Assembly (NCBI GenBank): GCA_964036295.1
Contig: OZ038469.1
Coordinates: forward strand, 372,001-436,000
DNA: 64,000 bases
Reading direction: 5' to 3'
From: Plumapathes pennacea
Taxonomy: Eukaryota > Cnidaria > Anthozoa > Antipatharia > Myriopathidae
This document shows, piece after piece, positions 1 to 64,000 of this stretch. Below the pieces are notes generated by a model. The model made no database searches, had not been told where the DNA came from, and saw only the letters and a program-made list of their open reading frames with translations. Each line of letters starts with the position of its first letter. The first letter of the stretch is position 1. The translations under genes and the position numbers were made by a program.

Positions 1-149
1 TGTGAAGGAACAGGGACTGAATTACTAATAAAATGTACTGGAAATGATCCAAATACTACTCGATAAATTATAGACCGTAAATAAAAACCTTGTAACATTT
101 TCTGCAAACCCCTGCAACAGTTAAGTGACAACGACGGTAAAGTAGAAAC

Positions 150-430
150 TATATCTAATAACTTTATGATATAAGTAATAACTATATCTAATAACTTTAT
201 AATATAAGTAATAACTATATCTATTAACTTTATAATATAAGTAATAACTATATCTGTTTCCTGGACAAGTCTTAGTTGATTTTAAAGACGTCAATCTTAA
301 TGTCTAAGAACTATATAATATAAATAATAGCTATATCTAATAACTATATAGTATAAGTAATAACTATATCTATTAACTTTATAATATAAGTAATAACTAT
401 ATCTGTTTCCTGGACAAGTCTTAGTTGCTT
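150..430. repeat. AT-rich minisatellite in the intron after exon 19 of gene 1
   Basis: About 30-bp units of the type TAATAACTATATCTAATAAC, then TTTATAATATAAG, with an interspersed single-copy stretch (CTGTTTCCTGGACAAGTC) that itself recurs. Related arrays sit at 30764-31030 in gene 2 and a shorter one at 60040-60120 in gene 3, so copy number differs between paralogues. Confidence 0.8.
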
Positions 431-591
431 TTAAAGACGTCGATCTTAATATTAAAACTATCAGGAGTGATTTTGTATGGAGAAATTGTTGTTTTCGGAA
501 TTTCCATCTAGGCTACTTGGCTTTAATACTAGGCTCAGTCCTCAGCGCCAAAACTCTGACGGCTGGGGACTGAGCCTACATTAATACTCAC

Positions 592-1654
592 ATCTCTTGA
601 ATCTCCCGTGCAGTATTCTGGAACATCACAAGGTGTGTTTACCCCGCGACACAAGCTTCCTTGTTTTTTAAACTGTAAGGATACAATAGAGAATTACGAT
701 ATTATAATTTCCAATAAGACCGGGTATGTTAAACACCAATTTTATCAGAAAGACGCAAACTCTGTAAGTGAAAATGGATGCCTTGGGATACCCAGTGTCT
801 AGTATGTGACTATATATTAAACTTATCGGTGAAATAATTAAATTCTTGGGAGAGAAACCCTTACCAGGCAGTTTTCACAACACGTGTGGTACAGGTCATT
901 ACATTGTGATGTTGGCTTCAGAATACAATTGTGAGGTTCACAACACTTATCGTTCTTTTCGCACATCTGGAAACAAATTACAAATGCAAAGTTTTTATGT
1001 ATTGCTTCACGGATAGCGTGCGAATCACCATTCCAAAATGCGTCAAACCAAGAACAATGACTATACATATACACCGATTGAAATTACAGAAGAAGTACAC
1101 GATTGAAGTACACGAGACCAACTAACTGAGAGACAACTTTAAGGCACACGCACACACTTAAGCAAACAATCGTACATTATACTAAAGATTCAGAAAGAGT
1201 CCCAAACGAGCAAGCCCCAAAAGAACAGAGGGGAGATCGCTATTGACAAGTCTACCTCAGGAGTGCCACAATCGCATTCTTCCTTCCCTTCACGTATTCC
1301 ATTCCCACACCACGCATTCTTGGACTGCAATAAATGAATCAGCACGGGTTCAGCGTTTTCATATTTGTTTGATGAGGGGGAGCAACTACGACAAGAAAAG
1401 GTCAGCAGAATAACAACAATAACAACAACAACAACAACTTTATCCTTAATAAGTCAGACACTTAATAAACATGTAGTATGACGTAGCTCCAAAAAAAGGA
1501 CTGGGATAATAATATGCAATGTATGACATTGATGCAACAAAAGTAATCAACGTTATTTAATTCAGTCACCTCAGTTGGCACGTTGTAGAGGCATTTGTCG
1601 GTTGTGTCCTTCAGGGACTCCATACTGCAGTCGGAGAACCCAGGAACCGCTGGT
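592..1654 (-). CDS. Gene 1 exons 16-19: disintegrin domain
   Basis: Exons 1654-1570, 1324-1256, 966-865 and 672-592. Exon 16 carries the FSDCS linker typical of ADAMs after the catalytic domain. Exon 17 has CGNGIREGKEECDCGTPE, the standard start of an ADAM disintegrin domain. Exon 18 is a dense cysteine segment (CCEPHNCIL, CCENC). Exon 19 ends in CDVPEYCTGDS, the characteristic disintegrin core. In ADAMs this domain binds integrins or positions substrate; no RGD is present. All junctions are phase 0. The exon 19 donor is GAT|GTGAGT, and the next exon lies beyond the left edge. Confidence 0.9.
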
Positions 1655-1801
1655 CTATATACCAAAAAAGCAAACAAACAGACGCTAAAAACGTAAAACT
1701 CAGATGTTATTAGAGCAGTATTTAGATGACTTTGTAAATCAAAGCCAAAGTAAGCACGCCGATTACAGAGGCTGTAAGAAGTAATAATAATAATAATAGT
1801 A

Positions 1802-1874
<73 letters not shown>

Positions 1875-4800
1875 TAATAATAATATTAATATTAACCGAA
1901 GGAACAAAAGAAATAAAAGGAAAAAAAGGAAAAGTATGTGAAACAGTCCCGTTTGCTATAAACAATTGACTCACATGTTCTGTCTTATTGTGCCTGGCAT
2001 GACGCATCCTCTTGGTGTTAAACATCTGCAATTTCCTATCACCAGAAGAAAAAACCAATTGTTCGAGGATAAGAGAATACTTCAAAAAAGACCAGACAGA
2101 TGTTTGTCTAGACAATTTGTTGGGTGCTACATGAAGCATATTTCAAAAGATAAGAAGGATATGGATGCTAGTAGAAGAGCGGGGGTTGCCACCCCTTATC
2201 CAGTGGTTTATTGAGGCATTACCTTCGTCATGATGAAATCCAAAGTTGTGCCCCATTTCGTGGCTAACTGTAAGGTATGGACCAAGTATCTTACTATAAC
2301 TCCACTGCAAAGATATGAAATAAAGATTCTGATTCATAACTCTTTGTTTCTAAAGTTGCCATTGTGCCAAGTTCTAGAGACATTTCCCGATGACTGTTGA
2401 AATTAATCGTGTGATTGCATTGGTCTTGCGTTTGCCATGCTTTCCTAACAGGTTTCGAAACATTCCCGGCCAATCAAGAGTAAAAGCAAAACTTGGTTGC
2501 GATATTCTCACACAAGGAAGCAAGTGGCGACGGCGTGTTCTCAAATTGCTGATGGCTAGTAAAACCAATCGCATTTAATTGGTTTTGGTTTTGGTTTTGC
2601 TCGTACTTCTACTATTGGTCCAATTAGTTGTCCTTGCTTGTCTCATTGATTGGCTCTATGATTGCTATGGTTTTGGTTTTCGACAGCCCATAAAAGCTAG
2701 CAAAGTTCCAGTGGTAAGGCCCGGATTAAACGAACTCAATGCAAATGAGTAAAATCCATTGTTTGAGTTGCTTTGCATTGAGTTCGACACATGCTAAGAT
2801 CGACGTTTAACTCGGCCAAAGATCACTTCACAACAACATATCAATCTACTGTAATAGCTACAGCACTTGGTGACTGTCATTAGTAAAGTGAACACAACAC
2901 TTACCGCATTTATACCTGCAGATGACGAGCCACACAAAACGTTTATTTGTGCTACCCCTAATACATTATTTGGTTGCCAACTTTGTTGACTGAAAAACAC
3001 ACGAAACCAAAAAATAAGCATAAGGTTTAGTCAGTAACTAGCTTCCTAATGACCGAGGTCAACAAGTAAATTAGTGTTTGGCTACTTCTGAATCATTTTT
3101 AATGGGCTCGCCGTCCCACAAGTAGGAAGTGGAGTTTATTGTTGTTGCTATGTATCTCGTATCTCCGCTCAGTAACAACAATGACTTCCAAATAAGGAAT
3201 TTTTTTTTCCAAATTTTGACATGATCAAGTTATTCATAACAACACAAAAATTAAGTGGTTAGTATCGTTGCAATCATAAATTAGCAGCCGATCTGTTGTA
3301 TTTCAGAGCTTTGGTAAATTACCCCGTTTGTTTAGCGAGCGTTGCTTTAGCACTGCGACGAACTGCCAGAGAAAGTGCGGGTCAGAAGTGCGTGACAGTT
3401 GGGGGCGATTTCAAAACGCTGATAGGCATTAAATTTCGAAATCAGTTCTTTCACTTAATTTTGAAGTCTTCATTGTGTACTAAAAATGCGCATATTGTAT
3501 TATTTTCTAGTTAAACTACAAGTCTATATCAACTATATATGCAATCCATTCAAAACGCCTTGAGCCTTCGAGAATATCTCAGTTGTTCGCTTAAACGGGT
3601 ACAAAAACGAGCCTTACGCATCATATGGATACGATCAGCTGTACAAGGGGTGGCTTAATATATCTGGTCTGTCTAGCCTTGCTGACCGTTGGTCAAAATT
3701 CTACAAAATAGCTAACAATTTAGGTTCAAAAACAACCTTTATCGCAGCCGGAGCATGTGCATATAGTGATAGTAAGCAAATTAGAACAAGTTAGGATATT
3801 GTTTCATTATATTTAACAATTTCATTTCTAGCATGATATTTATGTAACTGATAACTTCAGCAATTCAGTTTCTACTGTAAATGGGTGTTTTAATAAACGA
3901 TCAGATATCTATCTATCTTGTTATCTATCTATCCAAAACGCCCCATTTCCCTCGTCAACTATTCAGTAAAGCTCGCCAGTTAACCCATCCTACCTTAGCA
4001 GTTGTGCATTATCGTGAGTGGTCTTCAAATGGTCATTCCTGTATTTGTTAAATTTACTAAGATCCTGACTACCTCCATCATCATACTTCCGTGTGATTTT
4101 ATCATTATCGCTCCAAATTACAATTTGAACAACAACCACTCTTATGTTTATCCTTTGGTATACCTGACAAACAAACAAACAAACAAACAAACAAAGTGAC
4201 TAATTCATAGAAATTACGTCATTGTTCTGTGAAAACATGCTTGGCCGTGTTTGATTTTTAGCACTGCTTCGTTTTCCTCTTGCAACTAAATTTAAAGTGA
4301 TGACGATGTCAGGAAATCCCGCAGTGTGGGCAGGTGTTCAAGTAAGCAACGGACCTTCTGTGAGTCCTTAAATGAAGATTAAGTCGCCCGAGACTTCAGA
4401 ACGAGATAGTGTCATGATTATTACCCTCGCAGGGCTCGGGACTACTTGTGCGTGGCGTTTTACGTACAGCCTGATGCTTAACGCGGCGTGCGTTATACTC
4501 TCGACACAAATTGAGTATGTGAGATTGTAATCTGTTTTAGAAGCTCAAAACCTCAGAACTTACCCGATCTACTGCGTTCGCAAGTTGTATCACACGCGCT
4601 TTGATGTTCTCTATGTTTCTGTTATGCCCCACATACTGAAAAGGGAAATGAGTTGCTAACAACAGCTCCTGTAGTATAATCGTATTTCATATTTTAACTA
4701 GTAATACTAGTGTAAAGTAGATTTACTGGACACGTGATATATTGTATATACATAAGTGTCATCAGAGTCAAAATGAAATATGTGCTTAGTGTTACACAAC

Positions 4801-7110
4801 TAAAATATATTTTCTTTTACTAACAATAATACTACTAGTTCCATACTACCTGCTCTATACTAACTACCACCAATACCACTACAGTGGAACCCCTACTTTG
4901 AGACACCTCCATCAAGGTACACTTCCTTTAAGGGGAAACTTCTCCTTGTCTTCAAAAAATAACGCTCATATATCGCTCGACCTTTATTTTTGGACACCTC
5001 TAACCACTGATACCACTATTGGCGCTACCTCTACTGGTGTCGGTGCTGTTTCAACTACCAATACCAACACCCCTACTATTATTATACCATCAACTACGTG
5101 CCATTACATCTAATACAGACTGCAGCTACTGCAACAACTGCTTGATAAATATTTCTACTCTACCGCTGCTATAAATAAATAAAATTTACTTCAAAAGCAT
5201 TCATTACCATTCCATTATCCACAACAAAAATAACTTCGTTGTATCGAGTTTCTGCTGTGGTCAAGTACGATCGGTAAATTTCGTCGACGTTTGCAATGTG
5301 TCCGCGAAGCTGAAAGATATAACGCATCTTATTATATGGCTGAGTTTTTGAGTGGGCAATACGTGCGAAATGGCGCATTCTGATTGGTTGTCTGAGCGGG
5401 CAATACCTTCCTGTACGGCCCGCTCAGATTCAGTTCGCACATGTGGATCGCTAATGATCACTCGAAAAGTTGCTAAGCGTTTTCCATAGAAGGCCCAGAA
5501 GTTCAATGGGGAGTTTAAATGTTCCGGATACTCACTGTTAAGTTATGATGATCGGGGAAAGCTTACAATCTGGGAAAATGTCCGTTACGAAGAAGGAAAA
5601 CATCCAAGGAAAAAATTTGCTTGCGACCTCAGCCGTCATTGACAACAAGTGCTGCAGATCTCTGGAGGGTTGTTTCACCCCTGTGTTGAAATTTGCACAC
5701 TTGCCAGGAAGAAAGTGCAAACCGAACAATCACCGTGAACAGTTATGACGCATCATATGCTCTCATTTAATATAAAGGTGGAATAATTTGAGAAACGGTC
5801 ACAACTTGTATTATAAAGTAACCGTGATACTACGCGCGTTCTGTTTGGCTAAATATCATTTACAGATAAGTACAAAGACGTGGTTTTGTATTCTTACAGG
5901 TGTTAACGTTTAGATATTTTTCCAAGGCGGCTTGTGATTTTGAACTTTCTTCTCGTGTTCTCACAACATCCCGCGTGTTGATATAAGGGTACGAAGACAT
6001 AGAAACGCTGTTATAAATAATGATCCTAACAAGATTACAAAAACAAACAAACAAAAAAGAAAAACAATTACCGTTTTACTATTTGTATTACTCCTCTTTT
6101 GAACATCAGTATGATTAAAGGAATGGTCTTTTTTGTTTCCTGCAGTTATCAGAAAACAAAATAGTCTAAATTAGTTCATTGAAAAATAATTATCGGTTTA
6201 GTAAGATTACATTATATTCCTTTTTTACAAATCTGATATTTTGTATTTTAAATGTTCTAAGATTTAACATACCACATCCTTGGATGTGATCATCATCCGA
6301 ACTTGCCAGATACAATTTATGTGCACGAGGTTCCTTAAAGATATGTATAAAAACATGTACAAACGGGTAAACAGCATGCAAGTATACATAAATTATATAT
6401 AGTGGAAAACAGGAAAATGTCGGTAAGTGCTTCAAAGGTAACAAACTGTCACAATAGCAGACACTAGCTTCTCACTATAGACAAAAACTAAAAATAAAAA
6501 TTGTTGTAAGGTATGTGCATGAACGATTTTCAAGTAAACTTCATCTATGTAAGGTCGGTTGGTGTGAACAACGTCGATGATACTGTCTTGGATGACCTTT
6601 TGGAAGCTTTACACTAGCGGATATAGTACGAAAATACGAAGTTGCCCCAGGCAAATCTTATAAGCTTTGCAAAAAAAGCTCTCCTCGAGCTTTTGAAGTG
6701 GACATAATAACATAACAAAGTTTAAAATGTGAAATAAAAACCGTACTAAAGTCTTCTACGCCCCTGAGTAAGTCAATCATTGTATATTATTTTGATTGAA
6801 AATGGCCAACTGTTAGGTGAAGTTTAAAGTTCTATTACTCGCGGCTCGTTTTAGATATCATCATAAATTGCATATCAGCACATTAGAAAGACAAAGAGGT
6901 TTGAATTAAATTAGTCTGCAACTTAACTCATGCATTCCAGTTATAAGAATATACGGATGACACAAGTATGCCGCCATTTATCTCACCTTGTGCTCCAAAT
7001 GTGGCTCAATGTTGTACATTTTTTCTCCATCGTCAATCACTCCTCTAGATCACACCGAATCATAACGAAAGGAGGGCACGAAAATGAGGGAAAACAAAAG
7101 AATGACCATT

Positions 7111-7147
<37 letters not shown>

Positions 7148-10100
7148 CCTAGTTGACTTTCAAGTAAATAAAATACCGCTTTAACATCACAAAGCCACGT
7201 GACTCACTTGAGTCCTGAGCACGTGGTTAAGATGACATCTGAGTGCGGTGAACCTCGAACCTTTCCGTGATAATAACAGTGTTCTGGCTGATCCTTCAAA
7301 GAAAAAAAAGGTAAATAGAAATGCGGTAAGAAACGCAAGAAGGTTATAATGTAGATACGCTAGTTACGCCGGCAAACAAGGACACTACATTGTGGCGGCA
7401 ACATTACGCATGTTTCCCAATTGTTGCCTCGCTTTGCCACGCGCGAAACATTTGTTGCAAAGTCGTGTCCACAGTGAGCGCAAGAATGTTTCCGAACGTT
7501 TTGCCACCCTAGAAACATCGAAGGCCACAATGTTGCAGCCACAATGTGTTTTCGAGTTGCCAGCTCATTATGATTTTCAAAAAATAGATAAGAACATTCA
7601 ACTCCTTAAACGAACAGAGAGCGACAGTAACCGCAAAGAAAATTAAAGAAACGGTTGCAAGCCGGAAATTCAGAACTTCAACTCTTAAGTATTTTCTATA
7701 GTATACCTGTTGTAAGATTTCAGATGAATTGTTCTCGTCAAAGTATCTGACGGTAAATGAAGGAGACAAAAGGACTCTGCCGAATACAAGACATTTCGTT
7801 AATAAATATACAATGCATCAACACTCTGTTAGAAAGTTCCATTGACTCTAAACAACAACACAACTAGCTCTGCTCGGCGCAACTGCAACTTGCAGGACTA
7901 GTCCAAAGTAATTTCAAATTACGTTCTGTTCCCTTTTTCCTGTTTGCCATGAAACAGTAAAAGTATCAACGTATGGCAATAGATCTCAATAGATTGAGCA
8001 AGTCGTTCATACACACAACTTCAAACTAAGGCTATTGCAAACGGAATAGAGGTACAAACTATAGGCTGACCGTAACCTGGGAAGGAAAACTTACTTGTTT
8101 CTTTTTACATCAAGGATCAAATCCTTTTTTTTGTTTTTAACAAGGAATGATGCTTCATCAACGTGGCCATCCTAAAGAGGAGCGATACGTAAAAGGTTTG
8201 AACAGAAGCAGCTACCTGTAGAAAACTAACGTGCTATCATGACTGGCCTTTTTAACGTAATCATCACCATTTCTGACTAGTGTATACTATTATCTTTTGG
8301 CTTTTTTTTTAACAACACAATAAAACTCGAGCAAGGACAGTTATAAAAAAAAAAAAAAAAAACAGCACTAGGAAAGGTTTTTATAATGAAAATTATGCAA
8401 CACGACAAGAAAAATGTGTTCTAACCTCGGTCGCCGTGGAAACATCCCTTTTGGTCCTCCCCTCATGAAGCCTCACAGGAAATACCGTTTCAATGTCACT
8501 TTCTTCAGCATGAGAGTCTGGGAATGGAATGTCTATGCAGAAGGATATGGAAGAGATAAGAATGATATGTCTTCTTTCTGTGTCAGACACCAGTTTACGG
8601 GTGAATTTTTAGAAACCACAACTTAAAGTAATTACATCGCAACCTCGTTCCCAGGCTCTTTCATCTCGGGGGCCGGGAGATGAAAGAGCCTGGGGACGAG
8701 GTTGATTACATCGCCGATCACAAAGGGTGCACGAAAACATTGTCAACCTATCGGAAGCCAACGTAATTTGCGTTTCCTTTTATCTAGAACTGAGAAACGA
8801 AGGGCTATTTAGCTGGCTTACCTCCAAAGGAGAATGCTACCAAGACAGCCACACAGATGAGGATACCTTGGCACTGCTTTGACTGCAGGGCTGACCTTAA
8901 CAATTAAATAAGCCAGCACTTTCAAGTTACATGAAGAAGCATTTGTGATTAGGAAAAACAACAAACATCTTACATACTAACCCGCTCTAGTTGCTGAGTG
9001 CTCTAACGCTTACAGTTCGCGCATTATGGCGACTAGAGCTTAATCCATCCGCAAAGCACGCCTTCTTGCTCAACGCATAACATTTACTATCTGTGTAATA
9101 TTTTCTTCATTATCTTAACAACAGGTCATTGAATAAAACCAAGAGAATCCAAACCAACAAATATTTGAAATATTTACCTTGGAGTGAGTGTGTTCTGCAT
9201 CCTAAATGTGGCCAAAAGCTTGGTTTAAGCGTTGTCAATCTTCTAGTCACAACGCTTTGTCAATGAGTTGTCTGGTGATAAAGTAGTATGTTTAGCATTT
9301 TAATGTTATAATTATTTCTTCTGTTTCCTAAACTAGGCTTTAGGGAAATTTGAAGAGAATCCTTCGATCGCCAGCTGTTGAAAACTTGGCTGACATGCAC
9401 GGCATACCAAGTCGTGTTACCATTCATTGTTATCAAACTCTTTCCACAATACAAGATGTGTAAAAGCCGTCTTCCTTTGATCCAAATTTAACGTGAACAG
9501 GAACTTGACTGATCAGTAATTATTATTGCAGTAATCACTGCTCGGGTTTGAATATTGTTTTCTACGTAAAAAAAACTCTTCAAAAGATCTTGGTCCGGTT
9601 TTTTGAAAGCTGATTAAGCTAATCCAGGATTAACGAATTGTTTTCTCTCAATTACTCTGCCAATGAACTGCAAGGTTTTGTTCGAAGATGGATCAAAAGC
9701 TGTTCCAGCTTAAAAACGCCCCAAGGAAGCCGTTGTAGACGAAACCTTCTTATAAATGACAAGAAAGTTTTAGACCTAATCCAGGATTAGCTAGCCTAAT
9801 CGTGCTTTGAAAAACAGGGCCCTCAACACAAGTGCTAAAGAATTGCAAACTGTACTAAGATCGGGCGTTTTGATAAAATCCTCTTACTGTACTTTGCCAT
9901 CGTGTCACAAACTGAAGGAAAAGAATACACAAAACTCATACTTACGTCTTTTCTTTGACTAGACTACTGCAGACCGGACGATAAATCCAAACTGAAGACG
10001 TGCGAGTCTTCAAATGAAACTTTTTATCAGAGCATCATCATTTTATTAGAGCAAGTTTTGTTTGTTCGTTACGTTTCCTTTGACTAATGTTGACGGCTTC

Positions 10101-10838
10101 AAGACTTCTGCTTACTTGTCTATGGGCAACGACAGGTAGCCTAATCATTTGTAAGCTCTTTATGTTTCCTTTATTGTTAAGCCAGGCATAGGCGTTCGAA
10201 ATATTCGCGTAGCCCAAGCATGAAAGCTCAGTGTGTGGGCGATTTTATCTTTTCAACTGTTTTTATTAAACGTACTATAGTACTTGGCGCCTTTTGGCCC
10301 TCAAATACTTTTCCGTGGAAAGTTATGTATCGATCAATTCCAGCTGTTCCCATACCCCCCACGGGCCGACCCCAGGGGATTTGTAAAAAGAAAATTCGTG
10401 GGACTACAATTCCCCGCTCCCGGGCCACAAAACTCCACTCTTTCTGATGTTGCAGGAAAAACTACTGGTGTTCGTTCAGTTTTTACAAACTTCTGCAAAG
10501 GTTAGAATCCCATAAAACAATCGAAGAAAAATCAAATCTTGGAAAAAAAAAGGATTTTTGTCTTTAGTAGGTTTTGGTTGCCCCGGGCAAGCGGGCAACC
10601 GTTAATGTCAAGCGCTGCGCTGCTCAGAGTGAAAAGGCTCAGAGCTGGGTAAATAATATGCAAGCACAGGGGAAAAGAGCCACATACCCACAGCAAGGTA
10701 CAGGATCACAAAGTAGTTTTCCATCACCTCCGTTAGATTCTTAAATGTCCCGTAATCTCTAGCGGCTTTGCAAGCGTATACGATGGAACCCAAGATAATG
10801 AGTAACCTAAACATAATACTACAACAGGAACGTGGCAT
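592..10838 (-). CDS. Gene 1: ADAM-type multidomain metalloprotease, 5' part (exons 1-19)
   Basis: This is the 5' part of a gene that continues beyond the left edge. Nineteen coding exons with GT-AG borders join in frame to 1,674 bases (558 residues): leader, prodomain, metalloprotease and most of the disintegrin domain. Exon 20 onward is outside the window; base 1 lies in the intron after exon 19. The arrangement and every exon length equal those of gene 2. The zinc-binding motif HEMGHNFGFHHD is intact, so an active protease is expected. The protein should enter the secretory pathway; the rest of its length is inferred from genes 2 and 3. No stop or frameshift is present in the exons seen. 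Confidence 0.88.
1781..1894. repeat. (TAA)n microsatellite in gene 1 intron 15
   Basis: About 110 bases of TAA/AAT repeat with a few interruptions. The homologous intron of gene 2 has about 310 bases (32862-33171) and that of gene 3 only about 25 (61865-61890). Confidence 0.95.
1975..5309 (-). CDS. Gene 1 exons 10-15: reprolysin/ADAM zinc metalloprotease domain
   Basis: Exons 5309-5190, 4635-4564, 4163-3994, 2989-2905, 2304-2223 and 2035-1975. The domain starts with ETRYNEVIFVVDN in exon 10, the beta-strand usual at the start of the ADAM catalytic domain. Exon 12 has IRVVVVQIVIWSD and ends in HDNAQLL. Exon 14 carries the zinc site HEMGHNFGFHHDE (three His ligands and the catalytic Glu). Exon 15 has CRCLTPRGCVMP, which supplies the Met-turn. 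All key residues are present. It should cleave extracellular or cell-surface proteins; the substrate is unknown. Compared with gene 2, about ten residues differ in exon 12 alone. Confidence 0.92.
2388..2690. mobile_element. Degenerate MITE-like element in gene 1 intron 13
   Basis: The block opens with CGATGACTGTTGAAATTAAT and closes with TTGGTTTTCGACAGCCCAT. These ends resemble the inverted ends of the nested element at 57257-57570. The interior is full of CCAATCA and GGTTTTGG motifs. The same block is in gene 2 at 33768-34070, so insertion predates duplication. Confidence 0.55.
3540..3935 (+). mobile_element. 3' remnant of a non-LTR retrotransposon in gene 1 intron 12
   Basis: On the plus strand, opposite to the gene, LKRVQKRALRII is followed after a frameshift by YDQLYKGWLNISGLSSLADR and WSKFYKIANNLGSKT. 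This resembles the region after the reverse transcriptase of CR1/L2/RTE-like elements (K-x-Q-K-R-A-L-R-I-I, then L-x-S-L-x-x-R). A TATCTATC tail ends it. The frame is broken, so it is dead. Gene 2 has the same remnant at 34915-35312. Confidence 0.65.
5329..5747. mobile_element. 419-bp insertion in gene 1 intron 9 with 7-bp direct repeats
   Basis: Gene 2 reads straight through at this point. In gene 1 the seven bases ACGCATC occur on both sides (5322-5328 and 5748-5754) of 419 extra bases. This is the picture of an insertion with target site duplication. I see no inverted ends and no coding sequence. Confidence 0.6.
6072..8532 (-). CDS. Gene 1 exons 3-9: ADAM prodomain
   Basis: Exons 8532-8426, 8171-8095, 7776-7707, 7293-7208, 7044-6987, 6333-6273 and 6139-6072. 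Recognisable prodomain segments are ETVFPVRL, VRYFDENNSS, HCYYHGKVRGSP followed by TTCSGL, and MYNIEPH. A Cys-Gly near the end of exon 8 (DDDHIQGCG) is a candidate cysteine switch that would hold the zinc inactive. Exon 9 ends with a basic VQKRSNTN stretch where a proprotein convertase could cut; the full R-X-K/R-R consensus is not obvious. The role is folding and latency of the protease in the secretory pathway. Confidence 0.85.
7111..7146. repeat. (TAA)n microsatellite in gene 1 intron 6
   Basis: About 36 bases of TAA repeat; the gene 2 counterpart (38638-38714) is twice as long. Confidence 0.9.
7371..7561. mobile_element. Short inverted-repeat element (MITE-like) in gene 1 intron 5
   Basis: Ends are GGCAAACAAGGACACTACAT and, on the other strand, GGCAACTCGAAAACACATTG; both continue TGTGGC-x-GCAACATT. 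The interior has no coding content. A copy sits at 38944-39134 in gene 2, and relatives at 13134-13190 and 44729-44785. Confidence 0.65.
8641..8703. repeat. Foldback element with 27-bp arms in gene 1 intron 2
   Basis: AACCTCGTTCCCAGGCTCTT (27-base arm 8641-8667) is answered by its reverse complement at 8677-8703 with one mismatch and a 9-base loop. The same hairpin is at 40184-40246 in gene 2. Partial copies of the arm (CCTCGTTCCCAGG) occur at 17218 and 48847. It looks like a miniature foldback transposon. Confidence 0.75.
8822..10838 (-). CDS. Gene 1 exons 1-2: leader with proposed start codon
   Basis: Exon 1 starts coding at 10838 (MPRSCCSIMF, with CCGCC before the ATG) and ends at 10688; exon 2 is 8890-8822. 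The joined leader is 73 residues with two hydrophobic stretches: RLLIILGSIVYA in exon 1 and IFICVAVLVAFSFG in exon 2, the second directly before the prodomain. A normal signal peptide has one, so the start may instead be the Met at residue 39 or an upstream exon. The exon 1 acceptor (TATATGCAG|GA) places a 5' untranslated part at 10902-10839. The 1.8-kb intron between the two exons is almost identical in gene 2. Confidence 0.65.
8891..10687. other. Intron 1 of gene 1 (1.8 kb)
   Basis: No exon with matching phase was found here. The sequence differs from gene 2's intron 1 (40434-42230) at only about ten to fifteen positions by eye, far fewer than other introns. Around 10280-10500 it holds a GC-richer stretch on the plus strand that reads open in two frames in both copies; I do not recognise it. 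Confidence 0.6.
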
Positions 10839-11018
10839 GGCGGACCGAGTTCACTGTGCGGCTGATTGTAACAATGGGAGTGATACTCGAACCCATACAT
10901 TCCTGCATATACAAGTAGCGCTAAAAAGAATACCCGCGGGGTATAATAAAAGAATTATTAAGAGTCAGCAAAAAAAGAATACAGTCATTCATGTCTGCAC
11001 ATCAATTCAATTCCTTAC

Positions 11019-11310
11019 CTGTAAGGCAGCGATCAGTAATACGTCGCAGCCTCTGAAAGAAAGGCTGAAGCTGCTGCGTAATAACAGAGAAAGTGTCTAA
11101 TACACATATATGGAGCAAGTACATGAAGTAAACCATAAAACTGAAATTGTCGCTACCGGGACGCCATGTTGCTTTCAGTTTACCCCGCTGACCCACAAGC
11201 CTGCAGACATAAATGGCAACCTCGTTTCCAGGGATCCCAAAAGGGAGTATGTTCACTGCTCAGCGTCAGTTTAAATGAGACGATTGTGTAGGCTTTACAA
11301 AATATAGAGA
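11019..11310 (-). promoter_or_regulatory. Gene 1 promoter region and 5' leader exon
   Basis: On the minus strand a good donor (TTACAG|GTAAGG) at 11019 ends an upstream exon that splices to the acceptor at 10903. A TATA-like TATATT at 11306-11301 precedes it, so the start of transcription may lie near 11275. The stretch sits only about 80 bases downstream of gene 2's poly(A) signal. An open frame from an ATG at 11256 runs through the donor in the phase needed to join exon 2 directly, so this may be an alternative coding first exon. Gene 2 has the same layout at 42561-42850. The transcription start itself cannot be seen. Confidence 0.5.
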
Positions 11311-11381
11311 GGTAGTCATTATCACCCTCAAGTCATCATCATCGTCATCAACACACCAAGAAAGCAGGATTGCCGAACAAC

Positions 11382-11387
11382 TTTATT
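11382..11387 (-). terminator. Gene 2 poly(A) signal AATAAA
   Basis: AATAAA on the minus strand, 100 bases after the stop codon, followed by GTTGTTCGGC and a T-rich stretch. The same site is found for gene 3 at 42924-42929. It marks the end of gene 2 just before the promoter region of gene 1. Confidence 0.75.
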
Positions 11388-11486
11388 TTTATGCCTGCTT
11401 TGATACAGGAACAGTTTATTGCATTATTCTAAAGCAATCTCCTCAATTTCTTGCTTCAGTACTCGGTCAATCGTGATAGATCGGCA

Positions 11487-12585
11487 CTAAATGGAATCTG
11501 AAAATAAAGGATACATACGTGAGAGTGTATGTGTGCTGTTTGTCGGCGTAAAACGTTATTCGGTCAACCAACCTTGTGGATGCTTGACAGTATCTACTGT
11601 CATATTATCAAAGTGGACCGAAATCATTTTGCTTTTCCTTGGCCCCGAATGAAAATGAAATACCGCATTCTTTAGTACGTCGCCAGATTATGCTCAAAAA
11701 AAAAAAAAAAAAAAAAAAAATCCGATCGATTTCCAAATACAATATGGCTTCGAATACTGTGTACCATAGAGTCCCAACTCTGTTTCAGCGTAAACATAAC
11801 TGGTTTACTTTTAAAACTACACAGCGTTTGCTAAACTATTGCAAGTTTTATCGAAAATCTTTAAACAGAGAAAGGGAGGGTAACCTTACCCAGATTGATA
11901 AACTCCAGCTGCATTTTTCCCGAGGTTTGACACAAACTCGAATACTCGAGTCTCGCTCCTTCTGTGGGAAAGCCTCGACCTGTAGGCCACACACACTGAC
12001 CCGTGTTCACATTCTTCAGTCGCTTGTTTGACAACCTGAAACAATATACAAATTTCAATACTACTTCTAATGTTACAAAGATAAACTGTTTGTAAAACTA
12101 AATAGATAAGCTTCAGAACAGTGATGTGCATTTCAATCAACACTTGTTACATACACAATAGGGTAAATTAAACGTCCATCATAAAAAAAAATATTGCACA
12201 GGAATATGATTTGATGAGCCAAAGTGGTATTTTCAGTGAAACAATTTCAAACTCGTACACTTTTTAGTTATATTACTTAGTTACCTGAAAAACAAAAATG
12301 TGAAACCAAAACTAAGAAGAACCGAACATTGATAAACTTACAAAAGCTAGCACTAAAAGAGAAGTGAAATTTCATTGAGATAATTTCAGACTTTTTCTTG
12401 TGTACCTGAAGTGGGTTTTGCTGTCACAACTGGTCTTCAAAACCAATTTAGCCGAGTGTAAACCACTCCCACCTACAAGTTATAAAAATTAATGTCAGTC
12501 ACTCATCACAAAATATTGCGTACGCTGTATACCGTTATTATTATTATTACTATTATTGTTATTATTATTATTACTATTATTATTA

Positions 12586-12622
<37 letters not shown>

Positions 12623-12887
12623 CGTATTAATCTGGAACTGTCTGTGTTCGTAGGCATGCATTTATCAGGTTCTGTACCTTTAGGACAAACGATTTTGTTG
12701 CTACACTTGTGACGTATGACGCCATCTTGGTAAAACAGAAATGCGGCTTCCCGTGCAGTGCAGGTGTCATCTTGTCCTCTTTTCGTAAATATCAAGTAGC
12801 TCCCCTCAAGACTGGCCGCAGAACAACCAGGTGTCTCAGGCTTCACACAGAAACGTCCATGCGTGCTTCTGATCGGGGACTCTTGAA
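11487..12887 (-). CDS. Gene 2 exons 45-48: beta-trefoil module 3 and C-terminus
   Basis: Exons 12887-12678, 12472-12406, 12035-11890 and 11497-11487 (coding part). Repeats are FCVKPETPGCSAASLEGSYL, VIRHKCSNKIVCPK with AKLVLKTSCDSK, and RLKNVNTGQCVWPTGRGF ending QLEFINL. The last exon adds only three codons (Asp-Ser-Ile) before TAG. Gene 3 adds Asp-Ser-Ile-Glu at the same place because of an insertion just before the stop. The acceptor TTTTCAG|ATTCC is clean and the 3' untranslated region with AATAAA follows. Confidence 0.75.
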
Positions 12888-15800
12888 CTAGAAAATGAGA
12901 GAAACAAATATTTCTATAAATGTTTCACCAAATAGAAAGATAATGTTTTGAGAAACCTATAAATAAAAGCTTTACCTGATTTCCTAAGGCGCTCAAGAAG
13001 GAAACTATTCGTAGAAGGTTATAATTTGGAGTGTCGCATATTAAATAAAACACGCCTGCGAACATTGCTTGCGTGCGTGTGAACATTGCTTGCGTTTGCT
13101 CTTGTTTAACAATATGCGTTAATTGGTCTTATGGCCTGGCAAAACGAGGACACAATGTGGCGGCAAAATTGTGTCCTTCGACGTTTTCAGAGTTGCAAAA
13201 TGTGCGGCAACATTGTTGCGCTCAGTGCGTACACAACAAATGTTTCTGAAGTTTTTCTCCATGTGCGTTTGCCTTAGACGAACATTGCTTGCGCCCGTTT
13301 GCGCTTGTTTCACAGTGTGCATTTGCAATGCGTCTTTCTTTACCTAACTTGATGAACTCCAGCTGCTTTCCTCCCCATGACGAACTGCACAAACTCGCAT
13401 AAGCAAGCTTCCTTCCTTCGTAAGGCCAGCGATATCCTATGCCCGATACACACTTCCCCACGTGCACATTCTTGAGACCCTTGTTGTTCAACCTGAAACA
13501 ACATAAACGTCGATGTAATATTTGTAATGCTACAACGATAAATTATTACTGTGAAAAATAAAAATAAATTAGGCTAATTTAAATTCGCTACAATGCATTT
13601 CGATGCCCGTTAGATCTGCCACGCAAAATTATGTGAATGAGACGTCTAGCATTAGTAATAAATTGCACAATATGATCTAATAAACCAAAGTATTATTTTC
13701 AGTACCGGATAATTTCAACCCTCACACAGCTAATTCTTTTTATTAATTAAATACGAAAACAAAGATAGTCCGAAGGAACTATATGTTTATATGTCTGTTA
13801 CCATGTATAAAGTCCAAACCAAAAATTTGAGGCCTGTTTTAAACGTCAAACTTCACATGCGTCGAATACAATACAAACGAGCAAAATCTATTGTTTCAAC
13901 TAATGTATATTGCATTCGACTCGTGTGAAGTTCGACGTCTAAAACAGACCTAAGAAAGACTCAAAATTGTTGAAGCTAAAGCACTAAATAGGAGTGTTGT
14001 TTATAAATCTAATTTCAAGTTGTATTTTAGTATACCTGATATGCTTAGCTGTATTTTTGTCACATTCTCTCTTCAAAACCAATTTACGGGTTGAATCTAC
14101 AAGTTATAAAAAAGCAATTTCAGTTAGTCAAGTATAAAGACTTGGATGGGTTGAAGAAAACCAGGAGATACAAAAACATCGTAAGTATCAGGTTTTACTC
14201 CAATAAGAAACAACTGAAATCAGCATAAAAATAGTAAGAGCCAATATACCGCATGATTTTGATAGTGGAAAACGAGTTTTAGTAAGTAGCTTAGACATAA
14301 TGCAGTATCTAAAAGTAAAATAAAAGACATAAAATTGTACCAAGTTTAATAGCGAGCCAAACAAGTGTAGACGACAAAGAACTGGAGTAGGTGCGGCAGT
14401 ACTTAGGAAACCTGGATGAGGAATTTTGTATATTCTCTGTACAGCAGGTTGCTGCGGCAATCGACACGGAAGGTTAAGAATGCATGTATCAATGTTTCAG
14501 TAGGCGTGAAATATATTTCCGCCTTAATCTGCAAGAATGTTGCGTACTAGTTGTAAAAAGTCGCAGAGGGATGGGGCTTGGTAATGTGATCAACCCTATT
14601 GATAGATTGCTGCCGAGCCAGGATCCGAGATAACAATTGCTTTTACCAAAACTCGAGGAAAAATTCGTGACCCTATTAAGCAACAATATTATTTCTTTTA
14701 CTAGTCACGATCCCACCATGGAATATTCTTATAAGCTGTTCTATAGAACTGCCTGTGTTTATAAGCAGAAACAAGTTTCGTACCTTCAGGACAAACCATT
14801 TTCATGCTACACTTGTGATATATGACGCCATCTTGGTCATACAGAAACGCGGCATCCCTTGCAGTGCAGGTGTCGTCTTGTCCTATCTTAGTATATATCA
14901 AGTAGCTCCCCTCAAGATTGGCCGCAGAACAACCAGGTGTCTCAGGCTTCACGCAGAAATGTCTATACGTACTTCTGAGTGAATGAGCTGATATTATAAA
15001 AAAAGAAAGGAAGCAATGCTAAGATCACGAATCGTATAGACACTCCAGATAACAGTGCACCGTTTAGCTCATTTTATCTTCACTCTGAAGCAAAACTGTA
15101 GTTATTTTGTCAAAATGATCAGACACTTGTGACTGAGCAAGGTGAATAAGCCACTTATTGCCATATCAAGTGGCTTATTGTCTCAGTAGAACACAGCAAA
15201 TCAAAAGATCCATTCACCATACATTATAAACTGAACATGTAGGAATGATGTACTAATAACGAAACGTGGTTACTCAATTTTACAGACAGGCAACCATATT
15301 TATGTCAGGATAATAAATGAACAGATAACTTTTGTACCGGGACAGTAGTAACAATCTTTTTCCTCCTCAATCTTCACTGCTGGATCGCATGGCGCGGTTG
15401 ATGGCCTTCCACCGCATCGAGATAGGAGGCATGTCTTCGTCCGTTTTTGTTTGCCTAGTCCACAGAACTTAATGTCGCAATGTCCCCAGCTACTCCACTC
15501 CGTCAGCCCTCCGTTCACTGCAAGAAAATGTCATCCAAATACTCGCACGTGCCTGGTAAATGGTAATGGACCTGCTGTTTTTAAACGCATGTAACTATTT
15601 AACAATACCGTTGGTAGTCATCACTGAGGTTTCACATACATTATATACACTGACATCCAAATAATTTAATCTACTAATGCTTTGATGCCGAGTTATTGAT
15701 ACTTTTAGTTCATATATATCTTGCAACTAATACAAAAGATTTTCGTCAAGTAATCTTTACACTCCATGATATTTTGCGTGTGTCGGCTGAAAACCCAGCT

Positions 15801-18800
15801 AAAACATGCATATTTACATTCATCCTTAAAAAGGATAATAGGAAAAGACTCAAAATGAAAGCTCTACCTGCTATCCTGTCATCATCACAGTCGTCCTCGT
15901 TAATCCAGTACCAGATTGCTCCAGGTTCCTTCATTCCTTTCCTTATCCAGTCTCCTCGCAATATAATGGTTCCCGAGTTGTAACTTTTTTCAGGGCGTTC
16001 ACAGGTGGTAAGAAGAACCGTGTTTTTTGCTCCTGATGTGATCCATGGCATCCTTTTAGGCAGGCCGTCATAGTAATAGTGTGTCCATACATCGAACTTT
16101 TTTTTCAGGCTCACACTGGTCTGGCTGTTCTGTGTTGCCACAAAACTACAGAAAAATATTTACCGTAAACTGAGCAAACAACATAAAAGAAACAAGCGTG
16201 AGGTCCCCTCCTTTAGGCCGCCAACATCTAAACAATATGGCAGATCTACATAAGTTGCATTTCCAAGTGCATATGGCAATCTTATGTTGTTTCGCTACAC
16301 CGAAAGAGTCCCATTGCTAGCTCTTAAAAGTATAAGCAATTCAATGCCGCGTTTGCTTGAGCAAGCCCCCAGGGCACTTATTAAAATTTGGTTTTAAGGG
16401 GGAGGTGCTTAAACAAGGGGATCTGGGGGGGGGGGGAGTCACTATATAAAAAATTAAAACAAGTCCAAGTAAAGACATCAACCTAATATTCAAGGGGGAC
16501 ATAACAATCACAGACTACGAGTTAGAAGAGCAGATGCCAACCGCAATAATTAACCACCTGAAATTTTAAGCAACACAAGTCGTAATACAACTTGAGCAGC
16601 GTTAGTCTGGTTTATACCAGCCTACTTGTCTTGACAGAATTTGAGTGGAGGGAGGGTTGGGGGGGGGGGGGGGGGGGGGAAGGAGCGCTTATTTTGAATG
16701 TTGCGTTAAAACGGGGACGCGGATCTCTCACCTGTAGGACATGGGCGCTTCAAAGATTCCTCCCCAGTGCTTTCTTTGATTGGCATCCAGCATGTACTTA
16801 AAAGTGTTTCCGTTGCTAAGCGACTTAATAGAGTCGCCCAACTCCAAAATAGAATAATCTGTGTGCAAGGTCGGTTTCAATTTATTCCTGAAACAGACCA
16901 TAATAATCCTCGATCATTCTTACAACAATACAGCTCTTTATACCTTCCTGAACCTTTTGTTCTTTTCGTTTTTTTCTTTCTTTTCTTCTTTTCTCGTTAA
17001 CTTTAGTATCTACTTAGTTCATGTATCTGTGATTTATAATTGCTCCGCATTTTCTTCAAGACTATTATTCATTTTCCAACGAACTGTGATTTTACTTTCC
17101 AAAGCTACTAAACTACAACTTCACGATAAATGTGCAAGAATACAAAGTACACTCATTCACTTATATCTGTAGTGATTTCCAGAAGTAGACTAATGCTGCC
17201 TAGGGACTTAATCAGCCTCGTTCCCAGGGGCCGGGAGAGGAAATAGCTTCAAATTTTACTTGGAATTTATAGTTCTAGCTGAAGACGTGAAAACAATTCA
17301 ATTCCACTCTGAAACCCCGTACTGTATAATTGCTCGCGGGGGCCTGGGGCCCACGAGAGCTTAAAAATGGAGATTTTTATTTTTTATTTTTTTCCTTTTT
17401 GTGGGTCGAGGATCAGCACACGGTGATTGGTTCATATTATCACGTGCTGGGCGATGACGTAATTGACTTCGCTAAACAACTCGAGATGTGGCCAGTGAAT
17501 TGCTCGTTACTTGTGTGTAAAAGTTAACTGCATCCCATCCAAACTCAACACCATTTGGCTCTGTGGAATAGGCACGGATAAACTGGATTTTCGGGAACGA
17601 TTTTGGCTCGCGTTCACCGCGGAAGCTTTGAGAATAGCCGTAAACAAATATTTGATGGTACCACTGTCGCCGATAAATATTTAGTCCCGACGAAACTTTC
17701 TGTGGCGACACGAAATACTTTTGGGAAGATAACAGGGCGAAAGCAGAAACCAAAGCTACGGTGAGCTTTAGCCGTAAAACAATGACGCTTTATGCTTTAC
17801 TCTGTACATGACATCTGTTGCCTCATAAAATTCTTCTGCGTATCGTACATTGCCTGTTGAAGTGTTTCTTTCATTCGATCATGTAGCCTTTGTTTCGCAA
17901 TGGTCAGTGAATACCAGAAATGAAAAATACACCGAAATAATTCTGAGGATTGAGTTTGCAGTCACAAATGGACTGAACACACTGTGAACAAAAGCGCAAT
18001 AATATTGTAAACATCTCTCGTGTGACATTCCTCGCTGTCAATTTTATATTTCTTACAGAGCACGAATACTCGAAAGCCTGATAGAAAGAAACGTATTGAG
18101 TTAATAAAAGAAAACATATAAGTAGTGAAGCGAAAAAGTAAACTGCATCCCATTCAAATTCAACGCCATTTGGCTCTGTGGAATAGGCATGGATAAACTG
18201 GATTTTAGGAAAAGATTTTGGCTCGCGTTCACCGCACAAGCTTTGAGAATAGCCGTAAACAAATGTTTGATGGTACTTCTGGGGTATTGCAAATATCTCT
18301 GTCGCCAATAAGTATTTAGTCCCGACGAAACTTTCTGTGGCGACACGAAATACTTTTGGGAAGATAACAGGGCGAAAACAGAAACCAAAGCTACGGTGAG
18401 CTTTAGCCGTAAAACAATGACGCTTTATGCCTTACTCTGTACATGACATCTGTTGCCTCATAAAATTCTTCTGCGTATCGTACATTGCCTGTTGAAGTGT
18501 TTCTTTCATTCGATCATGTAGCCTTTGTTTCGCAATGTTCATTAAATACCAGAAATGAAAAATACACCGAAATAATTCTGAGGATTGAGTTTGCAGTCAC
18601 AAATGGACTGAACACACTGTGAACAAAAGCGCAATAATATTGTAAACATCTCTCGTGTGACATTCCTCACTTTCAATTTTATATTTGTTACAGAGCACGA
18701 ATACTCGAAAGCCTGATAGAAGAAACGTATTGAGTTAAGAAAAGAAAACACATAAGTAGTGAAGCGAAGGCTGGATTAATCGTGGCCTCTGATTAGAAAT

Positions 18801-21800
18801 ATGAGTCAAGGTCAAACTGTCAAAATCGATTGTGCATAAAAAGATATGTCACGCATTCTCAAGATGCAGGGTCGCTCAACCTTTAAGAAGCAAGTGTATG
18901 AGTGTTGTAATAATAATTTTTAGTTTAATCAAGGTGTCAAAAGAGCAAGGTGTCAAAAGCCAAGTTCTCTATACTGTGTGATATTTTTATGGTGAGAAAT
19001 TGGAAGTCTCTCTTGGGAGTTCCGCTCTTGTCCCCTACTTTCCATTTTATATTCTGGTCTCGACCCAACTCACGCCGCGAGCTCACTGGCAAGGCCAGTC
19101 TAGTTATACTTACATCACAATTAACCTACTGTATATACTTATTGATCAAAATGTGTGGTTGCGTCAACCGTACCTGCTTAGAACCTGGGCGCGAGTCCAG
19201 CTGTTGCCGGCACTGGTAACGAGTAATGTAAACCCGCCAGCGTCGACCGTCATGTCGCAGTAGACCGGGAGGTACTGGGACTTGTCTGACAACTGGATCA
19301 TATAGGCACCGTTCTGATACGTGTTTCCAGCTCTTACACCGTGCAACTTGATGTCATTACAAGATCGCCTGGAAAAAAAGAAGCTCATTTTTAGAACTAA
19401 TTTACTGAATACTGAAAGAAACACATTTAAAAAGAGCTTGAAATCAGACAAAACACATCCCATCATTGAAACACCTCACCCTCGAGTACTTGAATGGGGA
19501 CGTTCCGACGAGCATAGAACTTACGCTCCTCTCGAATAATTCTCAATAAAAATTAGAGAAATCTCCCTAGCTGTCCTCCACCATATCACGGCTAATCAGT
19601 GATCAAACATGAACTGCACAGCGCCGGCCAGAGAAGCGTTTAATTATTTCGGTTCGATCTTATGCATGCCAATATTGTAAAGCGCATTTGATATTTACAT
19701 CGAATTTACGCTGTACACAAACTATTTGTTTGTGAACGGCTTTACAATTGTTTATTAATTATCCTACCTGGTGCCTTCTCTCATCCAATATCTGACTACC
19801 CCTGGGTTGGGCCTCTCTTTGAGGTAAGTGCCCTTGTTAACTCCATCGTTGTAAATAATGGATCCGGACGGATCTCTGACGGACGAAGCAGCACTAAGGA
19901 AGATGTTAGATGACAGATCAAGCCTTGGCATGCTATTAACCAGGTTGTTTGTGTCATCCCAACTGTCAAACTTTTTCACTATCTTCACGCTGTTGTCGGC
20001 CTGGTTAGATATGGACAGAAACGTGCGATCCAAAGGGGCCTCCCAGATTCCTCCCCAGCGCGAATTTCCATCAGCTTCAATCTTATACTGGAAGAACTCC
20101 TGTTGGCATGACGATAGTATGCAGAACAATCATTTGCAAGGGTTTCGTGTCGTTTTAAACAAGTATTCATTATAAACATTCTCTATGATCAAAAATATTT
20201 AGCAATCGATTAACTCTCATTGATACATTAAGACGTTTTATGCCGTTTGTAGAATAACCCCAAAAACATTTAGTAGTCAATTAATTCTGCACCTTAGACG
20301 TGTCGGCGTTCTTTATGGCATCAATGCTCCTAAGAATAGAGAAGTCTCCGTCAAGCGACGGACTGTCCCTATTTCTCTCCCTCACGTTCTCTGTAGTCCA
20401 ACCGCTGTGCGTTTTGCTCGTGGCCACCAAAGTCCAGCCTCCCCCGTTGGCTGTAAAGTCACAATAAGTCTTCACTTCTCTCTGTGCTGGTTTGATTGTG
20501 TAGATGCCGTCTGTGGACAGAAAAAATATATTTAGCGTCCTAATTTGTCGGTAACTATTTGAAGGGAGTGGGAGGTGAAGTACTTTAGAATGGCCGATTT
20601 GAAGAAGGATGGGTTTGTGCAGAGTTATTTTAGTTCGTTATATAAAGTTCTAATTTCTTCGGCTTCTGTTCAGAAAATATCTTAGTCGCGTTCAGCTGTT
20701 ATCAATGTGCGTACCTTTTAAATCGTACGCATTTTCACTGGGGCTCTTGATATTAAGAAATATAACTGTAAGACTACAATTAGAGTGATCATAAAACGGC
20801 GTTGTGTACCTGTTGCCTTCAGCAAATTTCTCAGTTGAGCGTCCATACAAGAACGTGGTGGTTCATAGGGGCCCTCTCGCATCCAATACCAAATATGGGT
20901 TACTTGGTTCGGAGTAAGATTGCCGTGTCGGATCCATGGAGCTGGGTGATAATCCTTATCTTCTCCTGTGAAAAGTTAAATTATGACACAGCTGACTAAC
21001 TAAGTATGAGGTGAGAGAATGCGCATGTCCCTGGATAACGTTTTGACGCATTATCTCATTTCTTCCTGGGCACAATTGGCTTGGTGACGTGTTTCGTTTC
21101 GTTTCGCTTAGTGTCAGTAAAAATCTTAGAATGTGATATGCTATAGTGCGAGCCTATGACTGCAGCAAAGATTTGATTTTCGTTGTCCTAGAACTTGAAT
21201 TGTGAGTGTAGGGTAAAATGTTTCAACCCTTTTATTTTTGAGAATGATCAAGTTCAATATTCTCCTTAGTTCAGTTTCGGCAGCACAAATATATCATACA
21301 GTAAGGGGAACTTGGCTTTTGATACATTGCTCAGATTATAGCTGACTAAACTACCAATTCTCACTACATCACTTATACAATTTCCGCTTAAAGGTTGGGA
21401 GAATCTGCATATTAGAATTTAAGAGTAAAGGGGTTTACGCACCAGTAATAGTTCCGAACCAATTTGTAGTGGCGTCTGAGGATGTTGTCAGCCTCGCATT
21501 GTGGACCCAAGGCATTCTGTTCTCTATTCCTTGGTCATGAAAACTCCATTTGTCAAACTTTGTTATCAACTCCACCGCTGTTTGACTGTTTTGTGTAAAT
21601 ACAAATGAATATTCTCTCCGGGCTTTCCACACACCGCCCCAACGACCTTTAGAAAATTTACAAGAAATTAGAAGTGATAAAACCGCAGAATGAATCATAG
21701 CAACCACTTAATCTGTGCTCTTCTATTTATTTCCTATTTTTGGACATACAGGCACACACATGCGAACCCATGCATGCTTACCCTTTATGGCACAAAAGAG

Positions 21801-24800
21801 AAACAATCTCAAATCCTATTTCATTATTAGTGTTGTGTTCATGAACGTTATTTATTACATATTTGAACTGTTCTCTGTAGTCAGATACAGTCACGGTATC
21901 TTAATGATTTCCGTAATAGCTGCCTATTAAAGGCAAATATATGCACATACAGAGGGCATAATAGTCTTTTGGGATTTACGCCAAAACTTTGGAAACTGCA
22001 AGAAAAAAACGAAAGACATTAAAGTTGACCAGTTGGCGCTTAGGATGAATCCCAACATATAACGTCAAATGCTGCCTGAAATAACCCATTAAACCACTTA
22101 CCCCTGCTGTTTGCTTCCAGTCTGTACTCAAATGTTGACCCTTTAACACTTAAATTGTCCTTAATGCTATTAGCGCGACTCAGTATGGAGTAGTCATCCT
22201 TCAGTTGAGGCGTATTCTCGTTTCTTAGAAGGACATTCCGGGCAGTCCAGCTGTTTGTGTGACTTGTGACCAATAGCGTCCAGCCTCCTCCATCACGTGA
22301 CATATCACAGTAGGCCTGCATTGGGTTGCTTCCGGTTGGATTTATTGTGTAGACACCGTCTGGTAGATCCATGTTCATCATGTTGGCTTTTTGTTGTATG
22401 TGGCGACATGAGATACCAACTAAACCCAAAGCAACGTTAACCTCACAAATGTGAGTTTGACTCAAATATAGTAAGTATTTCAACTTTTTAACTGTGTTAA
22501 TGCAAAGATACTGAAGTTATAAATATAAGTTAGCATGTGCGCTTGGGGCGCAGTCACATTTGAATCGCTCAAAAGGAGATCAATACGAGATCGCTACTGA
22601 CGCTGCGTTGGCGCAAATCGCTCAAATCACTAACGCAGATCTAGTAAGAAAAAAATCAACCGTTCAAAGTCAGCTCGCTTCGACTTAAAGATTTTGCGTC
22701 AACAAACGTTCCTAAACAGGGTGACTATTTCCAATTTCAAGCAAATCAACTAAATTTATACTAATACGACTGCACTACTCTTGAATCTGAAAGTATAATA
22801 CACAAGAAACAAATAAATTCTCCTTACTCGGACACAAGGAACGAACAAATTCTCCTTACTCGGACACAAGAAACAAACAAATTCCTCTTACTCGGACACA
22901 AGAAACAAACAAATCCTCCTTACTCGGACACAAGAAACAAACAAATCCTCCTTACTTGGACACAAGAAACAAACAAATCCTCCTTACTCGGACACAAGAA
23001 ACAAACAAATCCTCCTTACTCGGACAGAAGAAACAAACAAATCCTCCTTACTCGGACACAAGAAACAAACAAATTCCTCTTACACGGACACAAGAAACAA
23101 ACAAATCCTCCTTACTCGGACACAAGAAACAAACAAATCCTCCTTACTCGGACACAAGAAACAAACAAATCCTCCTTACTCGGACACAAGAAACAAACAA
23201 ATCCTCCTTACTCGGACACAAGAAACAAACAAATCCTCCTTACTCGGACACAAGAAACAAACAAATTCCTCCTTACTCGGACACAAGAAACAAACAAATC
23301 CTCCTTACTCGGAAACAAGGAACAAACAAATTCTCCTTACTCGGACACAAGAAACAAACAAATCCTCCTTACTCGGAAACAAGGAACAAACAAATTCTCC
23401 TTACTCGGACACAAGAAACAAACAAATCCTCCTTACTCGGACACAAGAAACAAACAAATTCCTCCTTACTCGGACACAAGAAACAAACAAATCCTCCTTA
23501 CTCGGAAACAAGGAACAAACAAATCCTCCTTACTCGGACACAAGAAACAAACAAATCCTCCTTACTCGGACACAAGAAACAAACAAATCCTCCTTACTCG
23601 GACACAAGAAACAAACAAATCCTCCTTACTCGGACACAAGAAACAAACAAATTCCTCCTTACTCGGACACAAGAAACAAACAAATCCTCCTTACTCGGAC
23701 ACAAGAAACAAACAAATCCTCCTTACTCGGACACAAGAAACAAATAAATTCTCCTTACTCGGACACAAGAAACAAACAAATCCTCCTTACTCGGACACAA
23801 GAAACAAACAAATTCCTCTTACTCGGACACAAGAAACAAACAAATCCTCCTTACTCGGACACAAGAAACAAACAAATCCTCCTTACTCGGACACAAGAAA
23901 CAAACAAATTCCTCCTTACTCGGACACAAGAAACAAACAAATTCTCCTTACTCGGACACAAGAAACAAACAAATCCTCCTTACTCGGACACAAGAAACAA
24001 ACAAATCCTCCTTACTCGGACACAAGAAACAAACAAATCCTCCTTACTCGGACACAAGAAACAAACAAATTCCTCTTACTCGGACACAAGAAACAAACAA
24101 ATCCTCCTTACTCGGACACAAGAAACAAACAAATCCTCCTTACTCGGACACAAGAAACAAACAAATTCCTCCTTACTCGGACACAAGAAACAAACAAATT
24201 CCTCCTTACTCGGACAGAAGAAACAAACAAATCCTCCTTACTCGGACACAAGAAACAAATAAATTCTCCTTACTCGGACACAAGAAACAAACAAATCCTC
24301 CTTACTCGGACACAAGAAACAAACAAATTCCTCTTACTCGGACACAAGAAACAAACAAATCCTCCTTACTCGCACACAAGAAACAAACAAATCCTCCTTA
24401 CTCGGACGCAAGAAACAAACAAATTCCTCCTTACTCGGACACAAGAAATAAATTCTCCTTACTCGGACACAAGAAACAAACAAATCCTCCTTACTCGGAC
24501 ACAAGAAACAAACAAATCCTCCTTACTCGGACACAAGAAACAAACAAATCCTCCTTACTCGGACACAAGAAACAAACAAATCCTCCTTACTCGGACACAA
24601 GAAACAAACAAATCCTCCTTACTCGGACACAAGAAACAAATAAATTCTCCTTACTCGGACACGCTTCTGTGTTGCAGTTCCCTTCCTCTTCTCTTTGTCC
24701 TGCGCAGTCGGCGCCGCCATATCGCGGGAACGGGTTGTTGCAAAAGCGATGCCGCTTCCTTTTCCCGCCATTACAGCCTTTGTTGCAGACCGACCATGCT

Positions 24801-27800
24801 GTCCATGTACCCCACTGTCCATTACGGGGCGTAGCAACTTAATAATAATAAGACAAATGTACACCGTTTTCATTATATCAAATACGAAAATTAACAGGTT
24901 TCTATACGATAACTTTTGTCGGAGAAAAGCGCAGAAAAGTTTAACTAAATTGATAAGTTGGAGTTGCTAATGCCAAATTGATTTCGTTTGACATCAGTTT
25001 ATGGATTACGGATACTTCAGATATTTTTTTTTTATTTGCAAAATGATGTTGCTTCAAACGTGTGCCTTATCCTCCATTTCTCCCAATCAAAACACAAAAA
25101 TACTAAAATCGATTGGACTGAAATCTTACCTGAGTTGCAGTGTGTATCAGGGTCATACCCGATGTTGCAGTGGCACTTACGTTTTTCTGTACAAACCTGA
25201 CGAACAGAGTAATTATTTTTAAGTTTAACGGCCATCTCACACCTCAGAAGATTCCAACAAGCATTTCAGCCAAATTTGTTCGTTCAGGTACACTTTATTC
25301 ATAACTGCGAAGGTCATTTTCACTGTAATTCTCAGATCCGCAGAGGTCAAAGGTTCGATTCCCGTTGAAGCCCGGATTTTTTTCGGGGCTATCTTTGCAA
25401 CTGCTTAAGTTGCTTCATAACTGCGAAGGTCGCTTTCACTGTTATTCACGTACACTTTATTATTGCACGACAAAGTGATCGCAAGAAGTTTGAGCATGAT
25501 TGACAAAAGGCGAATTAGTTGAGCAAGGCAGATTCCCAGCCCTTACCCCGCGCCCTGCACATTCTTGGCCGTTCACTTTTGGACATGACGTGATGCCAAG
25601 CTCGGAGAAGGACTGACACTTGTGGTCCTTGCACATCTGTGTTTAACGACAACAAGGACAACGGTTATTATTTACAAAGTTCAGTAAGAATTTCCTCGTT
25701 AAGTTTCGTTTCATGGCGAGATTCCGGCAGGAGAGTTTGAACACGTGCCCAGTCAAAAATGACGCCGCACGTTCATCACATTGACGATGCGATGAATCGA
25801 ACTAATGTTTTTTCATGTACCAACTGATCCTATACTACAGGTACTTCCTGCTGCACGTCATCACGTGACTGATATTAACAGCTTTTTGGTGAATGTAATT
25901 CAAGTCGGTGGATATTTACCATTTTGTCTCCACACTTCGTTCCGTCATTAACCATCCCCTGACCAACAGCATCGGTATGTTTCAACTTTGCGGCACTGGC
26001 ATCAAATCATACAAGTAAAAACTATCAGGCTACGCACACTGTATTGAAATATCATATATACGCTGTACTTTAAAGACGGATATGTACAACAGAAATTAGT
26101 ACGATTCTATACAGATCAGCATGGACTATGCAAAGCAATGGCCAATATAGTCAGCCTCAAGGTCACTCTCCAAAAGTTATACCTAACCATAGATTAAAGT
26201 AATATTAATCAGGGTCCATTTGTATTGTATTGGCCAAAACATTGTTCTAGCAGAATTACCTGCATTGTTTACCGCCACTGACAGAGATCTTGGTGTAACT
26301 CTTCCCAAAATCAACATTGGCTGGCGTGGATCTTTCCCTGTCCAGACATTGCAGCTGTCCACAAAACGCGTTCCTTATATGAAAAAATATAACTGATATC
26401 ATACCAGTTAACAAAACAAATCTAAAAGAAAGAGTAATCCAATTGAAAGTTTTATAATGTTTTGATGACGACAATAGTGCGTGCGTCACTTTCTGGTGAC
26501 GTCAGTAAACATCTCGGCCAATCGCAAAAGAAAGGTCTCTCTTACAGATCCCAAAATACGCAAGACCGACAAAACAAATAAATTAGTATTGTGCTGCAGA
26601 ACTAGTAGACAGTGTAGTTACTTTGGGAGACATGGTTCTGGTCTGCTTGGATTACAGGTTCCATAGCCCCTCCTATCGGTGTTAAGCGTATTGTAGCAGC
26701 CAGTAGCACCGTTTTTGGCAGCTGTCAATCAAAACAAAAAAGAGAAAAAGTGCTAGGCAACATTTAACATTTGACATTTAACCCGCTCGTAAGATGCTTC
26801 ACAAATAAATCCATAGAGGGTAGTATGTTGATGACTTCTGTATTAAGCTATTCCAGAGGTATAAACGCATCACAGCAACTCTATGTCAAGAGTATGCGGC
26901 ATTGCAAAACTAAAACTTTTAGTGATTTTCAAATTCAAGGTAATTGAGTTCAACTTAAATGCAGATTTTGCTCTGAATACTTAATGCTGTTGTGTTACTT
27001 GCGTTGTTTTCTTTTTAGTTGTTAATGCTATAAAATGTTGTGGGCAGACAACAAAAGATGCTGCAGTGGAAGACTGACATATCGCTTGTATTATTCAACT
27101 TGAAATCTCGTAGAAAATAGAAAGTTGTTTTACTCACTCGCTCCCCAGAGATCTTGGCACTGCATCGCATGTGTTTCGCTGCATTTTCCAAGATAACAGT
27201 TGGCCTGAGTGGGGAATTATAACAAAGGAATTAAACTAAGAAGGGCTGTACCTTGCTTCTAAAATGTATGTATGGGGTGGAGAATAACTAGGAGTTATTA
27301 CTCGGTGCTGAAGAAGAGAGGTAGAAGTTGTGCAGATAAATGTACATCTGGATGTAGAAAAAGTTAAACTTTACTAGTAGAACAGTCGTGCTGTACTATT
27401 AGAAAATTAATACTGTTATAACCACTATTGTCAGTATTATTACTACTGTTGTTTTGCTGCTGCTGCTACAGTAAAAACGAATAGCTATGAAAAAAGAATC
27501 AGGTTTTCAGCGAATAAGTTTTGCTAAAAACTCCAGTCTATGGACTCGAATTTACGTCAGACCATTCAACATTAAACAGTAAACCTTGATTGGTGCAGAG
27601 CCGATAAGTTATGAAAGTCTTTTGTCGGATAGATTTTGAAAACCTTGCATGCAAAGCAAGAGGTTAGTTACCAAGCACAAAACATACACTTACATTTGAC
27701 CGTTGGCTGTCCCCGCTTTCAGAATAAGGAGTCCATATCTCACCATCGCTACTGAACAGTAGGTGATATCCTGTTAACCAGTACCTACCAAAGCACCCTT

Positions 27801-30800
27801 CAGTGGCAACCCTTGAGATCCTCTTCATCTAGGGAGACGATATAATAATGCTAAATAATGCTTTGAGACTAGCATGTTATGCACTACAGAGTGCACAGCA
27901 ACTGCAATTGTTGTTTATGAGACTAGAAAGATCCGTCTTACGTATGTTTTTCTTAAAACAATTAAAGCCAGGTATAGAATCTGTCCTGACTGCTAAGTAT
28001 ACGGCCGTATCTTTTTCGTTTTGGTTTTCGACAGGCATTCGAAAAGCACTCTAATAGCTTAGACGAGACACACAAACGTTTTCCAGCAATCTGTGCAAAC
28101 ATTGCCCTGTTTAAAATTTCCTACCTCTCCAAAGTCAATCTGCAAGTACACATTCTTTTCGCTTCCTTCCTTCTCGTAGCACCAGCATTTGCCTGGGCGT
28201 TTTAGTCGGGCGTTATAGGGAAAGTAGCTACCTTTATGTGAGGCAGTAATCTGGTTGTCGGGGATCCTGCCACTTGCAACTCCAACTGGGATCGAGCAAT
28301 CTGGAATGGATTAATATAAAGTATATCTATCCATCCATTTAAGAAATATATAACGGTCTCGTGGTTTCCCTACGCTACTCTCATGTTCCTCTAACTTCCC
28401 GCGTGTTTAGATGAGACTATTACACGGGAACGTGTTATATATTTCTTTTATAAAACAATCAATTAAATACATGTCAGCGTGTAATATACTCTTATGTTTT
28501 TTAGCCAATCAGAACGCGCGCAGTATCAGTTGCTTTATATATACATATATGCACACATGCACGCACAAAAGTCAGAGGTTAAACTCAAGGAGAATATTGA
28601 AGTTGGGTCACTCTTAGGAGTAAACAGGTGAATTTGTAAAGAGAAAGAGGTGAATGAATCAACGACCGCCAGTAAGAGAGGAGCCAGGACCCACACACAA
28701 CGATAAGCAGACTTTAATATAACTCGAGTGAGAACGCAAAATGGCGGTCGCACGAGGAACGGGCGCAAGTGAGCGTGCGTGAGGAACTATACCGCTATCG
28801 CGCTAATAGATAACTACTGGCGGACGAACTTAGAGCGCCGCTTGTCTGACCTATACCTTGTTTCATGAAAGAGACTTCTAAATTTTCACCGTCACAACCC
28901 CCAGAGAGCAACAAGTTTGCATTTGGCCCACTCCAGTGACTAAGGTGGACGCAATGTCCTGTTTTGACATGCCTCAAAGCTTTCCCTGTCAATACAAAAA
29001 AAGGACTATTCAATGTAAGTGCCAAAATATACTCATTGGACGTGATTTCTTCTAAAAAAAGGTGAAACATTTCCAAAATAGCGTGGCGTGACTTTATTGC
29101 CTTAATTGGCTGATTTTGCCCCTTTAGCAGTTTACAGGATAGAATCAGGTCTTCGTAAAAACTCGTTTACCCTTTTACAAAATATACTTCCATATAAAAT
29201 ATACAGATTGTTGCTGTTGTTTGTGGATGTTTTCGAGCGGCTCTATACATGATGTATAGTTGGCCGCGAAATACCTGTGATGCATGAACCCCGTACGCGT
29301 AATCAGAAAAGCGAAACCCAAGGGTAATCACTTACAATAATCATATATGGTGGTATTGACTCTAGTGCAAGAGAAATACTATATAAGAGAAGAAAGTTTG
29401 CATACCTGCTGTCCTTTCGAACTTAGAGTCCTCTGTGTTGCAACGGCTGCTCACTATCAACTTAAATTCATCGTCGTTGTCAGGACATACCATCTTCTTA
29501 CTGCAGTGATGTCGAAGAACCATATCTACGCCTAAGCTGAATTGCATGAAGTCTTCAGAGCATTCCCAGCCACTAATCACAATGATCTTGCTTCCGTCTT
29601 GCAGCGAGCACGAACCTTCTGTTGGTCTTACGCAGTAGCGATCGTAATACTTCAGGGGAGTCGGAGAGGTAGGAATCACTTGATGAAATAAAGAAAAATG
29701 TACAAGTTGCTGTCTTATATGACTGCAGTCATTGTCCGTACAATACTTGTCAAAGTCTTTTACCTTTTTATGTTCTACAAAATAAGATCTCTTTTTTGTT
29801 GGGACGGGGAGGGGGGGCGGGGGGAGGATCCAAACAATATCGCCACGTAAGATGTCTTAAAACAGAGGAGAGCCATGCTTCCACCCCTCCCACCCCTCCC
29901 ACCCATATTTACGTAGGAGGGTTACTAGAACTACAAACCAAAATATTCTAAATACAGTATTTTGCCTACTCGGCATAACTTTGCTTCATATTAAAACTTC
30001 TAATAGTCAAGGAGTCCAAATGTACTGGTTATATTTCCACTAGTCATCATACCTTGATTGGCAGGACAGCTATACAGCTCCGTTCTTGTGCACATCTTGG
30101 TATGATAATATTGAGGATTGATTCGCACATACCGGGCCTCGGTATGTGGGCTAAGATGCTTGGTGGCAACGTTGAAGCCGCCGTCGGTGTTCGCTTGAAT
30201 GAGCTGGAGTGTAGGGAAACATTCCGTTATTAACTTTACCTCACACTGCTGATTGGTTAGTTCCTCAAAGTAAAAAAGACCAAACGCGAAGTGTTTTAAC
30301 TTCTAATTTTTTGATAGTGTTTCTGACACCCTCTGTGATTGGCTGTGTACTTACTTCGGTTTCTGACAGTCAACTGAAAACGGGTCTAACAGCAAGTAAC
30401 AGTAATCCCTCCCCCTCTCTTCCCTCCCAGTAATGTTGTATTGATAAAATTATCAGGGTGACACTTACCGTTACGGTTCTGTCGCACGGAACACCATCTT
30501 GCTGGTACGAATCCCCTGGACACTAAGAGGAAAAAGGACTATTAGACATATAATACGCTATAGATAGGGAGGTGAAATGCAAGAAGGAAGGACCAGTGTT
30601 CTTTCACTAACATATATGGCGTACACTGAAGATGTTTAGAAACAGGGACTGAATTACTAGTAAATGTACTAGAAATGATCCAAATACTATTCGATATACC
30701 GTAAATAAAAACCTTGTAACATTTTCTGCAAACCCCGGCAACAGTTAAGTGACAACGACAGCAAAGTAATAACTATATCTAATAACTTTATAATATAAGT

Positions 30801-31751
30801 AATAACTATATCTAATAACTTTATAATATAAGTAATAACTATATCTAATAACTTTATAATATAAGTAATAACTATATCTAATAACTATATAGTATAAGTA
30901 ATAACTATATCTGTTTCCTGGACAAGTCTTAGTTGATTTTAAGGACGTCAATCTTAATATCTAAGAACTATATAATATAAATAATAACTATATCTAATAA
31001 CTATATAGTATAAGTAATAACTATATCTGTTTCCTGGACAAGTCTTAGTTGCTTTTAAGGACGTCAATCCTAATATTAAAACTATCAGGAATGTTATTGC
31101 ATGGAAAAATTGTTATTTTCCATCTGGGCTACTTGGCTTTAATACTAGGCACCGAAACACTGACGGCTGGGGACTGGAGTCTTCTTTAATACTCACGTCT
31201 CTTGAATCTCCCGTGCAGTATTCTGGAACATCACAAGGAGTGTTCACACCGCGACACAAGCTTCCTTGTTTTTTAAACTGTAAGGATACAATAGAGGATT
31301 ACGATATTATAATTTCCAATAAGACCGGGTATGTAAAACACCAATTTTATCAGAAAGACGCAAACTCTGTAAGTGAAGAAAAAAATGGATGCCTTGAGGT
31401 ACCCAGCGTCTAGTATATGACTATATATTAAACTTGTTGGTGAAATAATTGAATTCTGGGGAAAGAAACCCTTACCAGGCAGTCTTCACAACACGTGTGG
31501 TACAGATCATTACACTGTGAGGTTTGCTTCAGAATACAATTGTGAGGTTCACAACATTTATCGTTCTTTTCGCACATCTGGAAACAAATTACAAATGCAA
31601 AGTTATTTATGTATTGCTTCACGAATAGCGTGCGAATCACCCTTCCGAAATACGAAAAACCAAGTACGGTGACTACATATACACAGATTGAAATAACATG
31701 TGATACACAATAGAAATATATGAGACCAACTAACTGAGAGACAACTTTAGG

Positions 31752-31783
<32 letters not shown>

Positions 31784-32859
31784 ACGCAAACAATCGTACA
31801 TTATACTAAAGATTCAGAAATAGTCCCAAACGGACAAGCCCCCCCCCCCCCCCCCAAACAGAGGGGAGATTGCCATTGACAAGTCTACCTCAGGAGTGCC
31901 ACAATCGCATTCTTCCTTCCCTTCACGTATTCCATTCCCACACCACTCATTCTTGGACTGCAATAAATGAATCAGTACGGGTTCAGCGTTTTCATATTTG
32001 TTTAATGAGGGGGAGCAACTACGACAAGAAAAGGTCAGCAGAATAACAACAACAACAACAAAAACAACAACAACAGCAACTTTATCCTTAATAAGTCAGA
32101 CACCTAATAAACATGTAGTATGAGGTAGCTACAAAAAAAGGATTAGGATAATAATATGAGCCATTAATATCCATGAAACGGGCGCTGCCGCTGATCTTGT
32201 ATCTAGTATAAGGTAAAATAGAAAACTATGAGATGACTACTAATTGTGTATTTTGGTTCTTTGTACTTTGCTTGGTAAAAGGACGTATAACTGAAGCGTG
32301 CACGGCGAAACCATCACTATGAAACGAAGTAATCAGTGACAAATTTGAGTGCCGAGGTCACACTTGCGCAAGAAGCGCGCTTACCTTTGCTTGATCTTAC
32401 CATATTTGGTTGTCTAACGCTTGCCTCTACTTGAGACGAAACCTCATAATAACTGAATGATGCACATTCTTGCGTACTAAGCTTTGTTCTAGCGCAAGTG
32501 TGACCACGGTCATAGAAAGAGGGTGTATCTAGTTTAACAATATTTAACTGACTATTTAAAAAACTTTGATGCAACAAAAGTAATCAACGTTATTTTATTC
32601 AGTCACCTCAGTTGGCACGTTGTAGAGGCATTTGTCGGTTGCATCCTTCAGGGACTTCATACTGCAGTCGGAGAACCCAGGAACTGCTGGACTATAAACC
32701 AAAAAAGCAAACACACAGACGTCAAAAACGTAAAACTCAGTTGTTATTAGAGCAGTGCTCGGATGACTTTGTAAATCAAAGCCAAAGTAAGCACACCGAT
32801 TACAGAGGCTGTACGAAGTAATAAGTAAAGAATGACTTTAAATAAAAGGACGCAAAAAA

Positions 32860-32950
<91 letters not shown>

Positions 32951-33018
32951 TAATAATGATAATAATAATAATAATAATAATGATAATAATAATGATAATA
33001 ATAATAATAATAATAATG

Positions 33019-33061
<43 letters not shown>

Positions 33062-33105
33062 TAATAATAATAATAGTAATAATAATAATCATAATAATAA
33101 TAATC

Positions 33106-33171
<66 letters not shown>

Positions 33172-36100
33172 GTCCTGTTTGCTATAAACACTTGACTCAC
33201 ATGTCCTGTCTTATTGTGGGTGGCATGACGCATCCTCTTTTTGTTAAACATCTGCAATTTCCTGTCACCAGAAGAAAAAACGCAGTGTTCGAGGATAGGA
33301 GGATGAGATAGGCACCTGGACACTTGATCTATTATCGAACTCATTTAAAATATTTCACAAGAGAACAGACAGGTGTTTGTCTAGACAATTTGTTTGGTCC
33401 TACATGAAGCATATTTTAAAAGATAAGAGGGATATGGATGTTAGTAGAAGAGCGGGGGCTGCCACCCTTATCCAGTGGTTTATTGAGGCATTACCTTCGT
33501 CATGATTAAATCCAAAGTTGTGCCCCATTTCGTGGCTAACTGTAAGGTATGGACCAAGTATTTTGCTATAACTCCACTGCAAAGATATGAAATATAGATT
33601 CTGATTCATACTTAGAAGATCCGTGTTGGTGACTTGTTTTCACTCCATTCTTGTGTTTTCGTCCTTTGTAGAGCACAGGAAAGTCTGTACTTACACACAA
33701 TTTATAAACTCTTTGTTTCTAAAGTTGCCATTGTGCCAAGTTCTAAAGACATTTCCCGATGACTGTCGAAAGTAATCGTGTGATTGCATTGGTCTTGCGT
33801 TTGCCATGCTTTTCAATTGGTCCTGACAGGTTTCAAAACATTTTCGGCCAATCAAGAGTAAAACCACATTCTGGTAGTGATATTCTCACGCAAGAAAGCA
33901 ACTGTCGACGGAGTGTACTCAAATTGCTGATTGGTTAGTAAAACCAATCGCATTTAATTGGTTTTGGTTTTGCTCGTACTTCAACTATTGGTCCGATTAG
34001 TTTTTCAATTCTTGCTCGCCCCATTGATTGGCTCTATGATTGGTTTGGTTTTGGTTTTCGACAGTCCATAAAAACAAGCAAAGTTTCAATGGTAAGGCCC
34101 GGATTAAACGAACTCAATGCAAATGAGCAAAATCCATTGTTTGAATTACTTTGCATTGCGTTCGATGCATGCTAATCTTGACGTTTAACTCGGCCAAAGA
34201 TCACTTTACAACAACATGTCAATCTACTGTAATAGCTACAACGCTTGACTGTCATTAGTAAAGTAAGCACAAGACTTACCGCATTTATACCTGCAGATGA
34301 CGAGCCACACATACCGTTTATTGTTGCTAGCCCTAATACATTATCTGGTTGCCAACCTTGGTGACTGAAAAACACACGAAACCAAAAAATCAGCGTAGGA
34401 CTTACCAGTAACTAGCTTCCTAATGACCGAGGTCAATAAGTAAATTAATACTTGGCTACTTTTGGATCATTTTTAATGGGCTCGCCGTCTCACAAGTGGG
34501 AAGCGGAATTTACTGTTGCTGTTATGTATCTCGTATATCCATTCAGTACTAACAATGACTTTCAAATAAGGAATATTTCTTTTCCAAATTTTGACATGAT
34601 CAGGTTACTTATAACAACACAAAAATTAACTGGTTTTACCGTTGCACTCACAAATTAGCAGCCGATCTATTGTAGTTCAGAGCTTTGGTAAATTACCCCG
34701 TTTGTTTAGCGGGCGTTGCTTTGGCACTGCGACAAACTGCCAGAGAAAGTGCGAGTCAAAAGCCCGTGACAGTTGGGGGCAATTTCAAAACGCTTATGGG
34801 CCTTAAATTTTGAGATCAGTTCTTTCACTTAATTATGAAATCTTCATTGTGTACTAAAAATGCGAATATTGTATTTCTAGTTAAACTACAAGTTTATATC
34901 AACTGTATATGCAATCCATTCAAAACGCCTTGAGCCTTCCAGAATATCTCAGTTGGCCGCTTAAACGGGTAAAAACGAGCTTTACGCATCATATTTATAC
35001 AATCTGCTGTACAAGGAGTGGCTTAATATATCTGGTCTGCCTATAGCCTTGTCAAAATTTTGTCAAAACTTTTTTTGGAAAATAGCTAACAATCCAGGTT
35101 CAGAACAACCTTTATCACAGCCGGAGCATGTGCATATAATGATAGTAAGCAAATCTGAACAAATTAGGATATTTTTTTATTATATTTAACAATTTCATTT
35201 CTAGCATGATATTTATGTAACTGACAACTTCAGCAATTCAGTTTCTACTGTAAATGGGTGTTTTAATAAACGATCAGATATCTATCTATCTAGTTATCTA
35301 TCTATCCAAAACGCCCCATTTCCCTCGTCAACTATTCAGTAAAGTTCGACAATTAACGCATCCTACCTTAGCAGTTGTGCATTATCGTGAGTGGTCTTCA
35401 AATGCTTACTTCTGTAGTCCTTAAATTTACTAAGATCGTTGCTACCTTTATCGTTATACTTCCGTGTGATTTTATCCTTATCGCTCCAAATTACAATTTC
35501 AACAACAACCACTCTGATGTTTATCCTTTGGTATATCTGACAAACAAACAAACAAACAAAGTGAATAATTCATAACAATTATGTCATTGTTCTGTAAAAA
35601 CAAGCTTGGCCGTCTTTGGTTGTTAGTACTGCTTCATTTTCCTCTTGCAACTAAATTGAAATTGATGACGATGCCCAGAAAATCCCGCAGTATGGGCAGG
35701 TGTTCAAGTAAGCAACGGACCTTCCGTGAGTCTTTAAATGAAGATTAAGTTGTCCGATAGTGTCGTAATTATTACCCTCGCAGGGATCGGGATTACTTGT
35801 ACGTGGCGTTTTACGTACAGCCTGATGCTAAACACAGCGTGCGTTATACTCTCGACACAAATTGAGTATGTGAGATTGCAATCTGTGTTAGGAACTCAAA
35901 AACTCAGAACTTACCCGATCTACTGCGTTCGCAAGAGCTATGACACGCGCTGTGACGGCAGTGGTGTTACTGTTATGCCCCACATACTGAAAAGGGAAAT
36001 GAGATGCTAAAAACAGCTGCTGTAGTATAATCCTATTTCACATTTTAACTAGTAATACTAGTATACTAGTGTAAAGTAGATTTACTGGACACATGATATA

Positions 36101-38638
36101 TTGTATTTATTATATAGCCACGAGTGTTTTACTGGAAAATATACCGTGCGTAAAATCCATACGAAACTACATCCGGGACCCGAGTGGCGTATTTTCCATA
36201 TCCTCACTAGTGAGGATGTTGTTGGCATCATTTCCCGCTTTTGCACGGTTGTTTGTGCAATTTCTCGTAAAACACTCGTGTCTAATATAATAAAAAGAAA
36301 ATTATACGGTGGCTTGAAGATATGAATTCCATTTTCTCGTGGTAAAAACAATATTTTACCACTCGAAAATAAAATTCATACCTTCGCGCCGCCGTGTAAT
36401 ATCCTCTATATACATAAGTGTCATCAGTGAAATAAACTTCAGAGTCAAAATGAAATATGTGCTTAGTGTTACACAACTAAAATACATTTTCTTTTACTAA
36501 CAATAATACTACTAGTTCTAAACTACCTGCTCTATACTAACTTCCACTAATACCACTATAATGGAACCTCTACTTTGAGACACCTCCATCAAGGTACACT
36601 TCCTTTAAGGGGACACTTCTCCCTGTCTTGAAAAACTGACACTCATACATTGTAACCTTACTTTGGGACACCTCTATCAAGGAAACACTTCTCTTTGTCT
36701 CGAAAAATAAAAAGTGCTATATAATCCTTGTATTGATTACGTCCATTCAAGGGACACTTTTCCTTGTCCCGAGGATGTCCCCCTTAATGGAGGGTTTCAC
36801 TGTACTACCAATGATACCACTATTGCTGCTACCTCTACTGGTGTCGGTACTGTTTAAACTACCAATACCAACACTCCTACTATTATTATACCATCAACTA
36901 CGTACCAGTACATCTAATACAGACTGCAGCTACTGCAACAACTGCTTGATAAATATTTCTACTCTACCGCTGCTATAAATAAATAAAATTTACTTCAAAA
37001 GCATTCATTACCATTCTATTATCCACAACAAAAATGACTTCGGTGTATCGAGTTTCTCTTGTGGTGACGTATGATTGATAAATTTCTTCCACGTTCGCAA
37101 TGTGTCCGCGAAGCTGAAAGATAAAACGCATCATATGCTCTCATCTAATGTAAAGGTAGAATCATTTGAGAAACGGTAATGATTTGTATTATGTAAGTGT
37201 GATACTACGAACGTTCTGTTTGGCGAAAAAAGAACATCTATAGATAAGTAAAAAGACATATCTTTGTATTCTTAGAGGTGTTAGCGTTTAGTTATTTTTC
37301 CTAAGCGGCTCGTGATTTTGAACTTGTTTCTTGTGTTCTCACAACATCCCGCGTGTTTATATAATGGGAACGAAGACATGGAAACGCGTGTTATGAAAAA
37401 TGATACTGAAATTACAAAAACAAACAAACAAACATACAAACAAAAAAGAAAAACAATTACCGTTTTACTATTCGTATTACTCCTCCTTTGAACATCAGTA
37501 TAATTAAATGAATGGTCATTTTTGTTTCCTGCAAGAATTAATAAACAAAATAGTCTAAATTAGTACATTGAAAAATAATTATCGGATTAGTAAGGTTACA
37601 TTATATACCTTTTTTACAAATCTGATATTTTGCATTTTAAATGTTCCGAGATTTAACATACCACATCCTTGGACGTGATCATCATCCGAACTTGCCAGAT
37701 ACAGTTTATGAGCACGAGGTTCCTTAAAGATATAAAAAAAGAAAACATGTACAAACGGGTAAGCAGCAAGCAAGTATATATAAATAATATATAGTGGAAA
37801 ACAGGAAAATGTCGGTAAGTGCTTCAAAGGTAAAAAACTGTCACAATAGCATACACTAGCTTCTCATTTTAGACAAAAACTAAAAATAAAAATTGTTGTA
37901 AGGTATGTGCATGAACGATTTTCCAGTAAACTTCATCTATGTAAGGTCGGTTGGTGTGAACAACGTCGACGATACTGTCTTGGATGACTTTTGAAACCTT
38001 TACACTAGCGGATATAGTACGAAAATACAAAGTTGCCCCAGACAAATCTTATAAGCTTTGCAAAAAAAGCTCTCCTCGAGCTTTTGAAGTGGACATAATA
38101 ACATAACAAAGTTTAAAATGTGAAATAAAAACCGTACTAAAGTCTTCTACGCCGCTGAGTAAGTCAATCATTGTATATTATTTTGATTGAAAATGGCCAA
38201 CTGTTAGGTGAAGTTTAAAGTTTTATTACTCGCGGCTCGTTTAGATATCATCACAAATTACACATCAGCACACTTTTAAAGCATTCATAAACCTTCCCTG
38301 AAAGTTTCATGCGATTCTAATGATTGGCAAAAAATTTACATTGTTTTTATCTGTAATTACCAGACTTGACTACACACTACTGATGGAGTTAGCGGTGCAG
38401 TCGTGTCCCTTGTTTATAACTGGGGATTTGAATTACTTTAGTCTGCAACTTCACTCATGCATTCCAGTGATGTGAATATATGGATGTCACAAGTATGCTG
38501 CCATTATCTCACCTTGTGCTCCAAATGTGGTTCAATGTTGTACATTTTTTCTCCATCGTCAATCACTCCTCTAGATCACACCGAATCATAACGAAAGGAG
38601 GGCACGAAAATGAGGGAAAACAAAAGAATGACCATTTT

Positions 38639-38715
<77 letters not shown>

Positions 38716-41700
38716 CCTAGTTGACTTTCAAGTAAATAAAATACCGCTGTAACATCACAATAGCCACGTGACTCACTTGAGTCCTGAGCACGTGGTTAAG
38801 ATGACATCTGAGTGCGGTGAACCTCGAACCTTTCCGTGATAATAACAGTGTTCTGGCTGATCCTTCAAAGAAAAAAAAAGTAAATAGAAATGCGGTAAGA
38901 AATGCAAGAAGATTATAATGTAGATATACTATAGTTATACGCCGGCAAACAAGGACACTACATTGTGGCGGCAACATTACGCATGTTTCCCAATTGTTGC
39001 CTCGCTTTGCCACGCGCGAAACATTTGTTGCAAAGTTGTGTCCACAGTGAGCGCAAGAATGTTTCCGAACGTTTTACCACCCTAGAAACATCGAAGGCCA
39101 CAATGTTGCAGCCACAATGTGTTCTCGAGTTGCCAGCCCATTATGATTTTCAAAAAATAGATAAGCACATTCAACTTCTCAATTGAACAGAGAGCGACAG
39201 TAACCGCAAAGAAAATTAAAGAAACGGTTGCAAGCCGGAAATTCAGAACTTACCTGTTGTAAGATTTCAGATGAATTGTTCTCGTCAAAGTATCTGACGG
39301 TAAATGAAGGAGACAAAAGGACTCTGCCGAATACAAGACATTTCGTTAATAAATATACAATGCATCAACACTCTATTAGAAAGTTCCATTGATTCTAAAC
39401 AACAACACAACTAGCCCTGCTCGGCGCAACTGCAACTTGCAGGTACTAGTCCAAAGTAATTTCAAATTATGTTCTGCTCCCTTTTTCCTGTTTGCCATGA
39501 AACTGTAAAAGTATCAACGCGTATGGCAATAGATCTCAATAGATTAAGCAAGTCGTTTATACACACAACTTCAAACTAAGGCTATTGCAAACGGAATAGA
39601 GGTACAAACTATAGGCTGACCGTAACCTGGGAAGAAGGAAAACTTACTTGTTTCTTTTTACGTCAAGGATCAAATCCTTTTTTTTGCTTTTAACAAGGAA
39701 TGATGCTTCATCGAGGTGGCCATCCTAAAGAGGAGCGATACGTAAAAGCTTTGAACAGAAGCAGTGACCTGTAGAAAACTAACGTGCTATCATGACTGGC
39801 CTTTTTAACGTAATCATCACCATTTCTGACTAGTGTATACTATTATCTTTTGGCTTTTTTTTTAACAACACAATAAAACTCGAGCAAGGACAGTTAAAAA
39901 AGAAACAGCACTAGGAAAGGTTTTTATAATGAAAATTATGCAACACGACGAAAAAAAGGTTTTCTAACCTCGATCGCCGTGGAAACATCCCTTTTGGTCC
40001 TCCCCTCGTGAAGCCTCACAGGAAATACCGTTTCAATGTCCCTTTCTTCAGCATGAGAGTCTTGGAATGGAATGTCTATGCAGAAGGATGTGGAAGAGAT
40101 AAGAATGATATGTCCTCTCTGTGTGTCAGACACCAGTTTGCGGGTGAATTTCTAGAAACCACAACTTAAAGTAATTACATCGCAACCTCGTTCCCAGGCT
40201 CTTTCATCTCGGGGGCCGGGAGATGAAAGAGCCTGGGGACGAGGTTGATTACATCGCCGATCACAAAGGGTGCATGAAAACACTGTCAACCTATCGGAAG
40301 CCAACGTAATTTGCGTTTCCTTTTATCTAGAACTGAGAAGCGAAGGGCTATTTAGCTGGCTTACCTCCAAAGGAGAATGCTACCAAGACAGCCACACAGA
40401 TGAAGATACCTTGGCACTGCTTTGACTGCAGGGCTGACCTTAACAATTAAATAAGCCAGAACTTTCAAGTTGCATGAAGAAGCATATGTGATTAGGAAAA
40501 ACAACAAACATCTTACATACTAACCCGCTCTAGTTGCTGAGTGCTCTAACGCTTACAGTTCGCGCATTATGGCGACTAGAGCTTAATCCATCCGCAAAGC
40601 ACGCCTTCTTGCTCAACGCATAACATTTACTATCTGTGTAATATTTTCTTCATTATCTTAACAACAGGTCATTGAATAAAACCAAGAGAATCTAAACCAA
40701 CAAATATTTGAAATATTTACCTTGGAGTGAGTGTGTTCTGCATCCTAAAGGTGGCCAAAAGCTTGGTTTAAGCGTTGTCAATCTTCTAGTCACAACGCTT
40801 TGTCAATGACTTGTCTGGTGATAAAGTAGTATGTTTAGCATTTTAATGTTATAATTATTTCTTCTGTTTCCTAAACTAGGCTTTAGGGAAATTTGAAGAG
40901 AATCCTTCGATCGCCAGCTGTTGAAAACTTGGCTGACATGCACGGCATACCAAGTTGTGTTACCATTCATTGTTATCAAACTCTTTCCACAATACAAGAT
41001 GTGTAAAAGCCGTCTTCCTTTGATCCAAATTTAACGTGAACAGGAATTTGAATGATCAGTAATTATTATTGCAGTAATCACTGCTCGGGTTTGAATATTA
41101 TTTTCTACGTAAAAAAAACTCTTCAAAAGATCTTGGTCCGGTTTTTCGAAAGCTGATTAAGCTAATCCAGGATTAACGAATTGTTTTCTCTCAATTACTC
41201 TGCCAATGAACTGCAAGGTTTTGTTCGAAGATGGATCAAAAGCTGTTCCAGCTTAAAAACGCCCCAAGGAAGCCGTTGTAGACGAAACCTTCTTATAAAT
41301 GACAAGAAAGTTTTAGACCTAATCCAGGATTAGCTAGCCTAATCGTGCTTTGAAAAACAGGGCCCTCAACACAAGTGCTAAAGAATTGCAAACTGTACTA
41401 AGATCGGGCGTTTTGATAAAATCCTCTTACTGTACTTTGCCATCGTGTCACAAACTGAAGGAAAAGAATACACAAAACTCATACTTACGTCTTTTCTTTG
41501 ACTAGACTACTGCAGACCGGACGATAAATCCGAACTGAAGACGTGCGAGTCTTCAAATGAAACTTTTTATCAGAGCATCATCATTTTATTAGAGCAAGTT
41601 TTGTTTGTTCGTTACGTTTCCTTTGACTAATGTTGACGGCTTCAAGACTTCTGCTTACTTGTCTATGGGCAACGACAGGTAGCCTAATCATTTGTAAGCT

Positions 41701-42381
41701 CTTTATGTTTCCTTTATTGTTAAGCCAGGCATAGGCGTTCGAAATATTCGCGTAGCCCAAGCATGAAAGCTCAGTGTGTGGGCGATTTTATCTTTTCAAC
41801 TGTTTTTATTAAACGTACTATAGTACTTGGCGCCTTTTGGCCCTCAAATACTTTTCCGTGGAAAGTTATGTATCGATCAATTCCAGCTGTTTTCATACCC
41901 CCCACGGGCCGACCCCAGGGGATTTGTAAAAAGAAAATTCGTGGGACTACAATTCCCCGCTCCCGGGCCACAAAACTCCACTCTTTCTGATGTTGCAGGA
42001 AAAACTACTGGTGTTCGTTCAGTTTTTACAAACTTCTGCAAAGGTTAGAATCCCATAAAACAATCGAAGAAAAATCAAATCTTGGAAAAAAAAAGGATTT
42101 TTGTCTTTAGTAGGTTTTGGTTGCCCCGGGCAAGCGGGCAACCGTTAATGTCAAGCGCTGCGCTGCTCAGAGTGAAAAGGCTCAGAGCTGGGTAAATAAT
42201 ATGCAAGCACAGGGGAAAAGAGCCACATACCCACAGCAAGGTACAGGATCACAAAGTAGTTTTCCATCACCTCCGTTAGATTCTTAAATGTCCCGCAATC
42301 TCTAGCGGCTTTGCAAGCGTATACGATGGAACCCAAGATAATGAGTAACCTAAACATAATACTACAACAGGAACGTGGCAT
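11487..42381 (-). CDS. Gene 2: complete 2,057-residue ADAM with discoidin, TSP1, fibrinogen-like and beta-trefoil modules
   Basis: Forty-eight coding exons from the ATG at 42381 to the TAG at 11489-11487 join with matching phases at all 47 junctions and a total divisible by three. Approximate layout: leader 1-73, prodomain 74-249, metalloprotease 268-446, disintegrin 446-576, discoidin C-part 577-626, beta-trefoil 627-760, discoidin N-part 761-864, ADAM cysteine-rich 865-1013, EGF-like 1014-1035, TSP1 1036-1096, fibrinogen-like 1097-1322, 1323-1505 and 1506-1715, TSP1 1716-1775, beta-trefoils 1776-1913 and 1914-2057. No C-terminal membrane segment is present, so a secreted product is expected. 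The protease end is typical ADAM; the binding-domain tail resembles extracellular matrix or lectin proteins. Whether one mRNA spans all exons is inferred from phase continuity. Confidence 0.85.
12535..12622. repeat. (TTA)n microsatellite in gene 2 intron 45-46 region
   Basis: Imperfect TTA repeat of about 88 bases; the gene 3 counterpart (44071-44213) is about 143 bases. Confidence 0.9.
13344..14987 (-). CDS. Gene 2 exons 42-44: beta-trefoil lectin-like module 2
   Basis: Exons 14987-14784, 14096-14036 and 13492-13344, residues 1776-1913. Repeat one is FCVKPETPGCSAANLEGSYL; repeat two is VIYHKCSMKMVCPE continued in exon 43 by KLVLKRECDKN; repeat three is GLKNVHVGKCVSGIGYRW and ends KQLEFIKL. 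The acceptor of exon 42 is TATCAG|CTCATTC; a nearer AG would break the frame. This three-exon layout is repeated exactly in module 3, so the two arose by duplication. Fold assignment rests on the three-fold internal repeat. Confidence 0.65.
13830..13951. repeat. Foldback element in gene 2 intron 43
   Basis: AGGCCTGTTTTAAACGTCAA on the left faces AGGTCTGTTTTAGACGTCGA on the opposite strand at the right end, arms of about 40 bases. The copy in gene 3 is 45452-45578. A related sequence with TTAAACGAACTCAATGCAAA lies at 2716-2812 and 34097-34196. Confidence 0.7.
15338..15517 (-). CDS. Gene 2 exon 41: thrombospondin type 1 repeat 2
   Basis: Exon of 180 bases, phase 1/1, about 59 residues. LTEWSSWGHCDIKFCGLGKQ and KRTKTC give the W-x-x-W-x-x-C and K-R-T-x-x-C ladder of a TSP1 repeat. 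CGGRPSTAPC and CYYCP complete it. It links the last fibrinogen-like domain to the terminal beta-trefoils. Confidence 0.92.
15868..19368 (-). CDS. Gene 2 exons 38-40: fibrinogen/intelectin-like domain 3
   Basis: Exons 19368-19174, 16887-16732 and 16145-15868 (phase 2, 2, 2, then 1). SCNDIKLHGV, then CDMTVDAGGFTLLVTS (the GGGW motif is changed to AGGF), DYSILELGDSIK, HWGGIFEAP, FDVWTHYYYDGL, MPWITSGAKNTVLL and GAIWYWINEDDC. The loss of the motif tryptophan separates this copy from domains 1 and 2. Intron 38 is 2.3 kb in gene 2 because of a 1.77-kb insertion at 17333-19104; in gene 3 it is 0.5 kb. Confidence 0.8.
16427..16680. repeat. Poly(G) tracts in gene 2 intron 39
   Basis: Two runs of ten or more G (16427-16437 and 16660-16679) with G-rich flanks; matching runs in gene 3 at 48066-48083 and 48299-48311 differ in length. 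Such runs can form G-quadruplexes and often carry assembly errors. Confidence 0.8.
17333..19104. mobile_element. 1.77-kb insertion in gene 2 intron 38 with internal tandem duplication
   Basis: Gene 3 reads ACTGTATAAT directly into TATACTTACATC; gene 2 has about 1.77 kb between these. Inside, a unit of about 0.62 kb occurs twice (about 17525-18133 and 18134-18768). Minus-strand frames in both units share FVYGYSQS and REPKSFPKIQFI then AYSTEPNGVEF, but they are interrupted and unlike any family I recognise. The class of element is unknown. Confidence 0.6.
19768..20510 (-). CDS. Gene 2 exons 36-37: fibrinogen/intelectin-like domain 2
   Basis: Exons 20510-20293 and 20099-19768. It contains DGIYTIKP, CDFTANGGGWTLVATSKTHS, then DFSILRSIDAIK, FFQYKIEADGNSRWGGIWEA, a long variable stretch with MPRLDLSSNIFL, and VRYWMREGTR at the end. 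The domain is the same type as domain 1 but split by two introns instead of three. The exon 36 donor, AAG|GTGCAG, is weak, but it is conserved in gene 3 and gives the only phase (0) that joins exon 37 in frame. Confidence 0.8.
20810..22419 (-). CDS. Gene 2 exons 33-35: fibrinogen/intelectin-like domain 1
   Basis: Exons 22419-22102, 21646-21443 and 20965-20810 (phase 1/1 each). ISCRHIQQ and LPDGVYTINPTG are followed by CDMSRDGGGWTLLVTSHTNS, the signature of fibrinogen-related and intelectin-type domains. WGGVWKAR, FDKWSFHD, MPWV and IWYWMREG continue the fold. The last exon also holds SCMDAQLRNLL, which starts the next repeat. In animals such domains bind microbial or self glycans or matrix. 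The intron before exon 33 contains the minisatellite. Confidence 0.82.
22801..24661. repeat. Minisatellite, ~58 copies of 32 bp, containing the exon 32 splice donor
   Basis: The unit on the plus strand is GGACACAAGAAACAAACAAA then TCCTCCTTACTC, with one-base variants. On the minus strand each unit reads TGTCCGA|GTAAGGAG, identical to the last bases of exon 32 and its splice donor. The array starts directly at the real donor (24655) and fills the intron. Gene 3 has only two copies (52640-52706), the likely starting state. No unit is separated by unique spacers. Plus-strand frames through the array are open only because the unit lacks stops. Confidence 0.95.
24655..24837 (-). CDS. Gene 2 exon 32: thrombospondin type 1 repeat 1
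   Basis: Exon of 183 bases (phase 1/1), about 60 residues. GQWGTWTAWSVCNKGCNGGK carries the tryptophan ladder (W-x-x-W-x-x-C) and RYGGADCAGQ with CNTEACP completes the six-cysteine pattern. TSP1 repeats bind glycosaminoglycans and matrix proteins and can be C-mannosylated on these tryptophans. The exon ends TGTCCGA|GTAAGGAG. This exact junction is part of the 32-bp unit of the minisatellite that fills the following intron (22801-24661), so the true donor is followed by dozens of copies of itself. Confidence 0.92.
25130..25196 (-). CDS. Gene 2 exon 31: EGF-like module
   Basis: One exon of 67 bases (phase 0 in, 1 out) encodes VCTEKRKCHCNIGYDPDTHC. Together with CAGRG at the end of exon 30 it matches the ADAM EGF-like region (C-x-G-x-G-x-C, then C-x-C-x-x-G-Y-x-x-x-x-C). 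It is short: the first cysteines come from the previous exons. In membrane ADAMs a transmembrane segment follows; here a TSP1 domain follows instead. Confidence 0.8.
25301..25450. mobile_element. SINE-like fragment in gene 2 intron 30
   Basis: GGTTCGATTCC fits an RNA polymerase III B box. It is followed by GTTGAAGCCCGG, a T run, CGGGGCTATCTTTGCAACTG and CATAACTGCGAAGGTC, the last also present upstream as a direct repeat (25301 and 25416). Gene 3 keeps the tail part but lacks the B box (53340-53420). It looks like a tRNA-derived SINE and not a working tRNA gene. Confidence 0.5.
25547..27204 (-). CDS. Gene 2 exons 26-30: ADAM cysteine-rich domain, resumed
   Basis: Exons 27204-27138, 26721-26622, 26373-26260, 25995-25920 and 25636-25547. 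ANCYLGKCSETHAMQCQDLW is the standard ADAM cysteine-rich start that should directly follow exon 20. Next come GCYNTLNTDRRGYGTC, NAFCGQLQC, GMVNDGTKCGDKM and MCKDHKCQSFSELG, then CPKVNGQECAGRG. The order and cysteine spacing follow ADAM family proteins closely. In ADAMs this region guides substrate recognition. Gene 3 has the same exons with only small substitutions, for example KK instead of KM at the end of exon 29. Confidence 0.87.
27694..28300 (-). CDS. Gene 2 exons 24-25: N-terminal part of a discoidin (F5/8C) domain
   Basis: Exons 28300-28125 and 27828-27694, residues 761-864. CSIPVGVASGRIPDNQITAS is the classic start of an F5/8C domain (C-x-x-x-L/V-G-V-x-S-G-x-I-x-D-x-Q-I-x-A-S). It goes on with NARLKRPGKCWC, VYLQIDFGE, RISRVATEGC and YHLLFSSDGEIWTPY. 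The final strand region (F-x-G-N-x-D to R-x-E-L-x-G-C) is missing; the following exon 26 is ADAM cysteine-rich sequence. The missing part is present before the beta-trefoil, in exon 21, so the domain appears circularly permuted around that module. Confidence 0.85.
28857..29678 (-). CDS. Gene 2 exons 22-23: beta-trefoil lectin-like module 1
   Basis: Exons 29678-29406 and 28985-28857 (phase 1 throughout), residues 627-760. Three internal repeats can be read: YCVRPTEGSCSLQDGSKIIV, then VLRHHCSKKMVCPDNDDEF, then ALRHVKTGHCVHLSHWSGPN followed by LLLSGGCDGENLEVSF. Each has a G-x-C or K-x-C turn, a variable loop, a hydrophobic strand and a second cysteine, about 40 residues apart. This three-fold pattern is that of ricin-B-like beta-trefoils, though QxW motifs are absent. 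Sugar binding is plausible but not shown. The same module ends the protein twice. Confidence 0.62.
30053..30203 (-). CDS. Gene 2 exon 21: C-terminal part of a discoidin (F5/8C) domain
   Basis: One exon of 151 bases (phase 0 in, 1 out), about 50 residues. ANTDGGFNV, then LSPHTEARYVRINPQYY and MCTRTELYSC match the last third of F5/8 type C domains (N-D, then ARY-RI-P, then R-EL-GC). Its N-terminal two thirds are not upstream: exon 20 is ADAM sequence. Exons 24-25, downstream, encode exactly the missing N-terminal part and end in the same intron phase this exon begins with. Discoidin domains bind phospholipid, collagen or carbohydrate; the ligand here is unknown. Confidence 0.8.
30469..32691 (-). 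CDS. Gene 2 exons 16-20: disintegrin domain and start of cysteine-rich domain
   Basis: Exons 32691-32607, 31957-31889, 31577-31476, 31277-31197 and 30522-30469. Exon 16 holds PGFSDCSMKSL and CLYNVP. Exon 17 has CGNGIREGKEECDCGTPE, exon 18 CCEPHNCIL, and exon 19 GSLCRGVNTPCDVPEYCTG, the diagnostic ADAM disintegrin sequence. Exon 20 (CPGDSYQQDGVPCDRTVT) is the ADAM segment that normally runs straight on into the cysteine-rich domain. Here the next exon is a piece of a discoidin domain instead; the expected continuation appears only in exon 26. There is no RGD. Confidence 0.92.
30764..31030. repeat. AT-rich minisatellite in gene 2 intron 19
   Basis: Tandem units of about 30 bases containing TAATAACTATATCTAATAAC, homologous to the array at 150-430. 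Confidence 0.85.
31755..31857. repeat. (CA)n and poly(C) tracts in gene 2 intron 17
   Basis: A CA run at about 31755-31781 and a C run at about 31840-31856; gene 3 has a CA run at 60842-60862 and a longer C-rich, A-rich and CA stretch at 60919-60998. These are length-unstable simple repeats. Confidence 0.85.
32356..32504. mobile_element. Short TIR element in gene 2 intron 16 region
   Basis: GGTCACACTTGCGCAAGAAG at the left and GGTCACACTTGCGCTAGAAC on the other strand at the right: inverted ends of about 20 bases enclosing 149 bases. Present in gene 3 at 61372-61517 but absent at the matching place in gene 1, where a larger stretch is missing. Confidence 0.65.
32862..33171. repeat. (AAT)n microsatellite, ~310 bp, in gene 2 intron 15
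   Basis: Almost pure AAT repeat with occasional GAT or AGT units. Long poly-Asn and poly-Ile frames across it are artefacts of the repeat. Confidence 0.97.
33201..37113 (-). CDS. Gene 2 exons 10-15: zinc metalloprotease domain
   Basis: Exons 37113-36994, 35986-35915, 35536-35367, 34364-34280, 33576-33495 and 33261-33201. Exon 10 has ETRYTEVIFVVDN, exon 11 HNSNTTAVTARVIALANAVD, exon 12 IYQRINIRVVVVEIVIW and HDNAQLL, exon 13 GLATINGMCGSSSAGIN, exon 14 the zinc site HEMGHNFGFNHDE (H413, E414, H417, H423), and exon 15 CRCLTKRGCVMP with the Met-turn at M438. All residues needed for catalysis are present. The type is ADAM/reprolysin; the ADAMTS zinc-site pattern is not matched. The substrate is unknown; extracellular action is inferred from the leader and the disulfide-rich partners. 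Confidence 0.93.
33768..34070. mobile_element. Degenerate MITE-like element in gene 2 intron 13
   Basis: Counterpart of 2388-2690, with better kept ends (CGATGACTGTCGAAAGTAAT and TTTTGGTTTTCGACAGTCCA). Confidence 0.55.
34915..35312 (+). mobile_element. 3' remnant of a non-LTR retrotransposon in gene 2 intron 12
   Basis: Homologue of the remnant at 3540-3935, including the TATCTATC tail, with further decay (SGLPI where gene 1 has SGLSS). It was inherited through the gene duplication. Confidence 0.6.
36110..36412. mobile_element. ~300-bp MITE in gene 2 intron 10
   Basis: Gene 1 lacks this block. It contains CACGAGTGTTTTACTGG at the left and a hairpin at 36302-36400 whose arms read ACGGTGGCTTGAAGATATGA and, on the other strand, ACGGCGGCGCGAAGGTATGA. 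A CACGAGTG-type relative may be present near 28410. It inserted after the duplication of genes 1 and 2, or was lost from gene 1. Confidence 0.6.
36555..36805. mobile_element. TIR element in gene 2 intron 10
   Basis: The left end TAATGGAACCTCTACTTTGA and the right end, on the other strand, TACAGTGAAACCCTCCATTA form imperfect inverted repeats; the consensus seems to be ACAGTGGAACC. Interior repeats of GGACACTTCTCCTTGTC. Gene 1 holds only the left part (from 4881). Confidence 0.55.
37461..40075 (-). CDS. Gene 2 exons 3-9: ADAM prodomain
   Basis: Exons 40075-39969, 39724-39648, 39323-39254, 38862-38777, 38570-38513, 37722-37662 and 37528-37461. Segments are DIETVFPVRLHEG, DEASFLVKSKKKDLILDV, VLLSPSFTVRYFDE, HCYYHGKVRGSP with TTCSGL, MYNIEPHLEHK, and QGCGNKND with candidate cysteine-switch C226. 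VQRRSNTN at the end offers a weak dibasic processing site. Phases run 1-0-2-0-2-0-1-0, which is what allowed the small exons to be found. The domain keeps the protease latent and helps folding in ADAMs generally; for this protein that is inferred. Confidence 0.88.
38638..38714. repeat. (TAA)n microsatellite in gene 2 intron 6
   Basis: About 77 bases of TAA repeat, the longer counterpart of 7111-7146. Confidence 0.95.
38944..39134. mobile_element. Short inverted-repeat element in gene 2 intron 5
   Basis: Homologue of 7371-7561, nearly identical, inherited by duplication or kept alike by gene conversion. Confidence 0.65.
40184..40246. repeat. Foldback element with 27-bp arms in gene 2 intron 2
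   Basis: Homologue of 8641-8703, identical in arms and loop. Confidence 0.75.
40365..42381 (-). CDS. Gene 2 exons 1-2: leader
   Basis: Coding part of exon 1 is 42381-42231 and exon 2 is 40433-40365. The exon 2 acceptor is GGTCAG|CC; a nearer alternative CAG eight bases later leads to a stop in exon 3, so the first is chosen. The hydrophobic IFICVAVLVAFSFG at residues 60-73 directly precedes the prodomain and looks like the true signal core, with likely cleavage near G73. Exon 1 adds another hydrophobic stretch (residues 10-22). The start codon is therefore uncertain. Confidence 0.65.
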
Positions 42382-42560
42382 GGCGGACCGAGTTCACTGT
42401 GCGACTGATTGTAACAATGGGAGTGATACTCGAACCCGTACATTCCTGCATATACAAGTAGCGCTAAAAAGAATACCCGCGGGGTATAATAAAAGAATTA
42501 TTAAGAGTCAGCAAAAAAAAATACAGTCATTCATGTCTGCACATCAATTCACTTCCTTAC

Positions 42561-42850
42561 CTGTAAGGCAGCGATCAGTAATACGTCGCAGCCTCTGAAA
42601 GAAAGGCTGAAGCTGCTGCGTAATAACAGAGAAAGTGTCTAATACACATATATGGAGCAAATACATGAAGTAAACCATAAAACTGAAATTGTCGCTACCG
42701 GGACGCCATGTTGCTTTTAGTTTACCCCGCTGACCCACAAGCCTGCAGACATAAATGGCAACCTCGTTTCCAGGGATCTCAAAAGGGAGTATGTTCACTG
42801 CTCAGCGTCAGTTTAATTGAGACGATTGTGTAGGCTTTACAAAATATAGA
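42561..42850 (-). promoter_or_regulatory. Gene 2 promoter region and 5' leader exon
   Basis: A TATA-like motif at 42848-42842 is followed by a leader exon ending at the donor TTACAG|GTAAGG (42561), which splices to the acceptor at 42446; exon 1 then begins at 42445. Only about 75 bases separate the motif from gene 3's poly(A) signal (42924-42929). An open frame from 42798 reaches the donor in phase 1, the phase that also fits exon 2 directly, so a longer alternative N-terminus is possible. Confidence 0.5.
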
Positions 42851-42923
42851 GAGGTAGTCATTATCACCCTCAAGTCATCATCATCGTCATCAACACACCA
42901 AGAAAGAAGGATTGCCGAACAAC

Positions 42924-42929
42924 TTTATT
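42924..42929 (-). terminator. Gene 3 poly(A) signal AATAAA
   Basis: AATAAA on the minus strand 103 bases after the gene 3 stop codon, in the same surroundings as the gene 2 signal. It ends the gene 3 transcript about 360 bases before the splice donor of gene 2's leader exon. Confidence 0.75.
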
Positions 42930-43031
42930 TTTATGCCTGCTTGGATACAGGAACAGTTTATTGCATTATTCTAAAGCAATCTCCTACTCAATTTCTTGCT
43001 TCAGTACTCGGTCAATCGTGATAGATCGGCA

Positions 43032-44070
43032 CTATTCAATGGAATCTGAAAATAAAGGATACATACGTGAGAGTGTATGTGTGCTGTTTGTCGGCGTAAA
43101 ACGTTATTCGGTCAACCAACCTTGTGGATGCTTGACAGCATCTTCTGTCATATTATCAAAGTGGACCGAAATCATTTTGCTTTTTCTTGACCCCGAATGA
43201 AAATAAAATACCGCATTCTTTAGTACGACGCCAGATTATGCTCAAAGAAAAAAAAATCCGATCGATTTCCAAATACAATATGGCTTCGAATACTGTGTAC
43301 CATAGAGTCCCAGCTCTGTTTCAGCGTAAACATAACTGGTTTACTTTTAAAACTACACAGCGTTTGCTAAACTATTGCAAATTTTATCGAACATCTTTAA
43401 ATAGAGAAAGGGAGGGTCACCTTACCCAGATTGATAAACTCCAGCTGCATTTTTCCAGAAGTTTGACACAAACTCGAATACTCGAGTCTCGCTCCTTCTG
43501 TGGGAAAGCCTCGACCTGTAGGCCACACACATTGACCCGTGTTCACATTCTTCAGCCGCTTGTTTGACAACCTGGAACAATATACAAAATTTCAATAATA
43601 CTTCTAATGTTACAAAGATAAACTGTTTTTAAAACTAATTAGACAAGATTCAGAACAGTGATGTGCATTTCAATCAACACTTGTTACACACACAATAGGG
43701 TAAATTAAACGTCCATCATAAGAAATATATTGCACAGGAATATGATTTGATGAGCCAAAGTGGTATTTTCATGAAACAATTTCAAACTCGTACACTTTTT
43801 AGTTATTATATTACTTTTTACATAAAAAACAAAAATGTGAAGCCAAAACTAAGAAGAACCGAACATTGATAAACATACAAAAGCTAGCACTAAAAGAGAA
43901 GTGAAATTTCGTTCAAATAATTTCAGACTTTTCCTTGTGTACCTGAAGTGGGTTTTGTTGTCACAACTGGTCTTCAAAACCAATTTAGCCGAGTGTAAAC
44001 CACTCCCACCTACAATTTATAAAAATTAATGTCAGTCACTCATAACAAAATACTGCGTACGCTGTATACC

Positions 44071-44141
<71 letters not shown>

Positions 44142-44149
44142 TATTATTA

Positions 44150-44213
<64 letters not shown>

Positions 44214-44478
44214 CTTATTAATCTAGAACTGTCTGTGTTCATAGGCATGCATTTATCAGGTGTCTTACCTTTAGGACAAACGATTTTGTTGCTACACTTG
44301 TGACGTATGACGCCATCTTGGTAAAACAGAAACGCGGCTTCCCGTGCAGTGCAGGTGTCATCTTGTCCTCTTTTAGTAAATATCAAGTAGCTCCCCTCAA
44401 GAATGGCCGCAGAACAACCAGGTGTCTCAGGCTTCACACAGAAACGTCCATGCGTGCTTCTGATCGGGGACTCTTGAA
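43032..44478 (-). CDS. Gene 3 exons 45-48: beta-trefoil module 3 and C-terminus
   Basis: Exons 44478-44269, 44009-43943, 43571-43426 and 43045-43032 (coding part). FCVKPETPGCSAAILEGSYL, VIRHKCSNKIVCPK, RLKNVNTGQCVWPTGRGF and QLEFINL, then Asp-Ser-Ile-Glu and TAG. The AATAAA at 42924-42929 follows. Confidence 0.75.
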
Positions 44479-47400
44479 CTAAAATATGAGAGAAACAAAT
44501 AAATATTTTCTATAAATGTTTCACCGAATAGAAAGATAATGTTTTGATAAACCTCTAAATAAAAGCTTTACCTGATTTCCTAAGGCGCTCAAGAAGGAGA
44601 CTATTCGTAGAAGGTTATAATTTGGAGTGTCGCATATTAAATAAAACACACCTGCAAACATTGCTTGCGTGCATGTGAACATTTCTTGCGTTTGCTCTTG
44701 TTTAACAATGTGCGTTAATTGGTCTTATGGCCTGGCAAAACGAGGACACAATGTGGCGGCAAAATTGTGTCCTTCGACGTTTTCAGAGTTGCAAAACGTG
44801 CGGCAACATTGTTGCGCTCAGTGCGTACACAACAAATGTTTCTGAAGTTTTTCTCCATGTGCGTTTGCCTTAGACGTGTGAACATTGCTTGCGCCCGTTT
44901 GCGCTTGTTTCACAGTGTGCGTTTGCAATGCGTCTTCCTTTACCTAACTTGATGAACTCCAGCTGCTTTCCTTCCCACGACGAACTGCACGTACTCGCAT
45001 AAGCGAGCTTCCTTCCTTCGTAGGGCCAGCGATATCCTATGCCCGATACACACTTCCCCACGTGCACATTCTTGAGACCCTTGTTGTTCAACCTGAAACA
45101 ATATAAACGTTGATGTAATATTTGTAATGCTACAACGATAAATTATTACTGTGAAAAATAAACTAGGCTAATTTAAATTCGCTAAAATGCCCTTCGATGC
45201 CCATCAGATCTGCCTCACTACATTTAACAAACACACGCAATATGTGAATGGAACGTTAAGCACTTTATTAATATATTGCACAATGATATAATCTTATAAA
45301 CCAAAGTATTATTTTCAGTACCGTATAACTTCAACCTTCACACCGCTAGTTCTTTTTATTTTAATTAAATACGGAAACAAAATTAGACCGAAAGAGCTGT
45401 ATGTTTATGTGTCTGCTACCATGTATAAAGCTAGTCCAAACCAAAAGTATAAGGCCTGTTTCAAACGTCAAACTTCACAATCCATGCGTCGAATACAATG
45501 CAAACGAGCAAAAGCTATTGTTTCAACTAATGTATATTGTATTCGACTCACGTGAAGTTCGACGTCTGAAACAGACCTAAGAAGGACTGAAAATTGTTGA
45601 AGCTAAAACACTAAATAAGAGTGCTGTTTATAAATCTAATGTCAAGTTCTATTTTAGTATACCTGGTATGCTTAGCCGTATTTTTGTCACATTCTCCCTT
45701 CAAAATCAATTTATGGCTTGAATCTACAAGTTATAAAAAACAATGTCAGTCAGTCAATTAGTATAAAAAGACTTGGATGGGTTGAAGGAGACCAGGAGGT
45801 ATGAAAACATCGTAACTATCAGGTTTTGCTCAGATGAGAAACAACAACTAAAATCAGCATAAAAATAGTAAGAGCCAATACCGATGTATTCACGATTTCG
45901 ATAGTGGCAAACGCGAGTTTTTGTAAAAAGCTTAGAAATAATGGAGTATCTAAAATTAAAATAAAAGACATAAAATTGTACGAAGTTTGATAGGGAGCCA
46001 AACAAGTGTAGACGACAAAGGACTGGAGTAGGTGCGGCAGTAGTTAGGAAGCCTGGATGCGGAGTTTTGTATATTGTCTGTACTGCAGGCTGCTGCGGCA
46101 ATCGATACGGAAGGTTACAAATGCACGTATGAATGTTTCAGTAGGCGTGAAAGATATTTCCGCCTTAGAGCCTGCAAGAGTCTGTTGCGTACTAGTTGTA
46201 AAAGGTCGCAGAGGGATAGGTCTTGGTGATGGGATCAACCATATTCATAGGTTGCTGTCAAACCAGGATCCGAGATAACAAGTGCTCTTATCAAAACTCG
46301 AGAAAAAATTCGTGACCCAAAGCATCATTATTATTTCTTTTACTACAGTCACGATCCCGCAATGGTATATTTTTGTAAGCTGTTCTAGAACTGCCTGTGT
46401 TTATAAGCAGAACCAGGTTTCTTACCTTCAGGACAAACCATCTTCATGCTACACTTGTGATATATGACGCCATCTTGGTCATACAGAAACGCGGCATCCC
46501 TTGCAGTGCAGGTGTCATCTTGTCCTATCTTAGTATATATCAAGTAGCTCCCCTCGAGACTGGTCGCAGAACAACCAGGTGTCTCAGGCTTCACGCAGAA
46601 ATGTTTATACGTACTTCTGAGTGAATGAGCTGATATTATAAAAAAAGGAAAGGAAGTAATGCTAAGATCACGAATCGTATAGACACTCCAGATAACAATG
46701 CACCGTTTAGCTCATTTTATCTTCACTCTGAGCAAAACTGCAGTTATTTTGTCAAAATGATCAGACACTTGTGACTGAGCAAGGTGAATAAGCCGCTTAT
46801 TGCTATATCAAGTGGCTTATTGCCTCAGTAGAGCACGGCAAATCAAAAGATCCATTCACCATACATTATAAGCTGAACATGTAGGAATGATATACTAATA
46901 ACGAAACGTGGTTACTCAATTTTACAGACAGGCAACCATATTAATGTTAGGATAATAAATGAACAGATAGTTTTTGTACCGGGACAGTAGTAACAGTCTT
47001 TTTCCTCCTCAATCTTCACTGCTGGATCGCATGGCGCGGTTGATGGTCTTCCACCGCATCGAGGTAGGATGCATGTCTTCGTTCGTTTTTGTTTGCCTAG
47101 TCCACAGAACTTAATGTCGCAATGACTCCAGCTACTCCACTCCGTCAGCCCTCCGTTCACTGCAAGAAAATGTCATCCAAATATTCACACGTGCATGGTA
47201 AATGGTAATGGACCTGCTGTTTTGAAACGCATGTAACTATTTAACAATATCGTTGGTAGTCATCATTGAGGTTTCACATACATTATACACTGACTTCCAA
47301 ATAATTTAATCTACTAATGCTTAGATGCCGAGTTATTGACACTTTTAGTTTATATATATCTTGCAACTAATACAAAAGATTTTCGTCAAGTAATCTTTAC

Positions 47401-50400
47401 ACTCCATGATATTTTGCGTGTGTCGGCTGAAAACCCAGCTAAAACATGCATATTTACATTCATCCTCAAAAAGGATAATAGGAAAAGACTCAAAATGAAA
47501 GCTCTACCTGCTATCCTGTCAGCATCACAGTCGTCCTCGTTAATCCAGTACCAGATTGCTCCAGGTTTCTTCATTCCTTTCCTTATCCAGTCTCCTCGCA
47601 ATATAATGGTTCCCGAGTTGTAATTTTCTTCAGGGCGTTCACAGGTGGTAAGAAGAACCGTGTTTTTTGCTCCTGATGTGATCCATGGCATCCTTTTAGG
47701 CAGGCCGCCATAGTAAAAGTGTGTCCATACATCGAACTTTGTTGTGAGGTTCACATTGGTCTGACTGTTCTGTGTTGCCACAAAACTACAGAAAAATATT
47801 TACCGTAAACTGAGCAAACAACATAAAAGAAACAAGCGTGAGCTCCCCTCCTTTAGGCCGCCAACATCTAAACAATATGGCAGATCTACATAAGCTGCAT
47901 TTCCAAGTGCATATGGTAACCTTACGTTGTTTCGCTACACCGAAAGAGTCCCATTGCTAGCTCTTAAAAGTATAAGCAATTCAATGCCGCGTTTGCTTGA
48001 GCAAGCCCCCAGGGCACTTATTAAAATTTGGTTTTAAGGGGGAGCTGCTTAAACGAGGGGATCTGGGGGGGGGGGGGGGGGGGTCACTATATAAAAAATT
48101 AAAACAAGTCCAAGTAAAGACATCAACCTAATATTCAAGGGGGACATAACAATCACAGACTACGAGTTAGAAGAGCAGATGCCAACCGCAATAATTAACC
48201 ACCTGAAATTTTAAACAGCACAAGTTGTAATACAACTTGAGCAGCGTTAGCCTGGTACCAGCCTACTTGTCTTGACAGAATTTGAGTGGAGGGAGGGGTG
48301 GGGGGGGGGGGTGGAGGGGGCGCTTATTTTGAATGTTGCGTTAAAACGGGGACGCGGATCTCTCACCTGTAGGACATGGGCGCTTCAAAGATTCCTCCCC
48401 AGTGCTTTCTTTGATTGGCATCCAGCATGTACTTAAAAGTGTTTCCGTTGCTAAGCGACTTAATAGAGTCGCCCAACTCCAAAATAGAATAATCTGTGTG
48501 CAAGGACGGTTTCAATTTATTCCTGAAACAGACCATAATAATCCTCTATCATTCTTACAACAATACAGCTCTATATACCTTCCTGAACCTTTTGTTCTTT
48601 TCGTTTTTTTCTTTCTTTTCTTCTTTTCTCGTTAACTTTAGTATCTACTTAGTTCATGTATCTGTGATTTATAATTGCTCCGCATTTTCTTCAAGACTAT
48701 TATTCATTTTCCAACGAACTGTGATTTTACTTTCCAAAGCTACCAAACTACAACTTCACGATAAATGTGCAAAGCAAAGTACACTCATTCACTTATATCT
48801 GTAGTGGTTTCCAGAAGTAGACTATTGCTGCCTAGGGACTCAATAAGCCTCGTTCCCAGGGGCCGGGAGAGGAAATAGCTTCAAATTTTAATTAGAATTT
48901 ATAGTTCTAGCTGAAGACGTGAAAACAATTCAATTCCACTCTGAAACCCCGTACTGTATAATTATACTTACATCACAATTAACCTACTGTATATACTTAT
49001 TGATCAAAATGTGTGGTTGCGTCAACCGTACCTGCTTAGAACCTGGGCGCGAGTCCAGCTGTTGCCGGCGCTGGTAACGAGTAATGTAAATCCGCCAGCG
49101 TCGACCGTCATGTCACAGTAGACCGGGAGGTACTGGGACTTGTCTGACAACTGGATCATATAGACGCCGTTCTGATAAATGTTTCCAGCTCTTACACCGT
49201 GCAACTTGATGTCATTACAAGATCGCCTGGAAAAAAAGAAGCTCATTTTTAGAACTAATTTACTGAATACTGAAAGAAACACATTTAAAAAGAGCTTGAA
49301 ATGAGACAAAACACATCCATCATTGAAACACCTCACCCTCGAGTACTTGAATGGGGACGTTCCGACGAACATAGAACTTACGCTCCTCTCGAATAATTCT
49401 CAATAAAAATAGAGAAATCTCCCTAGCTATCTTCCACCATATCACGGCTAATCAGTGATCAAACATGAACTGCACAGCGCCGGCCAGAGAAGCGTTTAAT
49501 TATTTCGGTTCGATCTTATGCATGCCAATATTGTAAAGCGCATTTGATATTCACATCAAATTTACGCTGAACACAAACTATTTGTTTGTGAACGGCTTTA
49601 CAATTGTTTATTAATTATCCTACCTGGTGCCTTCTCTCATCCAATATCTGACTACCCCTGGGTTGGGCTTCTCTTTGAGGTAAGTGCCCCTGTTAACTCC
49701 ATCGTTGTAAATAATGGATCCGGACGGATCTCTGACGGACGAAGCAGCACTAAGGAAGATGTTAGATGACAGATCAAGCCTTGGCATGCTATTAGCCAGG
49801 TTGTTTGTGTTCTCCCAACTGTCAAACTTTTTCACTATCTTCACGCTGTTGTCGGTCTGGTTAGATATGGACAGAAACGTGCGATCCAAAGGGGCCTCCC
49901 AGATTCCTCCCCAGCGCAAATTTCCATCAGCTTCAATCCTATACTGGAAGAACTCCTGTTGGCATGACAATAGTATGCATAACATTCATTTGCAAGGGTT
50001 TCGTGTCGTTTTAAAAAAAATATTCATTTGTTACATTCTCTAGGATAAAAAATATATAGCAGTCGATTAACTCTCATTGATAAGACGTTTTTTGCCGCCT
50101 GTAAAATAACCCCAAAAACATTTGGTAGTCGATTAATTCTGCACCTTAGACGTGTCGGCGTTCTTTATGGCATCAATGCTCCTAAGAATAGAGAAGTCTC
50201 CGTTAAGCGACGGATTGTCAATATTTCTCTCCCTCACGTTCTCTTTAGTCCAACCACTGTGCGTTTTGCTCGTGGCCACCAAAGTCCAGCCTCCCCCATT
50301 GGTTGTGAAGTCACAATAAGTCTTCACTTCTTTCTGTGCTGGCTTAATTGTGTAGATACCGTCTGTGAACAGAAAAATATATTTAGCGTCCTAATTTGTC

Positions 50401-53400
50401 GGTAACTATTTGAAGGCAGTGAAGTGAAGTAATACTTTGGAATGGCCGATTTGAAGAAGGATGGGTTTTGTGCAGAGGTAGTTTAGTTCGTTATATAAAG
50501 TTCTAAATTCTTAGGTTTCTGTTCAGAAAATATCTTAGTCGCGTTCAGCTGTTATCAATGCGCGTACCTTTTAAATCGTGTGCATTTCACTGGGGCTCTT
50601 GATATTAAGAAATATAACTGTAAGACTACAATTAGAGTGATCATAAAAACGGCGTTGTGTACCTGTTGCCAACAGGAAATTTCTCAGTCGAGCGTCCATA
50701 CAAGAGCGTGGTGGTTCAAACGGGCCCTCTCGCATCCAATACCAAATATGGGTTACTTGGTTCGGAGTGAGATTGCCGTGTCGGATCCATGGAGCTGGGT
50801 GATAATCCTTAGACTCTCCTGTAAAAAGTTAAATTATACGACACAGCTGACTAACTAAGTATGAGGTGAGAGAATGCATGTCCCTGGATAACGGTTTGAC
50901 GCATTATCTCTTGTCTTCCTGGGCACAGCTGGCTTGGTGACGTGATTCGTTTCGTTTCGCTCCGTGTCAGTAAAAATCTTAGACTGCGATATGCTATAGT
51001 GCGAGCCTATGACTGCAACAAAGATTTTATTTTTGTTGTCCTAGAATATGAATTGTGAGTGTAGGGTAAAATGTTTCAACCCTTTTATTTTTGAGAATGA
51101 TCAAGTTCAATATTCTCCTTAGTTCAGTTTCGGCAGCACAAAGATATCATACAGTAAGGGGAACTTGGCTTTTGATACATTGCTCAGATGATAGCTGACT
51201 AAACTACCAATTATCACTACATCACTCATACAATTTCCTCTTAAAGGTCGGGAGAATCTGCATATTAGAATTTAAGAGTAAAGGGGTTTACGCACCAGTA
51301 ATAGTTCCAAACCAATTTCTAGTGGCGTCTGAGGATGTTGTCAGCCTCGCATTGTGGACCCAAGGCATTCTATTCTCTATTCCTTCGTCATGAAAACTCC
51401 ATTTGTCAAACTTTTTTATCAGCTCCACCGCTGTTTGACTGTTTCGTGTAAATACAAATGAATATTCTCTCCGAGCTTTCCACACACCGCCCCAACGACC
51501 TTTAGAAAATTTACAAGGAATTAGAAGTTGGTAAAACCGCAGAACGAATCATAGCAACCACTTAATCAGTGCTCTTCTATTTATTTCCTATTTTTGGACA
51601 TACAGGCATACACAGCTGATCCTGCTTACCCTTTATGGTACAAAAGAGAAACAATCTCAAATCCTATTTATTATTTGTGTTATGTTTATGAAACGTTATT
51701 TATTATATTTGAACTGTTTGCTGTAGTCAGATACAGTCACGCGTTCTTAATGATTTCCATAAAATAGCTACCTATTAAAATGTAGAATATGCATATACAG
51801 AGGGCATAATAGTCTTGGAATTTTATGCCAAAACTTTGCAAACTGCGAGAACTTAAATTTTACGATTATATTCACGAAACGAAAGACATTAAAGTTGACC
51901 AGTTGGTGCTTAGGATAAATCCTAGCATATAACGTCAAATGCTGCCTGAAATAATCCATTAAATCACTTACCCCTGCTGTTTGCTTCCAGTCTGTACTCA
52001 AATGTTGACCCTTTGACACTAAAATCGTCCTTAATGCTATTAGCGCGACTCAGTATGGAGTAGTCATCCTTCAGTTGAGGCCTATTCTCGTTTCTTAGAA
52101 GGACATTCTGGGCAGTCCAGCTGTTTGTGTGACTTGTGACCAATAGCGTCCAGCCTCCTCCATCACGTGTCATATCACAGTAGGCCTGCATTGGGTTGCT
52201 CCCGGTTGGATTTATTGTGTAGACACCGTCTGGTAGATCCATGTTCATCATGCTGGCTTTTTGTTGTATATGGCGACATGAGATACCAACTGAAACCAAA
52301 GCAACGTTAACCTCACAAATGTGACTTTGGCTCAAGTGTATAGTGAGTATTTCAATTTTTTAACTGTTAATGCAAAGATACAAGCTATAAATATAAATTA
52401 GCATGTGCGCTTGGGGCGCAGTTACATCTGAATTGCTCAAAAGGAGATCAATACGAGAATCACTCAAATCACTAACGCAGGTCTAGTAAGAAAAAAATCT
52501 ACTGTTCAAAGTCAGCTCGCTCCGGCTTAAAGGTTTTGCATCAGCAAACGTTCTAAACAGGGTTGCTATTTCCAATTCCAAGCAAAACAACTAAATTTAT
52601 ACTAATACGATTGCACTACTCTTGAATCGGAACGTATAATACACAAGAAACAAACAAATTCTCCTTACTCGGACACAAGAAACAAACAAATCCTCCTTAC
52701 TCGGACACGCTTCTGTGTTACAGTCCACTTCCTCTGCTCTTTGTCCTGCGCAGTCGGCGCCGCCATATCGCGGGAACGGGTTGTTGCAAAAGCGATGCCG
52801 CTTCCTTTTGCCTCCATTACAGCCTTTGTTGCAGACCGACCATGCTGTCCATGTACCCCACTGTCCATTACGGGGCGTAGCAACTTAATAATAATAAGAC
52901 AAATGTACACCGTTTTCATTATATCAAATACGAAAATTAATAGGTTTCTATACGATAACTTTTGTCGGAGGAAAGCGCAGAAAAGTTTAACTAAATTGAT
53001 AATTTGGAGTTGCTACTGCCAAATTGATTTTTTCTGACATTAGTTTATGGATCACGGATACTTCAGATATATTTTTTTATTTGCAAAAAGATGTTACTTC
53101 AAACGTGTGGGGGCTCCATTTCTCGCAATCAAAACTTTAAAATGCTAAAATCGATTGGACTAAAATCTTACTTGAATCGCAGTTTGTATCAGGGTCGTAG
53201 CCGTCGTCACAGTGGCACTTATGTTTGTCTGTACAAAACTGAAGAACAGAATAATATCATATGTAAGTTTAAGGGTAATCTCATACCTCGGAAGATTCCA
53301 ACAAGCATTTCAGCCGAATTTGTTTGTTTGGGTACATTTTATTTTTCAATTTTTCTCGGGGCTATCTTTGTAACTACTTAAGTTGCTTCATAACTGCGAG

Positions 53401-56400
53401 GTCACTTTCACTGTTAACCACGTACACTTTATTCATGCGCGACAAAGTGATCGCAAGAATTTTGAGCATGAATGACAAAAGGCGAATTAGTTGAGCAAAG
53501 GCAGATTCCCAGCCCTTACCCCGCGCCCTGCACATTCTTTGCCGTTCACTTTAGGACATGACGTGATGCCAAGCTCGGAGAATGACTGACACTTGTGGTC
53601 CTTGCACATCTGTGTTTAACGACAACAAGGACAACGGTTAGTATTCACAAAATTCAGTAAGAATTTCCTCGTTAAGTTTTGTTTCATGGCGAGATTCCAG
53701 AAGAGTTTGAACACGTGCCCAGCCAAAACTGACGCCGCACGTTCATCACATTGACAATGAATCGAACTGGTGTTTTTTCATGTACCAACTGATCATATCC
53801 TGTAGGTACTTCCTGCTGCACGTCATTACCTGATTGATATTAACAGCTTTTTGGTGAATGTGATTTAAGTCGGTAGGATATTTACCTTTTTGTCTCCACA
53901 CTTAGTTCCGTCATTAACCATCCCCTGACCAACAGCATCTGTATGTTTCAACTTTGCGGCACTGGCATCAAATTATACAAGTAGAAAATATCAGGCCACT
54001 CACACTGTATTGAAATATCATATATACGTTGTACTTTAAAGACGGATATGTACAGAAATTAGTACGATTCTATACAGATCAACATGAACAATGCAAAACA
54101 ATGGCCAATATAGTCAGCCTCAAAGGTCACTCTCCGCCTAACCATGGATTAAAGTAATATTAATCAGGGTCCATTTGTATTGTATTGACCAAAACATTGT
54201 TCTAGCAGAATTACCTGCATTGTTTACCGCCACTGACAGGGATCTTGGTGTAACTATTCCCAAAATCAATATTGGCTGGCGTGGATCTTTTCTTGTCCAG
54301 ACATTGCAGCTGTCCACAAAACGCGTTTCTTATATGAAAAAATATAACTGATATCATACCAGTTAACAAAACAAATCTAAAAGAAAGAGTATTCCAATTT
54401 ATTGACGACAATAGTGCATGCGTCGCTTTCTGGTGACGTCAGTAAACATCTCGCCAATCGCAAAAGAAAGGTCTCTCTCACAGATCCCAAAATACGCAAG
54501 ACCTACAAAACAAATAAATTAGTATTGTGCTGTAGAGAACTAGTAGACAGTGTAGTTACTTTTGGAGACATGGTTCTGGTCTGCTTGGATTACAGGTTCC
54601 ATAGCCCCTCCCATTGGTGTTAAGCGTATCGTAGCAACCAGTCGCACCGTTTTGGGCAGCTGTCAATCAAAACAAAAAAAGAGAAAAAGTGCTAGGCAAC
54701 ATTTAACATTTGACGTTTAGCCCGCTCGTAAGATGCTTCACAAATAAATCCATATAGGGTAGTATGTTGATGACTTCTGTATTAAGCTAGTCCAGAGGTA
54801 TAAACGCATCACAGGAACTCTATGTCAAGATTATGCGGCATTGCAAAACTAAAACTTTTAGTGATTTTCAAATTCAAGGTAATTGAGTTCAACTTAAATG
54901 CAGATTTTGCTCTGAATACTTAATGCTGTTGTGTTACTTGCGTTGTTTTCTTTTTAGTTGTTAATGCTATAAAATGTTGTGGGCAGACAATAAAAGATGC
55001 TGCAGTGGAAGACTGACATATCGCTTGTATTATTCAACTTGAAATCTCGTAGAAAATAGAAAGTTGTTTTACTCACTCGCTCCCCAGAGATCTTGGCACT
55101 GCATTGCATGTGTTTCGCTGCATTTTCCAAGATAACAGTTGGCCTGAGTGGGGAATTATAAGTAAGGAATTAAACTGAGAAGGGCTATACCTTGCTTCTA
55201 AAGGTATGTATGCACATGTATGAGGTGGAGAATAACTAGGAGTTATTACTTTGTGCTGAAGGAGAGAGGTAGAAGTTGTGCAGATAAATGTACTTCTGGA
55301 TGTAGAATTAAAAGTTGAACTTTACTAGTAGAACAGTCGTGCTGTACTATTAGCAAATTACCACTTATAACCACTATTATTCTATTATTCTATTATTACT
55401 ATTATTGTTTTGCTACTGCTGCTACAGTAAAAACAAATAGCTATGAAAAAAGAATCAGGTTTTCAGCAAATATGTTTTGCTAAAAACTCCAGTCTGTGGT
55501 GGACTCGAATTTGTGTCAGACCATTGAACAGTACACAGTAAATCTTGATTGGTGTAGAGCCGGTGAAGTTATGAAGTCATTTGTCGGCTAGATTTTGAAA
55601 ACCTTGCATGCAAAGCAAGACGTTTGCTACCAAGCACAAAACATATACTTACATTTGAGCGTTGGCTGTCCCCGCTTTCAGAATAATAAGTCCATATCTC
55701 ACCATCGCTACTGAACAGTAGGTGATATCCTGTTAACCAGTGACTAAAGCACCCTTCAGTGGCAACCCTTGAGATCCTCTTCATCTAGGGAGACGATACA
55801 ATAATGCTAAATAATGTTTTCAGACTAGCATGTTATGCACTACAGAGTGCACAGCAAGTGCAGTTGTTGTCTATGAGACTAGAAAGATCCGTCTTACTTA
55901 TGTTTTTCTTAAAACAATTAAAACCAAATATAGAATCTGTCCTGACTGCTAAGTATACTGCCGTATCTTTTTCGTTTTGGTTTTCGACAGGCATTCGAAA
56001 AGCGCTCTAACAGCTTAGACGAGACACACAAACGTTTTCCAGCAATCTGAGCAAACATTGCTCTGCTTAAAATTTCCTACCTCTCCAAGGTCAATCTGCA
56101 AGTATTCATTTTTTTCGCTTCCTTCCTTCTTGGAGCACCAGCATTTGCCTAGGGCTTGTAGTCGGGCGTCAAAGGGTGGGTGGCGCTTTCTATATGAGGA
56201 GGCAGTAATTTGGTTGTTGGGGATCCTGCCACTTGCAACTCCAACTGGGATCAAGCAATCTGGAATGGATTAATATAAAGCATATCTATCCATCCATTTA
56301 AGAAATATATAACAGTCTCGTGGTTTCCCTCCGCTACTCGAGTGTTCTCCCAACTTCCCGCGTGTTTGGATGAGGTTATATTACACGGTGACGCGTTATA

Positions 56401-59400
56401 TATTTCTTTTATAAAACAATCGATAGAATACATGTCAGCGTGTAATATACTCTTATGCTTTTTAGCCAATCAGAACGCGCGTAGTATCACAGTTACTTTA
56501 TATATACATATATACACACATGCACGCACAAAAGCCAGAGGTTAAACTCAAGGAAGATATTGCAGTTGAGTAATATTCTTGGAAGTAAACAGGTTAATTT
56601 GTAAAGAGAAAGAGGTGAATGAATCAACGACCGCCAGTAAGAAAGGAGCCAGTACCCACACACAACGATAAACAGACTTTAATATACCTCGAGTGAGAAC
56701 ACAAAATGGCGGTCGCACGAGGAACGGGCGCAAGTGCGCGTGCGCGAGGAACTATACCGCTGCACGCTAATCACTAACTACTGGCGGACAAATTTAGAGC
56801 GGCGCTCGTCTAACCTTGCTTCATGAAAGAGACTAAATGCTCATCGTGACAACCCCGAGAGAGCAACAAGGTTGCATTTGGCCCACTCCAGTGACTAAGG
56901 TGGACGCAATATCCTGTTTTGACATGCCTCAAAGCTTTCCCTGTCAATACAAAAAAAGGACTATTCAATGTAAGTGCCAAAATACACTCATTGGACGTGA
57001 TTTCTTCTGCAAAAAGGTGAAAGATTTCCAAAATAGCGTGGCGTGACTGTATTGCCTTAATTGGCTGATTTTGCCCCTTTAGCAGTTTACAGGATAGAGC
57101 GGTTTTCGAAAGATTGTCGAAAACCAAAACCGAAGCAAAACCAAAGCAATCACAAAGCCAATCAGGAACGCGAGCAAAAACACGTCCTACCAACCAGAAG
57201 TGCGAGCTAAACCAAACGTAATACATCGGTTTGGTTTTGGTTTTACTGACCAATTAGAGCCGTTTTAGGATGACTGTCGATAGTAATTGTGTGATTTCTT
57301 TGGTTTTGCGTTTGCTTTGCTTTCTGATTGGTCCACACAAGTTTGGCAGCATCCTCAACCAATCAGGAACAAGACCAAAACCAAAAGCAAACACTTCTCA
57401 CGCAAGCGATGGCGTGTACTCTCATTGCTGATTGGAAAGTAAAACCAAACGCAAGACCAAACGTGAATTACTTTGGCTTCTGATTGGCTGAACTGTTTTC
57501 TCTCAGTCTCTGTGATTGGCCTGTGTGATTACTTTGGTTTTGGTTTTCGATAGTCATCCGAAAACGGCTCTAAAGAGACGAGCAAAAGCAATCGTGTGTT
57601 TACTTGCGTTTACTAGCCAATGAAATCTCGAGCTGTTCGAGGTATGGCGTGAGCCGCTCAGAGAAGGTCCGAAGGAATGCCAAATGAAGAGGGTCGCTGA
57701 TTTCGTCTCGAAAATGGAAATGCTTGTAATTCTTCTGCAATTCAAGATGATGCCAATTGGAATAAAGTGGATTGAAGCAGAGGTCGCTGTGGTGTTTGTC
57801 TTACAAATCAGGTATTTCGTTCGCGGAGGCGCTGCGATCGCCGTACCTGCTCGACTGGAGTTGTGGAAGCAAATTGACTTCACAGTCGACAAATCGTAGA
57901 CTTCGTTCCGTCTTTTAACATCCCACGCCTCTTGGAAGTGCAAGTACATACTTTTTTGTTTAGCTTGGTCGAAAATCACATGATTTCTTTAGAGCATGAA
58001 TTGCTAGGATAAATGTTTGCTTGATCAAGTGTGTTGATGTGAACTTCTTCGTAATTGATCGGGACTGACTGAGCCAGCGTTGAAAATAGGCTATTACGTT
58101 CTTGATCTTCGAAGGAAAGGTATGTTCCCTGATTTGTTTGTGTTGATAGAACTATTTGACGAAAAACAACTGCAAAAGAAAGCTAAAAAACTCGAAACAC
58201 AGACGCCTTTCACATGACCAGAAACTAAGAAACGAAACAACTCACAACATGTACACTGCAGTTCGAAGGAAAGAAAAATGAAAAAAAAAAAAACTTTCGT
58301 GATGATGACGAGTAAAACCAAATTCACGTCTGATTGGCCGACGACTCACGCTATTTTCTGTCCACCAATCAGACTGCAAAGCAAAGGCAAAACCAAAGCA
58401 ATCATGCGTTTACTATCGACAGTCAATCGAAAACCGCTCTATCAGGTCTTCGTAAAAACTCGTTGACCTTTTTACAAAATAAACTTCCATATAAAATATA
58501 CAGATTGTTGCTTTTGTTTGTGGATGTTTTCGAGCAGCTCTATACATGATGTATAGTTGGCCGCAAAATACATGTGATGCATGAACCCCGTACGTGCAAT
58601 CAGAAATGTGAAACCCAAAGGTAATCACTTACAATAATCATATACAGTGGTGTTGACTCTAGTGCAAGAGAAATACTATATAAGAGAAGAAAGCTTGCAT
58701 ACCTGCTGTCCTTTCGAACTTGGAGTCCTCTGTCCTGCAACGGCTGCTCACTATCAACTTTAATTCATCGTCTTTTTCAGGACATACCATCTTCCTACTG
58801 CAGTGATGTCGAAGAACCTTATCTGCGCCTAAGCTGAATTGCATGTAGTCTTCAGAGCATTCCCAGCCATCAATCACGATGATATTGCTTCCGTCTTGCA
58901 GCGAGCATGAGCCTTCTGTTGGTCTTATGCAGTAGCGAGCGGAATACTTCAGGGGAGTCGGAGAGGTAGGACTCACTTGATGAAATAAAGAAAAATGTAC
59001 AAGTTACTGTCATGTGTGACTGGAGTCTTCGCCAAAAACCGTACAATACTTGTGAAAGTCTTCTACCTTTTTATTTTCTACAAAATAGAATCTCTTTTTT
59101 TGTTGGGGTGGGGAGGGGGGCGGGGGAGGATCCAAACAATATCGCCACGTAAGATGTCTTAAAACAGAGGAGGGCCATGCTCCCACCCCTATTTAAGTAG
59201 GAGGGTTACTAGAACTACAAACCAAAATATTCTAAATACAGTATTTTGCCTACCCGGCATAACTTTGCTTCATATTAAAAATTCTAATAGTCAAGGAGTC
59301 CAAATTCACTGGTTATATTTCCACTAGTCACCATACCTTGATTGACAGGACATCCGTACAACTCTGTTCTTGTGCACATCTTTGTACTATGATAATATTG

Positions 59401-61166
59401 AGGATTGATTCGCACATACCGGGCCTCGATATGCGGGCTAAGATTCTTGGTGACAACTTCGTAAATGTCGGTGTTCGCTTGAATGAGCTGGAGTGTAGGG
59501 AAACATTACGTTATTAACTTTACCTAGCACTGCTGATTGGTTAGTTCTTCAAAGTAAAAAAGACCAAACGCGAATTGTTTTAACTTCTGATTTTTTTGAT
59601 AGTGTTTCTGACACCCTCTGTGATTGGCTGTGTACTTACTTCGGTTTCTGACAGTCAACCGAAAACGGGTCTAACAGCAAGTAACAGTAATCCCCTCTCC
59701 CCTCCCAGTAATGTTGTATTGATAAAATTATCAGGGTGACACTTGCCGTTACGGTTCTGTCGCACGGTAAACCATTTTGCCGGTACGAATCCCCTGGACA
59801 CTAAGAGGAAAAAGGACTATTAGACATTATAATACGCTATAAATAAAAAGGTGAAATGGAAGAAGGAAGGACCAGTGTTCTTCCACTAACATATATGGCG
59901 TACACTGAAGATGTGAAGAAACAGGGACTGAATTACTAGTAAAATGTACTGGAAATGATCCAAATACTATTTGATAGACCGTAAATAGAAACATTTTCTG
60001 CAAACCCCTGCAAAAGTTAAGTGACAACGACAGTAAAGTAGTAAATATATCTAATAACTTTATAATATAAATAGTAACTATATCTATTAACTTTATAATA
60101 TAAGTAATAACTATATCTGTATCCTGGACAAGTCTTAGTTGATTTTAAGGACGTCGAGCCTAATATTAAACTATCAGGAATGTTATTGCATGGAGAAATT
60201 GTTATTTTCCATCTGGGCTACCTGTGGCTTTAATAATAGGCGCCGAAACACTGACGGCTGGGGACTGAGCCTACTTTAATACTCACGTCTCCTGAATCTC
60301 CCGTGCAGTATTCTGGAACATCACAAGGTGTGTTCACACCGCGACACAAGCTTCCTTGTGTTTTAAACTGTAAGGATATAATAGAGGATTACGATATTAT
60401 AATTTCCACGAAGACCAGGTATGTAAAACACCAATTTTATCAGAAAGACGCAAACTCTGTAAGTGAAAAATAAAATGGATGCCTTGGGGTACCCAATGTC
60501 TAGTATGTGACTATATATTAAACTTGTTGGTGAAATAATTGAATTCTTGGGAGAGAAACCCTTACCAGGCAGTCTTCACAACACGTGTGGTACAGATCAC
60601 TACATTGTGATGTTGGCTTCAGAATACAATTGTGAGGTTCACAACACTTATCGTTCTTTTCGCACATCTGGAAACAAATTACAAATGCAAAGTTTTTATG
60701 TATTGCTTCACGGATAGCGTGCGAATCACCATTCCGAAATACGACAAAACAAGTACGGTGACTACATATACACAGATTGAAATTACATATGATACATAAT
60801 AGAAGTATTTGAGACCAACTAACTGATAGAAAACTTTAGGGCACACACACACACACACACACGTACGCAAACAATGGTACATTATACTAAAGATTCAGAA
60901 ATAGTCCCAAACGGAGGAGCCGCCCCCACCCCCCCCCCTCCCCCCCCCCTCCCCCCCCCCCCAAAAAAAACAAAAAAAAAAACACACACACACACACAGA
61001 GGAGATCTACCTCAGGAGTGCCACAATCGCATTGTTCATCCCCTTCACGTATTCCATTCCCACACCACGCATTCTTGGACTGCAATAGATGAATCAGTAC
61101 GGGTTCAGCGTTTTCATATTTGTTTGATGAGGGGGAGCAACTACGACAAGAAAAGGTCAGCAGAAT

Positions 61167-61201
<35 letters not shown>

Positions 61202-62017
61202 CTTGGTTTTGGCTTCGGTTTTGCTCGGACTTCTAATTGGTCTGATGTGTTTTTGCTCGCCTTATTGACTGGCTCTGTATTTTGTTTGGTAAAAGAAAGT
61301 ATAACTGAAGCGTGCACGGCGAAACCATCAGACTATGAAACGAAGTAATCAGTGACAAATTTGAGTGCCAAGGTCACACTTGCGCTAGAAGCGCGCTTAC
61401 CTCTGCTTGATCTAACCATATTTGGTTGTCTAACGTTTGCTTGTACTTAAGGCAAAACCTCATAATAACTGATACACATTCCTGCGTACTAAGCTTTGTT
61501 CTAGCGCAAGTGTGACCACGGTCATAGCCCATTGTATCTGTTTTAACAATTTATTTAACAGGCTTTTTTAAAACAACCTAGTGATCAACGTTATTTTATT
61601 CAGTCACCTCAGTTGGCACGTTGTAGAGACATTTGTCGTTTGTATCTTTCAGGGACTCCATACTGCAGTCGGAGAACCCAGGAACCGCTGGTCTATAAAC
61701 CAAAAAAGCAAACACACAGACGTTAACAACGTAAAACTCAGTTGTTATTAGAGCAGTGTTTAGATGACTTTGTAGAATCAAAATCAAAGTAAGCACGCCG
61801 ATTACAGAGGCTGTAGGAAGTAATAGGTAAGGAATAACTTTAAAATAAAAGGACACAAAAAATGAATAATTATAATAATAATAATAATAACAAAAAAAAG
61901 AAACAAAAAGGAAAAGTATGTGAAACAGTCCTGTTTGCTATAAACACTTGACTCACATGTTCTGTCTTACTGAGGGCGGCATGATACATCCTCTTTTTGT
62001 TAAACATCTGCATTTAC
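43032..62017 (-). CDS. Gene 3: ADAM-type multidomain protein, 3' part (exons 15-48)
   Basis: The third paralogue enters from the right edge. Thirty-four coding exons can be placed, from the Met-turn exon 15 (62017-61957) to the stop at 43034-43032. All are open and keep the same phases as gene 2. Exon lengths are the same except small in-frame changes (exon 23 shorter by one codon, exon 24 longer by one, exon 25 shorter by one, last exon longer by one). Exons 1-14, with leader, prodomain and zinc site, lie beyond the window. Intron 20 uses a GC donor. Domain order is that of gene 2. Confidence 0.87.
44071..44213. repeat. (TTA)n microsatellite in gene 3 intron 45
   Basis: About 143 bases of TTA repeat next to the 3' side of exon 45. 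Confidence 0.95.
44944..46629 (-). CDS. Gene 3 exons 42-44: beta-trefoil module 2
   Basis: Exons 46629-46426, 45723-45663 and 45092-44944. FCVKPETPGCSATSLEGSYL, VIYHKCSMKMVCPE, KLILKGECDKN and GLKNVHVGKCVSGIGYRW. All phases match gene 2. Confidence 0.65.
45452..45578. repeat. Foldback element in gene 3 intron 43
   Basis: Homologue of the foldback at 13830-13951, with arms beginning AGGCCTGTTTCAAACGTCAA. Confidence 0.7.
46980..47159 (-). CDS. Gene 3 exon 41: TSP1 repeat 2
   Basis: Exon of 180 bases with LTEWSSWSHCDIKFCGLGKQ, KRTKTC, CGGRPSTAPC and CYYCP. It equals gene 2 apart from a few residues. Confidence 0.92.
47508..49226 (-). CDS. Gene 3 exons 38-40: fibrinogen/intelectin-like domain 3
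   Basis: Exons 49226-49032, 48522-48367 and 47785-47508. CDMTVDAGGFTLLVTS keeps the same loss of the GGGW tryptophan seen in gene 2, so that change predates the duplication. Intron 38 is only 0.5 kb here and shows the state without the 1.77-kb insertion present in gene 2. Confidence 0.8.
49624..50362 (-). CDS. Gene 3 exons 36-37: fibrinogen/intelectin-like domain 2
   Basis: Exons 50362-50145 and 49955-49624. CDFTTNGGGWTLVATSKTHS, FFQYRIEADGNLRWGGIWEA and VRYWMREGTR correspond to gene 2. The weak exon 36 donor AAG|GTGCAG is conserved. Confidence 0.8.
50663..52289 (-). CDS. Gene 3 exons 33-35: fibrinogen/intelectin-like domain 1
   Basis: Exons 52289-51972, 51499-51296 and 50818-50663. LPDGVYTINPTG, CDMTRDGGGWTLLVTSHTNS, WGGVWKARREYSF, MPWVHNARLTTSS and IWYWMREGP are conserved with gene 2. 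The acceptor of exon 33 is TTTCAG|TTGG, better than the TTTAG of gene 2, and confirms that boundary. Confidence 0.82.
52640..52706. repeat. Two-copy state of the 32-bp unit at the gene 3 exon 32 donor
   Basis: Two tandem copies of the unit that forms the 58-copy array in gene 2. The right copy overlaps the end of exon 32 (52701), so the unit spans the exon-intron border. Confidence 0.9.
52701..53238 (-). CDS. Gene 3 exons 31-32: EGF-like module and TSP1 repeat 1
   Basis: Exons 53238-53172 (FCTDKHKCHCDDGYDPDTNC) and 52883-52701 (TWTAWSVCNKGCNGG and CNTEACP). The donor after exon 32 is the same TCCGA|GTAAGGAG as in gene 2, but here it is followed by a single further copy of the 32-bp unit, not by an array. 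Confidence 0.9.
53520..55143 (-). CDS. Gene 3 exons 26-30: ADAM cysteine-rich domain
   Basis: Exons 55143-55077, 54659-54560, 54328-54215, 53961-53886 and 53609-53520. ANCYLGKCSETHAMQCQDLW, GCYDTLNTNGRGYGTC, NAFCGQLQCLDKKRS, DGTKCGDKK and MCKDHKCQSFSELG follow gene 2 with scattered substitutions. Phases 0-1-2-2-0-0 are unchanged. Confidence 0.87.
55653..56259 (-). CDS. Gene 3 exons 24-25: N-terminal part of a discoidin domain
   Basis: Exons 56259-56081 and 55784-55653. CLIPVGVASGRIPNNQITAS, then FDARLQALGKCWC, YLQIDLGE, RISRVATEGC and YHLLFSSDGEIWTYY. The loop after the ITAS motif differs strongly from gene 2 (SYRKRHPP against HKGSYFPY); this loop region often forms the ligand-binding spikes of discoidin domains, so specificity may differ. 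Confidence 0.85.
56815..58975 (-). CDS. Gene 3 exons 22-23: beta-trefoil module 1
   Basis: Exons 58975-58703 and 56940-56815. They encode YCIRPTEGSCSLQDGSNIIV, VLRHHCSRKMVCPEKDDEL and ALRHVKTGYCVHLSHWSGPN, matching gene 2. Exon 23 is one codon shorter and uses the donor CAAG|GTTAGA. The intron between them is enlarged by a TIR element at 57097-58439. Confidence 0.62.
57097..58439. mobile_element. 1.34-kb TIR element in gene 3 intron 22, flanked by TA
   Basis: It starts GAGCGGTTTTCGAAAGATTG and its other end, reverse complemented, reads GAGCGGTTTTCGATTGACTG; TA lies on both sides. Gene 2 lacks it at this place. A second element is nested inside at 57257-57570. No transposase is evident; a minus-strand frame at 57554-57979 is not recognisable. 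TA target sites and the ends suggest a Tc1/mariner-type non-autonomous element. Confidence 0.7.
57257..57570. mobile_element. Nested 314-bp MITE, flanked by TA
   Basis: Ends are GAGCCGTTTTAGGATGACTG and, on the other strand, GAGCCGTTTTCGGATGACTA, both flanked by TA. The interior has repeated CCAATCAG and TTTGGTTTTG motifs like the surrounding element, so it is a younger relative inserted into it. Confidence 0.75.
59337..59487 (-). CDS. Gene 3 exon 21: C-terminal part of a discoidin domain
   Basis: Exon of 151 bases: ANTDIYEVVTKNLSPH, then ARYVRINPQYYHS and MCTRTELYGC. The displaced discoidin end found in gene 2 is conserved here, with a compensating codon loss and gain, so the permuted arrangement is not an accident of one copy. 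Confidence 0.8.
59747..61692 (-). CDS. Gene 3 exons 16-20: disintegrin domain and start of cysteine-rich domain
   Basis: Exons 61692-61608, 61079-61011, 60667-60566, 60367-60287 and 59800-59747. CGNGIREGDEQCDCGTPE, CCEPHNCIL, CDVPEYCTGDSGD and CPGDSYRQNGLPCDRTVT follow the gene 2 sequence with few changes. The donor after exon 20 is ACG|GCAAGT, a GC-AG intron, where gene 2 has GTAAGT at the same base. The intron after exon 17 contains CA and C-rich runs (60842-60994). Confidence 0.9.
60919..60998. repeat. C-rich, A-rich and CA tract in gene 3 intron 17
   Basis: About 40 bases of almost pure C with T interruptions, then A runs, then CACACA, ending only about a dozen bases from the exon 17 donor (61011). 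It is the expanded counterpart of 31840-31856. Confidence 0.85.
61372..61517. mobile_element. Short TIR element in gene 3 intron 16
   Basis: Homologue of 32356-32504 with ends GGTCACACTTGCGCTAGAAG and GGTCACACTTGCGCTAGAAC. Confidence 0.65.
61957..62017 (-). CDS. Gene 3 exon 15: end of metalloprotease domain
   Basis: Exon of 61 bases with GKCRCLTKRGCIMPPSVRQN. It carries the last two cysteines and the Met-turn (C-I-M) of the catalytic domain. The zinc-site exon 14 is not in the window: two insertions (62104-63898 and from 63974) push it past the right edge. Confidence 0.85.
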
Positions 62018-62103
62018 CTGTCACGAGAAGAAAAAACGCAGTGTTCGAGGATAAGAGGACGAGATAGGCACCTGGACACTTGATCTGTTATGAAACTCAT
62101 TTA

Positions 62104-63898
62104 CTAGAAATACGATAATCGCAGATATCCCCTCGCTCCGTAGTGGGTTTTCGGAAAGCGGGATTCTTGTTTATTTTCCGCTTGGAGATTATTTTAAAAT
62201 CTTTTTTACAAACCACTTCACTAGTCGGCCGCTAAAAAAATTTTTTGTCGCACGGAAGTCTGGTTTAGTTCAGACAACGTGCACAGTCGGCAAGTTTTCG
62301 TGGACAGTAGCTGAACTCCAAAATTCGCCGAGACAACTTTTGACGCAACTACAGAATACTCCCGAGACCCGCAAGCCAGGAAAAGCACAACTGGAATTGT
62401 GACTTGATCAGTTTTGCCCAGTCAGCAAAGTTGATCTTTACCACCGAAATTTTTATTAATTTCAAGAAAAGTCGCGATTACTCCAGTCAAGCATATACGT
62501 GTATGGTTTTTCTTACTTTATCAATTTAATACGCTTCTTCGAGTGTAACAAATTTAGAACTGTCAAAGCAAGAGTCGCTTGTTTATACGCTTTCGAAGTC
62601 TCGCAAAATGTGTGAATTTTGGCCACAAGGATTCAATTTTGAACACAACAACTTTTCAAACCACGTTTGAAAAACTTAAAATCTTTGACAGAAAAAAGAA
62701 ATTAAGCCACTAAATAATACAAGGTTCGATTGTACTGAGCGAGCCAACCCGGTCATTAAAAAGTACGAGGTCCGATTGTGTTGAGCGAGCAAATTCGGCC
62801 ACCCATAGACAAAAATATACAAATAGACTGTAATTGCTTAATTTGGAATTCAGTGGCCCCTGGCCGGGTATTTTCTACTTTAATAGCCTTCAAAAAGCAA
62901 TAGCACTTCAACCCAGTTAAATTTCATCCATGAATACAGTGTGCCAACAAACACGGCGAGAAAACTTTACAGCATTTCCATATGTTAGACTGTCACTGAA
63001 ATTATGCAAACATGTCAGGAATCGGATGACACAATCTTGCACGAAGGCACTTTGAAATAGCTTTGAAAGCTAGCGAAAAGATCACAGTATAATCCTACTT
63101 GGCCTTCATCACAGTTCTCGGGGCATCAAACGACAAAAATATACGCGGCAATTGTTGAAATCCATAATGATAACTTTACTTTAAAAGAGCATACGCGTAC
63201 TGTACGTTAATTGGTGTAATTTTTCAAAACTCACCAGTTCCTGAAAGCCATACCTTTAGCTCTTTTCGAGCAAAGGAAACAAAACCCAAAACACTATTGT
63301 TTACGTCTTCAATGATTTCAAAACACACTGTGATAGAGCAGTCCTCATACCGTGGGAAAAGTCCACTTTCCATTTTGTTGTGCGTCGTCATCTTGTCAAA
63401 ACCTGGATTCTGAAAACTACAATCCTGTTATTGTAAAAGGTGAAATTTGCCACGGTGATTGTTCGATTTCCACCGACTTATTTTGCTACTCCTTTCTGAA
63501 GAAATGGCTGCGTTTTAACACAATACTGGCGTCTGGGATTGTGTTCATGTCGGCCAGTCGATGCCTCATAAAATTCATTTCACGGCTACCAAGCTTGCCT
63601 CCCATTGGCAAAATATCCGGGCAGTTTTACAGCTGTCCGTCCAACTGCTTGGCCTCTTATCTGCATCTTGTTGTACAAAATCACTTCCGTTCGTAGTCTA
63701 TTGCATGTCACCAAAAAAAATGGCGGTGTACAGTTCTGGCCTAAGAGCCAGGGAACGAGGTCGTACGCCAGACTGACAGATTGACAGACGGACTGACAGA
63801 CGAACATTAAATTTCGAGATGGCGACCCGCTTGGAGTCTCCGAATAACGCGGTACTACTGCATTAGCGTCGTGATTATTTCCCTCGCTTCGCTCGGGG
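62104..63898. mobile_element. ~1.8-kb unclassified insertion in gene 3 intron 14
   Basis: Gene 2 reads CATTTAAAATATTTCAC here; gene 3 has about 1,795 bases between CATTTA and AAAATACTTCAC. The left end is CTAGAAATACGATAATCGCA. A second copy of that end begins at 63974, 75 bases after the first element stops, in the same direction. A plus-strand frame of 114 codons at 63352-63696 is not recognised. The right part has CTGACAGA/GACAGACGGA micro-repeats. No inverted ends or transposase are seen. Confidence 0.6.
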
Positions 63899-63973
63899 AA
63901 AATACTTCACAAGAGACCAGACAGGTGTTTCTCTAGACAATTTGTTGGGTCCTACATGAAGCATATTTTAAAC

Positions 63974-64000
63974 TAGAAATACGATAATTGCAGATACCCC
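63974..64000. mobile_element. Left end of a second copy of the 62104-63898 element
   Basis: CTAGAAATACGATAATTGCA and GATACCCC repeat the left end of the preceding element with two changes, directly after CATATTTTAAA of the intron, where gene 2 continues with AGATAAGAGG. The rest is outside the window. Confidence 0.7.

Follow-up and report, generated by a model that had tools for sequence, protein, structure and literature searches.

A large ADAM metalloprotease gene of Plumapathes pennacea encoding a putative circularly permuted discoidin around a beta-trefoil

Introduction

The locus on contig OZ038469.1 of Plumapathes pennacea raises the question of whether a single gene joins an ADAM-type protease to a long tail of lectin-like and matrix-type modules, and what such a protein might do. 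The original prediction proposed an active-looking ADAM of 2,057 residues with a discoidin, beta-trefoil, TSP1 and fibrinogen-like tail in an apparently undescribed layout. Here we report a computational follow-up of the window, i.e. the whole stretch of 64,000 nucleotides that was analysed.

Results

Gene model and tandem copies

When the two strands of the window were scanned with a splice-aware Viterbi method, a long coding chain emerged on the minus strand and none on the plus strand. Self-alignment showed that the window is a tandem array consisting of a cut left copy, a middle gene and a right copy, with a spacing of about 31.5 kb, as measured on exon 1 for the middle and left copies and on exon 48 for the right and middle ones. 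A single 89-exon chain merging all copies, returned by the gene finder, was rejected and split with the help of starts, stops and the copies themselves. The outer bounds of the middle-gene model, from the start ATG at 42381 to the end of the stop codon at 11487, were taken from the original prediction. The first chain forced between these bounds had 44 exons, four exons were added later, and the borders of exons 1, 5, 9, 10, 23 and 39 were reset by comparison with the copies and homologues. The resulting model (Table 1) forms one frame with GT-AG introns throughout and no phase conflict. Thus the predicted 48 exons in one frame were recovered, but the length was not: our coding sequence of 6,108 bp and 2,035 residues differs by 66 bp from the 6,174 bp and 2,057 residues claimed earlier, for which no exon list was given for comparison. 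Exons 1 and 2 were set from the left copy alone (98-99% identity), without confirmation from another species, and exon 1 is uncertain.

Table 1. Positions of the gene copies and of the predicted modules of the middle gene in the window.
Feature	Position	Strand	Basis or remark
Middle gene, 48 exons, CDS 6,108 bp, 2,035 aa	11487..42381	-	ADAM with putatively permuted discoidin-trefoil cassette and TSP1/FReD/trefoil tail
Signal region with start and two hydrophobic stretches, exons 1-2 (exon 1 uncertain)	40365..42381	-	left copy
M12B propeptide, exons 3-9	37461..40075	-	Pfam PF01562, 53.6 bits (cut-off 23.7)
Reprolysin (M12B) catalytic domain, exons 10-16	32607..37113	-	Pfam PF01421, 2.3e-40, 139.2 bits (cut-off 20.8)
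Disintegrin and first ADAM-CR cysteines, exons 17-20	30469..31957	-	Pfam PF00200, 1.5e-16, residues 464-540
Discoidin (F5/8C) C-terminal half, exon 21	30053..30203	-	PDB and profile alignments
Beta-trefoil 1, exons 22-23	28857..29678	-	aligned to homologue, whose model shows a trefoil at residues 151-291
Discoidin N-terminal half, exons 24-25	27694..28300	-	Pfam F5_F8_type_C, positions 1-90 of 127
Rest of ADAM-CR and EGF-like stretch, exons 26-31	25130..27204	-	PF08516, residues 840-943, profile positions 7-108 of 115
TSP1 repeat 1, exon 32	24655..24837	-	Pfam PF00090, residues 1024-1073
Three FReD-like modules, exons 33-40	15868..22419	-	Pfam PF00147, three stretches; fold of homologue module
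TSP1 repeat 2, exon 41	15338..15517	-	homologue segment map; PF00090, two stretches
Beta-trefoils 2 and 3, exons 42-48	11487..14987	-	similarity to trefoil 1
Left paralogue, exons 1-19, cut by window edge	592..10838	-	similarity to middle gene
Right paralogue, exons 15-48, open frame	43032..62017	-	lifted exon by exon from middle gene

The middle gene is a real minus-strand gene. The strong evidence for it comes from homologues, nine full-length relatives sharing 50.5-55.1% of the aligned residues with the window protein. The signal of selection between the copies points in the same direction and is modest. Exons 15-48 of the right copy make up 4,898 bp of open frame with the sole stop at its end, and nonsynonymous divergence from the middle copy (dN 0.0435) is below synonymous divergence (dS 0.0855; Fisher p-value 2.6e-6; 1,632 codons), as is also the case for exons 1-19 of the left copy (dN 0.051 and dS 0.108; p-value 6.5e-4). 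Since the exons are no more alike between copies than the flanking introns (95.0 and 95.9% identity for the right copy, 94.0 and 94.9% for the left), the copies are young, which limits the weight of this signal. No counterpart of exons 1-14 was found upstream of exon 15 of the right copy (62100-64000; tblastn with four homologues), and the blastn alignment of the copies ends at 62,103, although in the middle gene exon 14 lies just 233 bp from exon 15. Such an abrupt end suggests an insertion or a truncated copy. Exon 20 of the right copy is followed by a GC-AG intron (59747-59800), where the middle copy has GT-AG.

Several repeats accompany the array. A 32-bp minisatellite of 58 copies (22800-24662) begins at the 5' splice site of exon 32, its units repeating the donor-like CCGAGTAAGG, so that the minus strand holds 58 GTAAG and 53 GTAAGG; about two units occur at the matching place of the right copy (52641-52708). 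Intron 38 contains a direct repeat of about 630 bp (93%, 17519-18768), and 33-bp AT-rich tandem arrays occupy corresponding sites of the three copies (140-461, 30764-31085 and 60034-60118). Rfam gave no match at gathering score, and no Pfam family above cut-off was found in ten open reading frames of introns and flanks.

Protease half

The Pfam search of the final model returned propeptide, reprolysin, disintegrin, ADAM_CR, two F5_F8_type_C, two TSP_1 and three Fibrinogen_C matches, and the catalytic domain matched a solved P-III metalloproteinase at 1.4e-53 (phmmer against PDB). The zinc motif HExxHxxGxxHD (read as HEMGHNFGFNHD, residue 391, exon 14, 33576-33495) and the Met-turn CVM in exon 15 are intact, in agreement with the active-looking ADAM that had been proposed, and the enzyme is thus predicted to be catalytically competent. 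Among 34 proteins of the first homology search, the zinc motif as searched is present in 25; of the nine unmatched, two read HEMGHNFGYNHN and some are fragments. The propeptide carries a cysteine-switch-like QGCGN. Inspection of the sequence between propeptide and catalytic domain revealed no RX(K/R)R convertase site, which precedes the catalytic domain in 13 of 34 relatives; hence activation of the window protein may differ from theirs.

The ADAM_CR match starts 300 residues after the end of the disintegrin match (residues 840 and 540), and the discoidin-trefoil cassette occupies this interval. No Pfam match was obtained for the EGF-like stretch of exons 26-31. Past residue 80 the protein shows no transmembrane-like segment (hydropathy peak 1.06), which makes secretion likely. 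A transmembrane segment with a short tail is not universal among M12B proteins, as exemplified by the P-III enzymes. The cysteine-rich region of ADAMs and snake-venom enzymes helps to choose substrates, and the cassette lies at the site assigned to exosites in ADAM-type enzymes.

Discoidin halves around a beta-trefoil

The encoded order is disintegrin, C-terminal half of a discoidin, beta-trefoil, N-terminal half of a discoidin and the rest of ADAM-CR. The original prediction listed a discoidin and a beta-trefoil after the ADAM part; that the discoidin consists of two halves in reversed order had been overlooked. In the PDB comparison, factor V C domains are matched in their first part by residues 178-276 of the query piece and in the part that follows by residues 7-54, the single matches of the C-terminal half to factor V being weak (i-Evalue 4.2 and worse). 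When the family profile was aligned with hhalign to 15 ordinary tandem discoidin units, the halves placed in the usual order gave 144 columns at E 6e-41 (score 240), compared with 97 columns at 3e-26 (score 156) for the halves as encoded; both figures derive from family sequence profiles and not from structure. All parts of the F5/8C fold are therefore present by sequence profile, in an order other than the usual N-to-C one, and the two halves are complementary with zero overlap. The missing counterparts of the halves (before exon 21 and after exon 25) were not found in the introns around exons 17-26, read in three frames for open stretches of at least 14, 16 or 20 residues depending on the gap.

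The cysteines that close the natural ends of a discoidin, which form a disulfide in ordinary discoidins, are kept in all 41 sequences compared (39 relatives and the two window copies). A cysteine pair running across the halves is kept in 39 of 41 and absent jointly in relatives P0025 and P0030, which in related sequences amounts to two events of joint loss and not to 41 independent points. Left out of these counts were P0040 and further rows from outside the family, as well as P0033 and P0034, which lack one side; P0054 was kept. Taken together, the order-restored alignment, the end cysteines and the joint cysteine loss indicate that the halves most likely form one fold with its ends bridged by the trefoil. 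Judged by its sequence, the window protein thus carries a putative circularly permuted discoidin around a beta-trefoil at the start of ADAM-CR.

A predicted model of a 555-residue piece of the Nematostella homologue P0006, comprising disintegrin, cassette and cysteine-rich parts, has a beta-trefoil fold, and the window trefoils were assigned by alignment. The model (pTM 0.62) has pLDDT values of 81-95 over most of both discoidin halves, 53-82 at residues 351-390, where the N-terminal half ends, and below 50 in the disintegrin part; its five versions ranged from 73.8 to 54.6. The 50 matches listed by a structure search with the homologue model were trefoils and ADAM-type chains with no discoidin among them, and this listing says nothing about the permuted domain.

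The introns at both borders of the cassette (exons 21-25) are of phase 0. Relatives P0024 and P0029 and the short Hydra protein P0057 are devoid of the cassette: in P0024, ADAM_CR matches from position 1 and the disintegrin side runs into CYHGKC, and in P0029 it runs into CYKGNC. Insertion by exon shuffling, or loss in P0024 and P0029, would fit this distribution. The gene model P0054 of Pocillopora damicornis contains two cassettes with discoidin halves in the usual order between them; it is probably a fusion of neighbouring copies or a chimeric gene model, but might offer a lead to an ancestor with the unpermuted order.

Between the middle and right copies, the cassette (30203-27694) shows a nonsynonymous divergence of 0.091, against 0.034 in the other exons 15-48 (p-value 3.7e-8), at similar synonymous change (p-value 0.29); inside the cassette itself, no difference between dN and dS was seen (p-value 0.55). 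The dN/dS ratio is about 0.85 in the cassette and about 0.42 in the other exons 15-48, these values all deriving from a rounded table. Such divergence would be in line with a recognition module whose constraint is shifting or relaxed, and faster dN in one copy pair can also mean relaxed constraint.

C-terminal tail

The predicted tail of TSP1, three fibrinogen-like and two trefoil modules was recovered, whereas a second TSP1 repeat in exon 41 had been overlooked. At least seven of nine close homologues lack a counterpart of the last 136 residues. The FReD-like modules match Pfam over some 50 N-terminal residues only, the sequence past about residue 60 of the module being unmatched by Pfam or PDB sequences, and the model of a homologue module is weak (pLDDT 65.5; residues 144-198 below 50). 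Comparison of trefoil 2 with PDB sequences gave nothing significant. HPxGG is the sugar-binding motif of mytilec-type (mytilus lectin) trefoils. A search of whole proteins found HPx(G/A)(G/A) in 20 of 42 relatives and not in the window protein, which makes sugar binding there doubtful.

Relatives and distribution

The first search returned 38 proteins and the third 484 at E up to 1e-60, of which the best 120 were listed; among the matches listed, 39 relatives gave an alignment across the cassette, to which the two window copies were added. Most long relatives share the order of protease, disintegrin, C-terminal discoidin half, trefoil, N-terminal half, ADAM-CR, TSP1 and FReD-like modules, mostly with TSP1 and trefoil at the end. 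The domain order sought in other anthozoans thus exists there, and beyond them. Family members belong to hexacorals (Pocillopora, Porites, Acropora, Stylophora, Oculina, Desmophyllum, Nematostella, Actinia and Actinostola), hydrozoans (Hydra, Hydractinia and Clytia), Rhopilema and the nemertean Tubulanus polymorphus. The C-terminal half of the Hydra members is too divergent for the segment map and is visible in alignments. Below the family, the ranked matches contain odd or short models and then ordinary ADAM8, 12 and 19 proteins, which cover about 30% of the query. Members of the family are for the most part unnamed, 'uncharacterized' or 'hypothetical', and a few bear misleading names ('ADAM 9' or venom-like ones). 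Three relatives (P0018, P0019 and P0026) extend some 170-220 residues past the last trefoil match, two of them (P0018 and P0019) carrying PF10528 (GLEYA) and PF07691 (PA14).

A search with the nemertean cassette region was set aside for low sensitivity, as it returned only itself, tandem discoidins (P0039 and P0040) and factor VIII-type proteins and missed the cnidarian relatives. The tandem discoidin proteins P0039 and P0040 gave no credible trefoil match (one match of 20 residues at E 0.046). As to novelty, no description of the layout or of a circularly permuted discoidin was found by searching open-licence PMC papers, nor of the layout in passages of PMC8260672, PMC7853314, PMC12549020 and PMC6526912. 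Within this scope the layout is undescribed, as proposed earlier, but it is not unique, its core being shared by 39 relatives. In kind the protein is an ADAM with additional modules, its unusual trait being the putative permuted discoidin around a lectin-type domain.

Discussion

The reading that we favour, with fair though not high confidence, is that the gene belongs to an old, unnamed ADAM metalloprotease family of Cnidaria and at least one nemertean, whose members are probably secreted and would use the cassette as an exosite and the tail as a hold on glycan- or matrix-bearing surfaces. The prodomain is followed by an active-looking zinc protease and a disintegrin domain, with an exon cassette inserted where the ADAM cysteine-rich region begins. 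The two discoidin halves would close up into a single domain, the trefoil linking its natural N and C termini, which are free in the usual arrangement. By means of the cassette exosite and the multivalent tail, the soluble enzyme would be held on these surfaces, which would confine cutting to them. The earlier view of a secreted protease with putative glycan- or matrix-binding modules is thereby retained, but the innate, skeleton or mesoglea and nematocyst roles offered with it are treated here as rivals.

Two alternatives concern the gene and the fold. That neighbouring ADAM and tail genes were artificially joined by the exon chain is hardly credible: the same order recurs in many species and the right paralogue is open through the ADAM/tail join. 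The contigs of relatives P0001, P0002, P0003, P0007 and P0010, hardly longer than the frames, read as transcripts and answer the fusion doubt for the family, not for the source species. It is also improbable, to a lesser degree, that the discoidin halves are not one domain in cis, being leftovers of two discoidins or engaged in a domain swap between molecules. Deletion from a discoidin-trefoil-discoidin protein would yield the same order, but the absence of overlap, the invariant end cysteines, the twofold joint loss of the cross-half pair and the high pLDDT of the P0006 model over most of both halves argue for one domain, though a swap between molecules may still occur.

Other alternatives concern function. 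A role in innate recognition, the lectin-like modules binding microbes or non-self and the protease acting as effector or zymogen activator, is unlikely, even though FReD and trefoil folds often occur in recognition lectins, as seen among the structure-search matches, the gene occurs in tandem copies and the cassette diverges fast between them; the architecture is kept at about 50% identity across distant cnidarians and is not hypervariable as a whole, and the sugar motif is absent from the window protein. We regard a nematocyst or gland secretion against prey, i.e. a venom-type metalloprotease, as very improbable. Among PDB sequences, P-III snake metalloproteinases match best, and relatives P0053, P0055 and P0057 have been given venom-like names by some sources, but names and matches reflect what was solved or named, ADAM22 and ADAM8 match as well, and the next group down consists of ordinary ADAMs. 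Nemertean membership and a size of 2,000 residues are, to our knowledge, not typical of venom enzymes. A structural or matricellular protein of the mesoglea or skeletal matrix, with the protease being secondary, is distinctly unlikely as well. TSP1, FReD and discoidin are matrix-type modules, and two reports on cnidarian skeletal and extracellular matrix protein sets list ADAM, fibrinogen and TSP domain proteins (PMC7853314; PMC12549020). However, the family also occurs in non-calcifying Hydra, Clytia, Rhopilema, anemones and a nemertean, and most first-search members keep the zinc motif.

Returning to the surface-held protease that we favour, a wider proposal is possible, with doubt prevailing: an ancient protease family might have gained an exosite by exon shuffling of a permuted discoidin with a lectin-type domain displayed from its closed ends, the cassette being the specificity-changing, fast-diverging part, and its members might represent protease-linked recognition molecules of early animals. 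If true, a permuted discoidin that encloses a lectin-type domain inside a protease, common to cnidarians and a nemertean, would illustrate cleanly how a fold can be re-cut by exon shuffling, and if the cassette is an exosite, the evolution of substrate choice in ADAMs could be tested directly on this family. Our results also draw attention to large ADAMs of corals, anemones, jellyfish and Hydra that have yet to be named.

Comparison with known systems

Beyond their N-terminal part, the FReD-like modules differ from fibrinogen-related domains and intelectins, being unmatched by sequence past about residue 60. The trefoil shares about 25% identity with mytilec-type and ricin-B/CBM13 trefoil lectins and differs from them in being nested in a protease and, in the window protein, in the absence of HPxGG. 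The ADAMTS family combines an M12B protease with TSP1 repeats. Contrary to ADAMTS, the window protein has a classical disintegrin and ADAM_CR, its first TSP1 follows ADAM_CR and its tail is made of other modules; no ADAMTS-specific Pfam family (cysteine-rich or spacer modules) matched it at E up to 1. Nearest by search within the M12B adamalysins are ADAM8, 12, 19 and 22, and the protein shares with ADAMs and P-III snake-venom metalloproteases the propeptide, reprolysin domain, HExxHxxGxxHD, Met-turn, disintegrin and cysteine-rich domain. It differs from them by the cassette near the start of the cysteine-rich domain, the absence of a transmembrane-like segment and a TSP1/FReD/trefoil tail of about 1,000 residues. 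With the F5/8C domains of factor V, factor VIII and neuropilin, the two halves align over the whole length once placed in the usual order, and they share the end cysteines. Unlike these ordinary discoidins, the putative permuted domain has its C-terminal half first, with a trefoil placed between the natural termini and the new termini located at the joint that precedes the C-terminal half.
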